Origin: Branchiostoma floridae
Taxonomy: Eukaryota; Chordata; Leptocardii; Amphioxiformes; Branchiostomatidae
Length of the DNA: 64,000 nucleotides
NCBI RefSeq assembly: GCF_000003815.2
Contig: NC_049996.1
Coordinates: 9,450,715-9,514,714 of the forward strand
Direction of reading: 5' to 3'
The first letter of the stretch is position 1. Each line of letters opens with the position of its first letter. Positions 1 to 64,000 of this stretch are shown here, in pieces. The notes under the pieces are model-generated. The model worked only from the letters and a program-made list of their open reading frames with translations. It searched no databases and was not told the origin of the DNA. The position numbers and the translations under genes are program-made.

Positions 1-728
1 CTAACGAACTGATTTCGGTCAGCTTTTCCGTTACAGACCATAATCTTCTTCTGTATTTCTGCAGGAAATTGGGACATCTATCACAACCACTGCCGCGCCA
101 TGTATTTTTCACGGTATCAGTGTACGAAGTGATTTTACGTGTGGGTATGTGGCTCAGGGTCTAATATACAAGTCATGGCATTTTCTGTTACCGAGTCATT
201 ATAGCCAACTTTGCCTCCATATATAGCTATCTACTTAGCTGGCTCGCATTTCTCAAGGCAAGTCAAGAAAAATCCAATTTGCACACGTCGGAGTGAAAGG
301 CACCCGGGGGTTTCTTTTATCGATTACCTTTCTCGGCGTGTGTGATGAATGCTTTGCCTAGACACGACTTCTGAAAGGTAGTTAGCGATGTAAAGAAAGC
401 CAACTACAAAACGTCATTCTTCTAGAAGAAAAGATTAGTGGGCTGATATGGTATCAAAGTAACCCTAGGTCGGAATAGTTTAACTTCTTTACAGGACACC
501 TAAATTCAATTTTCTTAAGTGTTTTTCTTTCACTCTAGGTTTTATGGTGAAGGCGGGAATGAAGAATAGTGGCCTAAGATGGATGGAGAGAGATCGGGCT
601 GTGAGGCCGTCCATACGTGGTGCCCATCAGTCAATCAAAGTACGGACTGGGTGAGGTGAGGTGAGGAAAAGTTCGAATATTTTCTGTTTGGAATGAGCAC
701 TTTTTCATTGTGTGCTTGAGTGGCGACC
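1..728. other. Intergenic, no gene seen
   Basis: I see no coding exon with credible splice sites and no RNA gene in this stretch. Its composition is unremarkable. Confidence 0.5.
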
Positions 729-789
729 GTACACAAATACTGATGTACTACATGGCATGCCGCCACGGAGTACATTAGTATTTGTGTAC
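729..789. repeat. Short hairpin (20-bp inverted repeat)
   Basis: Arms at 729-748 and 770-789 are reverse complements with one mismatch, separated by a 21-base loop that contains GCATGC. The element is too short to classify. It could be a degraded MITE or a chance palindrome. Confidence 0.6.
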
Positions 790-858
790 GTGCTAATCCC
801 TCGTGTGGTACGGTTTGTTTGGGGATAGAAGGTGTTCACGTTTTGGAGTGCAACAGGT

Positions 859-966
859 TCTCTCTCTCTCTCCCTCTGTCTGTCTCTGTCTCTCTCTGTC
901 TCTCTCTCTCTGTTTCTCTCTGTCTCTGTCTGTCTATCTCTCTCTATGTCGGTATCTCTCTCTCCC
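859..966. repeat. CT-rich microsatellite (TCTC/TGTC)n
   Basis: Continuous pyrimidine tract made of TCTC, TGTC and CCTC units. It produces spurious Ser/Leu open frames and has no coding signal. Confidence 0.9.
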
Positions 967-975
967 TCGTAGATA

Positions 976-2072
976 GATCGAACTTTCCCCTCGCAACCTT
1001 ATTAGTTGACTTAATAAAGGGGCTTCCCGTTATTGTACCCAAAAAAACTTAACTCCTCTCGCGAGTGTTTTTTTTTTTCTGTTTAAATGATGGTTGATTA
1101 CCGTACATTTTTACAAACACAGAACTATTTGGTACCAAGCAAAGCTGTTGTTGCAGTACTTCGTATATCCCATATGGTCTCCTGTGAAATACGAAGTGTA
1201 CATGGAATAATCCTTAATTGCTCCCTACGGAAATCAACGGTGATCCTCATTACATCACATGGCTAGGCCTTCCCTTGTCCAGCCTGGCCGAGTGATGTAT
1301 GACACTCGGTGATTTCTGGCTGGACATTTGTACAAGGGCTACTCAGTCGGGGAATTGGAAAGGTAATTGGAATAATTCGTCATTGCAAAAAGTTCTTTAA
1401 ACCTAGAGATGACTTAGGGAAATATTACTATGTCACAGGGAGTCGTAAGTTTTGGTAGATACATTTCATTAAACTCAAAACCGCCAGTTGTCTTATTTTT
1501 CGATCTAGGCTTATAGTTATGTACTCTTAGGATAATATAGCATTTCTAATAAGTTTGGTTGGGGCATAATTGGACTAATTCGTCATATACTAGTATGAAA
1601 AGTTACGATGTATTGAAGCTCCTGGAAACATGCAGCATTTTTATGAAGCACTCAGTCGTAGTGAATACTAGTATTATATATGCTCTACACGTGTATATTT
1701 ACGTTGTTTATGCTGCCTACCTCGTTTTCCTAAAACAACTGTGACGAATGTACCAATAACTAGTTTCAAATTTTGCCTTTACACTAACTGGCGGTCATTG
1801 GCTAGAAGTAGAAGTAGAAGTAGATTATACCCCTAACGACATGCCGTGGACCGTGCCTGTAGCGCCTGTACATGGCTTCTGGTTGAAACGTTGATTTGAT
1901 GACAATAACTACCAGCCAGGCTTACGTGCGCAATAAAACGACAGCTTAGGGCAGCAATACCGACCAGAGGTCGCCAGGCGTGCGTCAACGCCCATGGAAC
2001 ACGGTAATTACATGTAAAAGGTCACGACCCTTCCTTGTTGTTTGCGGGAATGATGAGATGCACTGTTCTTAG
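976..2072. other. Intergenic, no gene seen
   Basis: AT-rich sequence with no exon-like stretch. A short (GAAGTA) repeat occurs near 1806-1825. Confidence 0.45.
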
Positions 2073-2230
2073 TACGCATGTGCAAGGTCAAAGGTGAAGG
2101 CCCCTGACATGTAAACAGTTCTTGTCTCGATTATGCTTTAAACACTGTCCTGTTGTCGGTTTGCTTTACAATGTCCAGACTTGCTTTGATTATGTTTTAG
2201 GGGCCTTTACCTTTGACCTGCGCCTGCGTA
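2073..2230. repeat. MITE-like element with about 32-bp imperfect inverted ends
   Basis: The left arm, 2073-2105, and the right arm, 2199-2230, are inverted copies sharing the core AGGTCAAAGGT followed by AAGGCCCCT with a few mismatches. The interior, about 90 bp, is AT-rich and non-coding. Length and structure fit a miniature inverted-repeat transposable element. I could not define a clear target-site duplication, so the superfamily is unknown. Confidence 0.55.
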
Positions 2231-2261
2231 TGTTGGTCTGTGAACGTTCATTATAGCTACC

Positions 2262-2595
2262 AGATGAACATGACCTCACTGAACTATCATCAATACATCA
2301 AATGAACAATACATGTTGTGATACTTTGAAGTGATTCAATTTAACATAAGGTCTTCGTAGGGTCGTGTTTTGACATGTTTACAACATGAACGTGACTTCA
2401 CTGAACTATCATTTACCTGCATACATGTTGTGGTACTTTGAAGGGATTCAATCGTAGGGTCGTGCTTTGACAAGTTTACAAGATGAACGTGAACTCACTG
2501 ACCTATCATCAACCTGCATACATGTTATGATGGTTTGAAATGATTCAAGTTAACATAAGGTCTTCGTAGGGTCGTGCACTAAAGTGTTTACACCT
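2262..2595. repeat. Degenerate tandem repeat, about 3 units of 105-125 bp
   Basis: Three successive units share the order ATGAACGTGA, CTCACTGAACTATCAT, ACATGTTGTGATACTTTGAA and TTCGTAGGGTCGTG. They differ by substitutions and short indels. No open frame is conserved between them, so it is a non-coding minisatellite-like array. Confidence 0.75.
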
Positions 2596-2599
2596 TAAC

Positions 2600-4191
2600 T
2601 AACTATATATAGCGTGAGCCACAAGTGTGCTTCAAAGATGCTGCTGGCACACATGGCTTGCCATGAATGATTTATGAAAGAATAGTGAGTGCCTCAGGGA
2701 TACAAACATCTTAATGGCACTCTGCAACCCCAAGGACACTTACGTTAATTCTGATCTTATGGAAATCTAACAACCTTGGTTATAGGCTAAGACTCTTAAG
2801 GTACCTCACAAAAACAGTGTTTCGTGCGAACGTGGGCCAATGTCTCAAAGGATGTATGTATTCATCAAGCTTCTTCTGATAGATTCCAGTTTACATGAAT
2901 GCTTTCTATGGTACCTAGTTGCGTTCAACTCACAGCCCATTGTTGTCGATAACACACAATTGCACACTCGATTACTCAACATTAGGGACACGTGTATGAG
3001 CATGTCTATTGTGTTTCTTTACTCAATTTTTATTTTTGGTCACATATGTGTCCATGCCACATAGGTATGTAAAGACAAGGTCATCAAGATTATTGGTACA
3101 GAATTGATAGATATTGATATGTATATATACATATTTATATCTATATCTATGCATTTATATTTATATTGACAGAGATAGAGATAGATGCAGATATATAGAT
3201 AGATAGATGGGATGTGGTGTGTGTGTTACTTATTTCTGCATTAATTAGAAAGTATGCATATGTTAGGTACAATTTTATGTATGACCAAATGTTCTTGTAT
3301 ATTTCGCGGATGAATTCGCAAGTCCTAGCGGATTGCAACAACATTCCAGTTTCATATGAATGTCATGTTTATGGAACCTTACATACGACGAGACACTATT
3401 ACCTGCTAAACTTCGATATCCCGCTAGAGGTCCTCGTGTCACCAAATATCAGACAGCAAAACATGCATTTTAGCTGACGAATCAAATGACGTACACGATC
3501 TCATTAATATAGATGAGCACAAATACTTCTCATCCATTCCCGTCATTGTGAGCCTGCCTCCTGTCTGTTTTTGGTATTACTGCAGCAGTTTTGCCCTCAA
3601 AGTAGGAAAACGGGGTACATAATAAAATAACAGGGAAGTTGGTTACACATGAATGACGGCTATATGTGTGACAATTTGCACGTCTAACTATCCTATCAGT
3701 GGTTCATCTTCAGGACTCGATCTAATGGTAGATCCTGCAAATATTAGGCACAGGGGAGTAATTTTCTTCCAATTTCTTTCCTCTTTCCACACCACTTTGC
3801 CAAACACAGAGGTGAAGACACATTATCTTTTGAGCCTTAGCCATATACATTAGTGTCTTGAAAGAGAGTGTCTTGTAAAAGTCAAGTTCTAAATCGGGTA
3901 GATTGATACACTGGGACATTTGTACATGACATTTTGATCACATAAAGCGGTGCCTGCAAAAGAAATATTTGTACATCGTTTGTCGACATTGTCACAAACA
4001 TGTCAAACGCCTTTGTAGTAATGTACGAAAATTGCCCTTCGAACGAATTGACTTCACTCTCACCATACTCTAGCGACGTCCTGTAAGCCTTTAATGGCTT
4101 GAACGATGGGGACGATACCCATGGTGATTTGGCGGTCCCCGAGGTATCATTTCTGAGAGTGGGAGGGCGGCCATTGGAAATCTGCCACTTA
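2600..4191. other. Intergenic, includes AT-rich simple repeats
   Basis: No credible exon. Positions 3104-3210 are a TA/GATA-type low-complexity tract. The remaining open frames are short, lack splice context and show no recognisable domain. Confidence 0.45.
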
Positions 4192-4437
4192 AGGTGCATT
4201 CTCACTGGACGTGGGGCACGCTTGCGTTATTGATGCGTTCGTTCACTGCGTCACTGTTTTGTTATTTTCTCCGATTGTTTATAATTTAGATATTGCGTAA
4301 TACGTAAAAGTATGACTTAGAAAACGACAAAAAATGCACAAAAAGAAAGAAAATTCGTTCTTTATCTCTGAAATTCGTTGAGTATCTTTCAAACCCCGCA
4401 GTGACCCAAGCTTGACACAAGTGCGGTGGGAGCGAAC
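4192..4437. mobile_element. Harbinger-type MITE, degraded copy
   Basis: Begins after TTA (4189-4191) with AGGTGCATTCTCAC, matching the terminal repeat of the better copy at 12473-12717. The interior matches that copy in the opposite orientation: a segment around the GTCACTGTTTTGTTATTTTC motif, then an AT-rich part. The right terminus is too diverged to pair cleanly. Confidence 0.6.
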
Positions 4438-5147
4438 CTTTAGCCGGCGCAGTAGACGTTGCTGAATTCCCGAAAATATGCTGACAAAGCGTTTTGTAAT
4501 ATTTTTAATGGACAGGGAGGCGTTGGAACCATATGCTTAAAAGCTATGTGTGTTGATGTCTACTCACCGAAAACATTTGAAAGTGTATTCTATGAGTTGC
4601 TGTAGGTTTATGGTATATATATATATATATATCAATCATGCCATAAAGAATTCGTCAAACGATTTGATGGAAGCGACAAGGAGACTGTTTTTCAAACATG
4701 ACTTATTTTGTTTGTAGAATATTTACCAAATCCGTGTATTTCTCAGTATTTTTCTGTATTTTGCAATTTGTTAATGTTATACGCCAAAGATTATTGAAGA
4801 CAAGCGTTTTCTGTATCCTCGAGGTTTTTAGCTAGACTGCTATTATATGCACAATTTTTGGAACGTGCACTCAACCCATTTATCGTCTCTGTAAGAGCCA
4901 TAGAAGCTGTATTAATGGGCACTCTAACAGAAACTGAGTCATCACCGAGTGCTTTTATCGCTTTCCGCGGATACTTGCCACCTTCGTTCTTCGCTTCTCC
5001 TATCCTTTAGCGAAGTTCTTGACCTAAAGTGCACAAAGTTCCTTGAGAAACAACATTTGTCAAAAGCTCGGGCCCCCAAAAGCGCTTTATCCATTGAGCA
5101 GGATTATGTTGTTACCTGCCTTCTTCTGATAATGGCATGCTGGCGAT

Positions 5148-5204
5148 CACGTGTAGTAGATAAGATGAACACGTGGCGATCACGTGTCTTAAACTTTGAC
5201 GTCA
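5148..5204. promoter_or_regulatory. Cluster of three CACGTG E-boxes and one CRE
   Basis: Canonical E-boxes lie at 5148-5153, 5170-5175 and 5181-5186. The first and third sit in an identical 13-base context, GGCGATCACGTGT. A perfect CRE, TGACGTCA, follows at 5197-5204. These are binding motifs for bHLH/bZIP factors. Whether they are used is unknown, because no gene start is visible nearby. Confidence 0.35.
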
Positions 5205-5940
5205 CGCTAAATATTCGTACCAGTTGGGCTCGTAAAGATGATACGTTTTACGTATGCCGACGCGCACATGGTGCTCTAACACGCACACTTACCTCGCAGA
5301 TTCTCTAAAAGTGTTGCTAGTGACTTCATTGATGCGTGATATTGAACGCACGACGAGCCTACCGCTCGGCCATTTCGTCCCAGGAGATTTCATCAACTTG
5401 CTAAGCCGCACTCATCTCTGCTGCTACCCGGTAGTGCATTTAGGGGTCTTATGACGCCTATTGCACGTGTCCCAGGAGGTCTTACTATTGACATTGAAAA
5501 CGGTTTAGAGACGAAGGTTAGGCGATGGGACCATTAGCTTCAAATGGACAAGTCGTTCTCATAGTAATAGCAAGCAAACTCTCTCTCCTTAATGGGATGC
5601 CTCCTGTTGGCAAGGGTACAAGGATTTCTGGGCCAAAACCATACAGGACAAGTAGGGAACTCTGTACATCCAGTAGTGAATGCAGCATAACTATGCAAAA
5701 GACATCTAAAATCATAAAACGAGCCTATGTCATTTTTGTATATAGATACATGAATAGTTCTTTAGTGCTATCATAAATGCATAAGAATCTTTCCAGTCCT
5801 GCAAATATAAAGACATGCTACAAGGCATTTTGATGTTCTACTTATATTACACCCAAAGGATAAAGATAACTCTTATGGTATGTTTGGGCAACGGTCCCTG
5901 TTCCTTATGCTGAATAGTAATCACACTGCCACCACCATCA
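5205..5940. other. Intergenic, no gene seen
   Basis: Several short open frames overlap on both strands without splice signals or recognisable motifs. None is supported. Confidence 0.4.
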
Positions 5941-6199
5941 CTGTACCTGCTGCTGAAAAACAGCCACACTACCATCCCAGTCCCTGGTGCTGAATAACAG
6001 CCACACTACCATCCAAGTCCCTGGTGCTGAATAACAGCCACACTACCAACCCTGTCCCTGGTGCTGAATAACAGCCACAGTACCATCCCTGTCCCTGGTG
6101 CTGAATAACAGCCACACTAACGTCCCTGTCCCTGGTGCTGAATAACAGCCACAGTACCATCCCTGTCCCTGGTGCTGAATAACAGCCACAGTACCATCA
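5941..6199. repeat. 37-bp minisatellite, 7 units
   Basis: Seven head-to-tail units of exactly 37 bp, each containing CCCTGGTGCTGAATAACAG, with few substitutions. A 37-bp unit is not a multiple of three, so the periodic open frame on the minus strand is a by-product of the repeat and not a gene. Confidence 0.9.
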
Positions 6200-9100
6200 C
6201 TTTCTCTGTACTTGGTTCTACAATTACGGGCACTCTAACCTCACTATCGTAGCCCTTGGTGCAAAAATAAAGCGAATACCTTACTGAAGTTGTGGTACGT
6301 TGGCGTCGTCATGGCAGCCTAATAATTTACAAAGAGCTCAGTGAATCTTATAGATGAAAAACGAATCTTTTTATGCTTTGTGTGTTTTGCTGTCTTTTTT
6401 GTGATACTTGTACGTTTTATTACGTTACGTTTGATATCCCATTAAAAAGTCAATGGTAACACAAGTTCAATTCAGAACGCAGCGACGCCGCTAACTTGCC
6501 CAGTGAGATACCCCATTACTGTACATTTTACATTTTACATGTCCCCGTACTTGGTCTAACATTATGCTGAATGATGACTCTACTTTCCCTGTTGAATAGA
6601 AATCAAAAGAAAGGAATAGAAGTCTTTTGAAATCATTTGTGTATTAGTTTTGATGTGATGTAGAGCAAAATACCTTTGATTTGTCGCAGGAAAGGGGGTC
6701 TGAAGATGTTCATTAAAAATGTTTGTCTGTTGTTCAATGTAAAAGAAACAGAGCATGAGATTCTTGGAGTAAAAGCAACTGGAATTGGGACGGAAGGGTC
6801 TCAAGGGTCGTTGGCCGCTTAATTGCTGATGGTGTATGCCGCCCTATGTTCTGCTTAGACATATATGACAAGGCCTTGGAAAACTAATGCCGTGTTTTCC
6901 ATAAAGTCGTAAAAACGTTAGTGTCGATAGGTAAGAATTCTCCTTTGTAGATTTCGGCTGAGGTGATCCAACATATGCAGTTTGACAATATCAATTTCTT
7001 ACATCACATTTTGTTAACACAGATATACAGTGTATAGGCACAATATTTTGTTTCAACAGAAATTAAGAGAACGTGTTGTGCAATACTTCTACGACATTTC
7101 CATTGTCAGTCAAAGGTCGAATAGAAAGTCTTATGTCGCATGGCACCCGACGCCTCCTTCGGGCATGGCGCCAAGAAAAGGTTAGGGCTGTCCGGTTAAC
7201 ACCAGAAGCACGACATTCCCCCTTCGTCCAAGTGAAGAAGTGATGAACCAAAGAACGAATTCCCGTCAGCGAATATGAGGCTTTGAGCCTACTTTTCCTA
7301 AGGGGACCTGGTCCTTGCATGACCTTCCAAGCAATGTGAAATAGAGGATTATTTGAGCTTTGAAATCAAGCTGCTTATAAACAGGATGTGAAATTTTATC
7401 CCAATCGGATCCAATGGTCAAGAGAAGAATATACTAGCCACATTAAGTAGATTTATACATGTACAGAGATCACTACAGCTGCTGCCAGTATCTGCGCGAA
7501 AGCAATATGTTGTATTCAGGACAAGACATGCCCTACCTTGGAAGTCCATATGTGACCCTGTATATGATGTAGACTTTAACAAAAGGTGTAAAGATATTTG
7601 CCCTGAGGTGAATTTTACACAAGCACAACGCAATCACAATATGTTATGTTTACTTTGACCCAAAATATGCCTTTTGAGACCAACAGCGCATGCTCAACCT
7701 CGTGCCCAGGACACTGTCTGTGCCGTACGTGGGATCAAACGTGTTTTGATGTAAGGCCACAATAATTTAATTTTATGGATGGCATCCGCGCGCACATTGT
7801 TCTCCAAAATAAACTGTGGCCACATGTGACCCAATAGCATCCCTGGTCAATCAGAATTTTATGCTTGTCAGCAAATCTGCTCTCCCGGCTAAGGCCTAGG
7901 TCACATTTCCAAACAGGGGCTCGACCGGACAGCTTTTGGGAACGAAACTACACAAGACGGAAAAGAAACATTCGTGGGCATTATTTGTGTATATGTCTTG
8001 TAACGTATACATGTCTATTTTCGTTTCCACAAACAGCCCGGCCGAGCATCGGTTTGGAAATGTTAGTATAAGGGGGATCGTGGTCAGAGTACCATTGTCC
8101 CTTATTTAAACAATGGCCAACATTGTTGAAATGGCGACGATTGTATATTCTCTAAGCTGACTAGAGGTAAATATTGGACAAACCAAGCCTGGGAAATAAT
8201 TGACTACATGTTAAGTCCTACATGTAAGGTTTAGCAGCATTTTTTGCTGAATTTTTTTTTCTCATTTTCGCCCCCAGAGGATGTCACTAGTTAAGTCAGT
8301 GTGGCCCAATGTGTATATCCTGTAGAGTAGACAGCGCTTGCATGGAAACTAAGTTAGATACTGACCGGTGTTCAACAACAAATGGCATTCGACATGTAAC
8401 GTAGTATACACACGATTTCGCCAGACATACGTTGAGTACACTAAGCAGATAATGATAGTAAGGAAACATTGAACGTTATAGGGAACAGGTGTACAAAAAA
8501 ATCTTCAGAAAAAAAAACAATTGTTTTTCAAGGCTAGGGAAAACACATGTCATAGAAAGAGGCAACCTCCGCCGCCATTCGAGACCTCTAATTAGGTATA
8601 GTAAATATGAACATGCGCACTCATCAATGGGGTTGATGACCCCGTGCAAGCGTTTGGAATTATGGATGTGACGGTTTTAGGGCAACTCAAGTGTCATCAA
8701 TCAAAGTAGACTCGAAACAAAATGTTTTACGGCAAAGATGTAACTTACACTGGCTCTGCTATGTGGAGGTGCCATTTTATTTTTTGTGTTAAAGACTCAG
8801 TTATTTTTCTTCATTTTTTTATTGATAACTCTTGCCTTCTGTTCATGCTTCTAGGTGATGTTCGTCTTTTATCTTAGTCAAAGCATTTCTAAAATCATAG
8901 TTATATTCCTTCCAGTGTCTGCATATGGATTTACGTATTTACAATCTTTTTATCTATTCCAAATCCGATCATTTTGATTTCATTTAACGTTATACCTTTG
9001 ATAATATACTATGTCATTTCCCATGCATAGTCTACATAAAACAAAAAATGATATCTTAATACTTTTTGGGGCCAAATTATGTGTAACATAATGGCCCACT

Positions 9101-10090
9101 TCCATAGTATTTTCGAAACCTCAAACGGCTTGGCGCCTATTGAATTACCATGTAATTTACTCTAAATACGGTTCACATCTGTGTGAACCTTATGTGGCTT
9201 TGGCGACGGGTATAACCTTCAAACAATATGCCAAAAGACTTATAATCATGCAAAGTACTTTGTACCAGACTCAAGTGTAGACCATATGTGGAAATATATT
9301 TCATCAGTTGCTAAGACCTTACAGAGCGCACGACATTGTTATTAACGTATATCTCAAAGGCACAACCATCACATTGACATCGTATATATTATGAACTTCT
9401 TGTCTTGTTGTCGTTGTTTTTGTTCATTAAGTCTTTTCTGTGTGGCGGGCTTAATCGGGATTGTACGCGCGATTAGTGTTGTTGGATCGTGATGAACAAT
9501 CCTCAACTTTCTTTGTCGTCAAAATAAATCCTGCACAAACAAGAAGGACTTGGGCCGAGTGTTCGGCTAGGGATGTTGTTAGGAAAGCCACCGTAGCTAT
9601 AAAGAACCAGACTACTTCAAAAAGGTATGCAGCTCTATGAAATCTACTGCTGCTATATAAAAATCTAGATTGATATTGACTGTAATCTACTAATGCCTAC
9701 AGAAACTAAGTACACCTCTACAGTAACTCCAAAGAAGCTCACGTTAACTGCAGCCTCTACAAACGTCTACCGCATCACTCAAGAAAATAACTGCATCTCC
9801 ATATTTATTTTGCTCTAACGTTATATTTCTTTAATGTTATTGTTACCATTTGTATATTTGCATATTATAATATTATCTTCCGTTCTGCCCCCCCCCCCCC
9901 CCCCCATTTTATAATGGTGAAGTTTGATAGATAAATAAATAACCTAAAATATAGTACTAGAGGAACTAGAACTGCCAGGGTTCTTTGTAATCTCCATAAC
10001 TTCCCACATACCAAATTTAATACAAATTAATCAAATAAAGGATCTTGACATATAGACTACAAATATATACACAACCACAAATAATACCTG
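6200..10090. other. Gene-poor intergenic region
   Basis: No exon could be supported. Contents include a C18 homopolymer at 9888-9905 and AT-rich tracts. A 71-base stretch at 7110-7180 has acceptor-like and donor-like ends but no partner exons, so it was not called. Confidence 0.4.
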
Positions 10091-10300
10091 GATGAAGGTT
10101 AGATATCTTGGTAATAACATATGCCAAAAAAAGCAGTTACTCAAGAAACTGGTCATGATTTTGGAAAAATAAAAGACCAGTTTCTCCCAAATCACTTCAG
10201 TGTCACTGACAAAAGATAGTGGATGTTATCGGAAACGTCTCACCGTTTCCAAAATCATATCCATTTGCTTGAGTAACGTAACTGCTTTTTGGGCAAAAAC
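10091..10300. mobile_element. Palindromic repeat family R1, copy 1
   Basis: Long inverted arms bearing GCAGTTACTCAAG on one side and CTTGAGTAAC on the other, plus CCGTTTCCAAAATCATATCC. An asymmetric flank reads GATGAAGGTTAGA then GGTAATAA. The same arms recur at seven other places in the window. It is a non-autonomous element of unassigned superfamily. Confidence 0.7.
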
Positions 10301-10714
10301 AATACTCTCATCGGAGGTGAACGTCCTCTCCGTCCGGAGGTAAACACAACTCTCCTAAAGAACTTACTGCCGCTTCCCTTACAAAAACAGTGCCAGCTCT
10401 TTTTCAGACAGTGCTCGAGTAATACTCAAACTGACTAATTGGTTACGCACAGCCGCATGCCTCTTCCTATAGGGGTTAGATGACACCAACAATGGTTGAA
10501 TGATGCTATGATGTTATTACAAATGGGAGATTGCCGTGGCGCCTTTTGACGCGTTATTAGTCGATATCACACGATTATTGTTCGCTCCAAGACACTGAAA
10601 GGAAAAATACTTTTGTTAAGACTGGACTCCCCGGTCTTGCTTGTCATTGCATGTCGGAGTTTCCAAATTTTTTAAATTTTTTTATGAAAAATATATTCTG
10701 GCAATCTATTATTT

Positions 10715-10810
10715 GTGAGTGAGTTAGTGAGTGTGAGTGAGTGAGCCGTGTGAGCGAATTTCTGTGAGAGTGAATGTGAGCTAGACTTTGAATGAGTGAG
10801 TGAGTTAGTA
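10715..10810. repeat. (GTGA)n-type microsatellite
   Basis: Degenerate GAGT/GTGA repeats. No coding signal. Confidence 0.8.
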
Positions 10811-11432
10811 GATTCGCCCACGTTACCAATTTAGAGGCCTATTGAGGACACATGTGATTTGAGGTTAATACAGCTGATAGAGTTCACCGGGTGAATGTAT
10901 AACTGAATGAATACCTGAAAATGAAGTCAGCGCGTCACATTGACATGCAGTTTTACAGTAGCCATCGAAGCATGCCAGCGTAATTAGTGAGCTATTACCT
11001 CGTTAAAGGCAATATAAATGACTCGGGTGTTAAGCCACATACATAATCGTGGCATATAAAACAAGCAACAAGCTCACTTTTTGCTTTAAGACGGTGTCTA
11101 TTACAATGTCTTGAATTCTATGTTTTGAATATTAACAGGTGGGGAAGGCATAGGTCAATGGCATTAATACTGTGTTATAACACGGATATGAGTGCAAAGC
11201 TTTAGGCATGAGGACATGTCTTACAGTCTACTAGTATTACGCCATTTGCAATGCAGCGCATGGCTAACAAGACTGAATATCGGAGAGAGCAGCGCCCAGC
11301 TGCGCAGACTACATACATGACAACCCAATCTCGCCGTTAAACGGGGCCTAAAAGCCTACCGTAAGACGCGGCTCATTACGCGCTAAGCTTTGGAGCTCGC
11401 CATCTGGGGCGCTTTATGCAAACAGCACGTAC

Positions 11433-11601
11433 CTTGTTCCACGACAACCGCGGGCTCCGAGGTGCGCTTGTCGGGCCGTGGTGACTTCCTCCCCGGCGGC
11501 ACGTCGATGCAGCCATCGCTGGCCGTCGTCTCGGTGTGGACCCGGTTCCGCGGCGGGGCTGCCTGTTTTGACCTTCCTTTGGTCGAAACCGACGACCCCA
11601 T
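11433..11601 (-). CDS. Putative first coding exon of an unknown N-myristoylated protein (partial)
   Basis: Reading leftward from an ATG at 11601, 56 codons stay open up to a strong donor at 11432 (AACAAG then GTACGT). The exon is GC-rich against AT-rich surroundings. The peptide begins MGSSVSTKGRSK, a good N-myristoylation signal (Gly2, Ser6, then basic residues). It continues as a Pro/Arg/Lys-rich disordered segment ending VVVEQ. The exon ends in phase 1, unlike the phase-0 first coding exons of the KY genes further right, so I do not place it in that family. I found no continuing exons down to position 1; they may lie beyond the left edge. Function unknown. An untranslated or spurious GC island is the alternative. 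Confidence 0.4.
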
Positions 11602-12472
11602 TCAGATGGCGAACAGATTCCGTTTAGTGGTTTTCCTTTTAGATCTCAAATGTCCATCATGTACCTTACGGTTGATACAGACCTCAATAGAGCGCTCTGG
11701 TGTATTTTAGTAAGCAGATATTGTCCAATCCGTATGAAGACGCCGCCGCGTCAACATTATAATCCCCAACAAGCCAGCTCATTAGCACACGAGATTTCCT
11801 TTGTGAACACGGTGATGTGTGCGCCGTTCTTCCATCAGTCATTGCAGGACAACGTGTGTATATGTGGAGTCCCACGTACCTGGTATTCTGCCAAGCGTAG
11901 ATCGTTCAAGATGACGACAACATCGCCAATTTTTACAAGACGTCCTCGCGCATGAGAGATCACCACGAGAGAAGACACCCTCCCGCGTGTAGCACGCTGG
12001 GAATGCGATCGTCCTTTGTGATTCAGAGATGAGAGAATTCGAAATGGGTTGATGGTAAAGCGGAGCTAAGTCCTCATCATCTCACGGCTTTTAAAATCCG
12101 CCTCAAGATGCTACGGCTCCAATGTGCACATCATTACCATGGCTCAGTGTAGGGAGCCGCAAATCCTCCACTCGGCTCTACTGCTAACCTTGAGGGGTTA
12201 CATCCCTATTTCGTGGTGGCGGCCAGGCGCGGCATCTGTTGCCATGGCGACCGCGCAAACATCGTCTGATGATGATTGACTCTCCGACAATCCGAACGCC
12301 TGCTCGTTGTAAGGTAATGACGTAGCCTTATGATGACGGCTGCCAAAGTAATTAATCCTCTTCAGGATCCGATGTGATGACTAATGGAGGCTGTTGTCAT
12401 TTTGATGAGGTTGTGTTGGTTGTGGAGTCAGCATTATCATTTCGGAGTCTGCAATGTTGTCTCTTCACGTTA
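11602..12472. other. Intergenic, possible promoter side of the 11.4-kb exon
   Basis: GC content rises around 11950-12300. An X-box-like motif (GTTGCC-AT-GGCGAC) lies at 12239-12252. No further exon is supported. Confidence 0.3.
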
Positions 12473-12717
12473 AGGTGCACTCTCACCGGACTTGGGGCAC
12501 GCTCGCGGCAGTGTGGGGTTCGAAAGATACTCAACGAACTGCAGAGATAAAGAACGAATTTTCTTTTTTGTGTGTGTATTTTGTCGTCTTCTAAGTCATA
12601 CTTTAAGTATTACGCAATATCTAAATTATAAAAATCGGAGAAAATAACAAAACAGTGACGCAGTGAACGAACCCCACAACGCCGGAAGCGTGCCCCAAGT
12701 CACATGAGAGTGCACCT
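12473..12717. mobile_element. Harbinger-type MITE, 245 bp
   Basis: Terminal inverted repeats of about 30 bp start AGGTGCACTCTCA on the left. The right end mirrors this as TGAGAGTGCACCT, and both arms carry ACTTGGGGCACGC. The element is flanked on both sides by TTA (12470-12472 and 12718-12720). A 3-bp TTA target duplication with a short non-coding interior fits PIF/Harbinger-derived MITEs. A second copy sits in opposite orientation at 4192. Confidence 0.75.
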
Positions 12718-13590
12718 TTAGAGGGGCTGGTTACAATAAAACGGAATAGATGGATAAATGTGTGAACTCTCAGAAACAACCTGTAGGGCGTTTTTGGTAT
12801 CGGTGTGATCTATAGTAGGCTCTAGGTGCTGCCGTTTTTGTTCTTTGTTCTGACCGATGCCGTCCTGGTTTCCAGTGGCATTCGACTCCTGAGGGCAATG
12901 TTGTTGAAGACAGGATCCTTCTGAACACACTATGTTACAAAGCAGTATTTGATCATTGAAGCTCTGGTCTGCTGTGAAGACTTTAACACCGATGCGCGTC
13001 CAGTCTATTTTAGTAGCTTCTTAGTATGTCGTAACCGCCGCGCAACATTGGCACACGACGCGTATTGTGTTCGAGTTTTCTATTGATGGGAAACAACAGC
13101 TTGCACCCCTGAAGCGGTACTGTGCAGTTAATCTCTGGTTTAATCCGGATAATCTATGCGAACAAACCTGCACGTAGATCAGATTCTAGATCTTTCTTGT
13201 CACTGTGATAAACAGCACGCCTGTTATATCCTATCCGTCGGCTACAAATCTAACCATGCATACCCCAGTTCGTCTGCGACCGGTGACGATGTCCGCTGCA
13301 GTACGCGGGAAAAGTACCGAAAGGGTTTCGCGGGTCCATACTCACACCAAAGCTTATGACGTGAACAGCGAGAGATATGATATTGCCTATTTAAAAGCTT
13401 CGCTATATGTTTCCAAACTTGATGTCATTGTATACGTCAAAGGAAGATGCTAATTTCTCAACTAATCTTTTTGCCCAATGCCTTGCGCAGCCTGGCAAAT
13501 TTGTATAACATTGTAGACTAATCAAAATTTGATATGTAATGATGTTGTTGTGGTGATCATATATATTGTTTGGTCTGACACGCTCTCATA
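12718..13590. other. Intergenic, no gene seen
   Basis: No exon with credible splice sites or conserved motif was found here. Confidence 0.4.
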
Positions 13591-14153
13591 TGACGTCAGC
13601 GCGCTACGTTTCTTTCCCCCTTCACCCTCCTGGTGACGTCATTTTATGCGGACAAACAGCCATGTGATATCATAAACAGGCCAGTGTTTATATCGACCGA
13701 CAAATCAAAGTGCCCCGGGAACTTGGTTACGGCACAGCTACGTGTAAGCATGTCCTGCTCGGGACAGAACGTTTCCTATATAGAGATGAAAACATCACGG
13801 GGTTTAACGCAATAGCATCGACTTCCGATGAACATCCACATCGTAGTTCTTATAGGAGTGTAACAAAGTGATTGATATGAAGGTTGGAGACTGAAAAGCA
13901 GAGATTTTTTATGTTTTCCCCGATAGGAAAAACATATTGTTTTTGCTGGTGTGTTCTTTTCATTTCTTCTTCTTCTGTCAGGAACCAATCAAAGCTAAAA
14001 CCCCTGCTGTGAACCAATCAGGGCTTAGAACTGCTGTGAACCAATCAGACCTTAGAAGTGCATCATCATATTAGCATAAAAATGAGCAATTACAGGTTTG
14101 CGAGAGCAAAACCTTTCTGTATTTTTTGTTACTCACACACTGTACTATAAATA
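13591..14153 (+). promoter_or_regulatory. Candidate promoter: two CREs, three CCAAT boxes, TATA box
   Basis: Perfect CREs (TGACGTCA) lie at 13591-13598 and 13634-13641. Three CCAAT boxes in a repeated AACCAATCA context lie at 13985, 14014 and 14041, at 27-29 bp spacing. A consensus TATAAATA follows at 14146-14153. The order CRE, CCAAT, TATA is that of a plus-strand promoter. No convincing ATG-initiated gene follows within the next kilobase, so the transcript, if any, is unknown and may be non-coding. Confidence 0.35.
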
Positions 14154-15364
14154 TAGGTCGAGCCTAATTGTAACGCATAATTATGTTAATGACTTGGTCC
14201 CCAAAAGTAGATCGATGTAGGGTGGCTCTTTTTTCTACTCGCACACAGTACTATATGGCGAGCTTAATGGTATAGTATTGTGTGCCTGCGAGAAGCTAGA
14301 CAAAAGTTTACAGGGAAAACATTTCGCGCATTTTCGCGAAAAGGTTGCCTTTCTAATTCTTCGTTTCCTGCGTAATAGCTTACGCACAAAATATTTAAGG
14401 ATGTAACATCATCTTGTATCTATCTATCTATGGTAAGTGTGGTATCCGTCCCTATGTTCACTCAAGTGCGCTCAAACATGTTTGGCACACCATCTGGTAC
14501 GTGTCTTTGATAATTATCCCCACAACATGTCTCCGTTTTTATACGGTAACGAGTAGCTATATAGCAACAGGCTGCTTCATTCTCACAGTATGCACGTCCG
14601 TAAATGTAGTCCATTGCCAAAACAATTTCAGTCAAGAATGTTGCGCCGCTCTACTTCAACAGCTGTCTGTGCTTATTCTGCGCAAATTGCAAGGACATCG
14701 TAGACAAACTAATATATGGAGTGGGAGGGACTGTATGTTAGGTTGTCTTCTACTTTTCTCTCTCTTTCTTTTACATTTCTTTGTCGTTATGCATTCATCC
14801 TAGGGTATTGAGGTCATGTATTTCGCTTAATCTCTCTGAGAAATCCACAAAGTCACAAATTGAATGGATACATCTTATTATCCGTTATTTCGTTGTCACG
14901 ATATCTAGATCTTGCTATTTTTAATGCGTGAATCTGATTATGTAACAGGGTTATGAAAATGTGGTATCCAGTCCCATGAGTTAGCCAGCTAACTTCCATT
15001 TTGTTCCAATTGCTCTGATTCACAATATGCAATTCTTTTAACTACTGATGAACTCCTTCCACCCTAATCTGTTCAAATGTTTTTTCTCCGTGAGGAGGGA
15101 TTTCTTCTTGCTATGACAAACTGTCATCACCATCATCGCTCACAAACATCATTTCTTATGCGTGGCGGATGTAGACACGCACTAGTCTTTCCACCGCCCT
15201 CTTGGGTCACCTCTTGGGCGTTTCGGGTTCCCATATTATCAGTTTGAATGCTTTCTGAGTATGAATCGTCCTGTGCTGCAGACTTGTCCTAGGAAGACCA
15301 CCTGTTACTTGGTTATCCTGCAACTTAGCTGGCAGTTGCGTCGACGGCAATTAGACGCCCAGGC

Positions 15365-15500
15365 AATAAGATACGCCAAAAAGCAGTTACTCAAGCAACT
15401 GGATATACTTTTGGAAACGGTCAGACCTTTCAAGTAACTTCCGTTGATTTTCGTTTCCAAAAATCATATCCAGTTGCTTGAGTAACTGCATTTTGGCGTA
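15365..15500. mobile_element. Palindromic repeat family R1, copy 2
   Basis: Nearly perfect inverted arms (TACGCCAAAAAGCAGTTACT on the left, its reverse complement on the right) flank a very short centre. It is the most compact copy in the window and could extrude as a cruciform. Confidence 0.8.
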
Positions 15501-15751
15501 ACTGGCACTGTACACTCCTAAAAGTTTCCATTACCCACGCTTGGCTGAAGCAATCTGATAAGAACGACCTAATGCTAATCACACCTGTATCCTTCGTGCC
15601 CATAAATATACCCATTAGCACAGAGGATGTGGCCGCAGTTGTGGCTCACGCATGTTGGAGTGCCTAATCACTTTAAACATGGATTCCCTCCGCACCTTAG
15701 CGTGATGCAAAGAGCCACTCCATCTCCGCGCTAATGAGCCCACTGTTGTCC

Positions 15752-15787
15752 GTTGTCATGGAGACGTGAAGTAGTTGCTATAGAAAC
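15752..15787. promoter_or_regulatory. Paired RFX X-box-like motifs
   Basis: GTTGTCATGGAGAC (15752-15765) and GTTGCTATAGAAAC (15774-15787) both match the imperfect-palindrome X-box pattern bound by RFX factors, with an 8-bp gap. RFX sites drive ciliary genes in animals. The nearest genes are the unknown exon at 11.4 kb and the orphan gene at 17.4-24.2 kb. Neither start is adjacent, so a target cannot be named. Confidence 0.35.
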
Positions 15788-15942
15788 GAGAGACTCGTCG
15801 TGTTAAGGTATTCTCATTGGATTCGACGTTGTGATGTTGTCTCCGGGGTGATCGGCAGGGGTGCAGTGCAACGTGACTGGGATGCTGTCATTCACCGTAG
15901 GGCCGGGAATAAATGAGTGAACGAAGGGATGAATGGGAATGT

Positions 15943-15960
15943 GGGGGGGGGGGGGGGGGG
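15943..15960. repeat. G18 homopolymer
   Basis: Eighteen consecutive G residues, a potential slippage and assembly-error site. It has no coding role. Confidence 0.95.
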
Positions 15961-17423
15961 TAGACGAAGGAAGGAAGGAGGGAATCAATTGAGAAGGGAT
16001 ACTCTGTGATATTCACAACATCATTTCTACCTCAAGTCTTTTAAACTAGAGTTCAACGACTTTCTCCAAATGATGGTAACGTTTTCGAGTGACGTATCAA
16101 GAATTTGTATGATTGATTATGGGAATTGTATCCTTATTTTCATAAATAATATCTTCTCGATCCAAGTTATAACACAAGTATGAAGGTCTTATCATGATTT
16201 TACACCACTAACTCCTTGTTCCAAGTACGATCTACCACTTCAATGATCATGACCGCAGTATGTCCTTAACAAGAGATATCAAAACCGGAAGTCTAGCTGC
16301 AGTACCGCTAGGCGGCCATTAGCGATCTTGGCTCTTGTTTTCCCAACCCTACACATATACAAAGTATCATTAGGATCCGATCCACAGCTTCTCTAGTTAT
16401 GCTGCAGACAGCTTGCTGAACCCTAATGAGCAGCACCTCAGTCCTGAAGATAAGTTTAGGCGGTGGTTAATCTACCCGAATTTTATACATACGAGTATTA
16501 AGTCACTATTGTAAGACCACAGATTTTGTTCGTAAAACATTTATTTGAAACACATGTGGCACAGTGACATTGTGAACTAGAGTGTGTTCGAAAAAAGTAA
16601 AAAAAAGATGTTTTACATACAACGCAATGGGCACTTTATAGCTGGCAATGAAGAACATAGTGGTACTTGTCTTCTTGCAGTAAAACAGATATTGTTACTG
16701 TAACATTGGTTTAAAATATAGCGTGTCTTATTGATGTGTAAGATAGTCATGGCTTCTTTTTCATGTTGATACTATTTCCATCTGCACTCAGCTAAAAGTG
16801 CAATTGCTTGCATCTCATTACGGTCCGTATCTATACAATATTTCTTGGTGAATACATTAGCTTGGCTAGATCTTACAAGTTACATATATTACATTATATT
16901 ACGTACATGTATACACTCAGAAATTAGAGACAAAGAAGAAAATTGTTTTCTGGCTTATTTAAAAGACACAAATCGAATAAAAGTTAATTCTAACATATTA
17001 CGTTGTGTATGAAATTATAGTAAAACAAGATATGGCCAGCCGACTCTGCGCATGCGCACTTGTGCGATAACATTCCATCATTATTTGTTAGATAATCTTT
17101 ATCTGATATTTACAGACAATGAAAAAGAGCTGTTCACATAATTGTTGTAGACCTTTTGGTACAGGCAAATACCGTTGCACAAAGTGATACTAAGTACAGG
17201 AATGTTTCATTTCATAATTCTGTTTCCTCTAATGCCAATTAAAACAATAGCCAACCAGTCAGTTGCATACTATGTACATTGAGAAGTATTATGGCAAGTT
17301 TGCAACAGAGTTCACATATTTCATTCCCTTTCAAAGAAGTCAATACAATTTATGCAACCCCTGTATAATTTACATATAATCTACATTTTGTCCCGTTCCC
17401 ATGGCATCCAGGTTGATGGCGCC
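15961..17423. other. Intergenic and probable 3' UTR of the downstream minus-strand gene
   Basis: AT-rich. A minus-strand AATAAA (plus-strand TTTATT) at 16540-16545 is the first good polyadenylation signal after the stop at 17424, which would give an 880-base 3' UTR. Positions 16270-16430 resemble part of the repeat at 25.4-25.6 kb. Confidence 0.4.
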
Positions 17424-20400
17424 TCATCTGGCGGGGGTGGTTCTGACGTGTTTCCGTAGCTTCATTCTCAGCCAATTGTTGGGAGCCGTGCAGTGGACGA
17501 TAAACTCACGTGAGTAGGGTCCGGTGTACCCTTGTTCCTGTCAATCATGACAAATACGGTTCATTAGCATAATAGTGCATACATTTTCATATCATTTTGG
17601 TTTTGTATTCTGTAAAGCTGTGTATTTAGTAATCTGGCTAAGATAACACCCCTCACAATCTTTGTAATATACTAGCCCAAGTACTTCTATGAATATTATG
17701 TAGCTCAGCCTCTACTTAATCATAACTATAGAATCGAACACCATCTCTTCTGTTCCTGACCCTGGACGCTGAGCACTTCGATGCAAGGCCCTCTACTAAC
17801 CCTAGAGATTAAAGCATTAAAACTCGTCATCTTTTCTCAGTCTGCGTCTCTACAAAAGGACAATACAAGACGTAACATGGTGTCAGATGTGGGATTCAAA
17901 CCACGTCCACATATATGTTTCACCCCAAACTTCTTCTCTTTGGACTGCAGCAACATAGCTAGAAAACACACCGTCCCTTCCTTAAGCTTTGCATTCGTCG
18001 AAACCTGATCTTCTAAGAGGCTTACCTTTGAGTCGTAGACATTAGGCGGGTATGACGACAGCTTCCAGTCAGGGCTGCTGCCGCCTTGCCGCGAACGTAG
18101 CGACGGGGTGGGAAGAAGGTCCCTCTGTAATGAGTGCGGCGTCTTGCGGAATAAACTGAAATTGCAGAACAGTCGCACATGTTTTTCTAGTCTGATGATT
18201 CTAGCTATCTTATCGGTGTAAACCAAGCGTCGAGAAGAGCAGAATATACAAGAGTAAAGATCAGATTTTGTCCAATTATAATAATTTCTAGCTGCAAAGT
18301 GAATGAATTAATGAAAACTGTATAATGAATGAATACCTTTATTACGCATATATACCCACGGGGTTAAGTACAGGTCGCAACAAAATGATGCTTGGCAAAT
18401 GCATGCTTAAAATGTCAACCAACAAAGGATCATATTCTCCTATAATTTATAAGGTGTGAACGACTTTGGTTCCTCCTGTAATATCACATTGTAGTGCACG
18501 CCCAGAGAGAAGTGAAAAGGGACGCACAATAAGGGCTGCTGGACAATGTATACAATGATCAAGTTTATACAATATATTTATTATCAAACCCTTTATTTTG
18601 TGTCTAAAAGTGATCATTCAATAGCAAAGCCTTACTGTGTATACGTACATGTCTGTATTTTAAATCACGACTTTCCAGAATGGAGGAATAAAAAATTGAG
18701 AGGAAAGGGAAATGGTTCGAATTCCTTACCTAGGGTATGCCGTTGTTGATACAGACAGATCGTCGTGGTCCATGTTGACCGACTGTGGCGGTGTGTGCGG
18801 GATGGCCGTGTACCTGGGCCGGACCATGGCGGCCCTGAACTTCGGCACCTCGAGCCTTCTCTGCCGGGCGAGCTGCGCCAGAGACTGTGCCGGGAGGAGG
18901 ATGGACGACGTGCTGATCTCCAGTGGTGGCGGAGTTCTCGTGCTGGGTGAGTTATGGAGTTATAAATGGTTACATCTAGGCACATGATTACTCACGACCA
19001 TTTTGATGTATTTGCACGAATATTCAATTTTGAAATGTGGGTAATTATGGATGTCCGAAAGAAACACGTAACGCAACACAAAATGTGCTGGAATTCCATA
19101 ACTACCTCATGCGGAATACGACGTGAGAGTCTATAAGTCTAGGTAATTCACATCGATTTTAGACCAATTAACAGTATTTTCAATACTTCAGCATTAGATG
19201 TCGACACCTTTTTCCTTAAGGCTATGCTCATAAGAAAACTCGTGATCAGTTGGTCTGCCCAGGAAGGTCAATGACCTCAATACGGTACACCTGGGTTGTC
19301 TTATTGACTGGATTGACTTGGGGTTATTGATCATCTGTTATAGTCCGTGGGCTTTGGTAAAACTCATGGAGATATAAGATTATTTAGCTAAGTGTGTCTT
19401 CTCGTTTCTTTGGTTTCAATAAAGCTTCGCACGTTCATTCATAGCTGCTACAGTCTTGTCTCGAATGGCATGAAAATACCACCTTCTAGACCCCCTCCCC
19501 AGAAAAATTGGATCATCCCTTACCTCCTGGTGTAGTACCCCTCCGGATGCACTGGTGGATTGCCCCTAGGAAGTTCGCCCTCATTTTTTGCGTCGCCCAG
19601 GTGCAGCCTGGGTAATCTGTATGGAGTCTTCACTCCTGTTCCCCATCCGGGGTCTGTGGTATCGTCCATTTCCTGAGTTCTAAATGACGTCACTAGATCT
19701 GGTAAACTCCTAAAGGAAAAAATGTAGTGTTTTAGGAAAGAGAAAGGCAGCTAATATATGGAGTGATACATGAACATGGATTTTTGACGTGTTATTAGTG
19801 TGATGTATCAGAATGATTTACGTTGTCAGTGTACATGTGCTATATCTTCAGTTCAGTTCAGTATGTAAAAAATTGCATGTTACAATATTGAATAGAGTAA
19901 CGTTATCTTTTATATCTACAGTAGCGTTGCCCTATAGAAAGCATCGTACAATATCTCTTAAGAATCCACCCCATTCTGCAATTTATAAGGCAAAGCTACA
20001 TCGAAGACACAAAGCGCCTCTTGCTCCGTTTGACCGATGCACACGTCGGTTAATATAGAAGACAAATTTCTCCAAGGCTTAGGGAGATAGGATGCTGTAT
20101 GGTATATTCTATGTATTAATATTCCATATCGTCATTAATTATCTTTGCTTCATTCATCAATTTTATTTTGTTCTTTGTAAGGATTATGTGGCACTGTTAA
20201 ACTAAGTTATCAACTTGACTGCAGTGCCACATTTTCTCGTATTATGGTAAGTAAATGCAAATAACAAAGTTTCAAAAGCCTCCTTAATTACTATCCCTGG
20301 GTGTGAAATAAGTTTTGAAGGATCTGAAATACAGGTGATTACTTTGCAGTTAATTACCGTGGTAGGATAAAGGATCTATTATAGAGGGTCGCAGTGGGAG

Positions 20401-23400
20401 TTCATGTTATCTGAAACAAGTTGTAAGAAAGGTCATTGAAATGAATCAGGCTTTGTTTGCCCTAACAGGTGCCGTCTCGTGTTATAGCAAGGCATGATGG
20501 AATGTTTCTATTTTTCTTGTCGACCGAAACGAAGGTTTGGGTTGTTTGTTCTGTTAACAATCAACCGTTTCCGATTGGTTTTCACATGAATGACTTAGGT
20601 TGGAAACATACACTAAACCACTGAACGTTAACTTTTAAGGCCGTAGGTAAAATTTGAGGGATCTCTTGCCCTGACCTTTTTCACAAATACCAAGCTACTA
20701 TTAGAGAGAATTTTCATTTTGTTTAAGTAGTTTTAAATGTATGTTGATATTGTTGGATCCTCAACACGACATCTATCCTAGTTACGGAGTACGTAAAATC
20801 TGAAATGCTAGCTGTGTCCCTTCACAACCGTGTACTTGAAGCGTGACAGAACGTTACGTGACGCTCTCGGTCCGATGTAAACTTACCCCCGGGTATAATA
20901 CGTGCCTTCTCCCGAGACACCACAATGCCACACAAACACGAACGGTATCGTTTTCAAGATGGCGGCCTGTCATCTGCTCTCTGTCACGCTATGCACACAT
21001 TGCCATTGTTGGCGACTTTAAGAGTCAGTGGCGCCATTGTGAAGTTTGCTACTGTGGGGGCCGTGGCCTTTGCCTCCCGCTTCACAGGTGGAGAAACAGT
21101 TCAAACATTGGCGAGGAACCGTGAACCCTGACAACGTTGTCTGAATCACATTCCTTGGTCAATACAGCAGCCTTTACATGAAGTTTCTAAGGCCCGGTTA
21201 CATTCCTTGAACGGCTTCTTGTCGTGCGATTTCCAGCCAGACTATGATTGTGCCGACAAAGATCTGCAAAAAAACTGTTCTGTTACATTAGTCACACGGG
21301 AAGCCTTGACAACGCTGTCTGAATCACATTCCTTAGTCAATACAACAGCTTTTACAGTGAAGTTTCTACGTATACGGCCCGGTTACTTTCTTCCAACGAC
21401 TTCTTGGCGTAGGCCATTCAGGCAGACAATGAGTATGACAGGGCCGAATGCCGACAAAGATCTGCAAAAACCTTTTCTGTTACAAGGCACGCAAGGAACC
21501 TAATAACGCTGTATGAACCTACCTTAGTCAGTACAACAGCCTTTACAGTGAAGTTTCTACGTCCCGGTTACTTTTTGAATCACATAGTACTTCAGTCAAT
21601 GCAGAGTATTTACACTGAACGTTATACTGTGTGATTCCATTCTTCGAATGATTCTATTTGTCGTACGATTCTCAGCCAAACTAAGACAGAAGCGAATGCC
21701 GACAAAAGCGTACGAGGAACTTTGGCAACTCTGCCAGAATCGGCATTTTTTACAATAAAGTTTCTACTGCAAGGGAATATTCTTCGAACGCCTTTTTGTC
21801 GTACCATTTTCAGTCGGACAGTGACGGACCGACTGCCGACAAGGACCCAAGAAAATCTTGTCTGTCGCAAGACACCCCTACTAGTAAATTAATGTCATAG
21901 AGGGATGTTATCTCATTTTTTCAGTAATAGACACGATCTTTCAACTCTTGGTAGCGTATTAATGTGATAGATGGGTGCTGTCTATTTTTATTTTCACTTG
22001 TAGTGAAAAAATGCGATAGCACCCCTCTATCATCTTTATTCACTAGTATATCATCATCATCTTCGATGCATATCAGTAGTATATAGATATACCTTATAGA
22101 CAATTATTGAAATAACTGTCATCACATACCGTTTCCAATTATCACGTTTTCTGTCCTAAAATACTAATCAAGTCGGACACATCAACAACTGTCCCATGCA
22201 AGAATGTCCTCAATTTCCCTTCTCAAACCTACCATACGAGCGGATGAAACACCGGGCCCTACCCAATTGCCTATACAATTGTAAATCCAGGCTATTAGGA
22301 CACGGTGGATTCTTAATCTTAAGAATACAAACCTACGTACCTGGAAAAAATACTTATTTTCGTAGTTTATCCATGGATTAAAGACGGACAAAGATTAAAT
22401 TGCGCCGCTTGTTTACATACTCATATACAGTCCTCCACGATAGATATAACGCACACAGTGCTACTTTTGGAATTACGAATGTGACAGCTGTTGATAACGC
22501 TAAAGTTGATGAAGTGGGAGTTACCCAACATACTCGTAACATGCTCCCAACTGGGCTGTTAGGTAAGCACACGCTAATTATGATGTCTGGAAGCATTATA
22601 CAAAAGACTTTTGATAAGTAATTACATTGTATCGTTTGTCGAATTCAAAAGTCATCAAACTTGTCATCAATTGCATTCCGACGTTTTAACTAATAGTATG
22701 GGATTTTGGCATGTATGGTTTAAATTTAGTCATTTCTGTCACTGTCAACACGGTATATATGTGGATGTTTAGTGCCCTTTGAATGTACGCGACAATCAAA
22801 GTGCAGTCTAGATACTTGAAAATAGTATTTTGCATCACATTTTGATTTCTATGACCATTTTCTAACTCTCTGTACAACTGAAATGTCGCCACATGCTCAA
22901 AACAAGCCTCCCGGATAGACACAGGTACATAATTTATGACCTTACCCGACTAGTAGTGTGAATAATTCTTTTGTAGCGTGGTTACAACCGTCGGTAAAGT
23001 CTCTGGTCTTTTCAAAACTAAACACAGGCTTGTGAGACTTTGGACCGTTTAGCGACCCACTCTTTGTAAAAGCTTGTGGAATACAAACGTGTTCCTTTGT
23101 GTATCTTAAAACCGCAAAACGTTTAATGGAAAACTTATAACAAAATGCAACCCAACGTTCAGAAATAGCATTTATCCCACACATAAGAAGTATTTGGTGT
23201 TAATCAGAATTTAATCTTGAACAACAATCACATGTTTGCTGAAATGTAATCGTTCCCCAACTAATACATCAGCTCAATAAGTTTATTTTTAGTCCATTCC
23301 CCAGTGATAAATGAACGTTACTTTGCGGGCTGTTCTACATATGATACAGTAATTTTAGCGTAGCTAGTATTTTCATTAGGAACTGAATGGAGACTTATCA

Positions 23401-24208
23401 TTTATGAAGAACAAAACACTAGCTTTTCAGGATGTTTACGTAAACAGACATGCATGCGGCAGTAACACCACACACGTACGTAAGCCTCTAAACGTCCATG
23501 CTATTACCTTGGATGTTAGCACTGTAATTATGGGTTACGTTTAACTGCTTGTGGTCTCCAGAATTTGCAGCTATTTGCAAACATTCTTATCAAGTTTTAT
23601 CTTGTTTATACTGTTTGTATTCTTCACTGAACAAACCCATTCCAATGTCGTCATACACAGCCCAATTTGGTGCCACGACTCCCGTAGTTTAGCCATTTTT
23701 GTACAGTTGAGAATGTTGTGGGGTCTCTAGAATTTGTAGCTATTTGCAAACATTCTTATCAAGTTTTATCTTGTTTATACTGTTTGTATTCTTCACTGGA
23801 TAAACCCATTCCAATGTCGTCATACACAGCCCAATTTGGCGACATGACTCCCGTAGTTTAGCCAGTTTTGTACAGCGGGGAATGTTGTGTTGTTCCGGTG
23901 GCAAACGGCTGTTTAAAATCCATAGTTTTGTGAACAGTATCTGACAATATAAGTCACCTGAAGAACACATTTATCTGTGTACTCCGTAAACAGCGGTGTT
24001 TGTAAGGAAACGTTGTTGTAGACACAGAGTAAACTGCTACAACTACGGCACTTGAAACTGTATCAACCACTCAATGACCCAATTCAAACCTTCCTAGCAA
24101 CACACTACATGTAACACGGCGTAGGGTAGACACTACGAGTGAAGAAACCAAGACAACTTACTCTACTTTTCTTCTACGTCGTCTAGTCATGGGCGCTCTC
24201 TTGTTCAT
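17424..24208 (-). CDS. Unrecognised basic protein, 5 coding exons, 229 aa
   Basis: Coding exons in transcript order are 24208-24162, 19709-19524, 18942-18730, 18155-18026 and 17537-17424. All junctions are GT-AG and phases fit throughout (2, 2, 2, 0). The sum is 690 nt, or 229 residues plus stop. The N-terminus is MNKRAPMT followed by an RRRRRK run. The middle is Pro/Ser/Thr-rich, with an Arg/Gln-rich helix-prone stretch (LAQLARQRRLEVPKFRAAM, about residues 94-112). The C-terminus is basic and aromatic and contains FIVHC and NNWLRMKLRKHVR. There is no signal peptide, membrane segment or family I recognise. A short upstream ORF (24231-24205) overlaps the start as ATGA. The exact phase agreement of five separate exons is the main evidence. 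The first exon is the least certain. Confidence 0.7.
18325..18385. repeat. Short dispersed repeat (CCTTTATT ... ACAGGTCGCAAC)
   Basis: Shares the order CTTTATT, TATATACCCAC and ACAGGTCGCAACA with 54190-54262. It is a short interspersed fragment inside an intron of the orphan gene. Confidence 0.45.
20843..21124. other. Intronic, moderately GC-rich stretch
   Basis: Lies in the long first intron (19710-24161) of the minus-strand orphan gene. It contains AAGATGGCGGC near 20957, a YY1-like motif. Overlapping open frames occur, but I see no splice-consistent exon. Confidence 0.3.
21125..21880. repeat. Degenerate tandem repeat, about 4 units of 175-220 bp
   Basis: Successive units begin with GACAACG-TGTCTGAATCAC-like blocks (near 21130, 21307, 21501 and 21723). 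They share TTTACAGTGAAGTTTCTA, GGCCCGGTTAC and GCCGACAAAGATCTGCAAAA. The units are diverged and non-coding. Confidence 0.7.
23551..23889. repeat. 169-bp tandem duplication
   Basis: Two head-to-tail copies offset by 169 bp share AATTTG-AGCTATTTGCAAACATTC through CCCGTAGTTTAGCCA with about ten differences. Intronic and non-coding. Confidence 0.8.
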
Positions 24209-24830
24209 ACCGTTGGGAGGTGGCCCGCCATGTTGAACTTGAAACCACATAAGATCACTCCGTTCCTAAACAGGAGTCGGAGCCGCTCCATGATACTGTA
24301 AACATGTCTTTTCTGTCCGTATGTAGATAAGCAACCTGATCCGGGCCAGGTATTGTTCATGGAGACACGTGACCACACCTGTCAGACCAGTAGGAACAGG
24401 TGGCGCTCAGCTTTTGTTTGAAGTGATGGGTGCAGTTTTGCTGCATATCGCCAGGCGGCTGTTTTCCGATGCAACCAAGCTTGGCTGTACAACTAATGTC
24501 TTCAAGCTAATAACGTGTCAGCTGTATCAAAAAAGGGAAGAATTCCGTCAACTAGGGACAAATAAGTTGCCATGGGATTTCAGTCAGTCTTTTGCAGTCT
24601 ATCCAGCCGGACAGTTCACTACTAGACCAACTAGAGTTCGGCGACCTCATACCTCAATGAATATTTAGAGCTTTTGTTAATTTCATGCAAATGACTTAAC
24701 ATTAACATGATTTGTGCATGGTGTTGTTCATCATTGAATAACGTACAGTACACATGTCACAAGTAAAATTCCCAATTCAGATCATTAATCATTAATTTGT
24801 TTTGCAATTTTTGCATAAATTATGCAAATA
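24209..24830. other. 5' flank of the orphan gene
   Basis: Immediate upstream region of the minus-strand start at 24208. It includes the short upstream ORF and, further out, AT-rich DNA. No TATA box in a convincing position. Confidence 0.35.
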
Positions 24831-25710
24831 AGTTCCTCATTTGCATATTTGATATCTGCATATGTTCAAGTGTTACATTTATCGAAGTCCAGCTATTGCA
24901 AACAATGGAATTATACAATTTCCTCATAAATTATGCAAATTAAGTCCTCATTTGCATAAAATGCGTATCATTATGAACATCTTTGCCGAAGCTACCTGCA
25001 TATCTAAAATGCAGGCAATCCGTCATTCCTTTTTGCAGTTATCCTCTTTGGAGTGTCTTGACAAAAACGACCCTGCAGTTCCACAATTAAATGTTAGGGG
25101 ATTGAAACTTGCCCCACTTTGTTATGACGCTAAAAGCTATCTACCACCCAAATGTCACGACCATATCACGTCCGGGACAAGAGATACATTGAAAAAACTG
25201 CTATGATAGAATATTCTCATTAACTATGCAAATGTACTCCTTTTTTGCATAATTAGTATCCTATCTTGTACAACATTGTGTAAGGTACCGACATACCCAA
25301 AATGATGAAAATCCGTTGTTCCCTTCTTGAGTTATCCTCGTCAGAAGTTTTTGACAAAAATGCCTCTGATATCCCAAAACTAGACGCTAGGGGGCCCAAA
25401 CTTATGTCATTTTTTTCTGAGCACAAGAGCTATCTAATACTAAAAAAAATCTTGACCATAGCATGTTCAGAACACCGAGATAGCAAAACCAGAAGTTGCG
25501 CTGCAGTACCAAGGCCGCACACCAGGGGGCCCAAAATTGACCTTGACCTTCGTCTTCCCAACCCCTACCCACATACCAAATATCATCGTAGTCCAGCAAG
25601 AGGTTCTTAAGTGATGATGTTCACAAATATCCGGAAACACAAACACACACACAGACACATACACAGACAGACACACTCAAAACTATACCTCCATTTTTCA
25701 TGGAGGTAAT
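24831..25710. repeat. Interspersed repeat with two related halves
   Basis: Two related segments (24831-25220 and 25221-25640) share TATGCAAAT/TTTGCATAA motifs, CAGTTATCCTC and CTTGACAAAAA. The right end carries a (CACA/GACA)n tract and a terminal palindrome ACCTCCATTTTTCATGGAGGT (25687-25707). Both halves show open but unconvincing frames. The layout suggests an old, partly duplicated transposable element. Confidence 0.5.
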
Positions 25711-26143
25711 TAACTGCTACTAGGCTTTTATTACCAACTTGGCCAAAAGTACCCTATTACTATTTGGTCAGGCCGGAGTCTGGTAGAGAATATACTTATA
25801 CGCTGATCGTCCAACACACAGTTTCTCCCGCGGTTTGTGATAGAGATATGTTCAAATAGCACTCTAGTATTGACTGAAAGTCTCATTTAAAACGTTATAA
25901 CCAATTACACACTAGAAACGTGAGCATTGTTTCATTATAATCGTCTAATACCTTGTCATCCCCAATATCCTCAAAGAAGAACCAAATCTCAAGCGTAAGG
26001 TCTCTCCTCCTTTTAAATGGCAAAAAAGGGTTAATCAATAACAAACTCACAGTGAAGTGTTCCATAAGTGTGACAGAGGTCTAGCATTATTTGACTTTTG
26101 CCAGCATTCTATTGGACTAATGCGAGAGTAAATCAATTCAAGT

Positions 26144-26250
26144 TTATAAGTAAATAGCAACCTGTCTGTGTTGTTTGGCGTTGCTGTCACGGGGTGGAGG
26201 CCACTAAGAACACAAGAGCATCTTTGTAAGAAGCTACTTAAAAGACCTAG
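26144..26250 (+). promoter_or_regulatory. Core promoter and non-coding exon 1 of KY gene A
   Basis: A TATA-like TTATAAGTAAA at 26144-26154 is followed by GCAACCTGTCTGTGTTGTTT and a GC-richer block ending in a strong donor at 26250/26251 (CTAG then GTAAGT). The same block, in the same position, precedes genes B (about 36185-36319) and C (40165-40259). The acceptor before the start codon is TTTCTGACAG near 26600. Conservation across three paralogs marks it as promoter plus 5' UTR exon. Confidence 0.65.
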
Positions 26251-26656
26251 GTAAGTAAAATTTAGAGAAACGTGTATTTTTAGGATGTTCATGTCGTTCT
26301 TGGTAGTAGATCGTTTCCTGTATATGTACAAAATGCCTCAGGTGTGTGTAGAAACTATCAGACCGATTTTTACCTAACCTTTTTCTCTTTTCCGTTGGCT
26401 TTGCGACGTAAATATTTCCTGTGCACGAGCTATACATGCAGTATAATATAACAGTATTGTTCCCTGTCGGTAAATCTATTGCTTGATCATTTTTTTCGGT
26501 ATATCCTGAAAATCTTATCCCAAGAAGAATCATGCTAGTTGGAAACATCATTATTATTTTATGACTTCTCATAATTTGCATATGACGTTTTTCTGACAGA
26601 GACCCTGGGATTTCACTTTGCGAACTACAAGAGCACAGCATAACAAAAGCTTCGCC

Positions 26657-29618
26657 ATGGGCTGTTCTTGTTCAAAGTCGAGGAAGGTGGACGTAGTACA
26701 TGGACGACGTCCGGTGAGGAGACTTTCGAGCAAAGATGGCAGACAAGCTGCACTGACAGGAGCGCAAGACCAACGACTCACAGGCGACAAAGGTCCTCAG
26801 AACCGACCAGGTCTTTCGGTGCAAAACTTCGCGAGAGCTGACACCATAGCTGTAGAAGAGAAAACCCCGGCACGCCTTACAAAGAAAGACCTCATCCCGG
26901 ACGTCGAAGTGTTCAAAGACTTGGACAAACGTGCAGTTCAGGTAACATGGGTCCTTGACGTCATTTGTTGCATCATTAGTTTTTATTTAAAGGAACATTT
27001 GGTGAGTGTGTGTGTGTTGAGAAATGTACCTAGCCTGTTAACAACATAGCCTCTGCCAGACCTTTCTATTGGGATTATGGATAGTAGAATTAGACGAAAT
27101 AATATAAGGTGAATAGTAGGCTGAGAGAGTGAGTCCACGGTAAGTATGACATTTTGTCCTCTCCATTTCTCCTAACTGAAGATGGAAGATAAGACATGTG
27201 TTTGTCATGGATACCTTGACTGCTATTTTTCCCACTTAACTTTATACAATGTACATGTAAAGAAACATCTATGTCGGCTCTGCACTTAATGTCTAGACTT
27301 TGACTTCATTGATTTGTACTGTAGTCAGATAAAAGTAGCTAGCAAAGCGCATGACTTAATAATCAGAGGTTAAACAATTACAGCAGATAAGATATCCGGG
27401 CCAAATACATGTACACCTAATTTTACCTATAAACTTACAATATGGACACTTAAAGTTTTCCATACCTTCTGTGTGTGCGTATGACGATATGCCATCTAAG
27501 ACAACATACAGTGTCACAAGACCAGACATAGACATGCTTTCTTCAAATAGAAAGAATTATATGTCTTACATTCTGAGCAATTTATGTCACTGTTGTTAGT
27601 TTGCCTAACGAAATGATGCATACTTTAGGGAAATGATTTGAGATTATAGGTCAATAGAATCCTACAATAATTCTTTATCATACGCCAAACAGCAATTACT
27701 CAAGCAATTGGGTATGGTTACGCTTAGACTGTTCGAGTGACTGCTTTTTGGTGTATCTTATTACCTAGATGTCTAACCTTCATCGACATAATAATTCATT
27801 TAAAGGCTCCCGAGGGCCATGCTACCATCAAGGACCTTGTCATGTACCTAATCGAGCCTGCCACAACGCCACTGGAAAAAGCGCGGATCCTGTTCCGTTG
27901 GGTGACGTCACATATCCAATATGCCGTTGACTCTTACGTCACGGGTAGCTCCAAGTCGAAATCCACCGCTCCAGTGGCGGTGTTTCAGCATCGGATGTCC
28001 GTATGCCAGGGGTACTCGGACCTGTATAGGGAAATGTGCAGGTAATGCACCTTTCACAGTGTCTGTTTTTGAAAAAAAATCACCAACAATGTGTTTTGTA
28101 TAAAAAGACTGGAGGAGATGAGGCTTTACTTTTGTTGACCAGAAATCATGTCTAGCAAACTGAATTGTAACAAAGATGTCAGCCATATAATAATAATAAT
28201 AATAATCATCTGGTGTATTTTGCCAGCCAGTAGGTACCCAAAGTATGAGTAATGAGGCTGTTATATGATCTCTATTTCTATCATAGGTAAAAGACGTACT
28301 GATGTACGTTTCCTTCCATCCTTTGTTCCCTAGATTGGCTAAAGTAGAGTGCGTCACCATCAGTGGCCGTTCCAAAGGTGGGTCTTACCGGGTAGGCGAT
28401 AAGTTCGGCCCTGATTCCGACCATGCGTGGAACGCAGTGGAGATAGACGGGAGGTGGTACCTGCTGGACTGCACCTGGGCCGCCGGAAACACTGACCTTC
28501 AGAAGAAAACCTTTGAGTTTAAGTACAAAGAACACTACTTTTTCACTGACCCGGAAGTGTTTATTATGAACCATCATCCAATGGACAACAAATGGCAACT
28601 GTTAGAAGAGCCAGTGTCCCTTGTGGGTTTTGAAAACCAGGTGCACCTGAAGTCCTCATTTTTCAGCCTTGGCCTTTTGCCTAAGTTTCTGAGTCACACC
28701 ATGAGCCCAGTTTGTACCCAAAATGGCGAAGCGACCATTTCTATCAAACTTCCTGAACCAATGTCCTTCATATACCATTTGTTTCCGTATGAAGGTGGAT
28801 ATGCTCAAGATGAAAACGTCCTGCACAAAATCGCTAAAAACATGGCCATTTTCAAAGTGGCACCAGCTCAAAAGGGAAGGTTCGTGTTGCAAATATATGG
28901 CAAACGTGGAACTGCCACCGGGCAATATAGTGAAATCTGCTCGTACTTGATTGACAATGCAGGTCCAAAGGACCTGCCGTTTCCGCCCGTGGGAACCTCT
29001 ACATGGGGTCCAGGTCCATGGCTCCTTGACGGGTTCGTTTCAGATGTCAGTCATCCGAGGGCCATAGTTACACTCCCAGAAGGCGAGGCTAAGATAACCT
29101 TCAATTCTGTAAAACTCCTCCAATATATGTGTGATATTGAGGACGATGGTCAGAAGTGGGATAACTATGCATTTCCCCAAGTAAATGGCCAGACAACCAG
29201 TGTCTTCGTTAGAGCCCCTAAACCTGGTCAGTTCATTCTCACAATCAGGGCAAAAAAGGAAGATGACAAAGAGTACAGGAAATGTATGCATTATCTCCTG
29301 AGATGCACTAAATGTAAATCCCACGTTTCTCCTTACCCCAAGACATTCGGTACTTGGACGAACGGTTGCCGTCTGTACGAACCATTGGATGGTCGCCTTG
29401 CCGCAAATCGACGCGTTAACTTCCGGGTCTGCTGCCCACATGCGGTAGAAGTTGTCGTAATTGCCGCCGGCAATTTTCACAAACTTGCCAGAAATGCAGA
29501 CGGCTCATGGAAAGGCAATGTAGGCACCGGAGTGCAAGATAGTGTTATCCAAGTGGCGACAAAGAAACCAGGTGGCAAAATTTACTCCATATTGCTCCAG
29601 TATGAAGTCGTGGGATAG
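26657..29618 (+). CDS. KY/hillarin-type transglutaminase-like protein A, 601 aa
   Basis: Coding exons 26657-26941, 27806-28041 and 28334-29618 join with GT-AG sites in phases 0 and 2, giving 601 residues. The start MGCSCSKSRK is a myristoylation signal with adjacent palmitoylatable cysteines. A short disordered linker follows, then the KKDLIPDVEVFKDLD motif. The transglutaminase-like core (about 96-225) carries Cys162 (SVCQGY), His204 (DHAWNAVEI) and Asp219 (LLDCTW), plus the conserved FRWV. Three C-terminal KY-type Ig-like repeats (about 250-601) follow, the second opening with WGPGPW. Known KY and hillarin proteins bind cytoskeletal partners such as filamin and support muscle or cell cortex. 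Whether this triad is catalytically active is not shown. A membrane-tethered cytoskeletal role is inferred. Confidence 0.92.
27680..27787. mobile_element. Palindromic repeat family R1, copy 3 (intron of gene A)
   Basis: TACGCCAAACAGCAATTACT on the left and the mirrored TTTTTGGTGTATCTTATTACC on the right, ending CTAACCTTCATCGACA just upstream of the next exon's acceptor. Gene C has the same element at the same intron position, so insertion predates the A/C duplication. Confidence 0.75.
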
Positions 29619-29737
29619 CTTTTGCATTCACTTACATGTATATATAAAATTTATGTATATGTAGTTGCCTCCAGACATTCAAACTACCATCTTACAGATG
29701 TTCGTTGCAATGTTGTGTCATCCTAATAGTTTGTAAA
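29619..29737 (+). other. Proximal 3' UTR of gene A
   Basis: Similar to the sequence after the stop codon of gene B (shared CATTCAAACTACCA and TGTAAACATAAT). No AATAAA occurs before the 179-bp repeat. Confidence 0.6.
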
Positions 29738-29916
29738 CATAATGTTATGGCATTGTTATGAAGAAAGAATGAATGTACATTAAGGACGTTTCGACGAATA
29801 CAAAGACTGATGTGGATGATGATGACCTTAATGATACATGTAAAATTATATCCCCTATGAATGAATGATGCGGAAAAAATGTTATTATGTTTGCGAAATG
29901 CCCATCTTCCTCAAGT
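29738..29916 (+). repeat. 179-bp perfect direct repeat, left copy
   Basis: Identical over 179 bp to 35360-35538. This is 3' UTR sequence of gene A. Homology to the 3' UTR of gene B continues beyond the right copy, not beyond this one. Confidence 0.9.
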
Positions 29917-30075
29917 CAGCCTGACAGGAGCTGGGGAAGAGAGAACGCCGGGTTAGTGCCGAACTGCGCCCCGCCAGTCAGCCTGACAGGAGCTGTGGTG
30001 GAGAGAACGCCGGTTTAGTGCAGACCTGCGACCCGCCCCGAACTGCGCCCCGCCGATCAGCATGACAGGAGCTGG
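29917..30075. repeat. GC-rich tandem repeat, about 2.5 units
   Basis: Units contain CAGCCTGACAGGAGCTG, GAGAGAACGCCGG and CCGAACTGCGCCCCGCC. Non-coding, at the left edge of the 5.4-kb interruption. Confidence 0.75.
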
Positions 30076-30814
30076 TAAACTGGAAGAAGGGCACATCACA
30101 TGTTACGTCACCGCGGCAAAAATTACTGAGAAAACAGAAACATCTCGAGTTCACGAGGGTTAAAAGATCTCTTACTAGCGTACAGGCTGTCCGACAACCT
30201 GAAGTGCAAAAACAAACACTTTCAGAAAGGATATCACAGTCAACTTGGAATCACCGCTGCAAATTGTTGACTACTGCCCGAGTATTGAAGTCTTTGAGCC
30301 TGGTCCAACCACTTTCCGGGCTGTTGACTGCTCCACAAATTGCAAAAATGCTGGCCTAGCACAGAAAACCATGGCAAAATTGTACGGTAAAACAGACAAG
30401 CAACACTGCTAAAACGAGAGCAGCCCAATCAGGCAACTCTACCCGAAACATGGCGCCTCGGCACACACAGAAAAACACTGACCACCACTTTGACGACTGC
30501 CCAAAGTTTCCAAAAAATGGCTTAACTCACCCACAGCGGTGTCAGTAATAAGTTTAACCACTACTGTCGTCAGGGGAGGAATGTCAGGTGCTCCTCCAGG
30601 CCCTCGGTGATCAGTTCAGTGTTGTTCTGCTCCATTAGGCTCCTTGCGCGAGAAAACAAGGATTACGGCAGTCCTGGTGGTGATACAGCCTTGTCTGAAT
30701 ACCTAACTCATGCGAAACAAGAGCTTTTAAAAAAAGCTGGTCTTTCGCTTACTTATATTGTGTAGGTAAAACTTTTACCAGATGAGTTTCAGAACAGTTT
30801 CAATGGTATGAACT

Positions 30815-31170
30815 AGGGGTGGGTACTGGAACAGAAAATTCAGGTACAGGTACAAAGGATCAGGTGCAGGTCCGGACTTGATGGTCTGTGAAAACTTTTG
30901 AAGGGGCGATACTCAAAACAATTGTCCATTTCGCTACTAAGGAATTAGTGGAGTATCTGATTACCACTGGTGTTATAAAGTCCTATGTTCATGTGAACAA
31001 CACTTGTTCTGTACGTTGACGTACAAAGTTTATTCAATTTGTTCTCGTAATTTATTGCACCAGTAAGCCCTTAAACGTATAGATGCCTGCTGATATAATG
31101 TGTTCATTTTCTAATTGGTGCAGCATCCAGTTTACTGATTTTTGTCAGTTCTGTGTCTGTTAATAAAATT
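30815..31170. mobile_element. Degraded copy of the hAT-type MITE
   Basis: Starts TAGGGGTGGGTACTGGAACAGAAAATTCAGG and shares AAAGGATCAGGT-CAGGTCCGGAC and the later TTTCTAATTGGTGCAGCATC with the intact copy at 47837-48269. The right terminus is lost. Confidence 0.55.
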
Positions 31171-32796
31171 GTACTTAATGAGTTTCAAAATGCAAATGCA
31201 GTTTCATTGTGGTATGTTGAAAGGAACGTTTCATTTCTTTTCGGAATGCAAAATTATTGAGATTTTGATTCATTACGTCAGTGGTTATGGGCCACAAACT
31301 CACTCCATCGGGGTAGCTTGGAATCTTCTCATTTGAAATCAATTAGATAAAATATTAGTCAGTGTATTTTACATATATCAAAGAGGGATACACTTTTGTT
31401 GAAGTTTCTTCCACGAAGATCCCTTGAAATTTCGAGTAGTAAGCAATTTTCCACATGCAACCGCCTCCCACCCCACGTCAGATCTCTGCACAATTCTGGA
31501 TTTCATAGAGGTAATTCTCCACATCGTGACTTAGGCTCTGGGTCATTTCAACTTGAGAAGGATCAGAGGACTGATCGAAAGCGTCGGTATATAAGCGCTT
31601 TATTTTGTGCACGGATATATGGTCCTAAAATTGTAACATCGTAATAACACATCAAAATCGCGACACCCCTTCCCAACATGCGACACTCCCTTGGGACAAA
31701 ATGGTGGCGCCCATGGACGCCAACGAAAACAATATACTAGTAGGTTTTGTTATCGCAGGCCTGTAATGAATTGCTATTTGTTCCAACATATGCAACTATA
31801 CAAAAGTAGTTGTCTATACATGCGACGTTCCGGGCGAGCTCTCTCCGGTCACCGACCTTCCAAAATTTCCACATGGCTGGGGAGGACGCGAGACGCCGCC
31901 AGCGAGACCCCGACGGCTGTTTAATAACACCAAGGAGGTTAAAAAAGACCTCGTCAGAGAACTTGATGCTGTGCCTTTAGGAGATTCATAAATAGAATAA
32001 CTGTGACAAATTCAGTCGGTAACGATTTTTGTATGCAAAAAAAAAAATCAAGTTTTATTTGACTCTTTTGACAGTAGACCTCCACAAAACTCAGTAGATA
32101 CATTGTATATAGCTTTCACATCTTTCCTGTATGTACAATGCTCACAGTTCCCTACTCAAGTCAATCTATACACTGTCACCAGTCTTCACCAAACACGATT
32201 AGAATGTGCTAAGATTCAGGATGGATGCTTTTTTTCCGTTCAATGAATGTTGATCAAAGGCAGATATTTCCTCATGATAGCCATCACTTGAGTTGTACAA
32301 TGTAAAAGTGGAAAGGACATCATATTCTGATTGTATTTCTTCACTACCTGCTAGCAGAGAGACTGCACCAGTACACACTATGAACATGTACAGACTCCAG
32401 ATGTTACAGAAGGTATGAATCCTTTATAAGAATAAGGCGTACTAAAATTACATACCGGTAATTATAGGTTTGTTACAATGGCCATTTCTACACCAAAATC
32501 TTACATCATGTCTGTCAACCCAGTTCACATGAGATGGAAACAATTGGAGATTTCTTTGATCCGACCTGGTCCTCCCCTCCCCCATCTAAGTTTGTGCTAC
32601 TCAATATCACTAGTTCATGAAAGGACTTACTATACAATGGACTAGATATCCTTTACCATATGAGATGACCACAAGCTGACCAGTGTAAAAGCTACAGGTG
32701 GTAAGTTTTTTGAAAGCCCATGTTCCCAAGTTTCTGAAGGATGTATAGTATCCTGTGTGGTAACCATGTGCTACCGCCCGACAACCATCTGTTTGA

Positions 32797-33526
32797 NNNN
32801 NNNNNNNNNNNNNNNNNNNNNNNNNNNNNNNNNNNNNNNNNNNNNNNNNNNNNNNNNNNNNNNNNNNNNNNNNNNNNNNNNNNNNNNNNNNNNNNNNNNN
32901 NNNNNNNNNNNNNNNNNNNNNNNNNNNNNNNNNNNNNNNNNNNNNNNNNNNNNNNNNNNNNNNNNNNNNNNNNNNNNNNNNNNNNNNNNNNNNNNNNNNN
33001 NNNNNNNNNNNNNNNNNNNNNNNNNNNNNNNNNNNNNNNNNNNNNNNNNNNNNNNNNNNNNNNNNNNNNNNNNNNNNNNNNNNNNNNNNNNNNNNNNNNN
33101 NNNNNNNNNNNNNNNNNNNNNNNNNNNNNNNNNNNNNNNNNNNNNNNNNNNNNNNNNNNNNNNNNNNNNNNNNNNNNNNNNNNNNNNNNNNNNNNNNNNN
33201 NNNNNNNNNNNNNNNNNNNNNNNNNNNNNNNNNNNNNNNNNNNNNNNNNNNNNNNNNNNNNNNNNNNNNNNNNNNNNNNNNNNNNNNNNNNNNNNNNNNN
33301 NNNNNNNNNNNNNNNNNNNNNNNNNNNNNNNNNNNNNNNNNNNNNNNNNNNNNNNNNNNNNNNNNNNNNNNNNNNNNNNNNNNNNNNNNNNNNNNNNNNN
33401 NNNNNNNNNNNNNNNNNNNNNNNNNNNNNNNNNNNNNNNNNNNNNNNNNNNNNNNNNNNNNNNNNNNNNNNNNNNNNNNNNNNNNNNNNNNNNNNNNNNN
33501 NNNNNNNNNNNNNNNNNNNNNNNNNN
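32797..33526. other. Assembly gap (730 N)
   Basis: Unresolved bases inside the 5.4-kb interruption. Open frames spanning it are artefacts. Confidence 1.
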
Positions 33527-33599
33527 AAGTTTAGGAAGATTTTAGGATCTCTTTCCATTGCAACTACCATCTCTTTTTACCTCCTTGATCATTACCACA

Positions 33600-33965
33600 C
33601 GGCGTACGGTGAAAATGGCACATAATGGGTGAATGTTGGTGAAACACGGTGAAAATGTGTCACCCGGATTCGCATTGTTCCCATGTAAATATGGAAGGGT
33701 GAAAGCAAATATTGCACCTACGTGACAAAAGAGTGAAACATGGTGAAACAAACAGCAATTACGTCATTGTGTGTTTCACGAGCTAGCGACGTGCTCGCCG
33801 CTGTCCAGTCGACGGCATTGGGACTGAAGACTGCCCGCCCAGTTCCTCAGCGCAAGCCGAGGATTTTTTTCGCATTGCCGCTAGCTCCGCAAGCCGTGGA
33901 AATATCTTTGACACTGGGATTGAAGACTGCCCGCCCAGGATTTTTTACGCTTGCAGCTAGCTAAG
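33600..33965. repeat. Short local duplications
   Basis: GGTGAAA-type repeats occur at 33606-33750. The phrase TGAAGACTGCCCGCCCAG is repeated at about 33825 and 33920. No gene is supported. Confidence 0.5.
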
Positions 33966-34677
33966 ACGTGCACGTGATCGCAATACGCACCTCTGATTGG
34001 TTGATCCTACAGCTGTAGGGGGTTCCCCGCTATCTACTTTCTTTGCTGCCCCATGATGCTTTGCGCCCACCCGTGTCAAAGAAAATTTCTTTTACATTTC
34101 TACGCACACAAAAAACGCTATATTCCACAATTACTTTGCAATATTGCCGTGTGGTAGTGACAGATTGTGAGATGAAGATTTCCTTCAACTGCTGGCATTG
34201 TAACGTTGTTATGCTCTGAACTTGCCAAGGACGATAACGTCCTTGGAACTTGCCCAGTGTTTCTCGACCGCCTATTATAAATCATAAGGTCCAACCTACC
34301 CCTACCTACTGGGAGGAAAGACACCACAACGTTTGGACCCTTTCGTACGCGCCGCGTTCACTAAGAGAAACGAAGTGTGACTGATATCCATCGAATACAC
34401 GTACGCAAAGATACCTTAAATGTTTTCTCTTTACCTTGCAGATATAGTACAAGTTGAATCGCGGAGGTCTTTGGTTGAATAGACGTCTACAAATACGTTG
34501 TGCAGGGCACATTACAGGTCCTTTATTCCTGCTAATAAGCCATGCATAAACCAAGCAGCACATTCATGGCAGGCCGATACGTATGTCATACATACTAGTA
34601 CTTGCATGGCCTTTGGCAATACCATCGAATCTGCAGGGTAGAATATCTCGCTAGCACGGTATGGCATGGTCGACCCG

Positions 34678-34705
34678 GACGGACGGACGGACGGACGGAC
34701 GGACA
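34678..34705. repeat. (GGAC)n microsatellite
   Basis: Six to seven GGAC units in a row. Confidence 0.9.
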
Positions 34706-35359
34706 GCAATCTAATATCAGTCTGATTGCCTTTCGCCGCCGAAGGGCGGCGAAAGACAAAAAAAACAAGAAAATCAAAATGCATCCGAAGCCAAGTTAAC
34801 CACGCTAAGTTGAATCAATCTCACCTGCGCACCCGAACACGTGCGCTCCACATACAGATGCAAATTCCACTCATAAATGACACGAGTATCAGAAGGAACA
34901 TTTGAAAACTCGAATATGCTCTAAAGCACAAGCTGCACGCCTTAGGAAAGGTGAGCAAACAAATTCACAGAATAATAAAACGAAATTCAGACAGCAAAAT
35001 GTCTCTGCACTGAGAACACTGTCCCGCCAAAGCGCGGGAAACAGACCGCCAAACAAAAATTCCAGAACACGCCATATTAAAGGCGGCAAGGCAATACTGC
35101 GTACCTTCTAGGTTAGTGACACTAACGCCAAAGGAAACTACTCAGTCCTTTGCTGCCGGCAAGATACGTTCCCAGAAGTAAAAGATGTCACCGGCTTGCA
35201 CATGGCTGGTACCGCGCTACAGGAGCTCTGCTAGACAACGTCCTGTTCGTGCGGCTCATGATTCACTTGTGAATAGAGGGGGAGTTATATCACATGTCAT
35301 AAACTCACGCGAGTGGAGATCTCGCGAGAGTTCATTCCATTGTGATATCATTGGGAATC

Positions 35360-35538
35360 CATAATGTTATGGCATTGTTATGAAGAAAGAATGAATGTAC
35401 ATTAAGGACGTTTCGACGAATACAAAGACTGATGTGGATGATGATGACCTTAATGATACATGTAAAATTATATCCCCTATGAATGAATGATGCGGAAAAA
35501 ATGTTATTATGTTTGCGAAATGCCCATCTTCCTCAAGT
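35360..35538 (+). repeat. 179-bp perfect direct repeat, right copy
   Basis: Identical to 29738-29916. Here the downstream sequence continues with GTTGCACATTGAAACACC, matching the 3' flank of genes B and C, so this copy is contiguous with the original distal 3' UTR. Confidence 0.9.
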
Positions 35539-35840
35539 TAAGTTGCACATTGAAACACCTCATTATGTGATCTGGAAGGTGTCTACTGTTTTATCTGCTT
35601 TCCTGTTCGCCATTTGCCTGTAGTGTTCTATTGATAAATGTGTGTTAGTTTGTTTTTCTTGTAAACAACCGCCAATAAGAAAATAAGTGGAGCTGTTATA
35701 TCTTCTGAAGCTGAAATTATCTAATAAACAGTTTACACTGTTCTAGCAGCATCTTCGCATATACAATCTGTACGTAGAAAATTCTCACAGCCATGTATCT
35801 TTCAATAAACATAACAAACATTTTCCGAAGTGTCTAGAAA
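35539..35840 (+). other. Distal 3' UTR remnant of gene A with polyadenylation signals
   Basis: Homologous to the distal 3' flanks of B and C (shared TTCTAGCAGCA, ATACAATCTGT, TCTCACAGC and CTTTCAAT). AATAAA occurs at 35723-35728 and 35804-35809. Confidence 0.6.
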
Positions 35841-36184
35841 TTCGTAGCAAAGTTGTGTCAGGTACAGCGAGGTGTCTCTTAGAAGCTTTTAAATTTTATG
35901 TTTAAAACCTGTGAAAAGAGCATTTAGTAGTCATTTCTTAGGCTTGACTTTATCAACATGGCCGATACTGCCACGCACTTGGGCAACCATGTGATAGCTT
36001 GCATTAAGATTGCTCTTGTTGACACAATCGCGCTACCCCTTTCACCCTGAAAGGCTCAGTTCAGTTCTGAGCTGGATATTACAGTGATATCAAAGTTGAC
36101 CAATAACTAACGAAGCTCACATGTGTGAATATGCATATGACCGACATTGATCTATATGACGTTCAAATTGAACTAAGTGAATAT

Positions 36185-36319
36185 CAAATAGCAACCTGGC
36201 TTTGTTGTCTTGCGTTGCTATCACGGGATAGAGGCCACGGAGCACTCGAGAGCACAAGTGCCTATCTCACAAAAGACATCTGTGGCGCAGCGTAAAGACT
36301 TGCTACTTTTTAGACCCAG
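36185..36319 (+). promoter_or_regulatory. Promoter region and non-coding exon 1 of KY gene B
   Basis: ATAGCAACCTGG through TCACGGGATAGAGGCCACGGA matches the first-exon block of A and C. The donor is CCCAG/GTAAGT at 36319/36320. The TATA element is weaker here than in A and C. The acceptor before the start is TCTTGTGACAG near 36684. Confidence 0.6.
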
Positions 36320-36728
36320 GTAAGTGATATTTTCATACTTTCCATAAACACAAGCTGTTAGTATCCATTGTTGTCATTTTTGGTAGTGGAAAGTTTCTGT
36401 TTATGTTAAAATATCTTGTGAATAAACTGTGCATGACTTTAAACTACCCTCTGCTCTTTTGATCAGCTCTGCGTGGCATTTATGGCGTATGCAATTGCCC
36501 AAGGGTTACGAAATAAGTTATCTTAGCAGAGCATTTTGTATGTATACTCAAAATCTGTAGTGGCTATGTCATTTAGAATTTTAGTATTTATTGGTGTAGG
36601 AATAAGCAGATATTGCGTCTGGATGTTTATAAGACATTTATCTTGTGCCGTCTCAAAACGTGTGTATGATATTCTTGTGACAGGGAGTTCAGAGTTTTTG
36701 CGGCAGGCAGGAAGCAGCCAGATTCGAC

Positions 36729-39528
36729 ATGGGCTCGTCTTGTTCCAAATCGCGGAGTGTGGACATAGTTGTCGAAGGACAGCGCTCGGGGAGAAAACTT
36801 TCGGTCAAAGGTGGCAGACAAATGACACTGCCACAAGGCCACCAACTCGCAGTTGGCCATGGTCCTTTGCAAAATGCTTTTGAGCAAAACCACTCAAATG
36901 ATGAGCCTTTGCAAGACATAGGCACAGAGATACAGCAAACTGATGAGGGTGAGGCTAAGCAAGCACAGGTGGAAGCTTCGAGCAATGAAGAGTCAAAGGA
37001 GATTCAACAGATACAACTGACGTCATGGCCGTGGAGAAAAGGGAAGAACAGACCAACCCAAATGGTGAATCTTCTGAGGACACTGTCGCAGAGGTACAGG
37101 AAACTACTGATGAACAAAATGACCTGAAAGCAGAAGTCCATGAGGCTTCAACAGATCGTCCGGTACAAACCAACGAAGGAGATGACCCCACAGCCGATGA
37201 GAAGGAACCCCCAGAACCCCGTACAAAGAAAGACCTCATACCGGACCTTGAAATATTCAAAGACTTGGACGAACGTGCAGTCCAGGTAACAATGATCCTT
37301 GTCATAAATCCTTGTCATTGTTTTGCAACAATTTGTGTTTAAAGCAACATAATGATTGTGTTAATAAAAGTCCTAGTTTACTCCCATTAGGAGGACATTT
37401 TAGCCTACGACTTGTTAGACATGCGTATTTCTCGCTACTTATCGGATTGTAGATCAATTAAGTCAAAGTCTAGATATTTTTAGTGTAAAGCCAACACAGC
37501 TGTTTGTCAGTACATGCATAAAGGTTAAGTGGGAAAAAATAGCAGTTGAGGTATCCAGGATATATACATGTACATACTATCTTACAAGCTTACAAGAAGG
37601 TTAAAACTGGATTTCTTTCTGATGTGTGTTTGTACATATATAGTAGTCACTATAAAGCTATGATGATGATAATGATCCCGGCATTGAGGAAGCTTTCGAA
37701 GAATGTGAAAATTAAGACAGTACATTAGGGGCACTTTGTCGTTCTTGTTGGTGGTTTGATTGGGGAAATGATTTGAAGTAATGGAAAAATGTAATTGATT
37801 ATTTCTCCTCAGACTCCCGAAGGCCATGGTACCATCAAGGACCTCGTTCTCTACCTAATCGAGACTGCCACAACTCCGCTGGAAAAAGCGCGGATCCTGT
37901 TCCGCTGGGTCGCTACACACATCCAGTATGACGTAGTGTCCTACGTCACCGGTGGTCCCAAAGAAGTCACACCAGAAGGCGTGTTCAGGAAGAGGATGTC
38001 GGTATGTCAGGGCTACGCGGATCTGTACAAGGACATGTGCAGGTAGATTCCATATTTACCTGTTAATTTCTAAGCCGTTAGCCGTTTTGTGAAGAACAAT
38101 GCCTACACTTACAAAACCTTTAATGCAATAACTTCGGTTCCTAACGAATGTTCTGTTTACAACCCTGAAATTACCTACAAAAATTAAACTCTTCTACTAA
38201 GGGTTTCTTCTAATCATGGCATTGATATTTATCCCCCTAGCCTGGCTGAAGTAGAGTGCGTCACCATCAGTGGCCGTTCCAAAGGTGCAGGTTACAGGGT
38301 GGGTGATAAGTTCGGCCCTGGTTCCGACCATGCGTGGAACGCAGTGGAGATAGACGGGAGGTGGTACCTGCTGGACTGTACCTGGGCCGCCGGAAACACT
38401 GACCTTCAGAAGGGGACCTTTACGTTTGAGTACAATGAGCACTACTTTTTTACTGACCCGGAAGTGTTCGTTACCGACCACCATCCAATGGACAATCAAT
38501 GGCAACTGTTAGAAGAGCCAGTGTCCCTTGAGGTTTTTGAAAACCAAGCGCGTTTTGAGACCTCATTTTTCAAACTTGGCCTTTTGCCTAAGTTTTTGAG
38601 CCACACCATGAGCCTTGTTTGCACACAAAATGGCGAAGCGACCATTTCTATCTACATTCCTGAGCCAATGTCGTTCATGTACCACCTTTACCCAGCTGAA
38701 GGCGGACATGCTCAGGATGAAAACGTCTTGCACGAAATTGTTGACAACATGGCCCTGTTCAAAGTGGCACCAGCTCAAAAGGGGCAGTTTTTGTTAGAAA
38801 TATATGGTAAACTTGGTACTGCCAATGGGCAATATAATCAAATCTGCTCGTACCTGGTTGACTGTAATGGTTCAACCACAGATCATGTCCCTTTCCCACG
38901 CTTACAAACGTTCACGTGGGGTCCAGGTCCATGGCTCATTGATGGATTCATTTCTGATGTCAGTCATCCGAGGGCCATAGTTACACTCCCTGAAGGCGAG
39001 GCTAAGATAGAACTCAACTCTGTAAAACCTCTCCAATATTTGTGTAACATTAAGGAAGGTGATCGTAAATGTGATAACTATGCATTCTCCCAAGTAAATG
39101 GTCAGACAGCTAGTATCTTCGTCAGAGCCCCGAGAACGGGCCAGTTCATTCTCACGATCTGGGCAAAAGAGGAAAATGACCAAACGTACAGAAAATCTGT
39201 GTACTATCTCCTGAGATGCACTAAATGTAAAACAACTATCTCTCCTTACCCGCAAACATTCGGCAATTGGACAACCGGTTGCCGTCTGTATGAACCATTG
39301 GATGGTCGCCTTCTCGCAAATCGCCGCGTACACTTTCGGGTCGTACACCCAAATGCGGTAGAAGTTGTCGTAATTGCCACCGAGTGGCACAAACTTGCTA
39401 GAAACGCAGACGGCTCATGGGAAGGCGACGCAGACACTGGAGAACAAGGTAAAATTCTCCAGGTGTCGACAAAGAAGCCGGGTGACACACAGTACTGGAC
39501 AGTGCTTCAGTATGAAGTCGTGGCATAG
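36729..39528 (+). CDS. KY/hillarin-type transglutaminase-like protein B, N-terminal frameshift
   Basis: Exons 36729-37285, 37813-38042 and 38241-39528 have the same junctions as A and C. The start is MGSSCSKSRS, lipidation-type with Cys5. The first coding exon is longer than its paralogs' and carries an acidic Glu/Thr/Gln-rich insertion. Its frame from the start ATG reaches a stop at 37125-37127. The KKDLIPDLEIFKDLDERAVQ segment lies in another frame, open from 36989. The switch lies within about 36989-37024 and is equivalent to one missing base. From exon 2 on, the protein is intact, with catalytic Cys, His and Asp and three Ig-like repeats. An internal ATG at 37025 could give a non-lipidated form. 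A sequencing error, allele-specific break or incipient pseudogene are all possible. Confidence 0.85.
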
Positions 39529-40060
39529 CTTTTGCCTGAATGTAATGGTTTTGCTTTCAGCCATTCAAACTACCAACATGAAGATGCTCCGATATTGTAT
39601 TGTATAATCTCTAATAGTGTACTATGTAAACATAATCTATGTCATAGCATTGTTATGAAGAAATGATTATGTATAAAGGATGTTTCAACGAATACAATTA
39701 CGTGGATATTCCCTGTGAATGATACAAAGAAATGTAATTATCTTTGAGAAATGCCCATCTTACTCAATGTCTCAAGTTTAGCTGTGCATTGAAACACCTT
39801 ATATGGAAAGGGTGTGTTTTAGAAACTAAAGAACATGCTGTTGTAGATGCTTTGTTGTTAGCCATTTATTTGTAGTGATCTATCTATAGATATGTTTGCT
39901 TTTTCCTGTAAACAAATAAATTGATGTGTATCCATCTTCTGAAGTGAGATGTATCTAATGAACAAGTTGGTTACATTGTTCTAGCAGCAATTCAACTTAC
40001 ATACAATCTGTGCTGAGAAAGATCTCACAGCAATGCTTCTTTCAATATGAAATAAAAGTC
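39529..40060 (+). other. 3' UTR of gene B
   Basis: Conserved with the 3' flank of A over most of its length. AATAAA at 39915-39920 and 40051-40056. The last signal lies about 110 bp before the TATA-like box of gene C. Confidence 0.6.
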
Positions 40061-40164
40061 ATGGTCAGACCAGAAAGATCAGGTGTCGCCCAGTCTTTGT
40101 TTGAAGGAATGGGTACATGGGTTCTACACCCGCGCCGCCATCTTGGATCTCCAATCAATTCAAG

Positions 40165-40259
40165 TTTATATAGCAACCTGTCTGTGTTGTTTCGCGTTGC
40201 TGTCACGGGATAGAGGCCACGAAGACTTCTATGGCGTAGCAGTAATAACCTACTGCCAG
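40165..40259 (+). promoter_or_regulatory. Core promoter and non-coding exon 1 of KY gene C
   Basis: TTTATATAGC at 40165-40174, then GCAACCTGTCTGTGTTGTTT and TGTCACGGGATAGAGGCCACGAAG. The donor is CCAG/GTAAGT at 40259/40260. The intron continues AAATTTAGATAAACGTGTATTTTTAGG, nearly identical to gene A. The acceptor is TTCTTCTGACAG near 40607. Confidence 0.65.
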
Positions 40260-40629
40260 GTAAGTGAAATTTAGATAAACGTGTATTTTTAGGATGTGTT
40301 TTGCCGTTTTCGGTAGTAAAAGGTTTGAGGATCATTCTTGTACATGTATCTAAACAAAATATGGAAGGCTTTTACAAACACTGTTCCGAATTTGAGCTAC
40401 CATTTCTATTTTCTATCATCGGTTTCGTGACGTAGATGCTATGTGTGCATGAGCTATTCCGTATGATGTACCAGTAATTTCACGTGTGCGTGCATCTATT
40501 GCTTATTTTTTTGTATATGCTGAAAATCTTATCCAAATTGATATGGTGCTAGTTTAAAACATTATTTTCTTTTGACATCTTATAGATAATGACGTTCTTC
40601 TGACAGAGATCTCAGGTTATAGCCTCGCT

Positions 40630-43382
40630 ATGGGCTGTTCTTGTTCAAAATCGAGGAAGGTGGGCGTCGTTGGAGAGCGACGCCCGATAAGAGTCATCTC
40701 GAATGAAGATTCAACAGGTCTTATGGTGCAAAACAACGACAGAGCTGATGCCATAAAAGTGGAGAAGAGAACCCTGGCACCCCGTAAAAAGAAAGACCTC
40801 ATCCCTGACGTCAAAGTGTTCAAAGACTTGGACGAACGCGCAGTTCAGGTAACATGGATCCTTGTCATTTGTTGCAGCAGTACTTTTTGTTTAAAGCAAC
40901 ATATGGTGGGAGTGTGTACAATATAAAGTACCTAGCCTGTTTACAATATAGCATCTGCAAGGCCTTTCTATGGGGGTTATGGATAGTGAAATTTGTCGAA
41001 AGAAAGCGAATAGTAGGCTGAGAGAGTGAGTCCACCGTAAGAATTACATTTTTCCCTCCCAATTTCTCCTAACTGAAGACGGAAGATTAGACGTACATAT
41101 ACTTGTCATGGATGCATTGCCTGCAATTTTCCCACTTAACGCTTATGCATGTACAGAAAAAAATAGCGGTGTGGGCTTGCACTAAATGTTGAGACTTTTA
41201 CTTCATTGCTTTGTACTGTAGCCAGATACGTAGCGGCAATGCGCATAACTAAAAATCACGGCGTTTATAAAGATATATAGGGCAAATATAGTACATATAC
41301 ATGCAATCTTAACTATAAGCTTATAATATGCATGATAAGTTTTCTGCCATCTAATACACGATACGGTGTCACACGATCAGACATTGGTCTTTGGACATAG
41401 ACATGCTTACATTCTTACATGTCTTACATTCTAAGCATTTCATGTGACTGTTGTGAGTTTGCCCTGCGAAATGGTCGTACTTTAGGGAAATGATTTGAGG
41501 TTATAGATATATGATATCCCAGCAATAATTCCTTATCTTACGCCAAACAGCAGTTACCCAAGCAACTAGATATGATTTTGGAGAGTAACTGTTCGAGTGA
41601 CTGCTTTTTGGTGTATTTTATTACTTGGATGTCTAACCTTCATCGACGCAATAATTCTTTATCTTTAAAGGGTCCCGAGGGCCATGCTACCATCAAGGAG
41701 CTAGTCCTCTACCTAATCAAGACTGCCAAAACGCCTCTGGAAAAGGCACGGATCCTGTTCCGCTGGGTGACGTCACACATCCAGTATGACGTAGTGTCCT
41801 ACGTCACCGGTGGTCCCGAAGAAGTCGGGCCGGAAGGCGTGTTCAGGAAGAGGATGTCGGTGTGTCAGGGCTACGCGGATCTGTACAAGAACATGTGCAG
41901 GTAGATTCCATATTTAACTATTATTATTTAAGCTATTGGGCAATCAAGTCTCCTCTGTGACAGGTCAATGCCAAGTTACAGATCTTAACAAAACCTTGAT
42001 AACTTTTTTACCTATGATTTGTTTACATACCTGAAAAAAATTGTGATCATTGTTTTGATATTTGCCCTCATAGATTGGCTGAAGTGAATTGCGTCACCAT
42101 CAGTGGCCGTTCTAAAGGTGGGTCTTACAGAGTGGGCGATAAGTTCGGTCCTGGTTCTGACCATGCGTGGAACGCAGTGGAGATAGACGGGAGGTGGTAC
42201 CTGCTGGACTGCACCTGGGCCGCCGGAAACACTGACCTTCAGAAGAGGACCTTTGAGTTCAAGTATAATGAGCACTACTTTTTTACTGATCCAGAAGTGT
42301 TCATCACGGACCACCATCCAATGGACAATCAATGGCAACTGTTAAAAGAGCCAGTGTCCCTTGACATTTTTGAAAACCAAGTGCGTTTTGAGACCTCATT
42401 TTTCAAACTCGGCCTTTTGCCTAAGTTTCTGAGTCACACCATGAGCCCAGTTTGTACACAAAATGGAGAAGCGACCATTTCTATCAAAATCCCTGAACCA
42501 ATGGCCTTTATGTGCCATTTTTATCCATCTGATGGCGGATATGCTCAGAATGAAAACGTACTGCACGAAATCGTTGATAACGTGGCCATGTTCAAAGTGG
42601 CACCAGCTCAAAAGGGACGTTTCATGTTGCAAATATTTGGCAAACTTGGTACTGCCACTGGGCAACAAAACCAAATCTGCTCGTACATAATTGACAGTGC
42701 AGGTCCAATGACTGGCTACTTGCCGTTTCCGCGATTGAAAACCTCTACATGGGGTCCTGGTCCATGGCTCCTTGACCGGTTCATTTCTGATATCAGTCAT
42801 CCTAAAGCCATTATCACACTCGATGAAGGAGATACAAAGCTAACCTTCACGGCCACACGCCTCCTTCACTACAAGTGCGACATAAAAGAAGATATAATAG
42901 ATGAAAACATGTACCGCATTTGGGATAGTCATGCATTTTTCGAAGTAGACTGTCAGACAGTTAGCGTCTACGCCAGAGCACCTAAAATGGGCCAGTTCAT
43001 TCTCACAATCTGGGCAAAAGAAGAAACAGACCAGAAGTATAGCAAGTGCATTAACTACCTACTTAAAAGTGATAAATGTAAAGCCCATGTTTCTCCTTAC
43101 CCCAAGACATTCAACAATTGGACAAACGGTTGCCGTCTGTACGAGCCATTGGATGGTCGTCTTGCCGCAAACCGGCGCGTTCATTTCCGGGTCGTCTACC
43201 CAAATGCGGTAGAAGTTGTCGTAATTGCCACCGGCAAGTGGCACAAACTTGCCAGAAATGCAGACGGCTCATGGGAAGGCGATGCCGACACTGGAGAACA
43301 AGGTAATATTCTCAAGGTGTCAGCAAAGATGCCAGGTGACACACAGTACTGGACAGTGCTTCAGTATGAAGTCATGGCATAG
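40630..43382 (+). CDS. KY/hillarin-type transglutaminase-like protein C, 585 aa
   Basis: Exons 40630-40848, 41671-41900 and 42074-43382 join in phases 0 and 2, giving 585 residues. The start MGCSCSKSRKVGVV matches gene A and predicts myristoyl plus palmitoyl anchoring. The N-terminal linker is the shortest of the plus-strand paralogs. Catalytic-type residues are Cys138 (SVCQGY), His180 (DHAWNAVEI) and Asp195 (LLDCTW). Three KY-type Ig-like repeats follow; the second has WGPGPWLLDRF and a small insertion (DIIDENMYRIW) absent from A and B. Promoter, first exon and intron sequence are closest to gene A, while the transglutaminase exon is closest to B. It is tail-to-tail with gene D (1.26 kb between stops). 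Membrane-associated cytoskeletal function is inferred from the family. Confidence 0.92.
41532..41647. mobile_element. Palindromic repeat family R1, copy 4 (intron of gene C)
   Basis: Orthologous in position and sequence to the R1 copy in gene A's intron (CTTACGCCAAACAGCAGTTAC and CTGCTTTTTGGTGTATTTTATTAC). Confidence 0.75.
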
Positions 43383-43870
43383 CTTTTACGTGCATGTACA
43401 TGCTTTAAGGCATTGAACCTATGAACGTTGATGTGTAAAGACTGAACTGTAAGACGTTCCAGCGAATACAGATGAAGAACTTGCAACAGAAGTGGATGAT
43501 GATTCAGCGAATACAGATGAAGAACTTGCAACAGAAGTGGATGATGATTATGGTGACTTAATTGTTACGTGTATATCAAGTTTGATGTACATTGAAACAC
43601 CCCATCTAGCGTTTTAGGATTGGGTCTGGCTTTATGTGCATAGTTGTTAATGATTTACGTGTGATGTTCTAAAGATAAAATGTGTGTTTCTTATCCCTGT
43701 AAACACACCAGAATATGACATCAAATTGTGTTGCATTCATTCATTCATTGACAGGAATTTAATGAACAGTTTGCTTGTACTGCTCTAGCATCAATGTATA
43801 TACAATCTGTACAATTCACATATGTGTATATACAAACATGTATCTTTCAATGTACAACCAGATATGTTCA
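43383..43870 (+). other. 3' flank of gene C with 45-bp duplication
   Basis: A perfect 45-bp tandem duplication lies at 43460-43504 and 43505-43549. The distal part (GAACAGTTTGCTTGTACTGC, CTCTAGCATCAATG, ATACAATCTGTAC) is homologous to the distal 3' flanks of A and B. A canonical AATAAA is not evident. Confidence 0.55.
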
Positions 43871-44340
43871 ATATACAAAGAGAATATTTTCTGTAACATC
43901 TGATAATGGATTTCAATGTTGTGTCAAGTACAAATATCACATGACATCTCTTAGCAGCTTTTGCTTTTTACGTTTTGTCGTACGTGTTCTATCTTTGGTA
44001 TGCAATGTGGTAATATTCAGTGTTTACATTTTGTGGTATACATTATGTACATATTATGTTACAGCTTGCTATGAATATCAACACAGATGATTCAAATCCA
44101 GATAACATTACAAATAGCTAAATCAATACATGTAGGTCTTAGTGTTTATATCACATCCTTGGTGTACAATATGACTGGAATATTTCTGCGTAACGTTCCA
44201 CTTGTTTTCTAAGCGTTTTTTTCTGTATTTCATGCTGAAGATACATATTATAGGCTCTCTTTCTGTGACAAAGGTGGTCAAAGGCACACGTGCGTCATGT
44301 CAATCCATACATTAAAAGAAACAGCAATGTAATATACAAC

Positions 44341-44542
44341 ATAAGATATGCCAAAAAGCAGTTACTCAAGCAACTGGATATGATTTTGAAAACGGTCAGA
44401 CGTTTCAGATAGCATCCACTATCCTTCGTCAGTGACACTGGCGATAATGTCTGAAAGGTCTGACCGTTTCCAAATCTATCCAGTTGCTTGTGTAACTGCT
44501 TTTGTCATATCGTATTACCTGGGTGTCTAATCTTCATCGACA
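44341..44542. mobile_element. Palindromic repeat family R1, copy 5 (longest)
   Basis: ATAAGATATGCCAAAAAGCAGTTACTC on the left, mirrored by GGTCTGACCGTTTCCAAATCTATCC and the TGACAAAAGCAG-type end on the right. The interior contains CTTCGTCAGTGACACTGGCGA. It ends with the asymmetric TATTACCTGGGTGTCTAATCTTCATCGACAC tail. It lies between the convergent genes C and D. Confidence 0.8.
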
Positions 44543-44646
44543 CAGCATAAGATACATTTCCTAATTACCAGAAGGTACCAGCCGTTCATTTTGTTTACAA
44601 TTTTGATTGCAACCAATTAACCGGTTTCCTGTCCATAGTCGACAGC

Positions 44647-47600
44647 TTAAACAACATGATAAATGAGAAGAACTCGTTCCAAATTTCCCTCCATTTTCAA
44701 CCAAAGCGTTAAATCTCCAGGCGCTCCGGTGTTGACGCCACTTTCCCATGATCCCTTGTCATCCTTGGTGAGGTTCGTCCGGTCACCAGATGCTAGCATA
44801 ACCCACAATCCCTCCGCTGAGGGACAGGTGACCCGGAAGTGAATGTTTTGCTTTGATGGAAGGCTGCCATCTCTTGGCTCGTGTAGTTCACAACCTGCAC
44901 AGAAGAAATCACAGATATGTCATTATGACAACTTTAAACCTAACAGTAACCGTGGAATATCTCTAACAAATAGTGCTTCCGGATACTGGCTATTTGAAAA
45001 ACAAAAACAAAACAAAGAAAGTGTAAAATGTAGCATCCATAGATAAATGTGGTCCCAGGGCAAAGCCTGTACTAGTAAAGTGCATGCCTTATGATTAATG
45101 ATAGACTTATAAACTGTACATTGGAGGGATTAGTGGTGTGAACTTTTTATGACATACCCCGGGGCCACTCATTTACGAGTGGGAAGAGCGGACGGTCATC
45201 CGTAGCCTCATCACACCTCAGTAGGTAGTAGATCTTGTCGTTGGCGTCCTCTTCCCAGATGGACAGTGCGTAATATCCCTCCGCCGGCAGACGCGCGCAA
45301 ATCGTGATCTTGTTCCCCACAGTCTCCATGAAGTGATGCTGTGGAGGAAGGCATTCTTCGTCGACGTTTTGGATGACGCAGGAGTTAAATGCATTCTCTG
45401 CCTCTATTGTGATGCACGCTTCCCCTGACTTTGCGACAACTACAGCAGGTATATGGCTGGCGTTGGACAACTTCCCATTGGCTAAATGAAGTCCAGGACC
45501 CCATAGGTAGCCATGGGTCTTTGGGAAGGTTCTAAAGTTTTCTTTCGGCTCATTGCATTGGATGAGGTAGCTGCAGACTTCCACTGACTCCCAATCAGCT
45601 GTCGTCGTCCATAGCTTCATGACGAAGGTGCCAACATCCGGTGGGAAGATTTGAATGTGCGCTTTCCCGGCAATGATCTGGTGGAGCACGTGACCGGTGA
45701 TTTCATTGTCTCTGTCGTCCACCGTAAAGAGTTGAGTCGAAAAGTTCGTGGCTTTAGAGAACTCCACGGATAGTTTAACTTCTCCTTGCTCTGTTTTCAG
45801 CACAGCTTCTTTGTGACTGACATATTTTAGGATGCCGTCTTGGATGGCTTTGCCCGGTCCGTACGGTTGCCCGTATTCGTCGACGTTTGGTTCATCACAG
45901 TAGATCACGTAATCGCAAAGAAGTTGCCAGTCCATATTTTCCGACACTGTGAAGATGTTCAGTGCGTAGTACCCGTGTTCGGGAGGGATAACTTTGAAAC
46001 ATGCCTGATCGTAGACCATCTCAAACAGAATTGCACCTTTTATTTCGTTGTCCGCATCGCCTGCTTTGAACAGTTGTGCTGCAAAGTCTGTGTCTTCTGA
46101 CGTTTTCATTGATATAGTGACTTCGCCGTCTGCAGTTTTTGCAAGCGCTCTTGGTTGGTTGGTTTGTAGTATCGTTCTTTCCTCCAGTGCCAGCCCAGGT
46201 CCCCATACACAACCGTCTTTGTCAGGAAACGGTTCCACGTCATCTTTGGCTGTCTCACAATTGATGACGTAGTCACAAATGGGGTCCCAGTCACAACCGT
46301 CCGTTACAGTGAACAACGACAGTTTGTATTTACCACTATCAGGTGGGACGACTCTGAAGTGTGTCTTTCTGTCCACTATTTCTGTCAGGACAGCCCCCTT
46401 GATGTCATTTTCTGCGTCATCAATGCTGAAGAGTTGACCCGATGCATTATTGCATTCCGGTAGCTCTGTGGTGATGGTACATTCCCCATCTTTTGTGTCG
46501 ACTACAGCTTCAGTATGGCTGACACTTTTGAGTCTTTTTTCTCTCAGCGCGACGCCTGGTCCCCAGACAGCACCATCGTTATCAGGGAAGACGTCATCGT
46601 CCTCTAACGATTCTTTACAGTCGATGATGTATTCTACGAAAGGTTGGAAATCTTGTTGCCCGGAGTCAGACGGACTGACGTATATCTTCAGCGCGTAGAA
46701 ACCTGTTTCGGGAGGCGCGAGTCGGAAGCGTGCCGCCCCGTTCACAACTTCGTGTAGCATACACCCTTTTACGATATCCTCTTCCCCATCTTTGCAGAGC
46801 TCGCAGGAGAAGTCCAGGACATCCTTGGGTTCAAGTTCAACTGTCACCTCCCCGTCTTCCGTTTGCAACACCGCCACTGGGTGGCTGACCTTCACCAGGT
46901 GTCCTCGCTGAAGTTCACCGCCAGGACCCCATAGGTGACCGTCATTGTCGGGAAACCCTACAAAGTCTTCCTTCACTTCACTACAGTTAACCAGGTAGGC
47001 ACAAACCATTTCCCAGTCCCCCTCTTCTGTTTTGCACGTCACACAGAACCTGAAAGATCCCGTTTGGGCCGGTACTACACGAAAATATCCCGTGTTTTTA
47101 ATTATTTCGTACAGAACGCTCCTCTTGATCGGTGTTGTGTCATCTTCTTCCGTCATTTCCCAAGAAAGATCGATGTATTTTGGAAGATCAACTCTAAAGA
47201 TAATTCCACCGTTTTGTGTTTCCTTGACGCCATCTTGGAAGCTCAGGTTGGTAGGCTGTAGGCCACATGCGTAGAATGCGGGGGTGAGGTGGACCTCGCT
47301 TTCGAATTGGTCCAGGGTTTTGGGTTCTTCCAACAGCTGCCACTTGTCGTCCAAGGGGAGGTGGTCCAGTACCATCATCTCTGGATCTGAAAGAAGGAAT
47401 GAATGAATTAACAAATTGAATGAAAGAATGAATGAATGAATGATTGGTGTATTACGTCATTGAGCGACATACAGCGACAAAAAGGGGCAGCCTACTTTGG
47501 CTGCATTGCAGTGTGCTTTACAATAGCGATAAACAATTATACATAATCTAAACATTACAAATCTCACAATATTTACTTTTAAAATACCTGAATGTATACA

Positions 47601-50600
47601 CACAGAAGCCTATTGTCAACGCTAGCCCCTTGAGTTGTTTCTTGTTGGGTATGTCGATAATGTAAGGTAGTGTGCTCTCCCTATACCTAGCAACTCTACA
47701 TTGGAATTGCGTTATCAACAACAAACGCGTAAAATGTATGTGGTGTGTTAACTACGACTGAAATTGTTTATATACTCAGTGATATTGTCACTTATTCCAG
47801 GTTGTACTAGCTTGTAGTATCTTCAATACTAATTATTAGGGCTGGGTACCGGTACAGAAAATTCAGGTCCAGGTCCGGTTCAGGTCCAAAGGATCAGGTC
47901 CAGGTCCGGACCTGAACCTGGACCTGATGCAGTATGACTCATACCAATGGTCCATTTCACAACAAAGAAATCGGTTGGGTGGAGTATTAGACTTACACTG
48001 GCGTTTTAAAATCCTACAACGCTATTTGCACCTGTGCGATTGGCTATAAAATTTAGTAGAAGTTACTATAAACTCTACTCTACTTCACTCTTGTTATTTT
48101 CTTCCACCTACAAGCGCCAAAACGTGTGAATACCGGATAAAATAATCTGTTAATTTTCTAATCGGTCCAGCATCAGGTCCACCTAATTTTTTCAGGTCCG
48201 GTTTTTCTGGACCGGTCCAATAAGAAAAACCGGTTTTGTACCGGTACGCTGTACCGATACCCAGCCCTACTAATTATACCAGAAATACTTTGTATATGTA
48301 GGAACTTCACACTTTATAAATACACCCAAACAATACTTCACTCCCTGTGGGGTTACGAAAAAGCCACTGTTTCGGGTACTGTTACTGTTTACACTTGGGT
48401 ATTGCATTTTCGTGACCTACGCTCCAAGAATGATGTACGTTAACTTGGTCGACTCACAACAGTATCAGACATATCAATATCAATACAAAACTAAATAAGC
48501 AACATTTGCAACCAAATACATAATGGTACATGTTTACCTTCACGTAGTCTAGCCTAACTACACCTCCAGTAACCATGGTGACAGTCGTCTATTCCAGGTC
48601 ATTGGCCTCATTTGTTTTGTAGAAGAAGAGGGGAAAAGAAAAGGAACAAAAACAAAATGTTTCCCTTCCATTCAAGGTAAACATAAAACATGTAACCCCT
48701 CCATAGATTCATACCTGCGAGGAAGCGGTCTTCATTGTAGTTGAAGATGAAAGTGTTCCTCTGTGTGTCCACCACACCTGCCCCCCAGGTGCAGTCTAAC
48801 AGGTACCACCGCCCGTCTATCTCCACAGCGTTCCAGGTGTGGTTGTACTCTTCCTTAAACTTCCTGCCCACCTTGTAGCCGACACCCTTAGACTTCCCAC
48901 AGATCTCCTCACACCGGAGACCTGCAAGGCTGAGGGGGACAAATAAAATATAGTTTTATTTTTAATATCTTATGGCTCTATATTGTGTGTGGTTGTGTTT
49001 GGTCCAGAACCCAGAGGTCATGGGTTCAAATCCTATTATGCTACCGATCATGTGCCCTTTTGGAAAGGCATTTTACAGGACTTTCCTCACTTCACCCAGA
49101 TGTAAAAGTGGATACCTGACTTTGGTTGGGGAGGTAAGATACAGTGGAAGGAGAGGGGTGGGCTCCGCTTTCTAATATCATGCCCCAGACACAGGGGATA
49201 ACAACGTTAAACCACTGCCCGTACGTACTTAAAAGGCCATAGGACTACTTTAACCTTGATCTCTTTAATCATGGCTCCATAAATGCGTATATATATACCT
49301 AGACGTTTTGATCAACGTTACAGATGTAAGTATATTTGAACTAACGTCAGGTGTATTTTTTTTTATTCTGCTGCAGATATACGGAAAACATTATCCTCAT
49401 CCTTCATATCCTGGCCAAATACCGATATCTATTGATATCTCTATATATATATATATCACTAGTCCATCATTCCTCAGCCGTTAGCAAGAATCTACGGTGA
49501 CCCTTTTGGCCATATAACAGCAGTATTATGTACGACACTACAACCTCCACGACTGTTCTGAGAAGTATTTGCTAACGCAAACCTGTCCCATATGTGAGGA
49601 CCCTGACCGATGACTGACCCGTAAGCTTATGTAATGGTCACGCCAGTATTGGAAGACACAAGACAGAACAAATATGCGCGGTTGTGTTGTAGAACGCCAT
49701 ATAATACCACAAGTGAACCGACACGTGGTTTTCAATGCTAAGCACACAGTCTGTGAATGGCTTTATTTGCACTGACTGCACGCCGATACCGACCTGTTTT
49801 ACTGCATGGGTTACACTATTGACAGGTAAAGCGTAAAGCATTTGGAAGAATGGCTGCATTTTCGCCAAGTCATTCGTGGCCGTAAGACGAAGGGGGCACG
49901 TTCCCTTTTAGTCTAAAAATACCCTGGGAACATTGGACGAGTCACGGAAAATTACTGAAGAGTATTCGTGGTCATTGTTGAAATACCGGTGTCAAACTTG
50001 GACAAGGTCGTCATGAAATCTTTTGACATTTTCACAGAATGTGTTTTAGAAAATCATATGTACATCCGCGCCCTTTTGTCCTTGATTGAGGTCTCTTTGT
50101 GCGGATGACTTTGAAGCACGCCAGCTATATCTAGCTTAAAAACATGACATGGTTTATACCCCCCCCCCACCCCCCCCTAAGCTGGTTGATTAATCAGATC
50201 AGTATAAATTGACCTATTCAGATTTACTTCCCCAATCGATGCTGTTTGCTGCGGTATGCTACATCTAAGTGAGAAATGCCCCAAACCCGTAAAGATTTAA
50301 GACGCACATACAGGCATTATATATGTGCATCTTGTATATATACGGGCACAGTAGGAAAAGGCTTCGATGCGATCCGAACGCCCTCCTCCTTTTCCACAGA
50401 ACTCTGCAGTATTTCTATCTACAAGATCATCTCTAAGAAACAAAGAGTATCTACTTTCTTTCATATCTTTCTTCAGCGTCACTGACGAAAAATAGTGGAT
50501 ATTATACTAAACGTCTGACCGTTTCCAAAAAAATCATATCCAGTGCTTGAGTGCTGCCTTTTGGCGTATCTTATTACCTGGATGCCTGACCTGCATCGAC

Positions 50601-52165
50601 GTAAAGATATCTCTTACCTGCACATGTTCTTGTAGAGTGCGGAGTACCCTGAGCAGACGGCACTGCGTCTGGTGAACACTGCCTCAGCCGTCATGTCGGG
50701 AAAGCTAGGGAAACAGATAACGTTTAAACTAGGATTCATTCACTTGTCTGTATCGGAACGTATTCATCCACTTTTTTTTATCACGTCGTAATTTGATGCA
50801 CATTAGACAAAGATCTAACACTGACGAAATGTAGTGGATTCTGTCTGAAACGTCAAACCGTTTCCAAAATCTTATCCACTTGCTTGAGTAATTACTATTT
50901 GGCGTATCTTATTACCTGGATGTCTAACCTTCATCGAAAGATCGAGCACTGCCTCCATATTTTAAGAGGTGATAGTCCCTTGTCCTGAATGCTATTATAG
51001 AAACCTGGCATTCAAACCCTATTATAGCTGTTTAGTCTCATCGTTATTTGAGAGGACATAGAGACTACTACTATGCAACTGAAATACGGTTGGGTACCAT
51101 GATACTGTCGTGTAACAGTTGTAATTATCAACGTTAAGCGTCTAGACATATGACAACCTGTAATTCCAAAGACTTAACAACCCACCTTCCGGACATGAAG
51201 GCCGGGACGTCATACTCTATTCTGGCGGTGACCCATCGCCAGATGGACCGAGCCTTCTCCAGGTCCGTCCCGGCGCGACGCAACAAGTAGTCCACCGTCT
51301 TTTCTATGGACTCCTCTTCACTTTCAGGCGTCTGTAGTAGATATCGTAGAAGTATATTCAGGAAAATATCACATTTGTTTTAGTTTGAAGAAAATCATGA
51401 TAAACTTGCAAATGTAAAGTACAATGCCGACAATTTTTATAATTATTAAGTATTTTTTAAACACTTTATATTCTTTCATACAAAAATTCAAATTAAGTGT
51501 TCTGTTTTCTAATTAGATTACGATATCATTTATCTACATGTATATACTAGTATATTATCCTATGGCTTAAGTATACTAAAAGAAGACGTATACCAACATT
51601 ATTGCAAGAAAAATGAGTGACTGCAATTTACCTGCAGGGCATATTCGTCAAGGTCTTTAAAGACTCCGATGTCTGAAATTAATTGTTTCTTGGGGATTCC
51701 AAGAAGCGGAGTATCCCCGTCTTGCAACACTGTCTCTTTTTCCGAAGAGTCGCCAAAAAGCACGACGATACTTGCAGGGTCGGCCCGAGGACCCGAAGGT
51801 GGATCTTCGTATTTTCTCGGGCGCCGGTTCCGCTTCCGAATCTTCTTGACCACTCGTTTGGATTTTCTCTTCATTTCTACAATGGCGTGCCAACTCAGGA
51901 CTTTGTTTCTTGACTTGGTGATCAGATATTTCTGGCGCATCCTTCTTGTCTTTTCTTCTCCGGCCTTGCTACTTTTGGACGTCGACGTCTTCTCGAATTT
52001 GTCCGAATCGCCGGTACCATTCGTGATGACAGTCTCGTCGATTATTTTCCCGACCACGCGCCCATTGTCTACCGTCATGACAAGAGGTTGGAACGATGCC
52101 TTGCTCATGCGGCCATCTTGTTGTCCCGTCGGCGGTCTGACATCCCTCGAGCCACCGCAGCCCAT
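44647..52165 (-). CDS. KY/hillarin-type transglutaminase-like protein D, 1152 aa, seven Ig-like repeats
   Basis: Six coding exons: 52165-51632, 51331-51186, 50704-50618, 48929-48715, 47386-45158 and 44894-44647. GT-AG junctions and phases agree throughout; 3459 nt. The start MGCGGSRD is a myristoylation-type N-terminus. A disordered 178-residue first exon follows, with a strongly basic patch (KRKSKRVVKKIRKRNRRPRK) and the ISDIGVFKDLDEYALQ motif. The transglutaminase-like core has Cys244 (AVCSGY), His286 (NHTWNAVEI) and Asp301 (LLDCTW). Seven KY-type Ig-like repeats follow; five have an FPDNDG-WGPG-like opening (one reads YGPG). The last matches the final repeat of A, B and C and sits on its own exon. 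The triad exons contain three introns that A, B and C lack. Role: a longer, multi-repeat relative, possibly a scaffold or spacer. Confidence 0.9.
47402..47445. repeat. (GAAT)n microsatellite
   Basis: GAATGAAT-type units in the gene D intron, immediately upstream of an exon acceptor on the minus strand. Confidence 0.8.
47837..48269. mobile_element. hAT-type MITE, 433 bp, intact ends
   Basis: Terminal inverted repeats TAGGGCTGGGTACCGGTAC on the left and its near-perfect complement on the right are flanked by an 8-bp duplication, CTAATTAT, at 47829-47836 and 48270-48277. An 8-bp target duplication with TAGGG termini is characteristic of hAT elements. The interior is AT-rich with CAGGTCCGG subrepeats and no transposase. 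It lies in an intron of gene D. A degraded copy lies at 30815. Confidence 0.85.
48985..49255 (+). mobile_element. tRNA-derived SINE-like element
   Basis: A B-box-like GGGTTCAAATCC at 49022-49033 is preceded by a weak A-box region. A body follows with CCCTTTTGGAAAGGCATTTTAC, CACTTCACCCAGATGTAAAA and GGGTACC-like segments, a common layout for invertebrate tRNA-SINEs. It lies in the intron of gene D between the 48.7-kb and 50.6-kb exons. No clear target duplication was identified. Confidence 0.5.
50472..50600. mobile_element. Palindromic repeat family R1, copy 6 (right half)
   Basis: CAGCGTCACTGACG, CGTCTGACCGTTTCC, AAATCATATCCAGTGCTTGAG and GGCGTATCTTATTACCTGG, ending ATCGAC at 50600. Only 15 bases separate it from the gene D splice donor at 50617. 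Confidence 0.75.
50820..50936. mobile_element. Palindromic repeat family R1, copy 7 (right half)
   Basis: ACTGACGAAATGTAGTGGATTC, CGTTTCCAAAATCTTATCC and TTGGCGTATCTTATTACCTGG. Same orientation as the neighbouring copy. In a gene D intron. Confidence 0.75.
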
Positions 52166-54196
52166 GTTGAACGCTCCGTCCTGCGCCTTGCTCGTAAAAA
52201 TGTCACAAAACTTGCCACAAAATTCCTTTCGTCTCAGCCATGATACATTCCCTTAGTCACGACAAGTGGATACACTGCACACCACCCGAGGTATCATTCC
52301 TACAGCGGACTAAAGTATGTGATCACCTGTCTTTTGTTTACAACAATGGAAGAGGCGTGTCTGTTGTGCCCTGTTACACCCTAGCTACCCTAGAAACCTC
52401 CAACATGGCGGCTCACCAGTCAAAAGCGCCGTCTAACATCTGACCAAAATGATTAGCACAACGATTGTGTCGCGTTCAAGGAGCATAATCAAATCATTCT
52501 GCCGTTCTATCCGATAATACTGGGAATAAAAGACACGGGTATTGAGTTTCGGTTAAACATTTGACGGGAGTCTTTAGTAGAAAGCCGACTTGATCACCTG
52601 TTGGGATATTGCATGGTGACCTCGCGCGTGAAACATGACGTCATTCCTGTCAATCGCCCTCTAGGTCATTTGCACCCATGTTTGATAAGACAACAACTTA
52701 GCTGTTACAAAACACTTAGAAGTCCGTCAGCAGTACTTGAATGGCCCAATGTCTAGATTAAGTAAATACTGTACCCGCACCCATGTTTGCCATTTGCTTA
52801 TGTAGTTTATGGTCTAAGACATCGAGCTTGCTTAAGTCTCTGTTGCTATGGCAATTGCAGAAGCAGCAGACGACAGGTGCCTCGGTCTTCAGACATGCGA
52901 CAGTTGCTTCGCTTTACTGTGTACCGAGCAATAGCTAATGCAGTTGTATTTGCTTCCGCTACGGCGTCCTTTTTCAATCACCCGTGCTTAGGGCCAAACT
53001 GATTTGATGATATGGATGACATCCTCTGTTCAACTTAAAACTGGTGCGGCACGAAAAAAAGTTGGGCAAGTGGTCAACTAGGTTGGACAGATGACTGAAC
53101 ATACACAACATGATATAACAATTAATAGAGTCTACATATCAGTCCTTTTTACATAATGGACTGTCTGTCTTTGCAAGACTTTTTTCTGAACGCACAGCAT
53201 TCATTTTTCTGCTTAGTTGCGCTGATTAACATGGAAATGGAAAAATATACGATAGGAAAAGAATATTTACATCCGCGACAGTAGTATTCGTTTTCCTATA
53301 TTTTTGTCATTTTAAGGCACGTATTTACTCAGTTTTAAGATATTTTTGTACAATGTACAGTACTGTTGCGAACTTTAATTCTATTTTGGAGCAGATGGCA
53401 TCATAGAATTAAGTCAAGGAGGCCTAATGGAGGCATTGATACATTTTCAGTACAATGACTAGTAAGTAGCCTGGAATTTGGATGCCCTTTGTATCATTCT
53501 GTCACACAAACCTAATGCCAACAACAAACATTGTTGTCAATGACCTATTTTTTTTACGTAACGTAAAGACCTACCACTAGCTATAGGGAGAGATCATCAG
53601 GATGTTTAAAGAGCTTTATAGGAGAAAATGCTTACAACTTTTGATGTATTTTTTTCTATTCACAATATATTTGTCATTGTAATGATTGATTGTGCGTTAA
53701 TTGCTCACCGATGAGGTGGAGTACATGGGAAGAACTGTAACGTTATACTTCAAATGGGATTCACATCAACAAAGGTACACAGGCCTGATATCTGTGCAGT
53801 AGGCAGCATTGTAGCGGTCTTAGGTGAAACTGGGTCAGACAACAGTACTAGTCCATTTACTGACGACAAACTGCACCCTTTTCAGCGCTTCTTGTATCAT
53901 ATTACCGCACTATCAACATTACTAAATTGACTGTTGCCGTCGTTGTACAATATGTCAAAAAACACTTTTCCTCAGATTTTTTTCAACACCATCTTAAAAG
54001 ACGAAATGTGACAAGCGGAGATTGTTTTGCTTCGCTGCTCATGGTTGCTAACGTTATTACTGCATTACAATGTAGTATACAGTATTACTGTGTCATATAG
54101 GTACAGCACTTTGTAGGTCCTATCAGAATCGCTAGGTGGTGTCTGTAGACCTCATCATGTGCTGTATGTGCATGTAGATATAGATGAATTAAGACC
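52166..54196. other. 5' flank of gene D and intergenic region
   Basis: The first 100 bp upstream of the gene D start read as 5' UTR, with no clear acceptor, so the start codon may lie in the first exon. X-box-like GTTGCTATGGCAAT at 52842-52855. The rest is AT-rich with no supported gene. Confidence 0.45.
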
Positions 54197-54262
54197 TTTA
54201 TTGTACATATATATATATGCACACATATATATACCCACTACATTAATTACAGGTCGCAACAA
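54190..54262. repeat. Short dispersed repeat with minus-strand polyadenylation signal
   Basis: Related to 18325-18385. It includes a (TA)n tract. TTTATT at 54197-54202 is an AATAAA on the minus strand, about 500 bases after the stop of the CUB gene. Confidence 0.45.
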
Positions 54263-54700
54263 TATATGACACTACAAGTTGTACTGACTTTCTAAGTTTA
54301 ATATAAGAATAAACACATCCAAACAAGTCTGGAAAACAGCATACTACGTGAAGATACATGTAAGACATTGAAATTTACAAATGTCAGTAATACTTTCTAC
54401 AAAAGTACTTGCTTACATCACTTTTGTCCTGACGAGAAATTAATCCATGGAGGTATTATGTTTACACTCATGAGAATACATTTATGGTTTATATTAGTTA
54501 GTTCCATATCCAATACGTGTAACAAATGCGTGAGCAAAGTCTTGGTCTCATTTAGAATGATCCAAGTTGGAGGCATAGATATGTATATTTACAAATATAA
54601 TCACATCATCGAAAGGCTGCAATTATGTACAAGTTCGTTTACGGCTATCACGACCAGACACGCCAAAGGGGGTTCCCCAGGGTACGATACTCGACCCACT

Positions 54701-57700
54701 TTAGAAGTTAAGGTTTGCGTTCTTTTTAAATTTGTTTGCAGCCTTGATGGTGACTAGAGGCGTTGACCAGACACCACCAGCAATCTCTGCCGGCGAAGGA
54801 GACCAAAATCTCTTCCCTGTCTTCTTGTCGAACACGTACTCTCTCCCCGTCACTGGAGATACAACAGACATTTGAGTTTGTGAAGATCCTTCTTATGTAT
54901 AGGAGTAACAGCATGTTGTGCATGTAACACTGTCGAACGACGTATCTGAAACGTCTGACCGTTTCCAAGATCATATCCATTTGCTTGAGTTACTGCTATC
55001 TGGCATAACTTATTACCTGGATGTCTAATCTTCATCGGCGTAGCATGTTATGCTACTTTGAACACAAGGCAAGCTCTCGGGCATATAATGCAATTACTTA
55101 CCTGGGTCGATGGCATAACCGTCGTTTGGACCAGGGGCTAGTCTTGACCCTTTTGGTACCTTATGCAAACATGAAATATGGAAAACATCTTACAAAATGG
55201 CATAGTATGACACAGACGATGTGTGGTACTGTATGGTATGTTCTTCATGAAAATAATTGGAAATCGATCTAAAATCGATATCATTTCTCTACATGTCGAA
55301 TATCAGTACAAACTAGAGTGAAAGAAATACAGAAAAAGGAAGCAAAACATACGATCATGTTCAGATTATGATTTCAATACACTTACGGTATTGTTTGGAA
55401 CAGCTCCAGGCAACGTGGGATTAAAGGAGCCCGCTGCGGCCCCTGCGCCGAGACCAGCGGCTATCCCTGCACTTGCACCTGCACCCGCCGCCACCCCTGC
55501 ACCTGCACCTGCACCTGCACCCACCGCCACCCCCGTCCCCGTGCCCGCTGCCGCCCCTCCCGCCCCAGCTGCCGGACCCGCAAACTTGCTGCTTGCAGTA
55601 ACTGGTGCCTCCTGTCCCGACCCTCCGGATCCGCCGTTCTTTAGGATAGACTTTTTCCCGGCCGCGTTGCTGTTTGCCGCCACGGCCGCAGCCGTACCAC
55701 CGACGGCGGCTCCACCCGCTACAGCCCCCGCCGCTGCTGCGGTGTTCGGGCCGAAGGCTTGTTTGGGCGGTTTGGTACCGTTGTAAGGGGGGAGTTCGAT
55801 TCCCTTGTCACTGCTGAAATAGATGATGTGGGGTATACAATGAATATTGATTATGATTTAAAAGTAAGTTGTGGAAATGGGCATTTCATTTTCATTAGAT
55901 GATAGTAATTTGTACTTGCGGTTGTCATAAACTTTCCCGGACTCACTCGCCTACCCAAAGATGCCATCATGGCCGGTCCGTCTGGCGGACCGACTCCCTA
56001 TTACTATTCCCTCTGTCAGTCCTGTTTCTACTATTTGACCAGCGATCCGCGGAGCCTGGTAGAGGCTGGCCATTCTATTGTATAAGCGTTTATCAAATCA
56101 AAGCTGAGAAAGGTTTTTCGTTTATTCAATGTAAATATATGCTACAACGTTGGAGGCGGACATACTTCTTTCCATTGTTTGCCTTTTGGTTGTTGGCCTT
56201 CAGAGGGTTCGACTCTCCGTCGGCAACCTTCGGCTTTTTTCGGCAAGTGGCGTAGACGCAGTAGGCCGCCATTGCGATAACCAGGAGCGCCAATAGACAC
56301 AGGAACACAACGGCGATGATGCTCTCTGTGAAGCTTATCCAGGGTGTGGCTGGTGTCACGGTTGTAGTACCTTGGGTTGCTGCGTTTAAGGGAAATATGC
56401 AAGACTTCATAAACTGCCTGTTATGTGTTGGTCACATCAACCGCTAGATGGCATTTCTATCCTTGGAAACTGCAAGTCGTTTTTGACTGTACTTTGTATG
56501 TGTACCTGTATGTGTCGCTTTCTGCATATACGGTACTTCTCCATAGCTGAACTTTGAGACTACAAATGTACCTCAGACGTTTTGCTTTGATAGCACCATT
56601 CACTACTGACACTATGCACAAAGTGTGCATGTATGTCTAAAAGGTGCAATTGCCCGTACTTACTGAGTTGTATAGCCGTGTAGACCGCTATGAAGCCCTG
56701 GTACGTGAAGGACCCGTCAGATGTGAAGGATACAGACATGGTGTTTCCCGAGGAGGTAAAGGTGGCAGGAATACTTTGTCCACAGTACGTACCTGTAGAG
56801 TAGGAAGAATATTGGTCTTAGTGTTCTTAGATTGATATTATGGCGTGCACAGTTAAGAGGTGAGGTGTAGAAAGAGAGGTGTAGAGAGAGAGAGTGAATG
56901 AGTAAGTGGGCGAGTGAATGGGAGTGAGTGAGTGAGTGAATGTGTAAGAATGAGTGAGTGCGATTGAGTGAGTGAATAATCGAAAGATTGAGCTAGTATA
57001 TGAGTGAGTGAGTAAGTGAGAGTGGGTGAGTGAGTGAGTGAGTAAGTGAGTGAGTGAGTGAGTGAGTGAGTGAGAGTGGATGAAAGTGTAAGAGAGAAGG
57101 AGATAAAGTTAGTGATGGAAAGTGCAAAGGAAACACTTTCACCTAGCTCTGACTAATCAAAATGAACGTTACTATGATGTTGATGGCTGTTCCTGTAAAA
57201 CCTGACTGCGTACCTGCCAAAGTCTTGGACGACCCTGTCCCCTGGTAGACCTTGACATAATCCTTGGTACAGTTGGGGTCAGCAGTGCTTGGTTCCAACA
57301 CAAAGGCGTTAAACTGCAGCTGTATGACCAAGCCAGCCCCCACAGCTATAACCCACTCACAGTAGGCGTTGTTCAGGTACGGGAACGGGTAGTTCATGGA
57401 GGACACCGAGCCGTACTGGTCCGTCAGGACGCCGCTGTCAGGGCACGTCGTGTTCGGGGCTGTAAAATATCCCAAAGTTAACTATGTAATCTCCCACAAT
57501 GGGTAACGTTAGACATGTCTTTCCTCACTCATTTTTAACGCTCATGTAATCATAACATGCATACACGCTGTCAGGACACGTCGTATTGGGGGCTGCAAAA
57601 TATCTCACAGTTAACTGTCCAATCCTTCACAATGGGTAACGCCAGACATGTCATTCCCTAGTTCATCCTTAGCACTTGAATAATGTTAACAAAATGAGCT

Positions 57701-60700
57701 AGCTTCCAAATGCCATTTCTGGAACATACATCACTACAAACGAACAAACAAACAAACACACCAACTGATTATAGTATCTCCGCTTCCACGGACGCAATAA
57801 AATTTAGGAGTTTATATGTACGTAAAGACGAGGACGGCTTACAATGTCTCAATCATACTAATTGAGTTACCTAGGCTAACCATTAAATTTTACATTATGT
57901 TTGTTTGAACCTTTGTTTATTTTCGTGTGTTGTATTAAGAAAACGCATCGCAATACCTTTGGGAAAGAGCGACTGGAAAGAGACGTTTAACGCCAATTAT
58001 AAGTCAAAACTGATACCTGGGGTTGTTTGCAGCTGGGTCGTTGTAACGGGTACAGTTGTTACGGCTGGTGTAGTTGGCGCTGTTGTAAGAACCGTGGTTG
58101 CTTTCGGAGTGGTCTGTACAGGTGTCGTTGTAGGTTGTGCAGTGGTTGGAGCCGCTGTTGTAACTTGCGGTGTAGTCGGCGCTGTTGTTAAAGTTTGTGT
58201 AGTTGTAGAGGGCACTGTTGAAGGCTGTGCTGTTGTTGGGGCTGATGTTGACGGCGGTACAGTTGTAGGGGCGGCAGTCGAGGGCTGCTGAGTTGTAGTG
58301 ACCAGTGTCGAAGGCTGGGTGGTTGAAGGGACAGCGGTGGAAGGTGGTGTAGTTGTAGGAGGTGCTGTCGACGCTTGTGTGGTTGTAGAGGCAAGTGTTG
58401 ATTGTTGTGTAGTAGTTAGGGCAGTCGTTGATGGTGGCACGGTTGTAGGAGGCGCTGTGGAAGGCTGTGCCGTAGTAGAGGCTGTAGTAGACGGTGACGC
58501 GGTAGTTGTGGCGGCTGTTGAAGGTTGTGTAGTCGTAGTGGCTGCCGTTGACGGCGATGCAGTGGTAGTAGGAACAGTTGAAGGTTGCGCGGTTGTCGCT
58601 GCTGTTGTGGTAGGTTGCGCAGTAGTGGGGGCTGCAGTTGTAGGTTGCACAGTGGTGGGGGCTGCGGTTGTAGGTTGCACAGTGGTGGGGGCTGCGGTTG
58701 TAGGTTGCACAGTGGTGGGGGCTGCGGTTGTAGGTTGTGCCGTCGTTGGTGCTGCTGTTGTAGTGGGTGCAACAGTAGTTGTTGCTACAGTCGTTGTTGT
58801 TGCAGCAAGAGTAGAGGGTATAGCCGTGGTTGTTGGGGCAGCCGTGGTCGGAGGGTTTGTTGTAGTCGGTGGAGCTGTCGTTGGAGGAGGCGTTGTCGCT
58901 GTAAATTGAGGAATTTTGTGACGTTCGAATGAAATCTTTTATATTGAGAAAAACAAATGGATTATGATATCTATCAAAGTCCATTAAGCAACTAAATTTT
59001 TTTCGCCAGATTGAGTCAATGAAACATACGTGTGACGGTGTATGTTGCTGAAAAGCCCTGTGTGTTGTCGACACCGTCGCTGATGAAGATAATGGTCAGT
59101 TCGCCTGAAGACACGGTGATGTTCGGTGGGGTTGCCCAGGTGCAGTACGTTCCTGTGTGAAAATAGGGTCTGCAGTTGCAAGTTGTGTACCACAGTATGT
59201 GGTGTACTTTTGTTACTGAAGATTTTGCTAGGCGTCGAGCTTCTTTCAAATTATGACTAAAATATACAACTACTTGTGTCTAAGGAGGTTCAACAACCGC
59301 ACAACAAAAACATGTTTAATCTAAGTAAACCAGGCTGTTTAATCGATGTAGTTGAATCGATACCTCATTCTGTGGTCGCAATTCTAATGGAGTTCTCTGT
59401 CAGCTGGGCTAGCTCAATGTAATAGTCTTGCTAGGCAGCCCTAGCTGTGTGTGCTGAACAGCCAAACCAAAAAATAATCGAGTTCAATAATGCATAGTCA
59501 CTTAACGGTTGTTGATTCTTACCCATGAGCACAGTGTTGGGACTGAGACCATCGTAAACCGCCACATAGTCTGCCGTACAGTTCGTGTCGTTCGGGTCGC
59601 CGACTCGGAAGTTGTCAAAGGACAGGCTGACCGAGCTCACTGCTGCGACCTGGCGGTGATAAAAGGACAACATGTTTCGCTGCCAAGATACATGCATCTG
59701 ATGTGTATGCAAAGTATCCAGATACGATAAGTTGGTCAGATACAAAAAATATGATGTGAGATGATATGATATGATTGACGGCTGCTCACCTGTATTTCCC
59801 AGGTACAGTTTGAATAGCTGTCGTACGCGCTGGGATAATTCATGGTCTGCAAGGTGCCTGTCGTTGACGTCATGGTACTTCCCGTTCCGGTGCAGCTGGT
59901 GCTGTAGGCTGAAACAGAAAGCAATGCCTCAGGTACGTCATCAAAAGAAATACAATCACTTCTGTAAAGTATGGTAACATTTGACGCGAATAAAACATGT
60001 CTTTGTAGCTCAATTGGTAGCAGCACCTAGTTTCCATTAATGTAAACTAGGAAACTCTGATTTAAACCTAAGAAACGCATCCCAGTTGGGGCTGCACCCA
60101 TCTTTCGGAAGGGACGTATAATGTGAGTCCCGTTTTCGTGGATGTACCTCAACACTTTGATGGGAGTGCACTAGCAACCGCTCCCATATCCTGCTTTTTA
60201 TTTTGCAAGGAAAACTGCGGCCCTATGTGCCACCAGGCACTGTAAGGTGAACAACTTCATTTTGGTAGTGTCTGGCGACCAAACTAGCTTTATGCGTTTG
60301 TTACTAGAAATTTGACTTCCAACCAGTTGCACAGCATTGCAAAGGTCTGCTATCTATGTTGCCAACTAGGTACTTACATATCGGTGTCGTCGGAGCCAAT
60401 GTAGTGACGATCGTTGTGGGCGCTGGTGTTGTTGTTGGAGCGACGGTTGTTGTTGTTGGGGCGACCGTTGTCGGGGCAACGGTTGTTGTTGGACATGCAG
60501 AACCAGTAGCTAGCATTTAACAAAACGATAAAAGATTTACTTCAAGGGCAAAAAGGATATGAATCTAATTACAAAAATAAACAATACTTTCTTATTACAT
60601 ACATGTCATTGGTGTGCCCTTACAAGAAACCAAAGAAAATACATGATTCTTTACCTGATTCCAAAAATGACGCGAGAAAGCCGCTGTTCGTGCCTGAAGA

Positions 60701-62553
60701 GTCGCTGGTGAAAATAACGGTCATTTCGTTCGTACACGAATACACCGTGGCCGGGGGGTAACTGCCGATACCTGAATTGGTTCCACAGTAAGATCCTGAA
60801 AAACATATTAGTTATGATTATTTCAATATCGTTTTCTATTCCAGACCTTGTGATGCCCGCGCGTACACTACACATGTACACAGTTTATCTAATAGTCTGT
60901 TCTAGATATCCTTATAGCAATCATATTAGATAAGCATTTCCATTTGATCTGCCACCCTATAGCTAGTAAGTATTTGATAGTGAGCTTCATTTTTAGCAGG
61001 TGATTGCAACGCAAATTGACGCCGTGAAACTGAGTAAAGGTGCGGTCACATTCGTCGAGAGTCGTTCGTACAATTTGTCGTAAAATTTGTCAGGACAAAG
61101 ATCTAAGACAGCCTTTTCAGTAACAATATAGCTTAATATTGTACAACACATGCATGGCTATCTAAATAATGCCTTCATTTCAGTTTGCTATCATGCATTA
61201 AATGTTACCAGGGTCATAACCGAAAGCTTACCTTCTTCCGACAAGCCACTTCCTACGCCGTAGTAAACGGTAACTTTATCATTCCCCGCACACGTGAAAG
61301 TGTCGACGTCAAAGCTGCTGAAGGACAGGGCAACATACATCCCAGAGGTAACCGTTATCTCCCAGGTACAAGTGGCACTGTTGTCGTATTGTCCGCTTCC
61401 GTAGTTCATAGTGGAGAAAGATCCACTCGACTGTCCGTTGTATGTCCCGATATTCCCACATCCGGAATCCAGTCCTGCAACACATTGACGTGTCGTGTCA
61501 TAAGTCAAACAACCATTCATATAGAAATGTAGCTTTATACTATTAAGTGGTGGTAATGATGAAGAAACGCAGATGGCCACCGTCCTATACCGAAAGTTGT
61601 GGAAGGACTATGATTTATGATATGTTATCAAAGATATTCCAAAACTTTGAAACTTTCATTCACAAATAGTACAAAGGAATATAATTTCTTACCCGCTGCG
61701 CTTGCAGTAAATACAGCTGAGAAACCCGTTTGAGTGTTGAAAGAGTTGAAAGCGCTGCTCAGGCCCACTGTAAGTTTGACAGTCATGATGTTGGATGTCG
61801 TCAGCAGGTCCGGGGGTAGAGACGTGCCACAGTACTGGCCTGCAGAAGCGAAGCGAAATAAAGTTGCAATAAAACAATGTTTGATATGAAATCCAATTAT
61901 AAATACTGCTACCATTGTTTTATCTATTTATTCATTTATGTACATATGTTTTCAGAGTATCAGGCAAAAAAACATAGTGCTTATGTGAAGCTTTCTACTC
62001 AACCATTGTTTCTAGAAACCAATGCAAACTTTAGTTACGTTCTCGCTCCAAAGTCTCGCCAAACAGTTGGATACTTTGATACAGTCTATGTAAATGCTTC
62101 GCACATTTATGTTGATGATACAATGTTTTGTTGGGTATCTCTTCGCAATCGAACTCTGCATTAAACAGCCCTACAACACCCTTGTAAGTAACAAGTAAGT
62201 AACTAAGTAACAACAACATCCTGTCTACGTTTAAATCATAAACTAATATTAATGTACTAGATAGCTAGTCTACAAACACTGACGATATCAGTGACTAGCT
62301 ACTGGTAGTTTGAAAAGACTACCTAAAAGAGTTCCCGTTGCCGAATCTCCGTCATACACCTCTATGTAGTCATTGATGCAGCTTCCGACGAAGTTCGTCC
62401 CCAAGTCGAAGGCGTCGAAACTGAGAAGAACAACCGAACCGACTGGTACAGTCACCGACCACTCACACGGCTCGTAAGGGTATGTTCCGGGGTAGTTGTC
62501 AGTTGTGAAACTCTGACTCGAGAATGTAGTGAAGCTTCCTCCATTGCTGCAAG
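54701..62553 (-). CDS. Four-CUB, mucin-stalk, single-pass membrane protein (5' partial)
   Basis: Fifteen exons in order: 62553-62323, 61839-61693, 61474-61232, 60795-60655, 60509-60378, 59908-59790, 59649-59523, 59152-59030, 58898-58017, 57459-57214, 56792-56664, 56379-56166, 55813-55387, 55159-55102 and 54852-54701. Phases fit throughout, giving 1122 residues plus stop. CUB1 spans about 1-126, CUB2 126-254, a Thr/Pro linker 254-298, CUB3 298-421, a Thr/Pro/Ala mucin-like stalk 421-715 and CUB4 715-840. Each CUB has the four expected cysteines. A transmembrane helix lies at about 860-884 (IIAVVFLCLLALLVIAMAAYCVYA), followed by CRKKPK. The cytoplasmic tail has a low-complexity Ala/Gly segment (GAGAGAGAG) and a C-terminus with TGREYVFDKKTGKRFW. 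The signal peptide exon must lie beyond 62553 or off the window. Likely an extracellular adhesion or recognition receptor; ligand unknown. Confidence 0.88.
54942..55038. mobile_element. Palindromic repeat family R1, copy 8 (right half)
   Basis: CGTCTGACCGTTTCCAAGATC, TTGCTTGAGTTACTGC and CTTATTACCTGGATGTCTAAT, in the intron between the last two exons of the CUB gene. Confidence 0.7.
56870..57085. repeat. (GTGA)n microsatellite
   Basis: Long GAGTGAGT tract in an intron of the CUB gene, next to CUB4 exons. Confidence 0.95.
60000..60295 (+). mobile_element. tRNA-derived SINE-like element
   Basis: TGTAGCTCAATTGGTAGCAG at 60005-60024 matches a tRNA A-box. The body contains TTTCGGAAGGGACGTATAATGTGAGTCCCG, resembling widespread invertebrate tRNA-SINE bodies. 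It lies in the intron between the Thr linker and CUB3 exons of the CUB gene. The B-box is degenerate. Confidence 0.5.
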
Positions 62554-64000
62554 CTGAAACACATTGAACAATATATCAGGCAATTGAAAATATCACATGA
62601 AGTAACTTCATCGTTAAGTTCATAACGTCAATCTTATTCAATATTTGTCCAGTGCATCAACTTTTATTTTAGACAAGATAGCAATGGTATGAACTTTCCC
62701 TTGCCTCTAACCCCACACAATACCGCATTCACCTACAAAAGCTATACAGCCGTTAATGTTTAGGTAACAGTGAAATCAACATAGAGAATTTTCCAAACTA
62801 CGATTTTCATAGCTGTACCTAATCATAATAGTGCCGACATGGTTACTGGATGTGAATAGCGGTGCCAATTTGCTCTCAAACGCAGACCGGCTGTTTTCGA
62901 ATAAAGCGTTTTGTATCTCACCATTTGTAGCTAACAACACAGAGGCAACATGACGACAGTTGGTAAATTTACCTAGCGGGCTTGTCATTCATCTTACACG
63001 TCGTCTAGTACATTAGTTGTCCAACTCCCTCTGAATAGGCTACTAATTGTCAAATTTTCTACACTGCATGTTACCGAATGCCTTTAGATTGGCAGAGTGG
63101 GGTGGTTTGATCAGCGTGTGACATTATCTATAATTTGAACTAGATTTGTCAAGAGAATCTTTGCTACTATCTCCGTCCTGAAGGAAGGATGCTTGCACTT
63201 AATTGTGTTTACCTATTGAGCCCCATTAAGATCTCCTTACAGCCTTAATCTTGCTTAAATATGCACAGGTCGCTATGAATAGATGAAGAGACAACACGTC
63301 TCACACTGAAGGTAGAAAACAGTTGTTCAGATAGTTGGAGACTGAAACGACTGCTTATGTCATTGATACCTTAAAATACGGAAGGCAAAATAATGGAGTT
63401 AAATGCTTTAAAAACATACTTCCGAATTCATGTATCCGAGTATTCAGCGTTCCTCTCTTTTATGGCTTTACTTGTTCGTCCTGAAACTCTTTAACCTGCA
63501 CTCTGTTACCTCACCCCATAACCAATGGAGATTGGGGTGCCAAATGGCTACTTCATAGTGCTAAAGGCTGATGTGACAGAGTTTTTAAATCAAAACATCT
63601 TCCAGGCCCTCCTCCGGACACTCAAAAGAGACAGCGCTCATCCTGCTGTCAGGTTGCTCCAGACACATGTGTAACTCGTCAACATGCACGGACCGCTTCA
63701 CATGAAAAACAGCGGCTAAACAGACATACCACCTGCCGGTAATCCGTAGTCTAAATAAGCTGTTTCTGAGCATCACCACGTCTTAAGGGACCTGCTGTTG
63801 TACCTCTTTGTTGTGTGCTTTTCTTGTTAAAGAGGTATTCCACCAAAAAGCCCGTCTCATACTAACGCTAATGGTTACAGTGTGAACATGTGTAGGGCTT
63901 AAACCTCGGTGGTCAAGAGTTCGTGATAAAAGAACGTTGTGCGCCAAAGGAAGCTTAGAGGCAAAATTCGTCTGTTATAGTAGCCGGGAAAAGGGACTCC
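62554..64000. other. Upstream intron or flank of the CUB gene
   Basis: The first CUB exon seen starts in phase 1, so at least one more 5' exon exists. I found no signal-peptide-like exon with a phase-1 donor here. It probably lies beyond the right edge. Confidence 0.4.

Follow-up and report, generated by a model that had tools for sequence, protein, structure and literature searches.

The 64,000-nt stretch of Branchiostoma floridae DNA analysed here (the window, on contig NC_049996.1) holds, between window coordinates 26657 and 52165, four spliced KY-type genes, with genes A, B, and C on the plus strand and gene D on the minus strand. Their spliced models, in which intron phases match and internal stops are absent, code for proteins of 601 (A), 670 (B), 585 (C), and 1152 (D) amino acids. 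Exon 1 of gene A (26657–26941, plus strand) encodes an MGCSCSKSRK start and a basic linker and ends with KKDLIPD..FKDLD, exon 2 (27806–28041) encodes the first half of the transglutaminase-like core with the catalytic Cys (VCQGY), and exon 3 (28334–29618) carries the His (DHAWNAV), the Asp (LLDCTW), two KY Ig-like repeats, the C-terminal domain, and the stop codon. Gene C, also on the plus strand, consists of exon 1 with an MGCSCSKSRK start (40630–40848), exon 2 with the catalytic Cys (41671–41900), and exon 3 with the His, the Asp, two KY Ig-like repeats, and the C-terminal domain (42074–43382). Gene D, read from the minus strand, has six exons: an MGCGGSRDVR start with a strongly basic stretch (51632–52165), the N-terminal part of the core (51186–51331), the catalytic Cys (VCSGY; 50618–50704), the His (NHTWNAV) and Asp (LLDCTW; 48715–48929), six KY Ig-like repeats (45158–47386), and the C-terminal domain with the stop codon (44647–44894). 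In gene B (plus strand), the N-terminal exon or exons (36729–37285, start MGSSCSKSRS) contain an internal frame change and are followed by the catalytic-Cys exon (37813–38042) and by a last exon encoding the His, the Asp, two KY Ig-like repeats, and the C-terminal domain (38241–39528). The start of this gene, at 36729, and the end of its exon 1 lie in different frames; we propose that the frame is restored by a 62-nt intron (36949–37010, GTGAGG...CAACAG) and, because the pyrimidine tract at its acceptor is poor, retain a frameshift or an assembly error as the alternative. Rfam and tRNA scans across the whole window gave no matches.

The initial annotation had described four paralogs, three on the plus strand and one on the minus strand, combining an MG[CS] start, a Cys-His-Asp core, and KY Ig-like repeats, a description that the spliced models and Pfam matches confirm. 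All four genes encode the complete triad (VC[QS]GY, [DN]H[AT]WNAV, LLDCTW) and match Transglut_core (PF01841) with E values from 6e-13 to 2e-10, scoring 49.4 (A), 45 (B), 49.1 (C), and 41.4 bits (D) against a gathering score of 23, the domain scores of gene B being computed on the model with the 62-nt intron. Ig-like_KY (PF23265), the family that carries the name of KY (kyphoscoliosis peptidase), is matched by two stretches each in A, B, and C and by six in D (E 9e-40, 1e-40, 5e-36, and 8e-99, respectively). A cluster of classic transglutaminases was ruled out by the absence of Transglut_N and Transglut_C matches, at E values up to 0.1 for A and D and up to 0.01 for B and C. Pfam also gave no match in A–D to a LIM domain, the mark of LIM-transglutaminase proteins of the ltd-1 type. 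Sequence searches of the PDB retrieved distant matches (FAP246, 9crn), with no KY chain among them.

The Met-Gly start of the window genes

All four predicted proteins begin with the pattern MG[CS]xxS. In genomic DNA, no other in-frame ATG separates the ATG concerned from an upstream in-frame stop, and each has a purine at −3 and G at +4. Met-Gly at the start and Ser at position 6 form the consensus for N-myristoylation, and the four window genes have both features. No consensus rule was found in PMC4550359 (excerpt). Read in six frames, the window has 2645 Met codons, of which 24 open an MGxxx[ST] and seven an MG[CS]xx[ST]; the starts of A–D account for four of these seven. Within residues 1–11 of A, B, and C, nine of 11 columns are identical, versus eight of the 39 gap-free columns of the linker that follows (Fisher P 0.0004, on three related sequences only). 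Strongly basic stretches occur in A and D, that of D carrying a net charge of +14 over the 20 residues that start at residue 99, and no long hydrophobic stretch was found in any of the four proteins.

Upstream of the ATG, the plus-strand genes share a conserved TGACAG 3′ splice site, at 57 nt in A, 45 nt in B, and 23 nt in C, distances that make a common in-frame upstream extension unlikely. A spliced 5′ exon in frame could shift the start in A or B, and not equally in C.

KY-type loci across the genome and their prokaryotic relatives

The genome contains at least 14 KY-type loci with a core: the four in the window and ten others that combine a core with KY-Ig and are spread over contigs C2, C4, C7, and C18. 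A filter drawn up after candidate starts had been seen identified exactly one MGxxxS start on a first ATG, preceded at −3 by a purine, in sense orientation at 13 of the 14 loci, versus one of 14 in antisense. The start of the 14th locus, MGGGAS, failed the filter on the donor rule only (donor CAG|GTAACA). Gly2 and Ser6 are constant across loci while the neighboring residues vary; Cys occupies position 3 or 5 at 11 of 14 loci and is absent from both in C4a, C7a1, and C7a4. A looser scan for starts in six regions yielded 13 matches, seven of them KY starts and six not. Outside the window, start exons were assigned to genes from strand and location only, except in C18b, where the start shares the reading frame of the exon 1 end, and, weakly, in C4a, where the ORF of the start also holds an exon-1-like end (tblastn E 0.69). 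The weakest case is C2, with Leu at position 3 and a long branch.

The initial annotation had raised the possibility of a distinct membrane-anchored subfamily. The lipid signal finds support beyond the cluster, but a subfamily specific to the cluster was rejected, the start being present on C2, C4, C7, and distal C18 and common to the nine paralogs with a degenerate triad. Paralogs elsewhere without the motif, proposed in that annotation as evidence to the contrary, were sought; of the 14 core loci, 13 have an MGxxxS start by the filter and the 14th has MGGGAS. An Ig-only block (C7:12606863-12608675), consisting of Ig and C-terminal domains and holding three of the 54 PF23265 matches, showed neither a core nor an MGxxxS start before it; it is possibly a truncated copy and does not enter the locus count. 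A Transglut_core match at C18:2887861 was rejected as a KY locus because PF23265 has no match there; its frame resembles a peptide:N-glycanase core. The locus C7b1 adjoins an inverted duplication.

The triad is kept at five of the 14 loci, and at the other nine the Cys motif and the His have been lost and the Asp kept. Intact and degenerate loci form separate clades under a prokaryotic root, with support of 97/95 and 99/97, in a tree that took ten of the 11 chosen prokaryotic rows (L009 was left out); in another tree, one of 85 rows was left out for short length. Because the MG start occurs in both clades, the signal looks ancestral for the KY genes of B. floridae and kept despite the loss of catalysis, which suggests, as far as sequences tell, that a membrane site is a basic property of the KY family in this genome.

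Among 81 prokaryotic or viral relatives, 80 have the Cys-His-Asp triad, and in 16 the profiles of the KY-Ig and C-terminal domains of the animal proteins match as well. They include KY-like proteins from archaea and bacteria (Methanothrix, Melioribacteraceae, and others) with cores up to 46% identical, and the AlphaFold model of one archaeal relative, L002, has a mean pLDDT of 89.3. These relatives suggest that the architecture of core, KY-Ig, and C-terminal domain predates animals. By a Kyte-Doolittle window, a crude measure, a hydrophobic N-terminal segment is present in 72 of the 78 relatives with a complete N-terminus, three open-ended N-termini having been set aside (an earlier, cruder test had given 51 of 81), and an MGxxx[STC] start was found in none of the 81. 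By these two counts, the prokaryotic KY-like proteins are probably on the side of the membrane opposite to that proposed for the animal ones.

Predicted membrane attachment and its alternatives

We consider it reasonably probable that the KY-type proteins of B. floridae are acylated, membrane-held, cytoskeleton-binding proteins in which the core serves as an enzyme or ligand pocket or, in nine of them, as a binding domain. They would be made in the cytosol, where Met1 would be removed and myristate put on Gly2, with palmitate probably added at the 11 loci with Cys at position 3 or 5 and basic residues behind the start aiding attachment in some of them. Myristate in many cases prepares a protein for palmitoylation and for stable attachment to membranes (PMC7373427, excerpt), and in the Src-family kinase Lyn, whose tether combines Gly2 myristate, palmitate on a nearby Cys, and basic residues, the G2A mutant is lost to the cytosol and the C3A mutant remains at the Golgi (PMC7531007, excerpt); the likeness to A–D lies in the tether only, the proteins being unrelated. 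Held on the inner face of the membrane by their lipids, KY-type proteins may bind the cortical cytoskeleton through their serial KY Ig-like repeats together with the C-terminal domain, much as hillarin relates to septins and KY to the Z-disc. For the transglutaminase-like core we propose two roles: that of a ligand pocket or thiol enzyme where the triad is intact (five genes), and that of a domain that binds without catalysis at the nine loci that have lost Cys and His.

The same Met-Gly start could instead be N-myristoylated with the lipid serving protein contact, folding of the N-terminus, or unconventional secretion; Drosophila TG-A needs myristoylation for its secretion. Cytosolic and nuclear myristoylated proteins mostly lack palmitoylation (PMC7373427, excerpt), and three of the 14 loci have no Cys at position 3 or 5; nevertheless, a Cys beside the Gly at 11 of 14 loci and the basic stretches of A and D form the double-signal pattern of membrane proteins, and we regard such a non-anchoring role as unlikely. 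That the true starts lie in upstream 5′ exons joined to the conserved 3′ splice site, leaving Gly2 internal and never acylated, appears very improbable: the plus-strand genes do have this site ahead of the ATG, and the distances in A and B, both multiples of three, would permit an in-frame extension, but the 23 nt of gene C are out of phase with them, and an internal site leaves unexplained the MGxxxS at 13 of 14 loci on a first in-frame ATG with a purine at −3. We give hardly any credence to the idea that the starts are conserved through recent duplication or gene conversion and not through selection on a lipid signal. The starts of A and C are indeed identical at 34 of 36 nt and their first introns at 78%, yet exon 1 of D is only 22–35% identical to those of A, B, and C, Gly2 and Ser6 stay constant amid varying neighbors, and the loci fall into two deep clades on four contigs, those on C2, C4, and C7 largely refuting this explanation.

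It is also conceivable, although rather doubtful, that the intact genes code for membrane-bound cross-linking enzymes or proteases and that the cluster functions mainly in catalysis. The five intact triads, their near-universal presence in the prokaryotic or viral relatives (80 of 81), and a dN/dS among A–C that is lowest in the core (0.18–0.24) speak for it; against it, the activity of KY is unproven (PMC6078408, excerpt) and nine paralogs without the Cys motif and the His retain the start. For the five intact genes, such catalysis is compatible with the membrane-held, cytoskeleton-binding proteins that we favor.

Comparison with known proteins and significance

To our knowledge, the N-terminus of vertebrate KY lacks Met-Gly. 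This muscle protein is described as transglutaminase-like and located at the Z-disc, with conserved putative catalytic residues and no proven activity (PMC6078408, excerpt). Its Z-disc location differs from the membrane site proposed for A–D, to which it is linked by Pfam family. Hillarin is a KY-like invertebrate protein of leech and Drosophila. Located cortically, at the axon hillock, it works by way of septins (PMC3081291, excerpt), and N-terminal acylation goes unmentioned in that excerpt. We liken it to the window genes by description. Annulin, band 4.2, and Drosophila TG-A are acylated transglutaminases, and we know of no classic transglutaminase with KY Ig-like repeats. Transglutaminase 1 is likewise a transglutaminase-fold protein placed on the membrane by an N-terminal lipid (PMC5046136, excerpt). 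In all of these the tether works as proposed for A–D, but they belong to another family, the classic transglutaminases, and membership in it is not claimed here. Yeast Cyk3, a transglutaminase-like protein found at the division site, has a domain that matters even though the conserved Cys is missing (PMC7773586, excerpt); the nine degenerate loci might resemble it, whereas the window genes keep the Cys, and its N-terminal SH3 domain, mentioned in the same excerpt, has no match in A–D. We found no open-licence paper linking kyphoscoliosis peptidase with myristoylation or pairing hillarin with transglutaminase.

A wider evolutionary scenario can be offered tentatively. N-terminal acylation would be ancestral to animal KY, which would have originated as a membrane scaffold with exported prokaryotic relatives; one clade would then have lost the enzyme core and kept the tether, and the vertebrate Z-disc KY would be derived, its tether shed.

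Mutations in KY are associated with myopathy, with neither enzyme activity nor mechanism established (PMC6078408, excerpt). In B. floridae, a lipid-type start is likely common to KY-type genes across the genome, including those without an active site, judging from the loci compared. Shared across the family in an invertebrate, such a start would make a single change at Gly2 a handle on membrane function, and the paralogs that have the start and lack the triad would separate the scaffold function of these proteins from that of an enzyme.

A cluster of four KY-type genes

Between positions 26657 and 52165, the window contains four spliced genes, which we modelled from tblastn exons and splice sites with agreeing phases and no internal stops: A (+ strand, three exons, 601 aa), B (+, 670 aa with a 62-nt intron), C (+, three exons, 585 aa) and D (−, six exons, 1152 aa), C and D being convergent. 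All four carry a Transglut_core domain according to Pfam, with Cys, His and Asp in position, followed by Ig-like_KY stretches (two each in A, B and C, six in D). The initial annotation of a four-gene array combining a Met-Gly (MG) start, a Cys-His-Asp core and KY Ig-like repeats was thus right. Genes A, B and C are tandem copies with 80–89% identity and a synonymous divergence of 0.29–0.57 in the core; their dN/dS is 0.29–0.36 overall and 0.18–0.24 in the core, which indicates constraint on the latter. Judging from sequence, D, with 52–55% core identity to A–C, is older than these copies. The first coding region of B starts and ends in two different frames; a 62-nt intron (GTGAGG...CAACAG) restores the frame, but its acceptor is poor and a frameshift, real or from assembly, is the alternative, such that every statement on the whole of gene B hinges on this choice.

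The N-termini read MGCSCSKSRK (A), MGSSCSKSRS (B), MGCSCSKSRK (C) and MGCGGSRDVR (D). In all four genes, reading downstream from an in-frame stop codon in the genomic DNA, the first ATG met in that frame is that of the MG pair, and its context has a purine at −3 and G at +4. The pattern MG[CS]xx[ST] occurs at only 7 of the 2645 Met codons of the window in six frames, four of them being the starts of A–D. Within residues 1–11 of A–C, nine columns are identical versus 8 of the 39 ungapped columns of the linker behind (Fisher P 0.0004). Since a conserved 3′ splice site precedes the ATG by 57 nt (A), 45 nt (B) and 23 nt (C), a 5′ untranslated exon is likely in these genes, and the differing phases from splice site to ATG make a common coding extension unlikely. 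The myristoylation consensus comprises Gly2, Ser6 and then a basic residue, which we take the starts of A–D to fit.

Other features of the window include 179 nt that are 100% identical at 29738–29916 and 35360–35538, flanking a 730-N gap (32797–33526), which may have been duplicated very recently or be an artefact of assembly. A dispersed repeat of ~50–200 nt occurs in both orientations at ~10.1, 15.4, 44.4, 50.5, 50.9 and 55.0 kb, and also within an intron of D. A long Thr/Pro mucin-like repeat (~58.0–58.9 kb) is surrounded by four minus-strand ORFs matching CUB domains (57143–62575), which are probably one gene.

The MG start across the genome

The 513.4 Mb assembly (431 contigs; the window is C18:9450715-9514714) contains at least 54 matches to the Ig-like_KY profile PF23265. 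Sorted by hand into loci possessing KY-Ig plus core exons, they define at least 14 KY loci: the four of the window, one more on contig C18, two on C4, six on C7 and one on C2. The outside starts are MGSSCS (C18b, at 12.31 Mb), MGSGSS (C4a), MGCGGS (C4b), MGSGSS (C7a1), MGCGTS (C7a2), MGCGSS (C7a3), MGGGAS (C7a4), MGCGAS (C7b1), MGCGSS (C7b3) and MGLVCS (the C2 locus), the start exon being tied to its gene by position and strand in most loci, least surely at C2 and C7b1. Eleven of the 14 loci have a Cys at position 3 or 5.

A loose MG-start pattern matched 13 times in six fetched regions, seven matches being the KY starts of seven loci and six lying elsewhere, including one within the C-terminal domain of a KY gene. 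We then applied a stricter filter (MGxxxS at the first in-frame ATG, purine at −3, donor-like site behind) over a hand-chosen segment of 2–10 kb preceding each locus's first core exon. Written after the MG starts had been listed, and therefore not blind, this filter was positive on the sense strand at 13 of 14 loci, with one match apiece, versus 1 of 14 on the antisense strand under the identical rule; with A, C, G or S at position 3, the counts were 12/14 versus 0/14. At the one locus that failed the filter, C7a4, MGGGASVQWNNTQ precedes CAG|GTAACA, a donor outside the rule. The lipid signal inferred in the initial annotation is thereby strengthened genome-wide at the sequence level. The special subfamily that it suggested for this cluster falls, as starts also exist at loci on C2, C4, C7 and distal C18: paralogs elsewhere without the motif were looked for, and the ten outside loci all have MG starts, C7a4 included.

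Several further matches deserve mention. At C7:12606863-12608675 (−), a 604-aa frame contains KY-Ig and C-terminal domains, with no core and no MG start found before the frame, and might be a truncated KY copy. Two inverted copies share one core-exon translation, at C7:12614424-12614651 (−) and 12621301-12621528 (+), close to a 100-N gap (12614700-12614799); this may be an inverted duplication or an assembly artefact, and makes the exon assignment of C7b1 less sure. The Transglut_core match at C18:2887861 (L082) is reminiscent of a peptide:N-glycanase exon, not of KY.

Triad loss and prokaryotic relatives

C18b retains an intact triad (ICQGY, NHAWNAV, LIDCTW). All nine loci of C2, C4 and C7 have Asp but no VCxGY motif, and G, K, T or S replaces His; a Cys of C4b lies a few residues off and does not align with the catalytic one. 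A tree built from the first Ig domain and the core's second half, with 10 prokaryotic rows as root, separates a clade of the five intact loci (97/95) from a clade of the nine degenerate loci (99/97); the C2 branch is long, and C4b and C7b3 are represented by partial rows. Because the MG start is found in both clades, it is most simply explained as having arisen before the two diverged, with a single loss of the triad.

We retained the best 80 of the 131 loci that a scan of prokaryote genomes for the core yielded, the top identity among these 80 being 46% (Methanothrix); one viral contig also matches. Of the 85 rows aligned (the 81 relatives plus the four window genes), 84 have Cys-His-Asp and one has CHE, perhaps through misalignment. 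Sixteen of the 81 relatives, and no shuffled sequence, are also matched by profiles for the animal proteins' KY-Ig and C-terminal domains, and PF23265 exceeds its cut-off in two of three relatives scanned (L002 and L004, not L017). A hydrophobic N-terminal segment occurs in 72 of the 78 relatives with a complete N-terminus, and an MGxxx[STC] start in none of the 81. These shared domains and differing N-termini suggest that the domain architecture probably predates animals and that the lipid start is probably an animal-side feature. Among Methanothrix-type archaea, L002, L003, L006, L012 and L046 combine core, KY-Ig and C-terminal domain with hydrophobic N-termini, and L008, L009, L016 and L079 (655–667 aa) have ~100 additional residues ahead of a KY-like core. 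The high-confidence predicted model of L002 (pLDDT 89.3, pTM 0.82) shows a core of mixed helices and strands, followed by parts rich in strands.

Putative membrane anchoring of KY-type proteins

In the open-licence literature, we found no paper combining kyphoscoliosis peptidase and myristoylation. Acylated transglutaminase-fold proteins are already known, but in another family: TG1 is described as having an N-terminal lipid anchor (PMC5046136). Further precedents for the scheme proposed below are that hillarin, at the axon hillock, acts with septins (PMC3081291), that KY has a Z-disc site and unproven activity (PMC6078408), and that the domain of yeast Cyk3 matters despite its absent Cys (PMC7773586). 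KY-like transcripts reported from haemocytes of abalone and of oyster (PMC11250055, PMC12064177) show only that genes annotated as KY-like are expressed outside muscle.

We propose that myristate would be added co-translationally to these proteins and palmitate to a nearby Cys, lipids and basic residues together holding the protein on the cytosolic membrane face. The Ig-like chain and C-terminal domain might then bind the cortical cytoskeleton, with the core serving as an enzyme or binding pocket in five genes and possibly as a binding domain only in the other nine.
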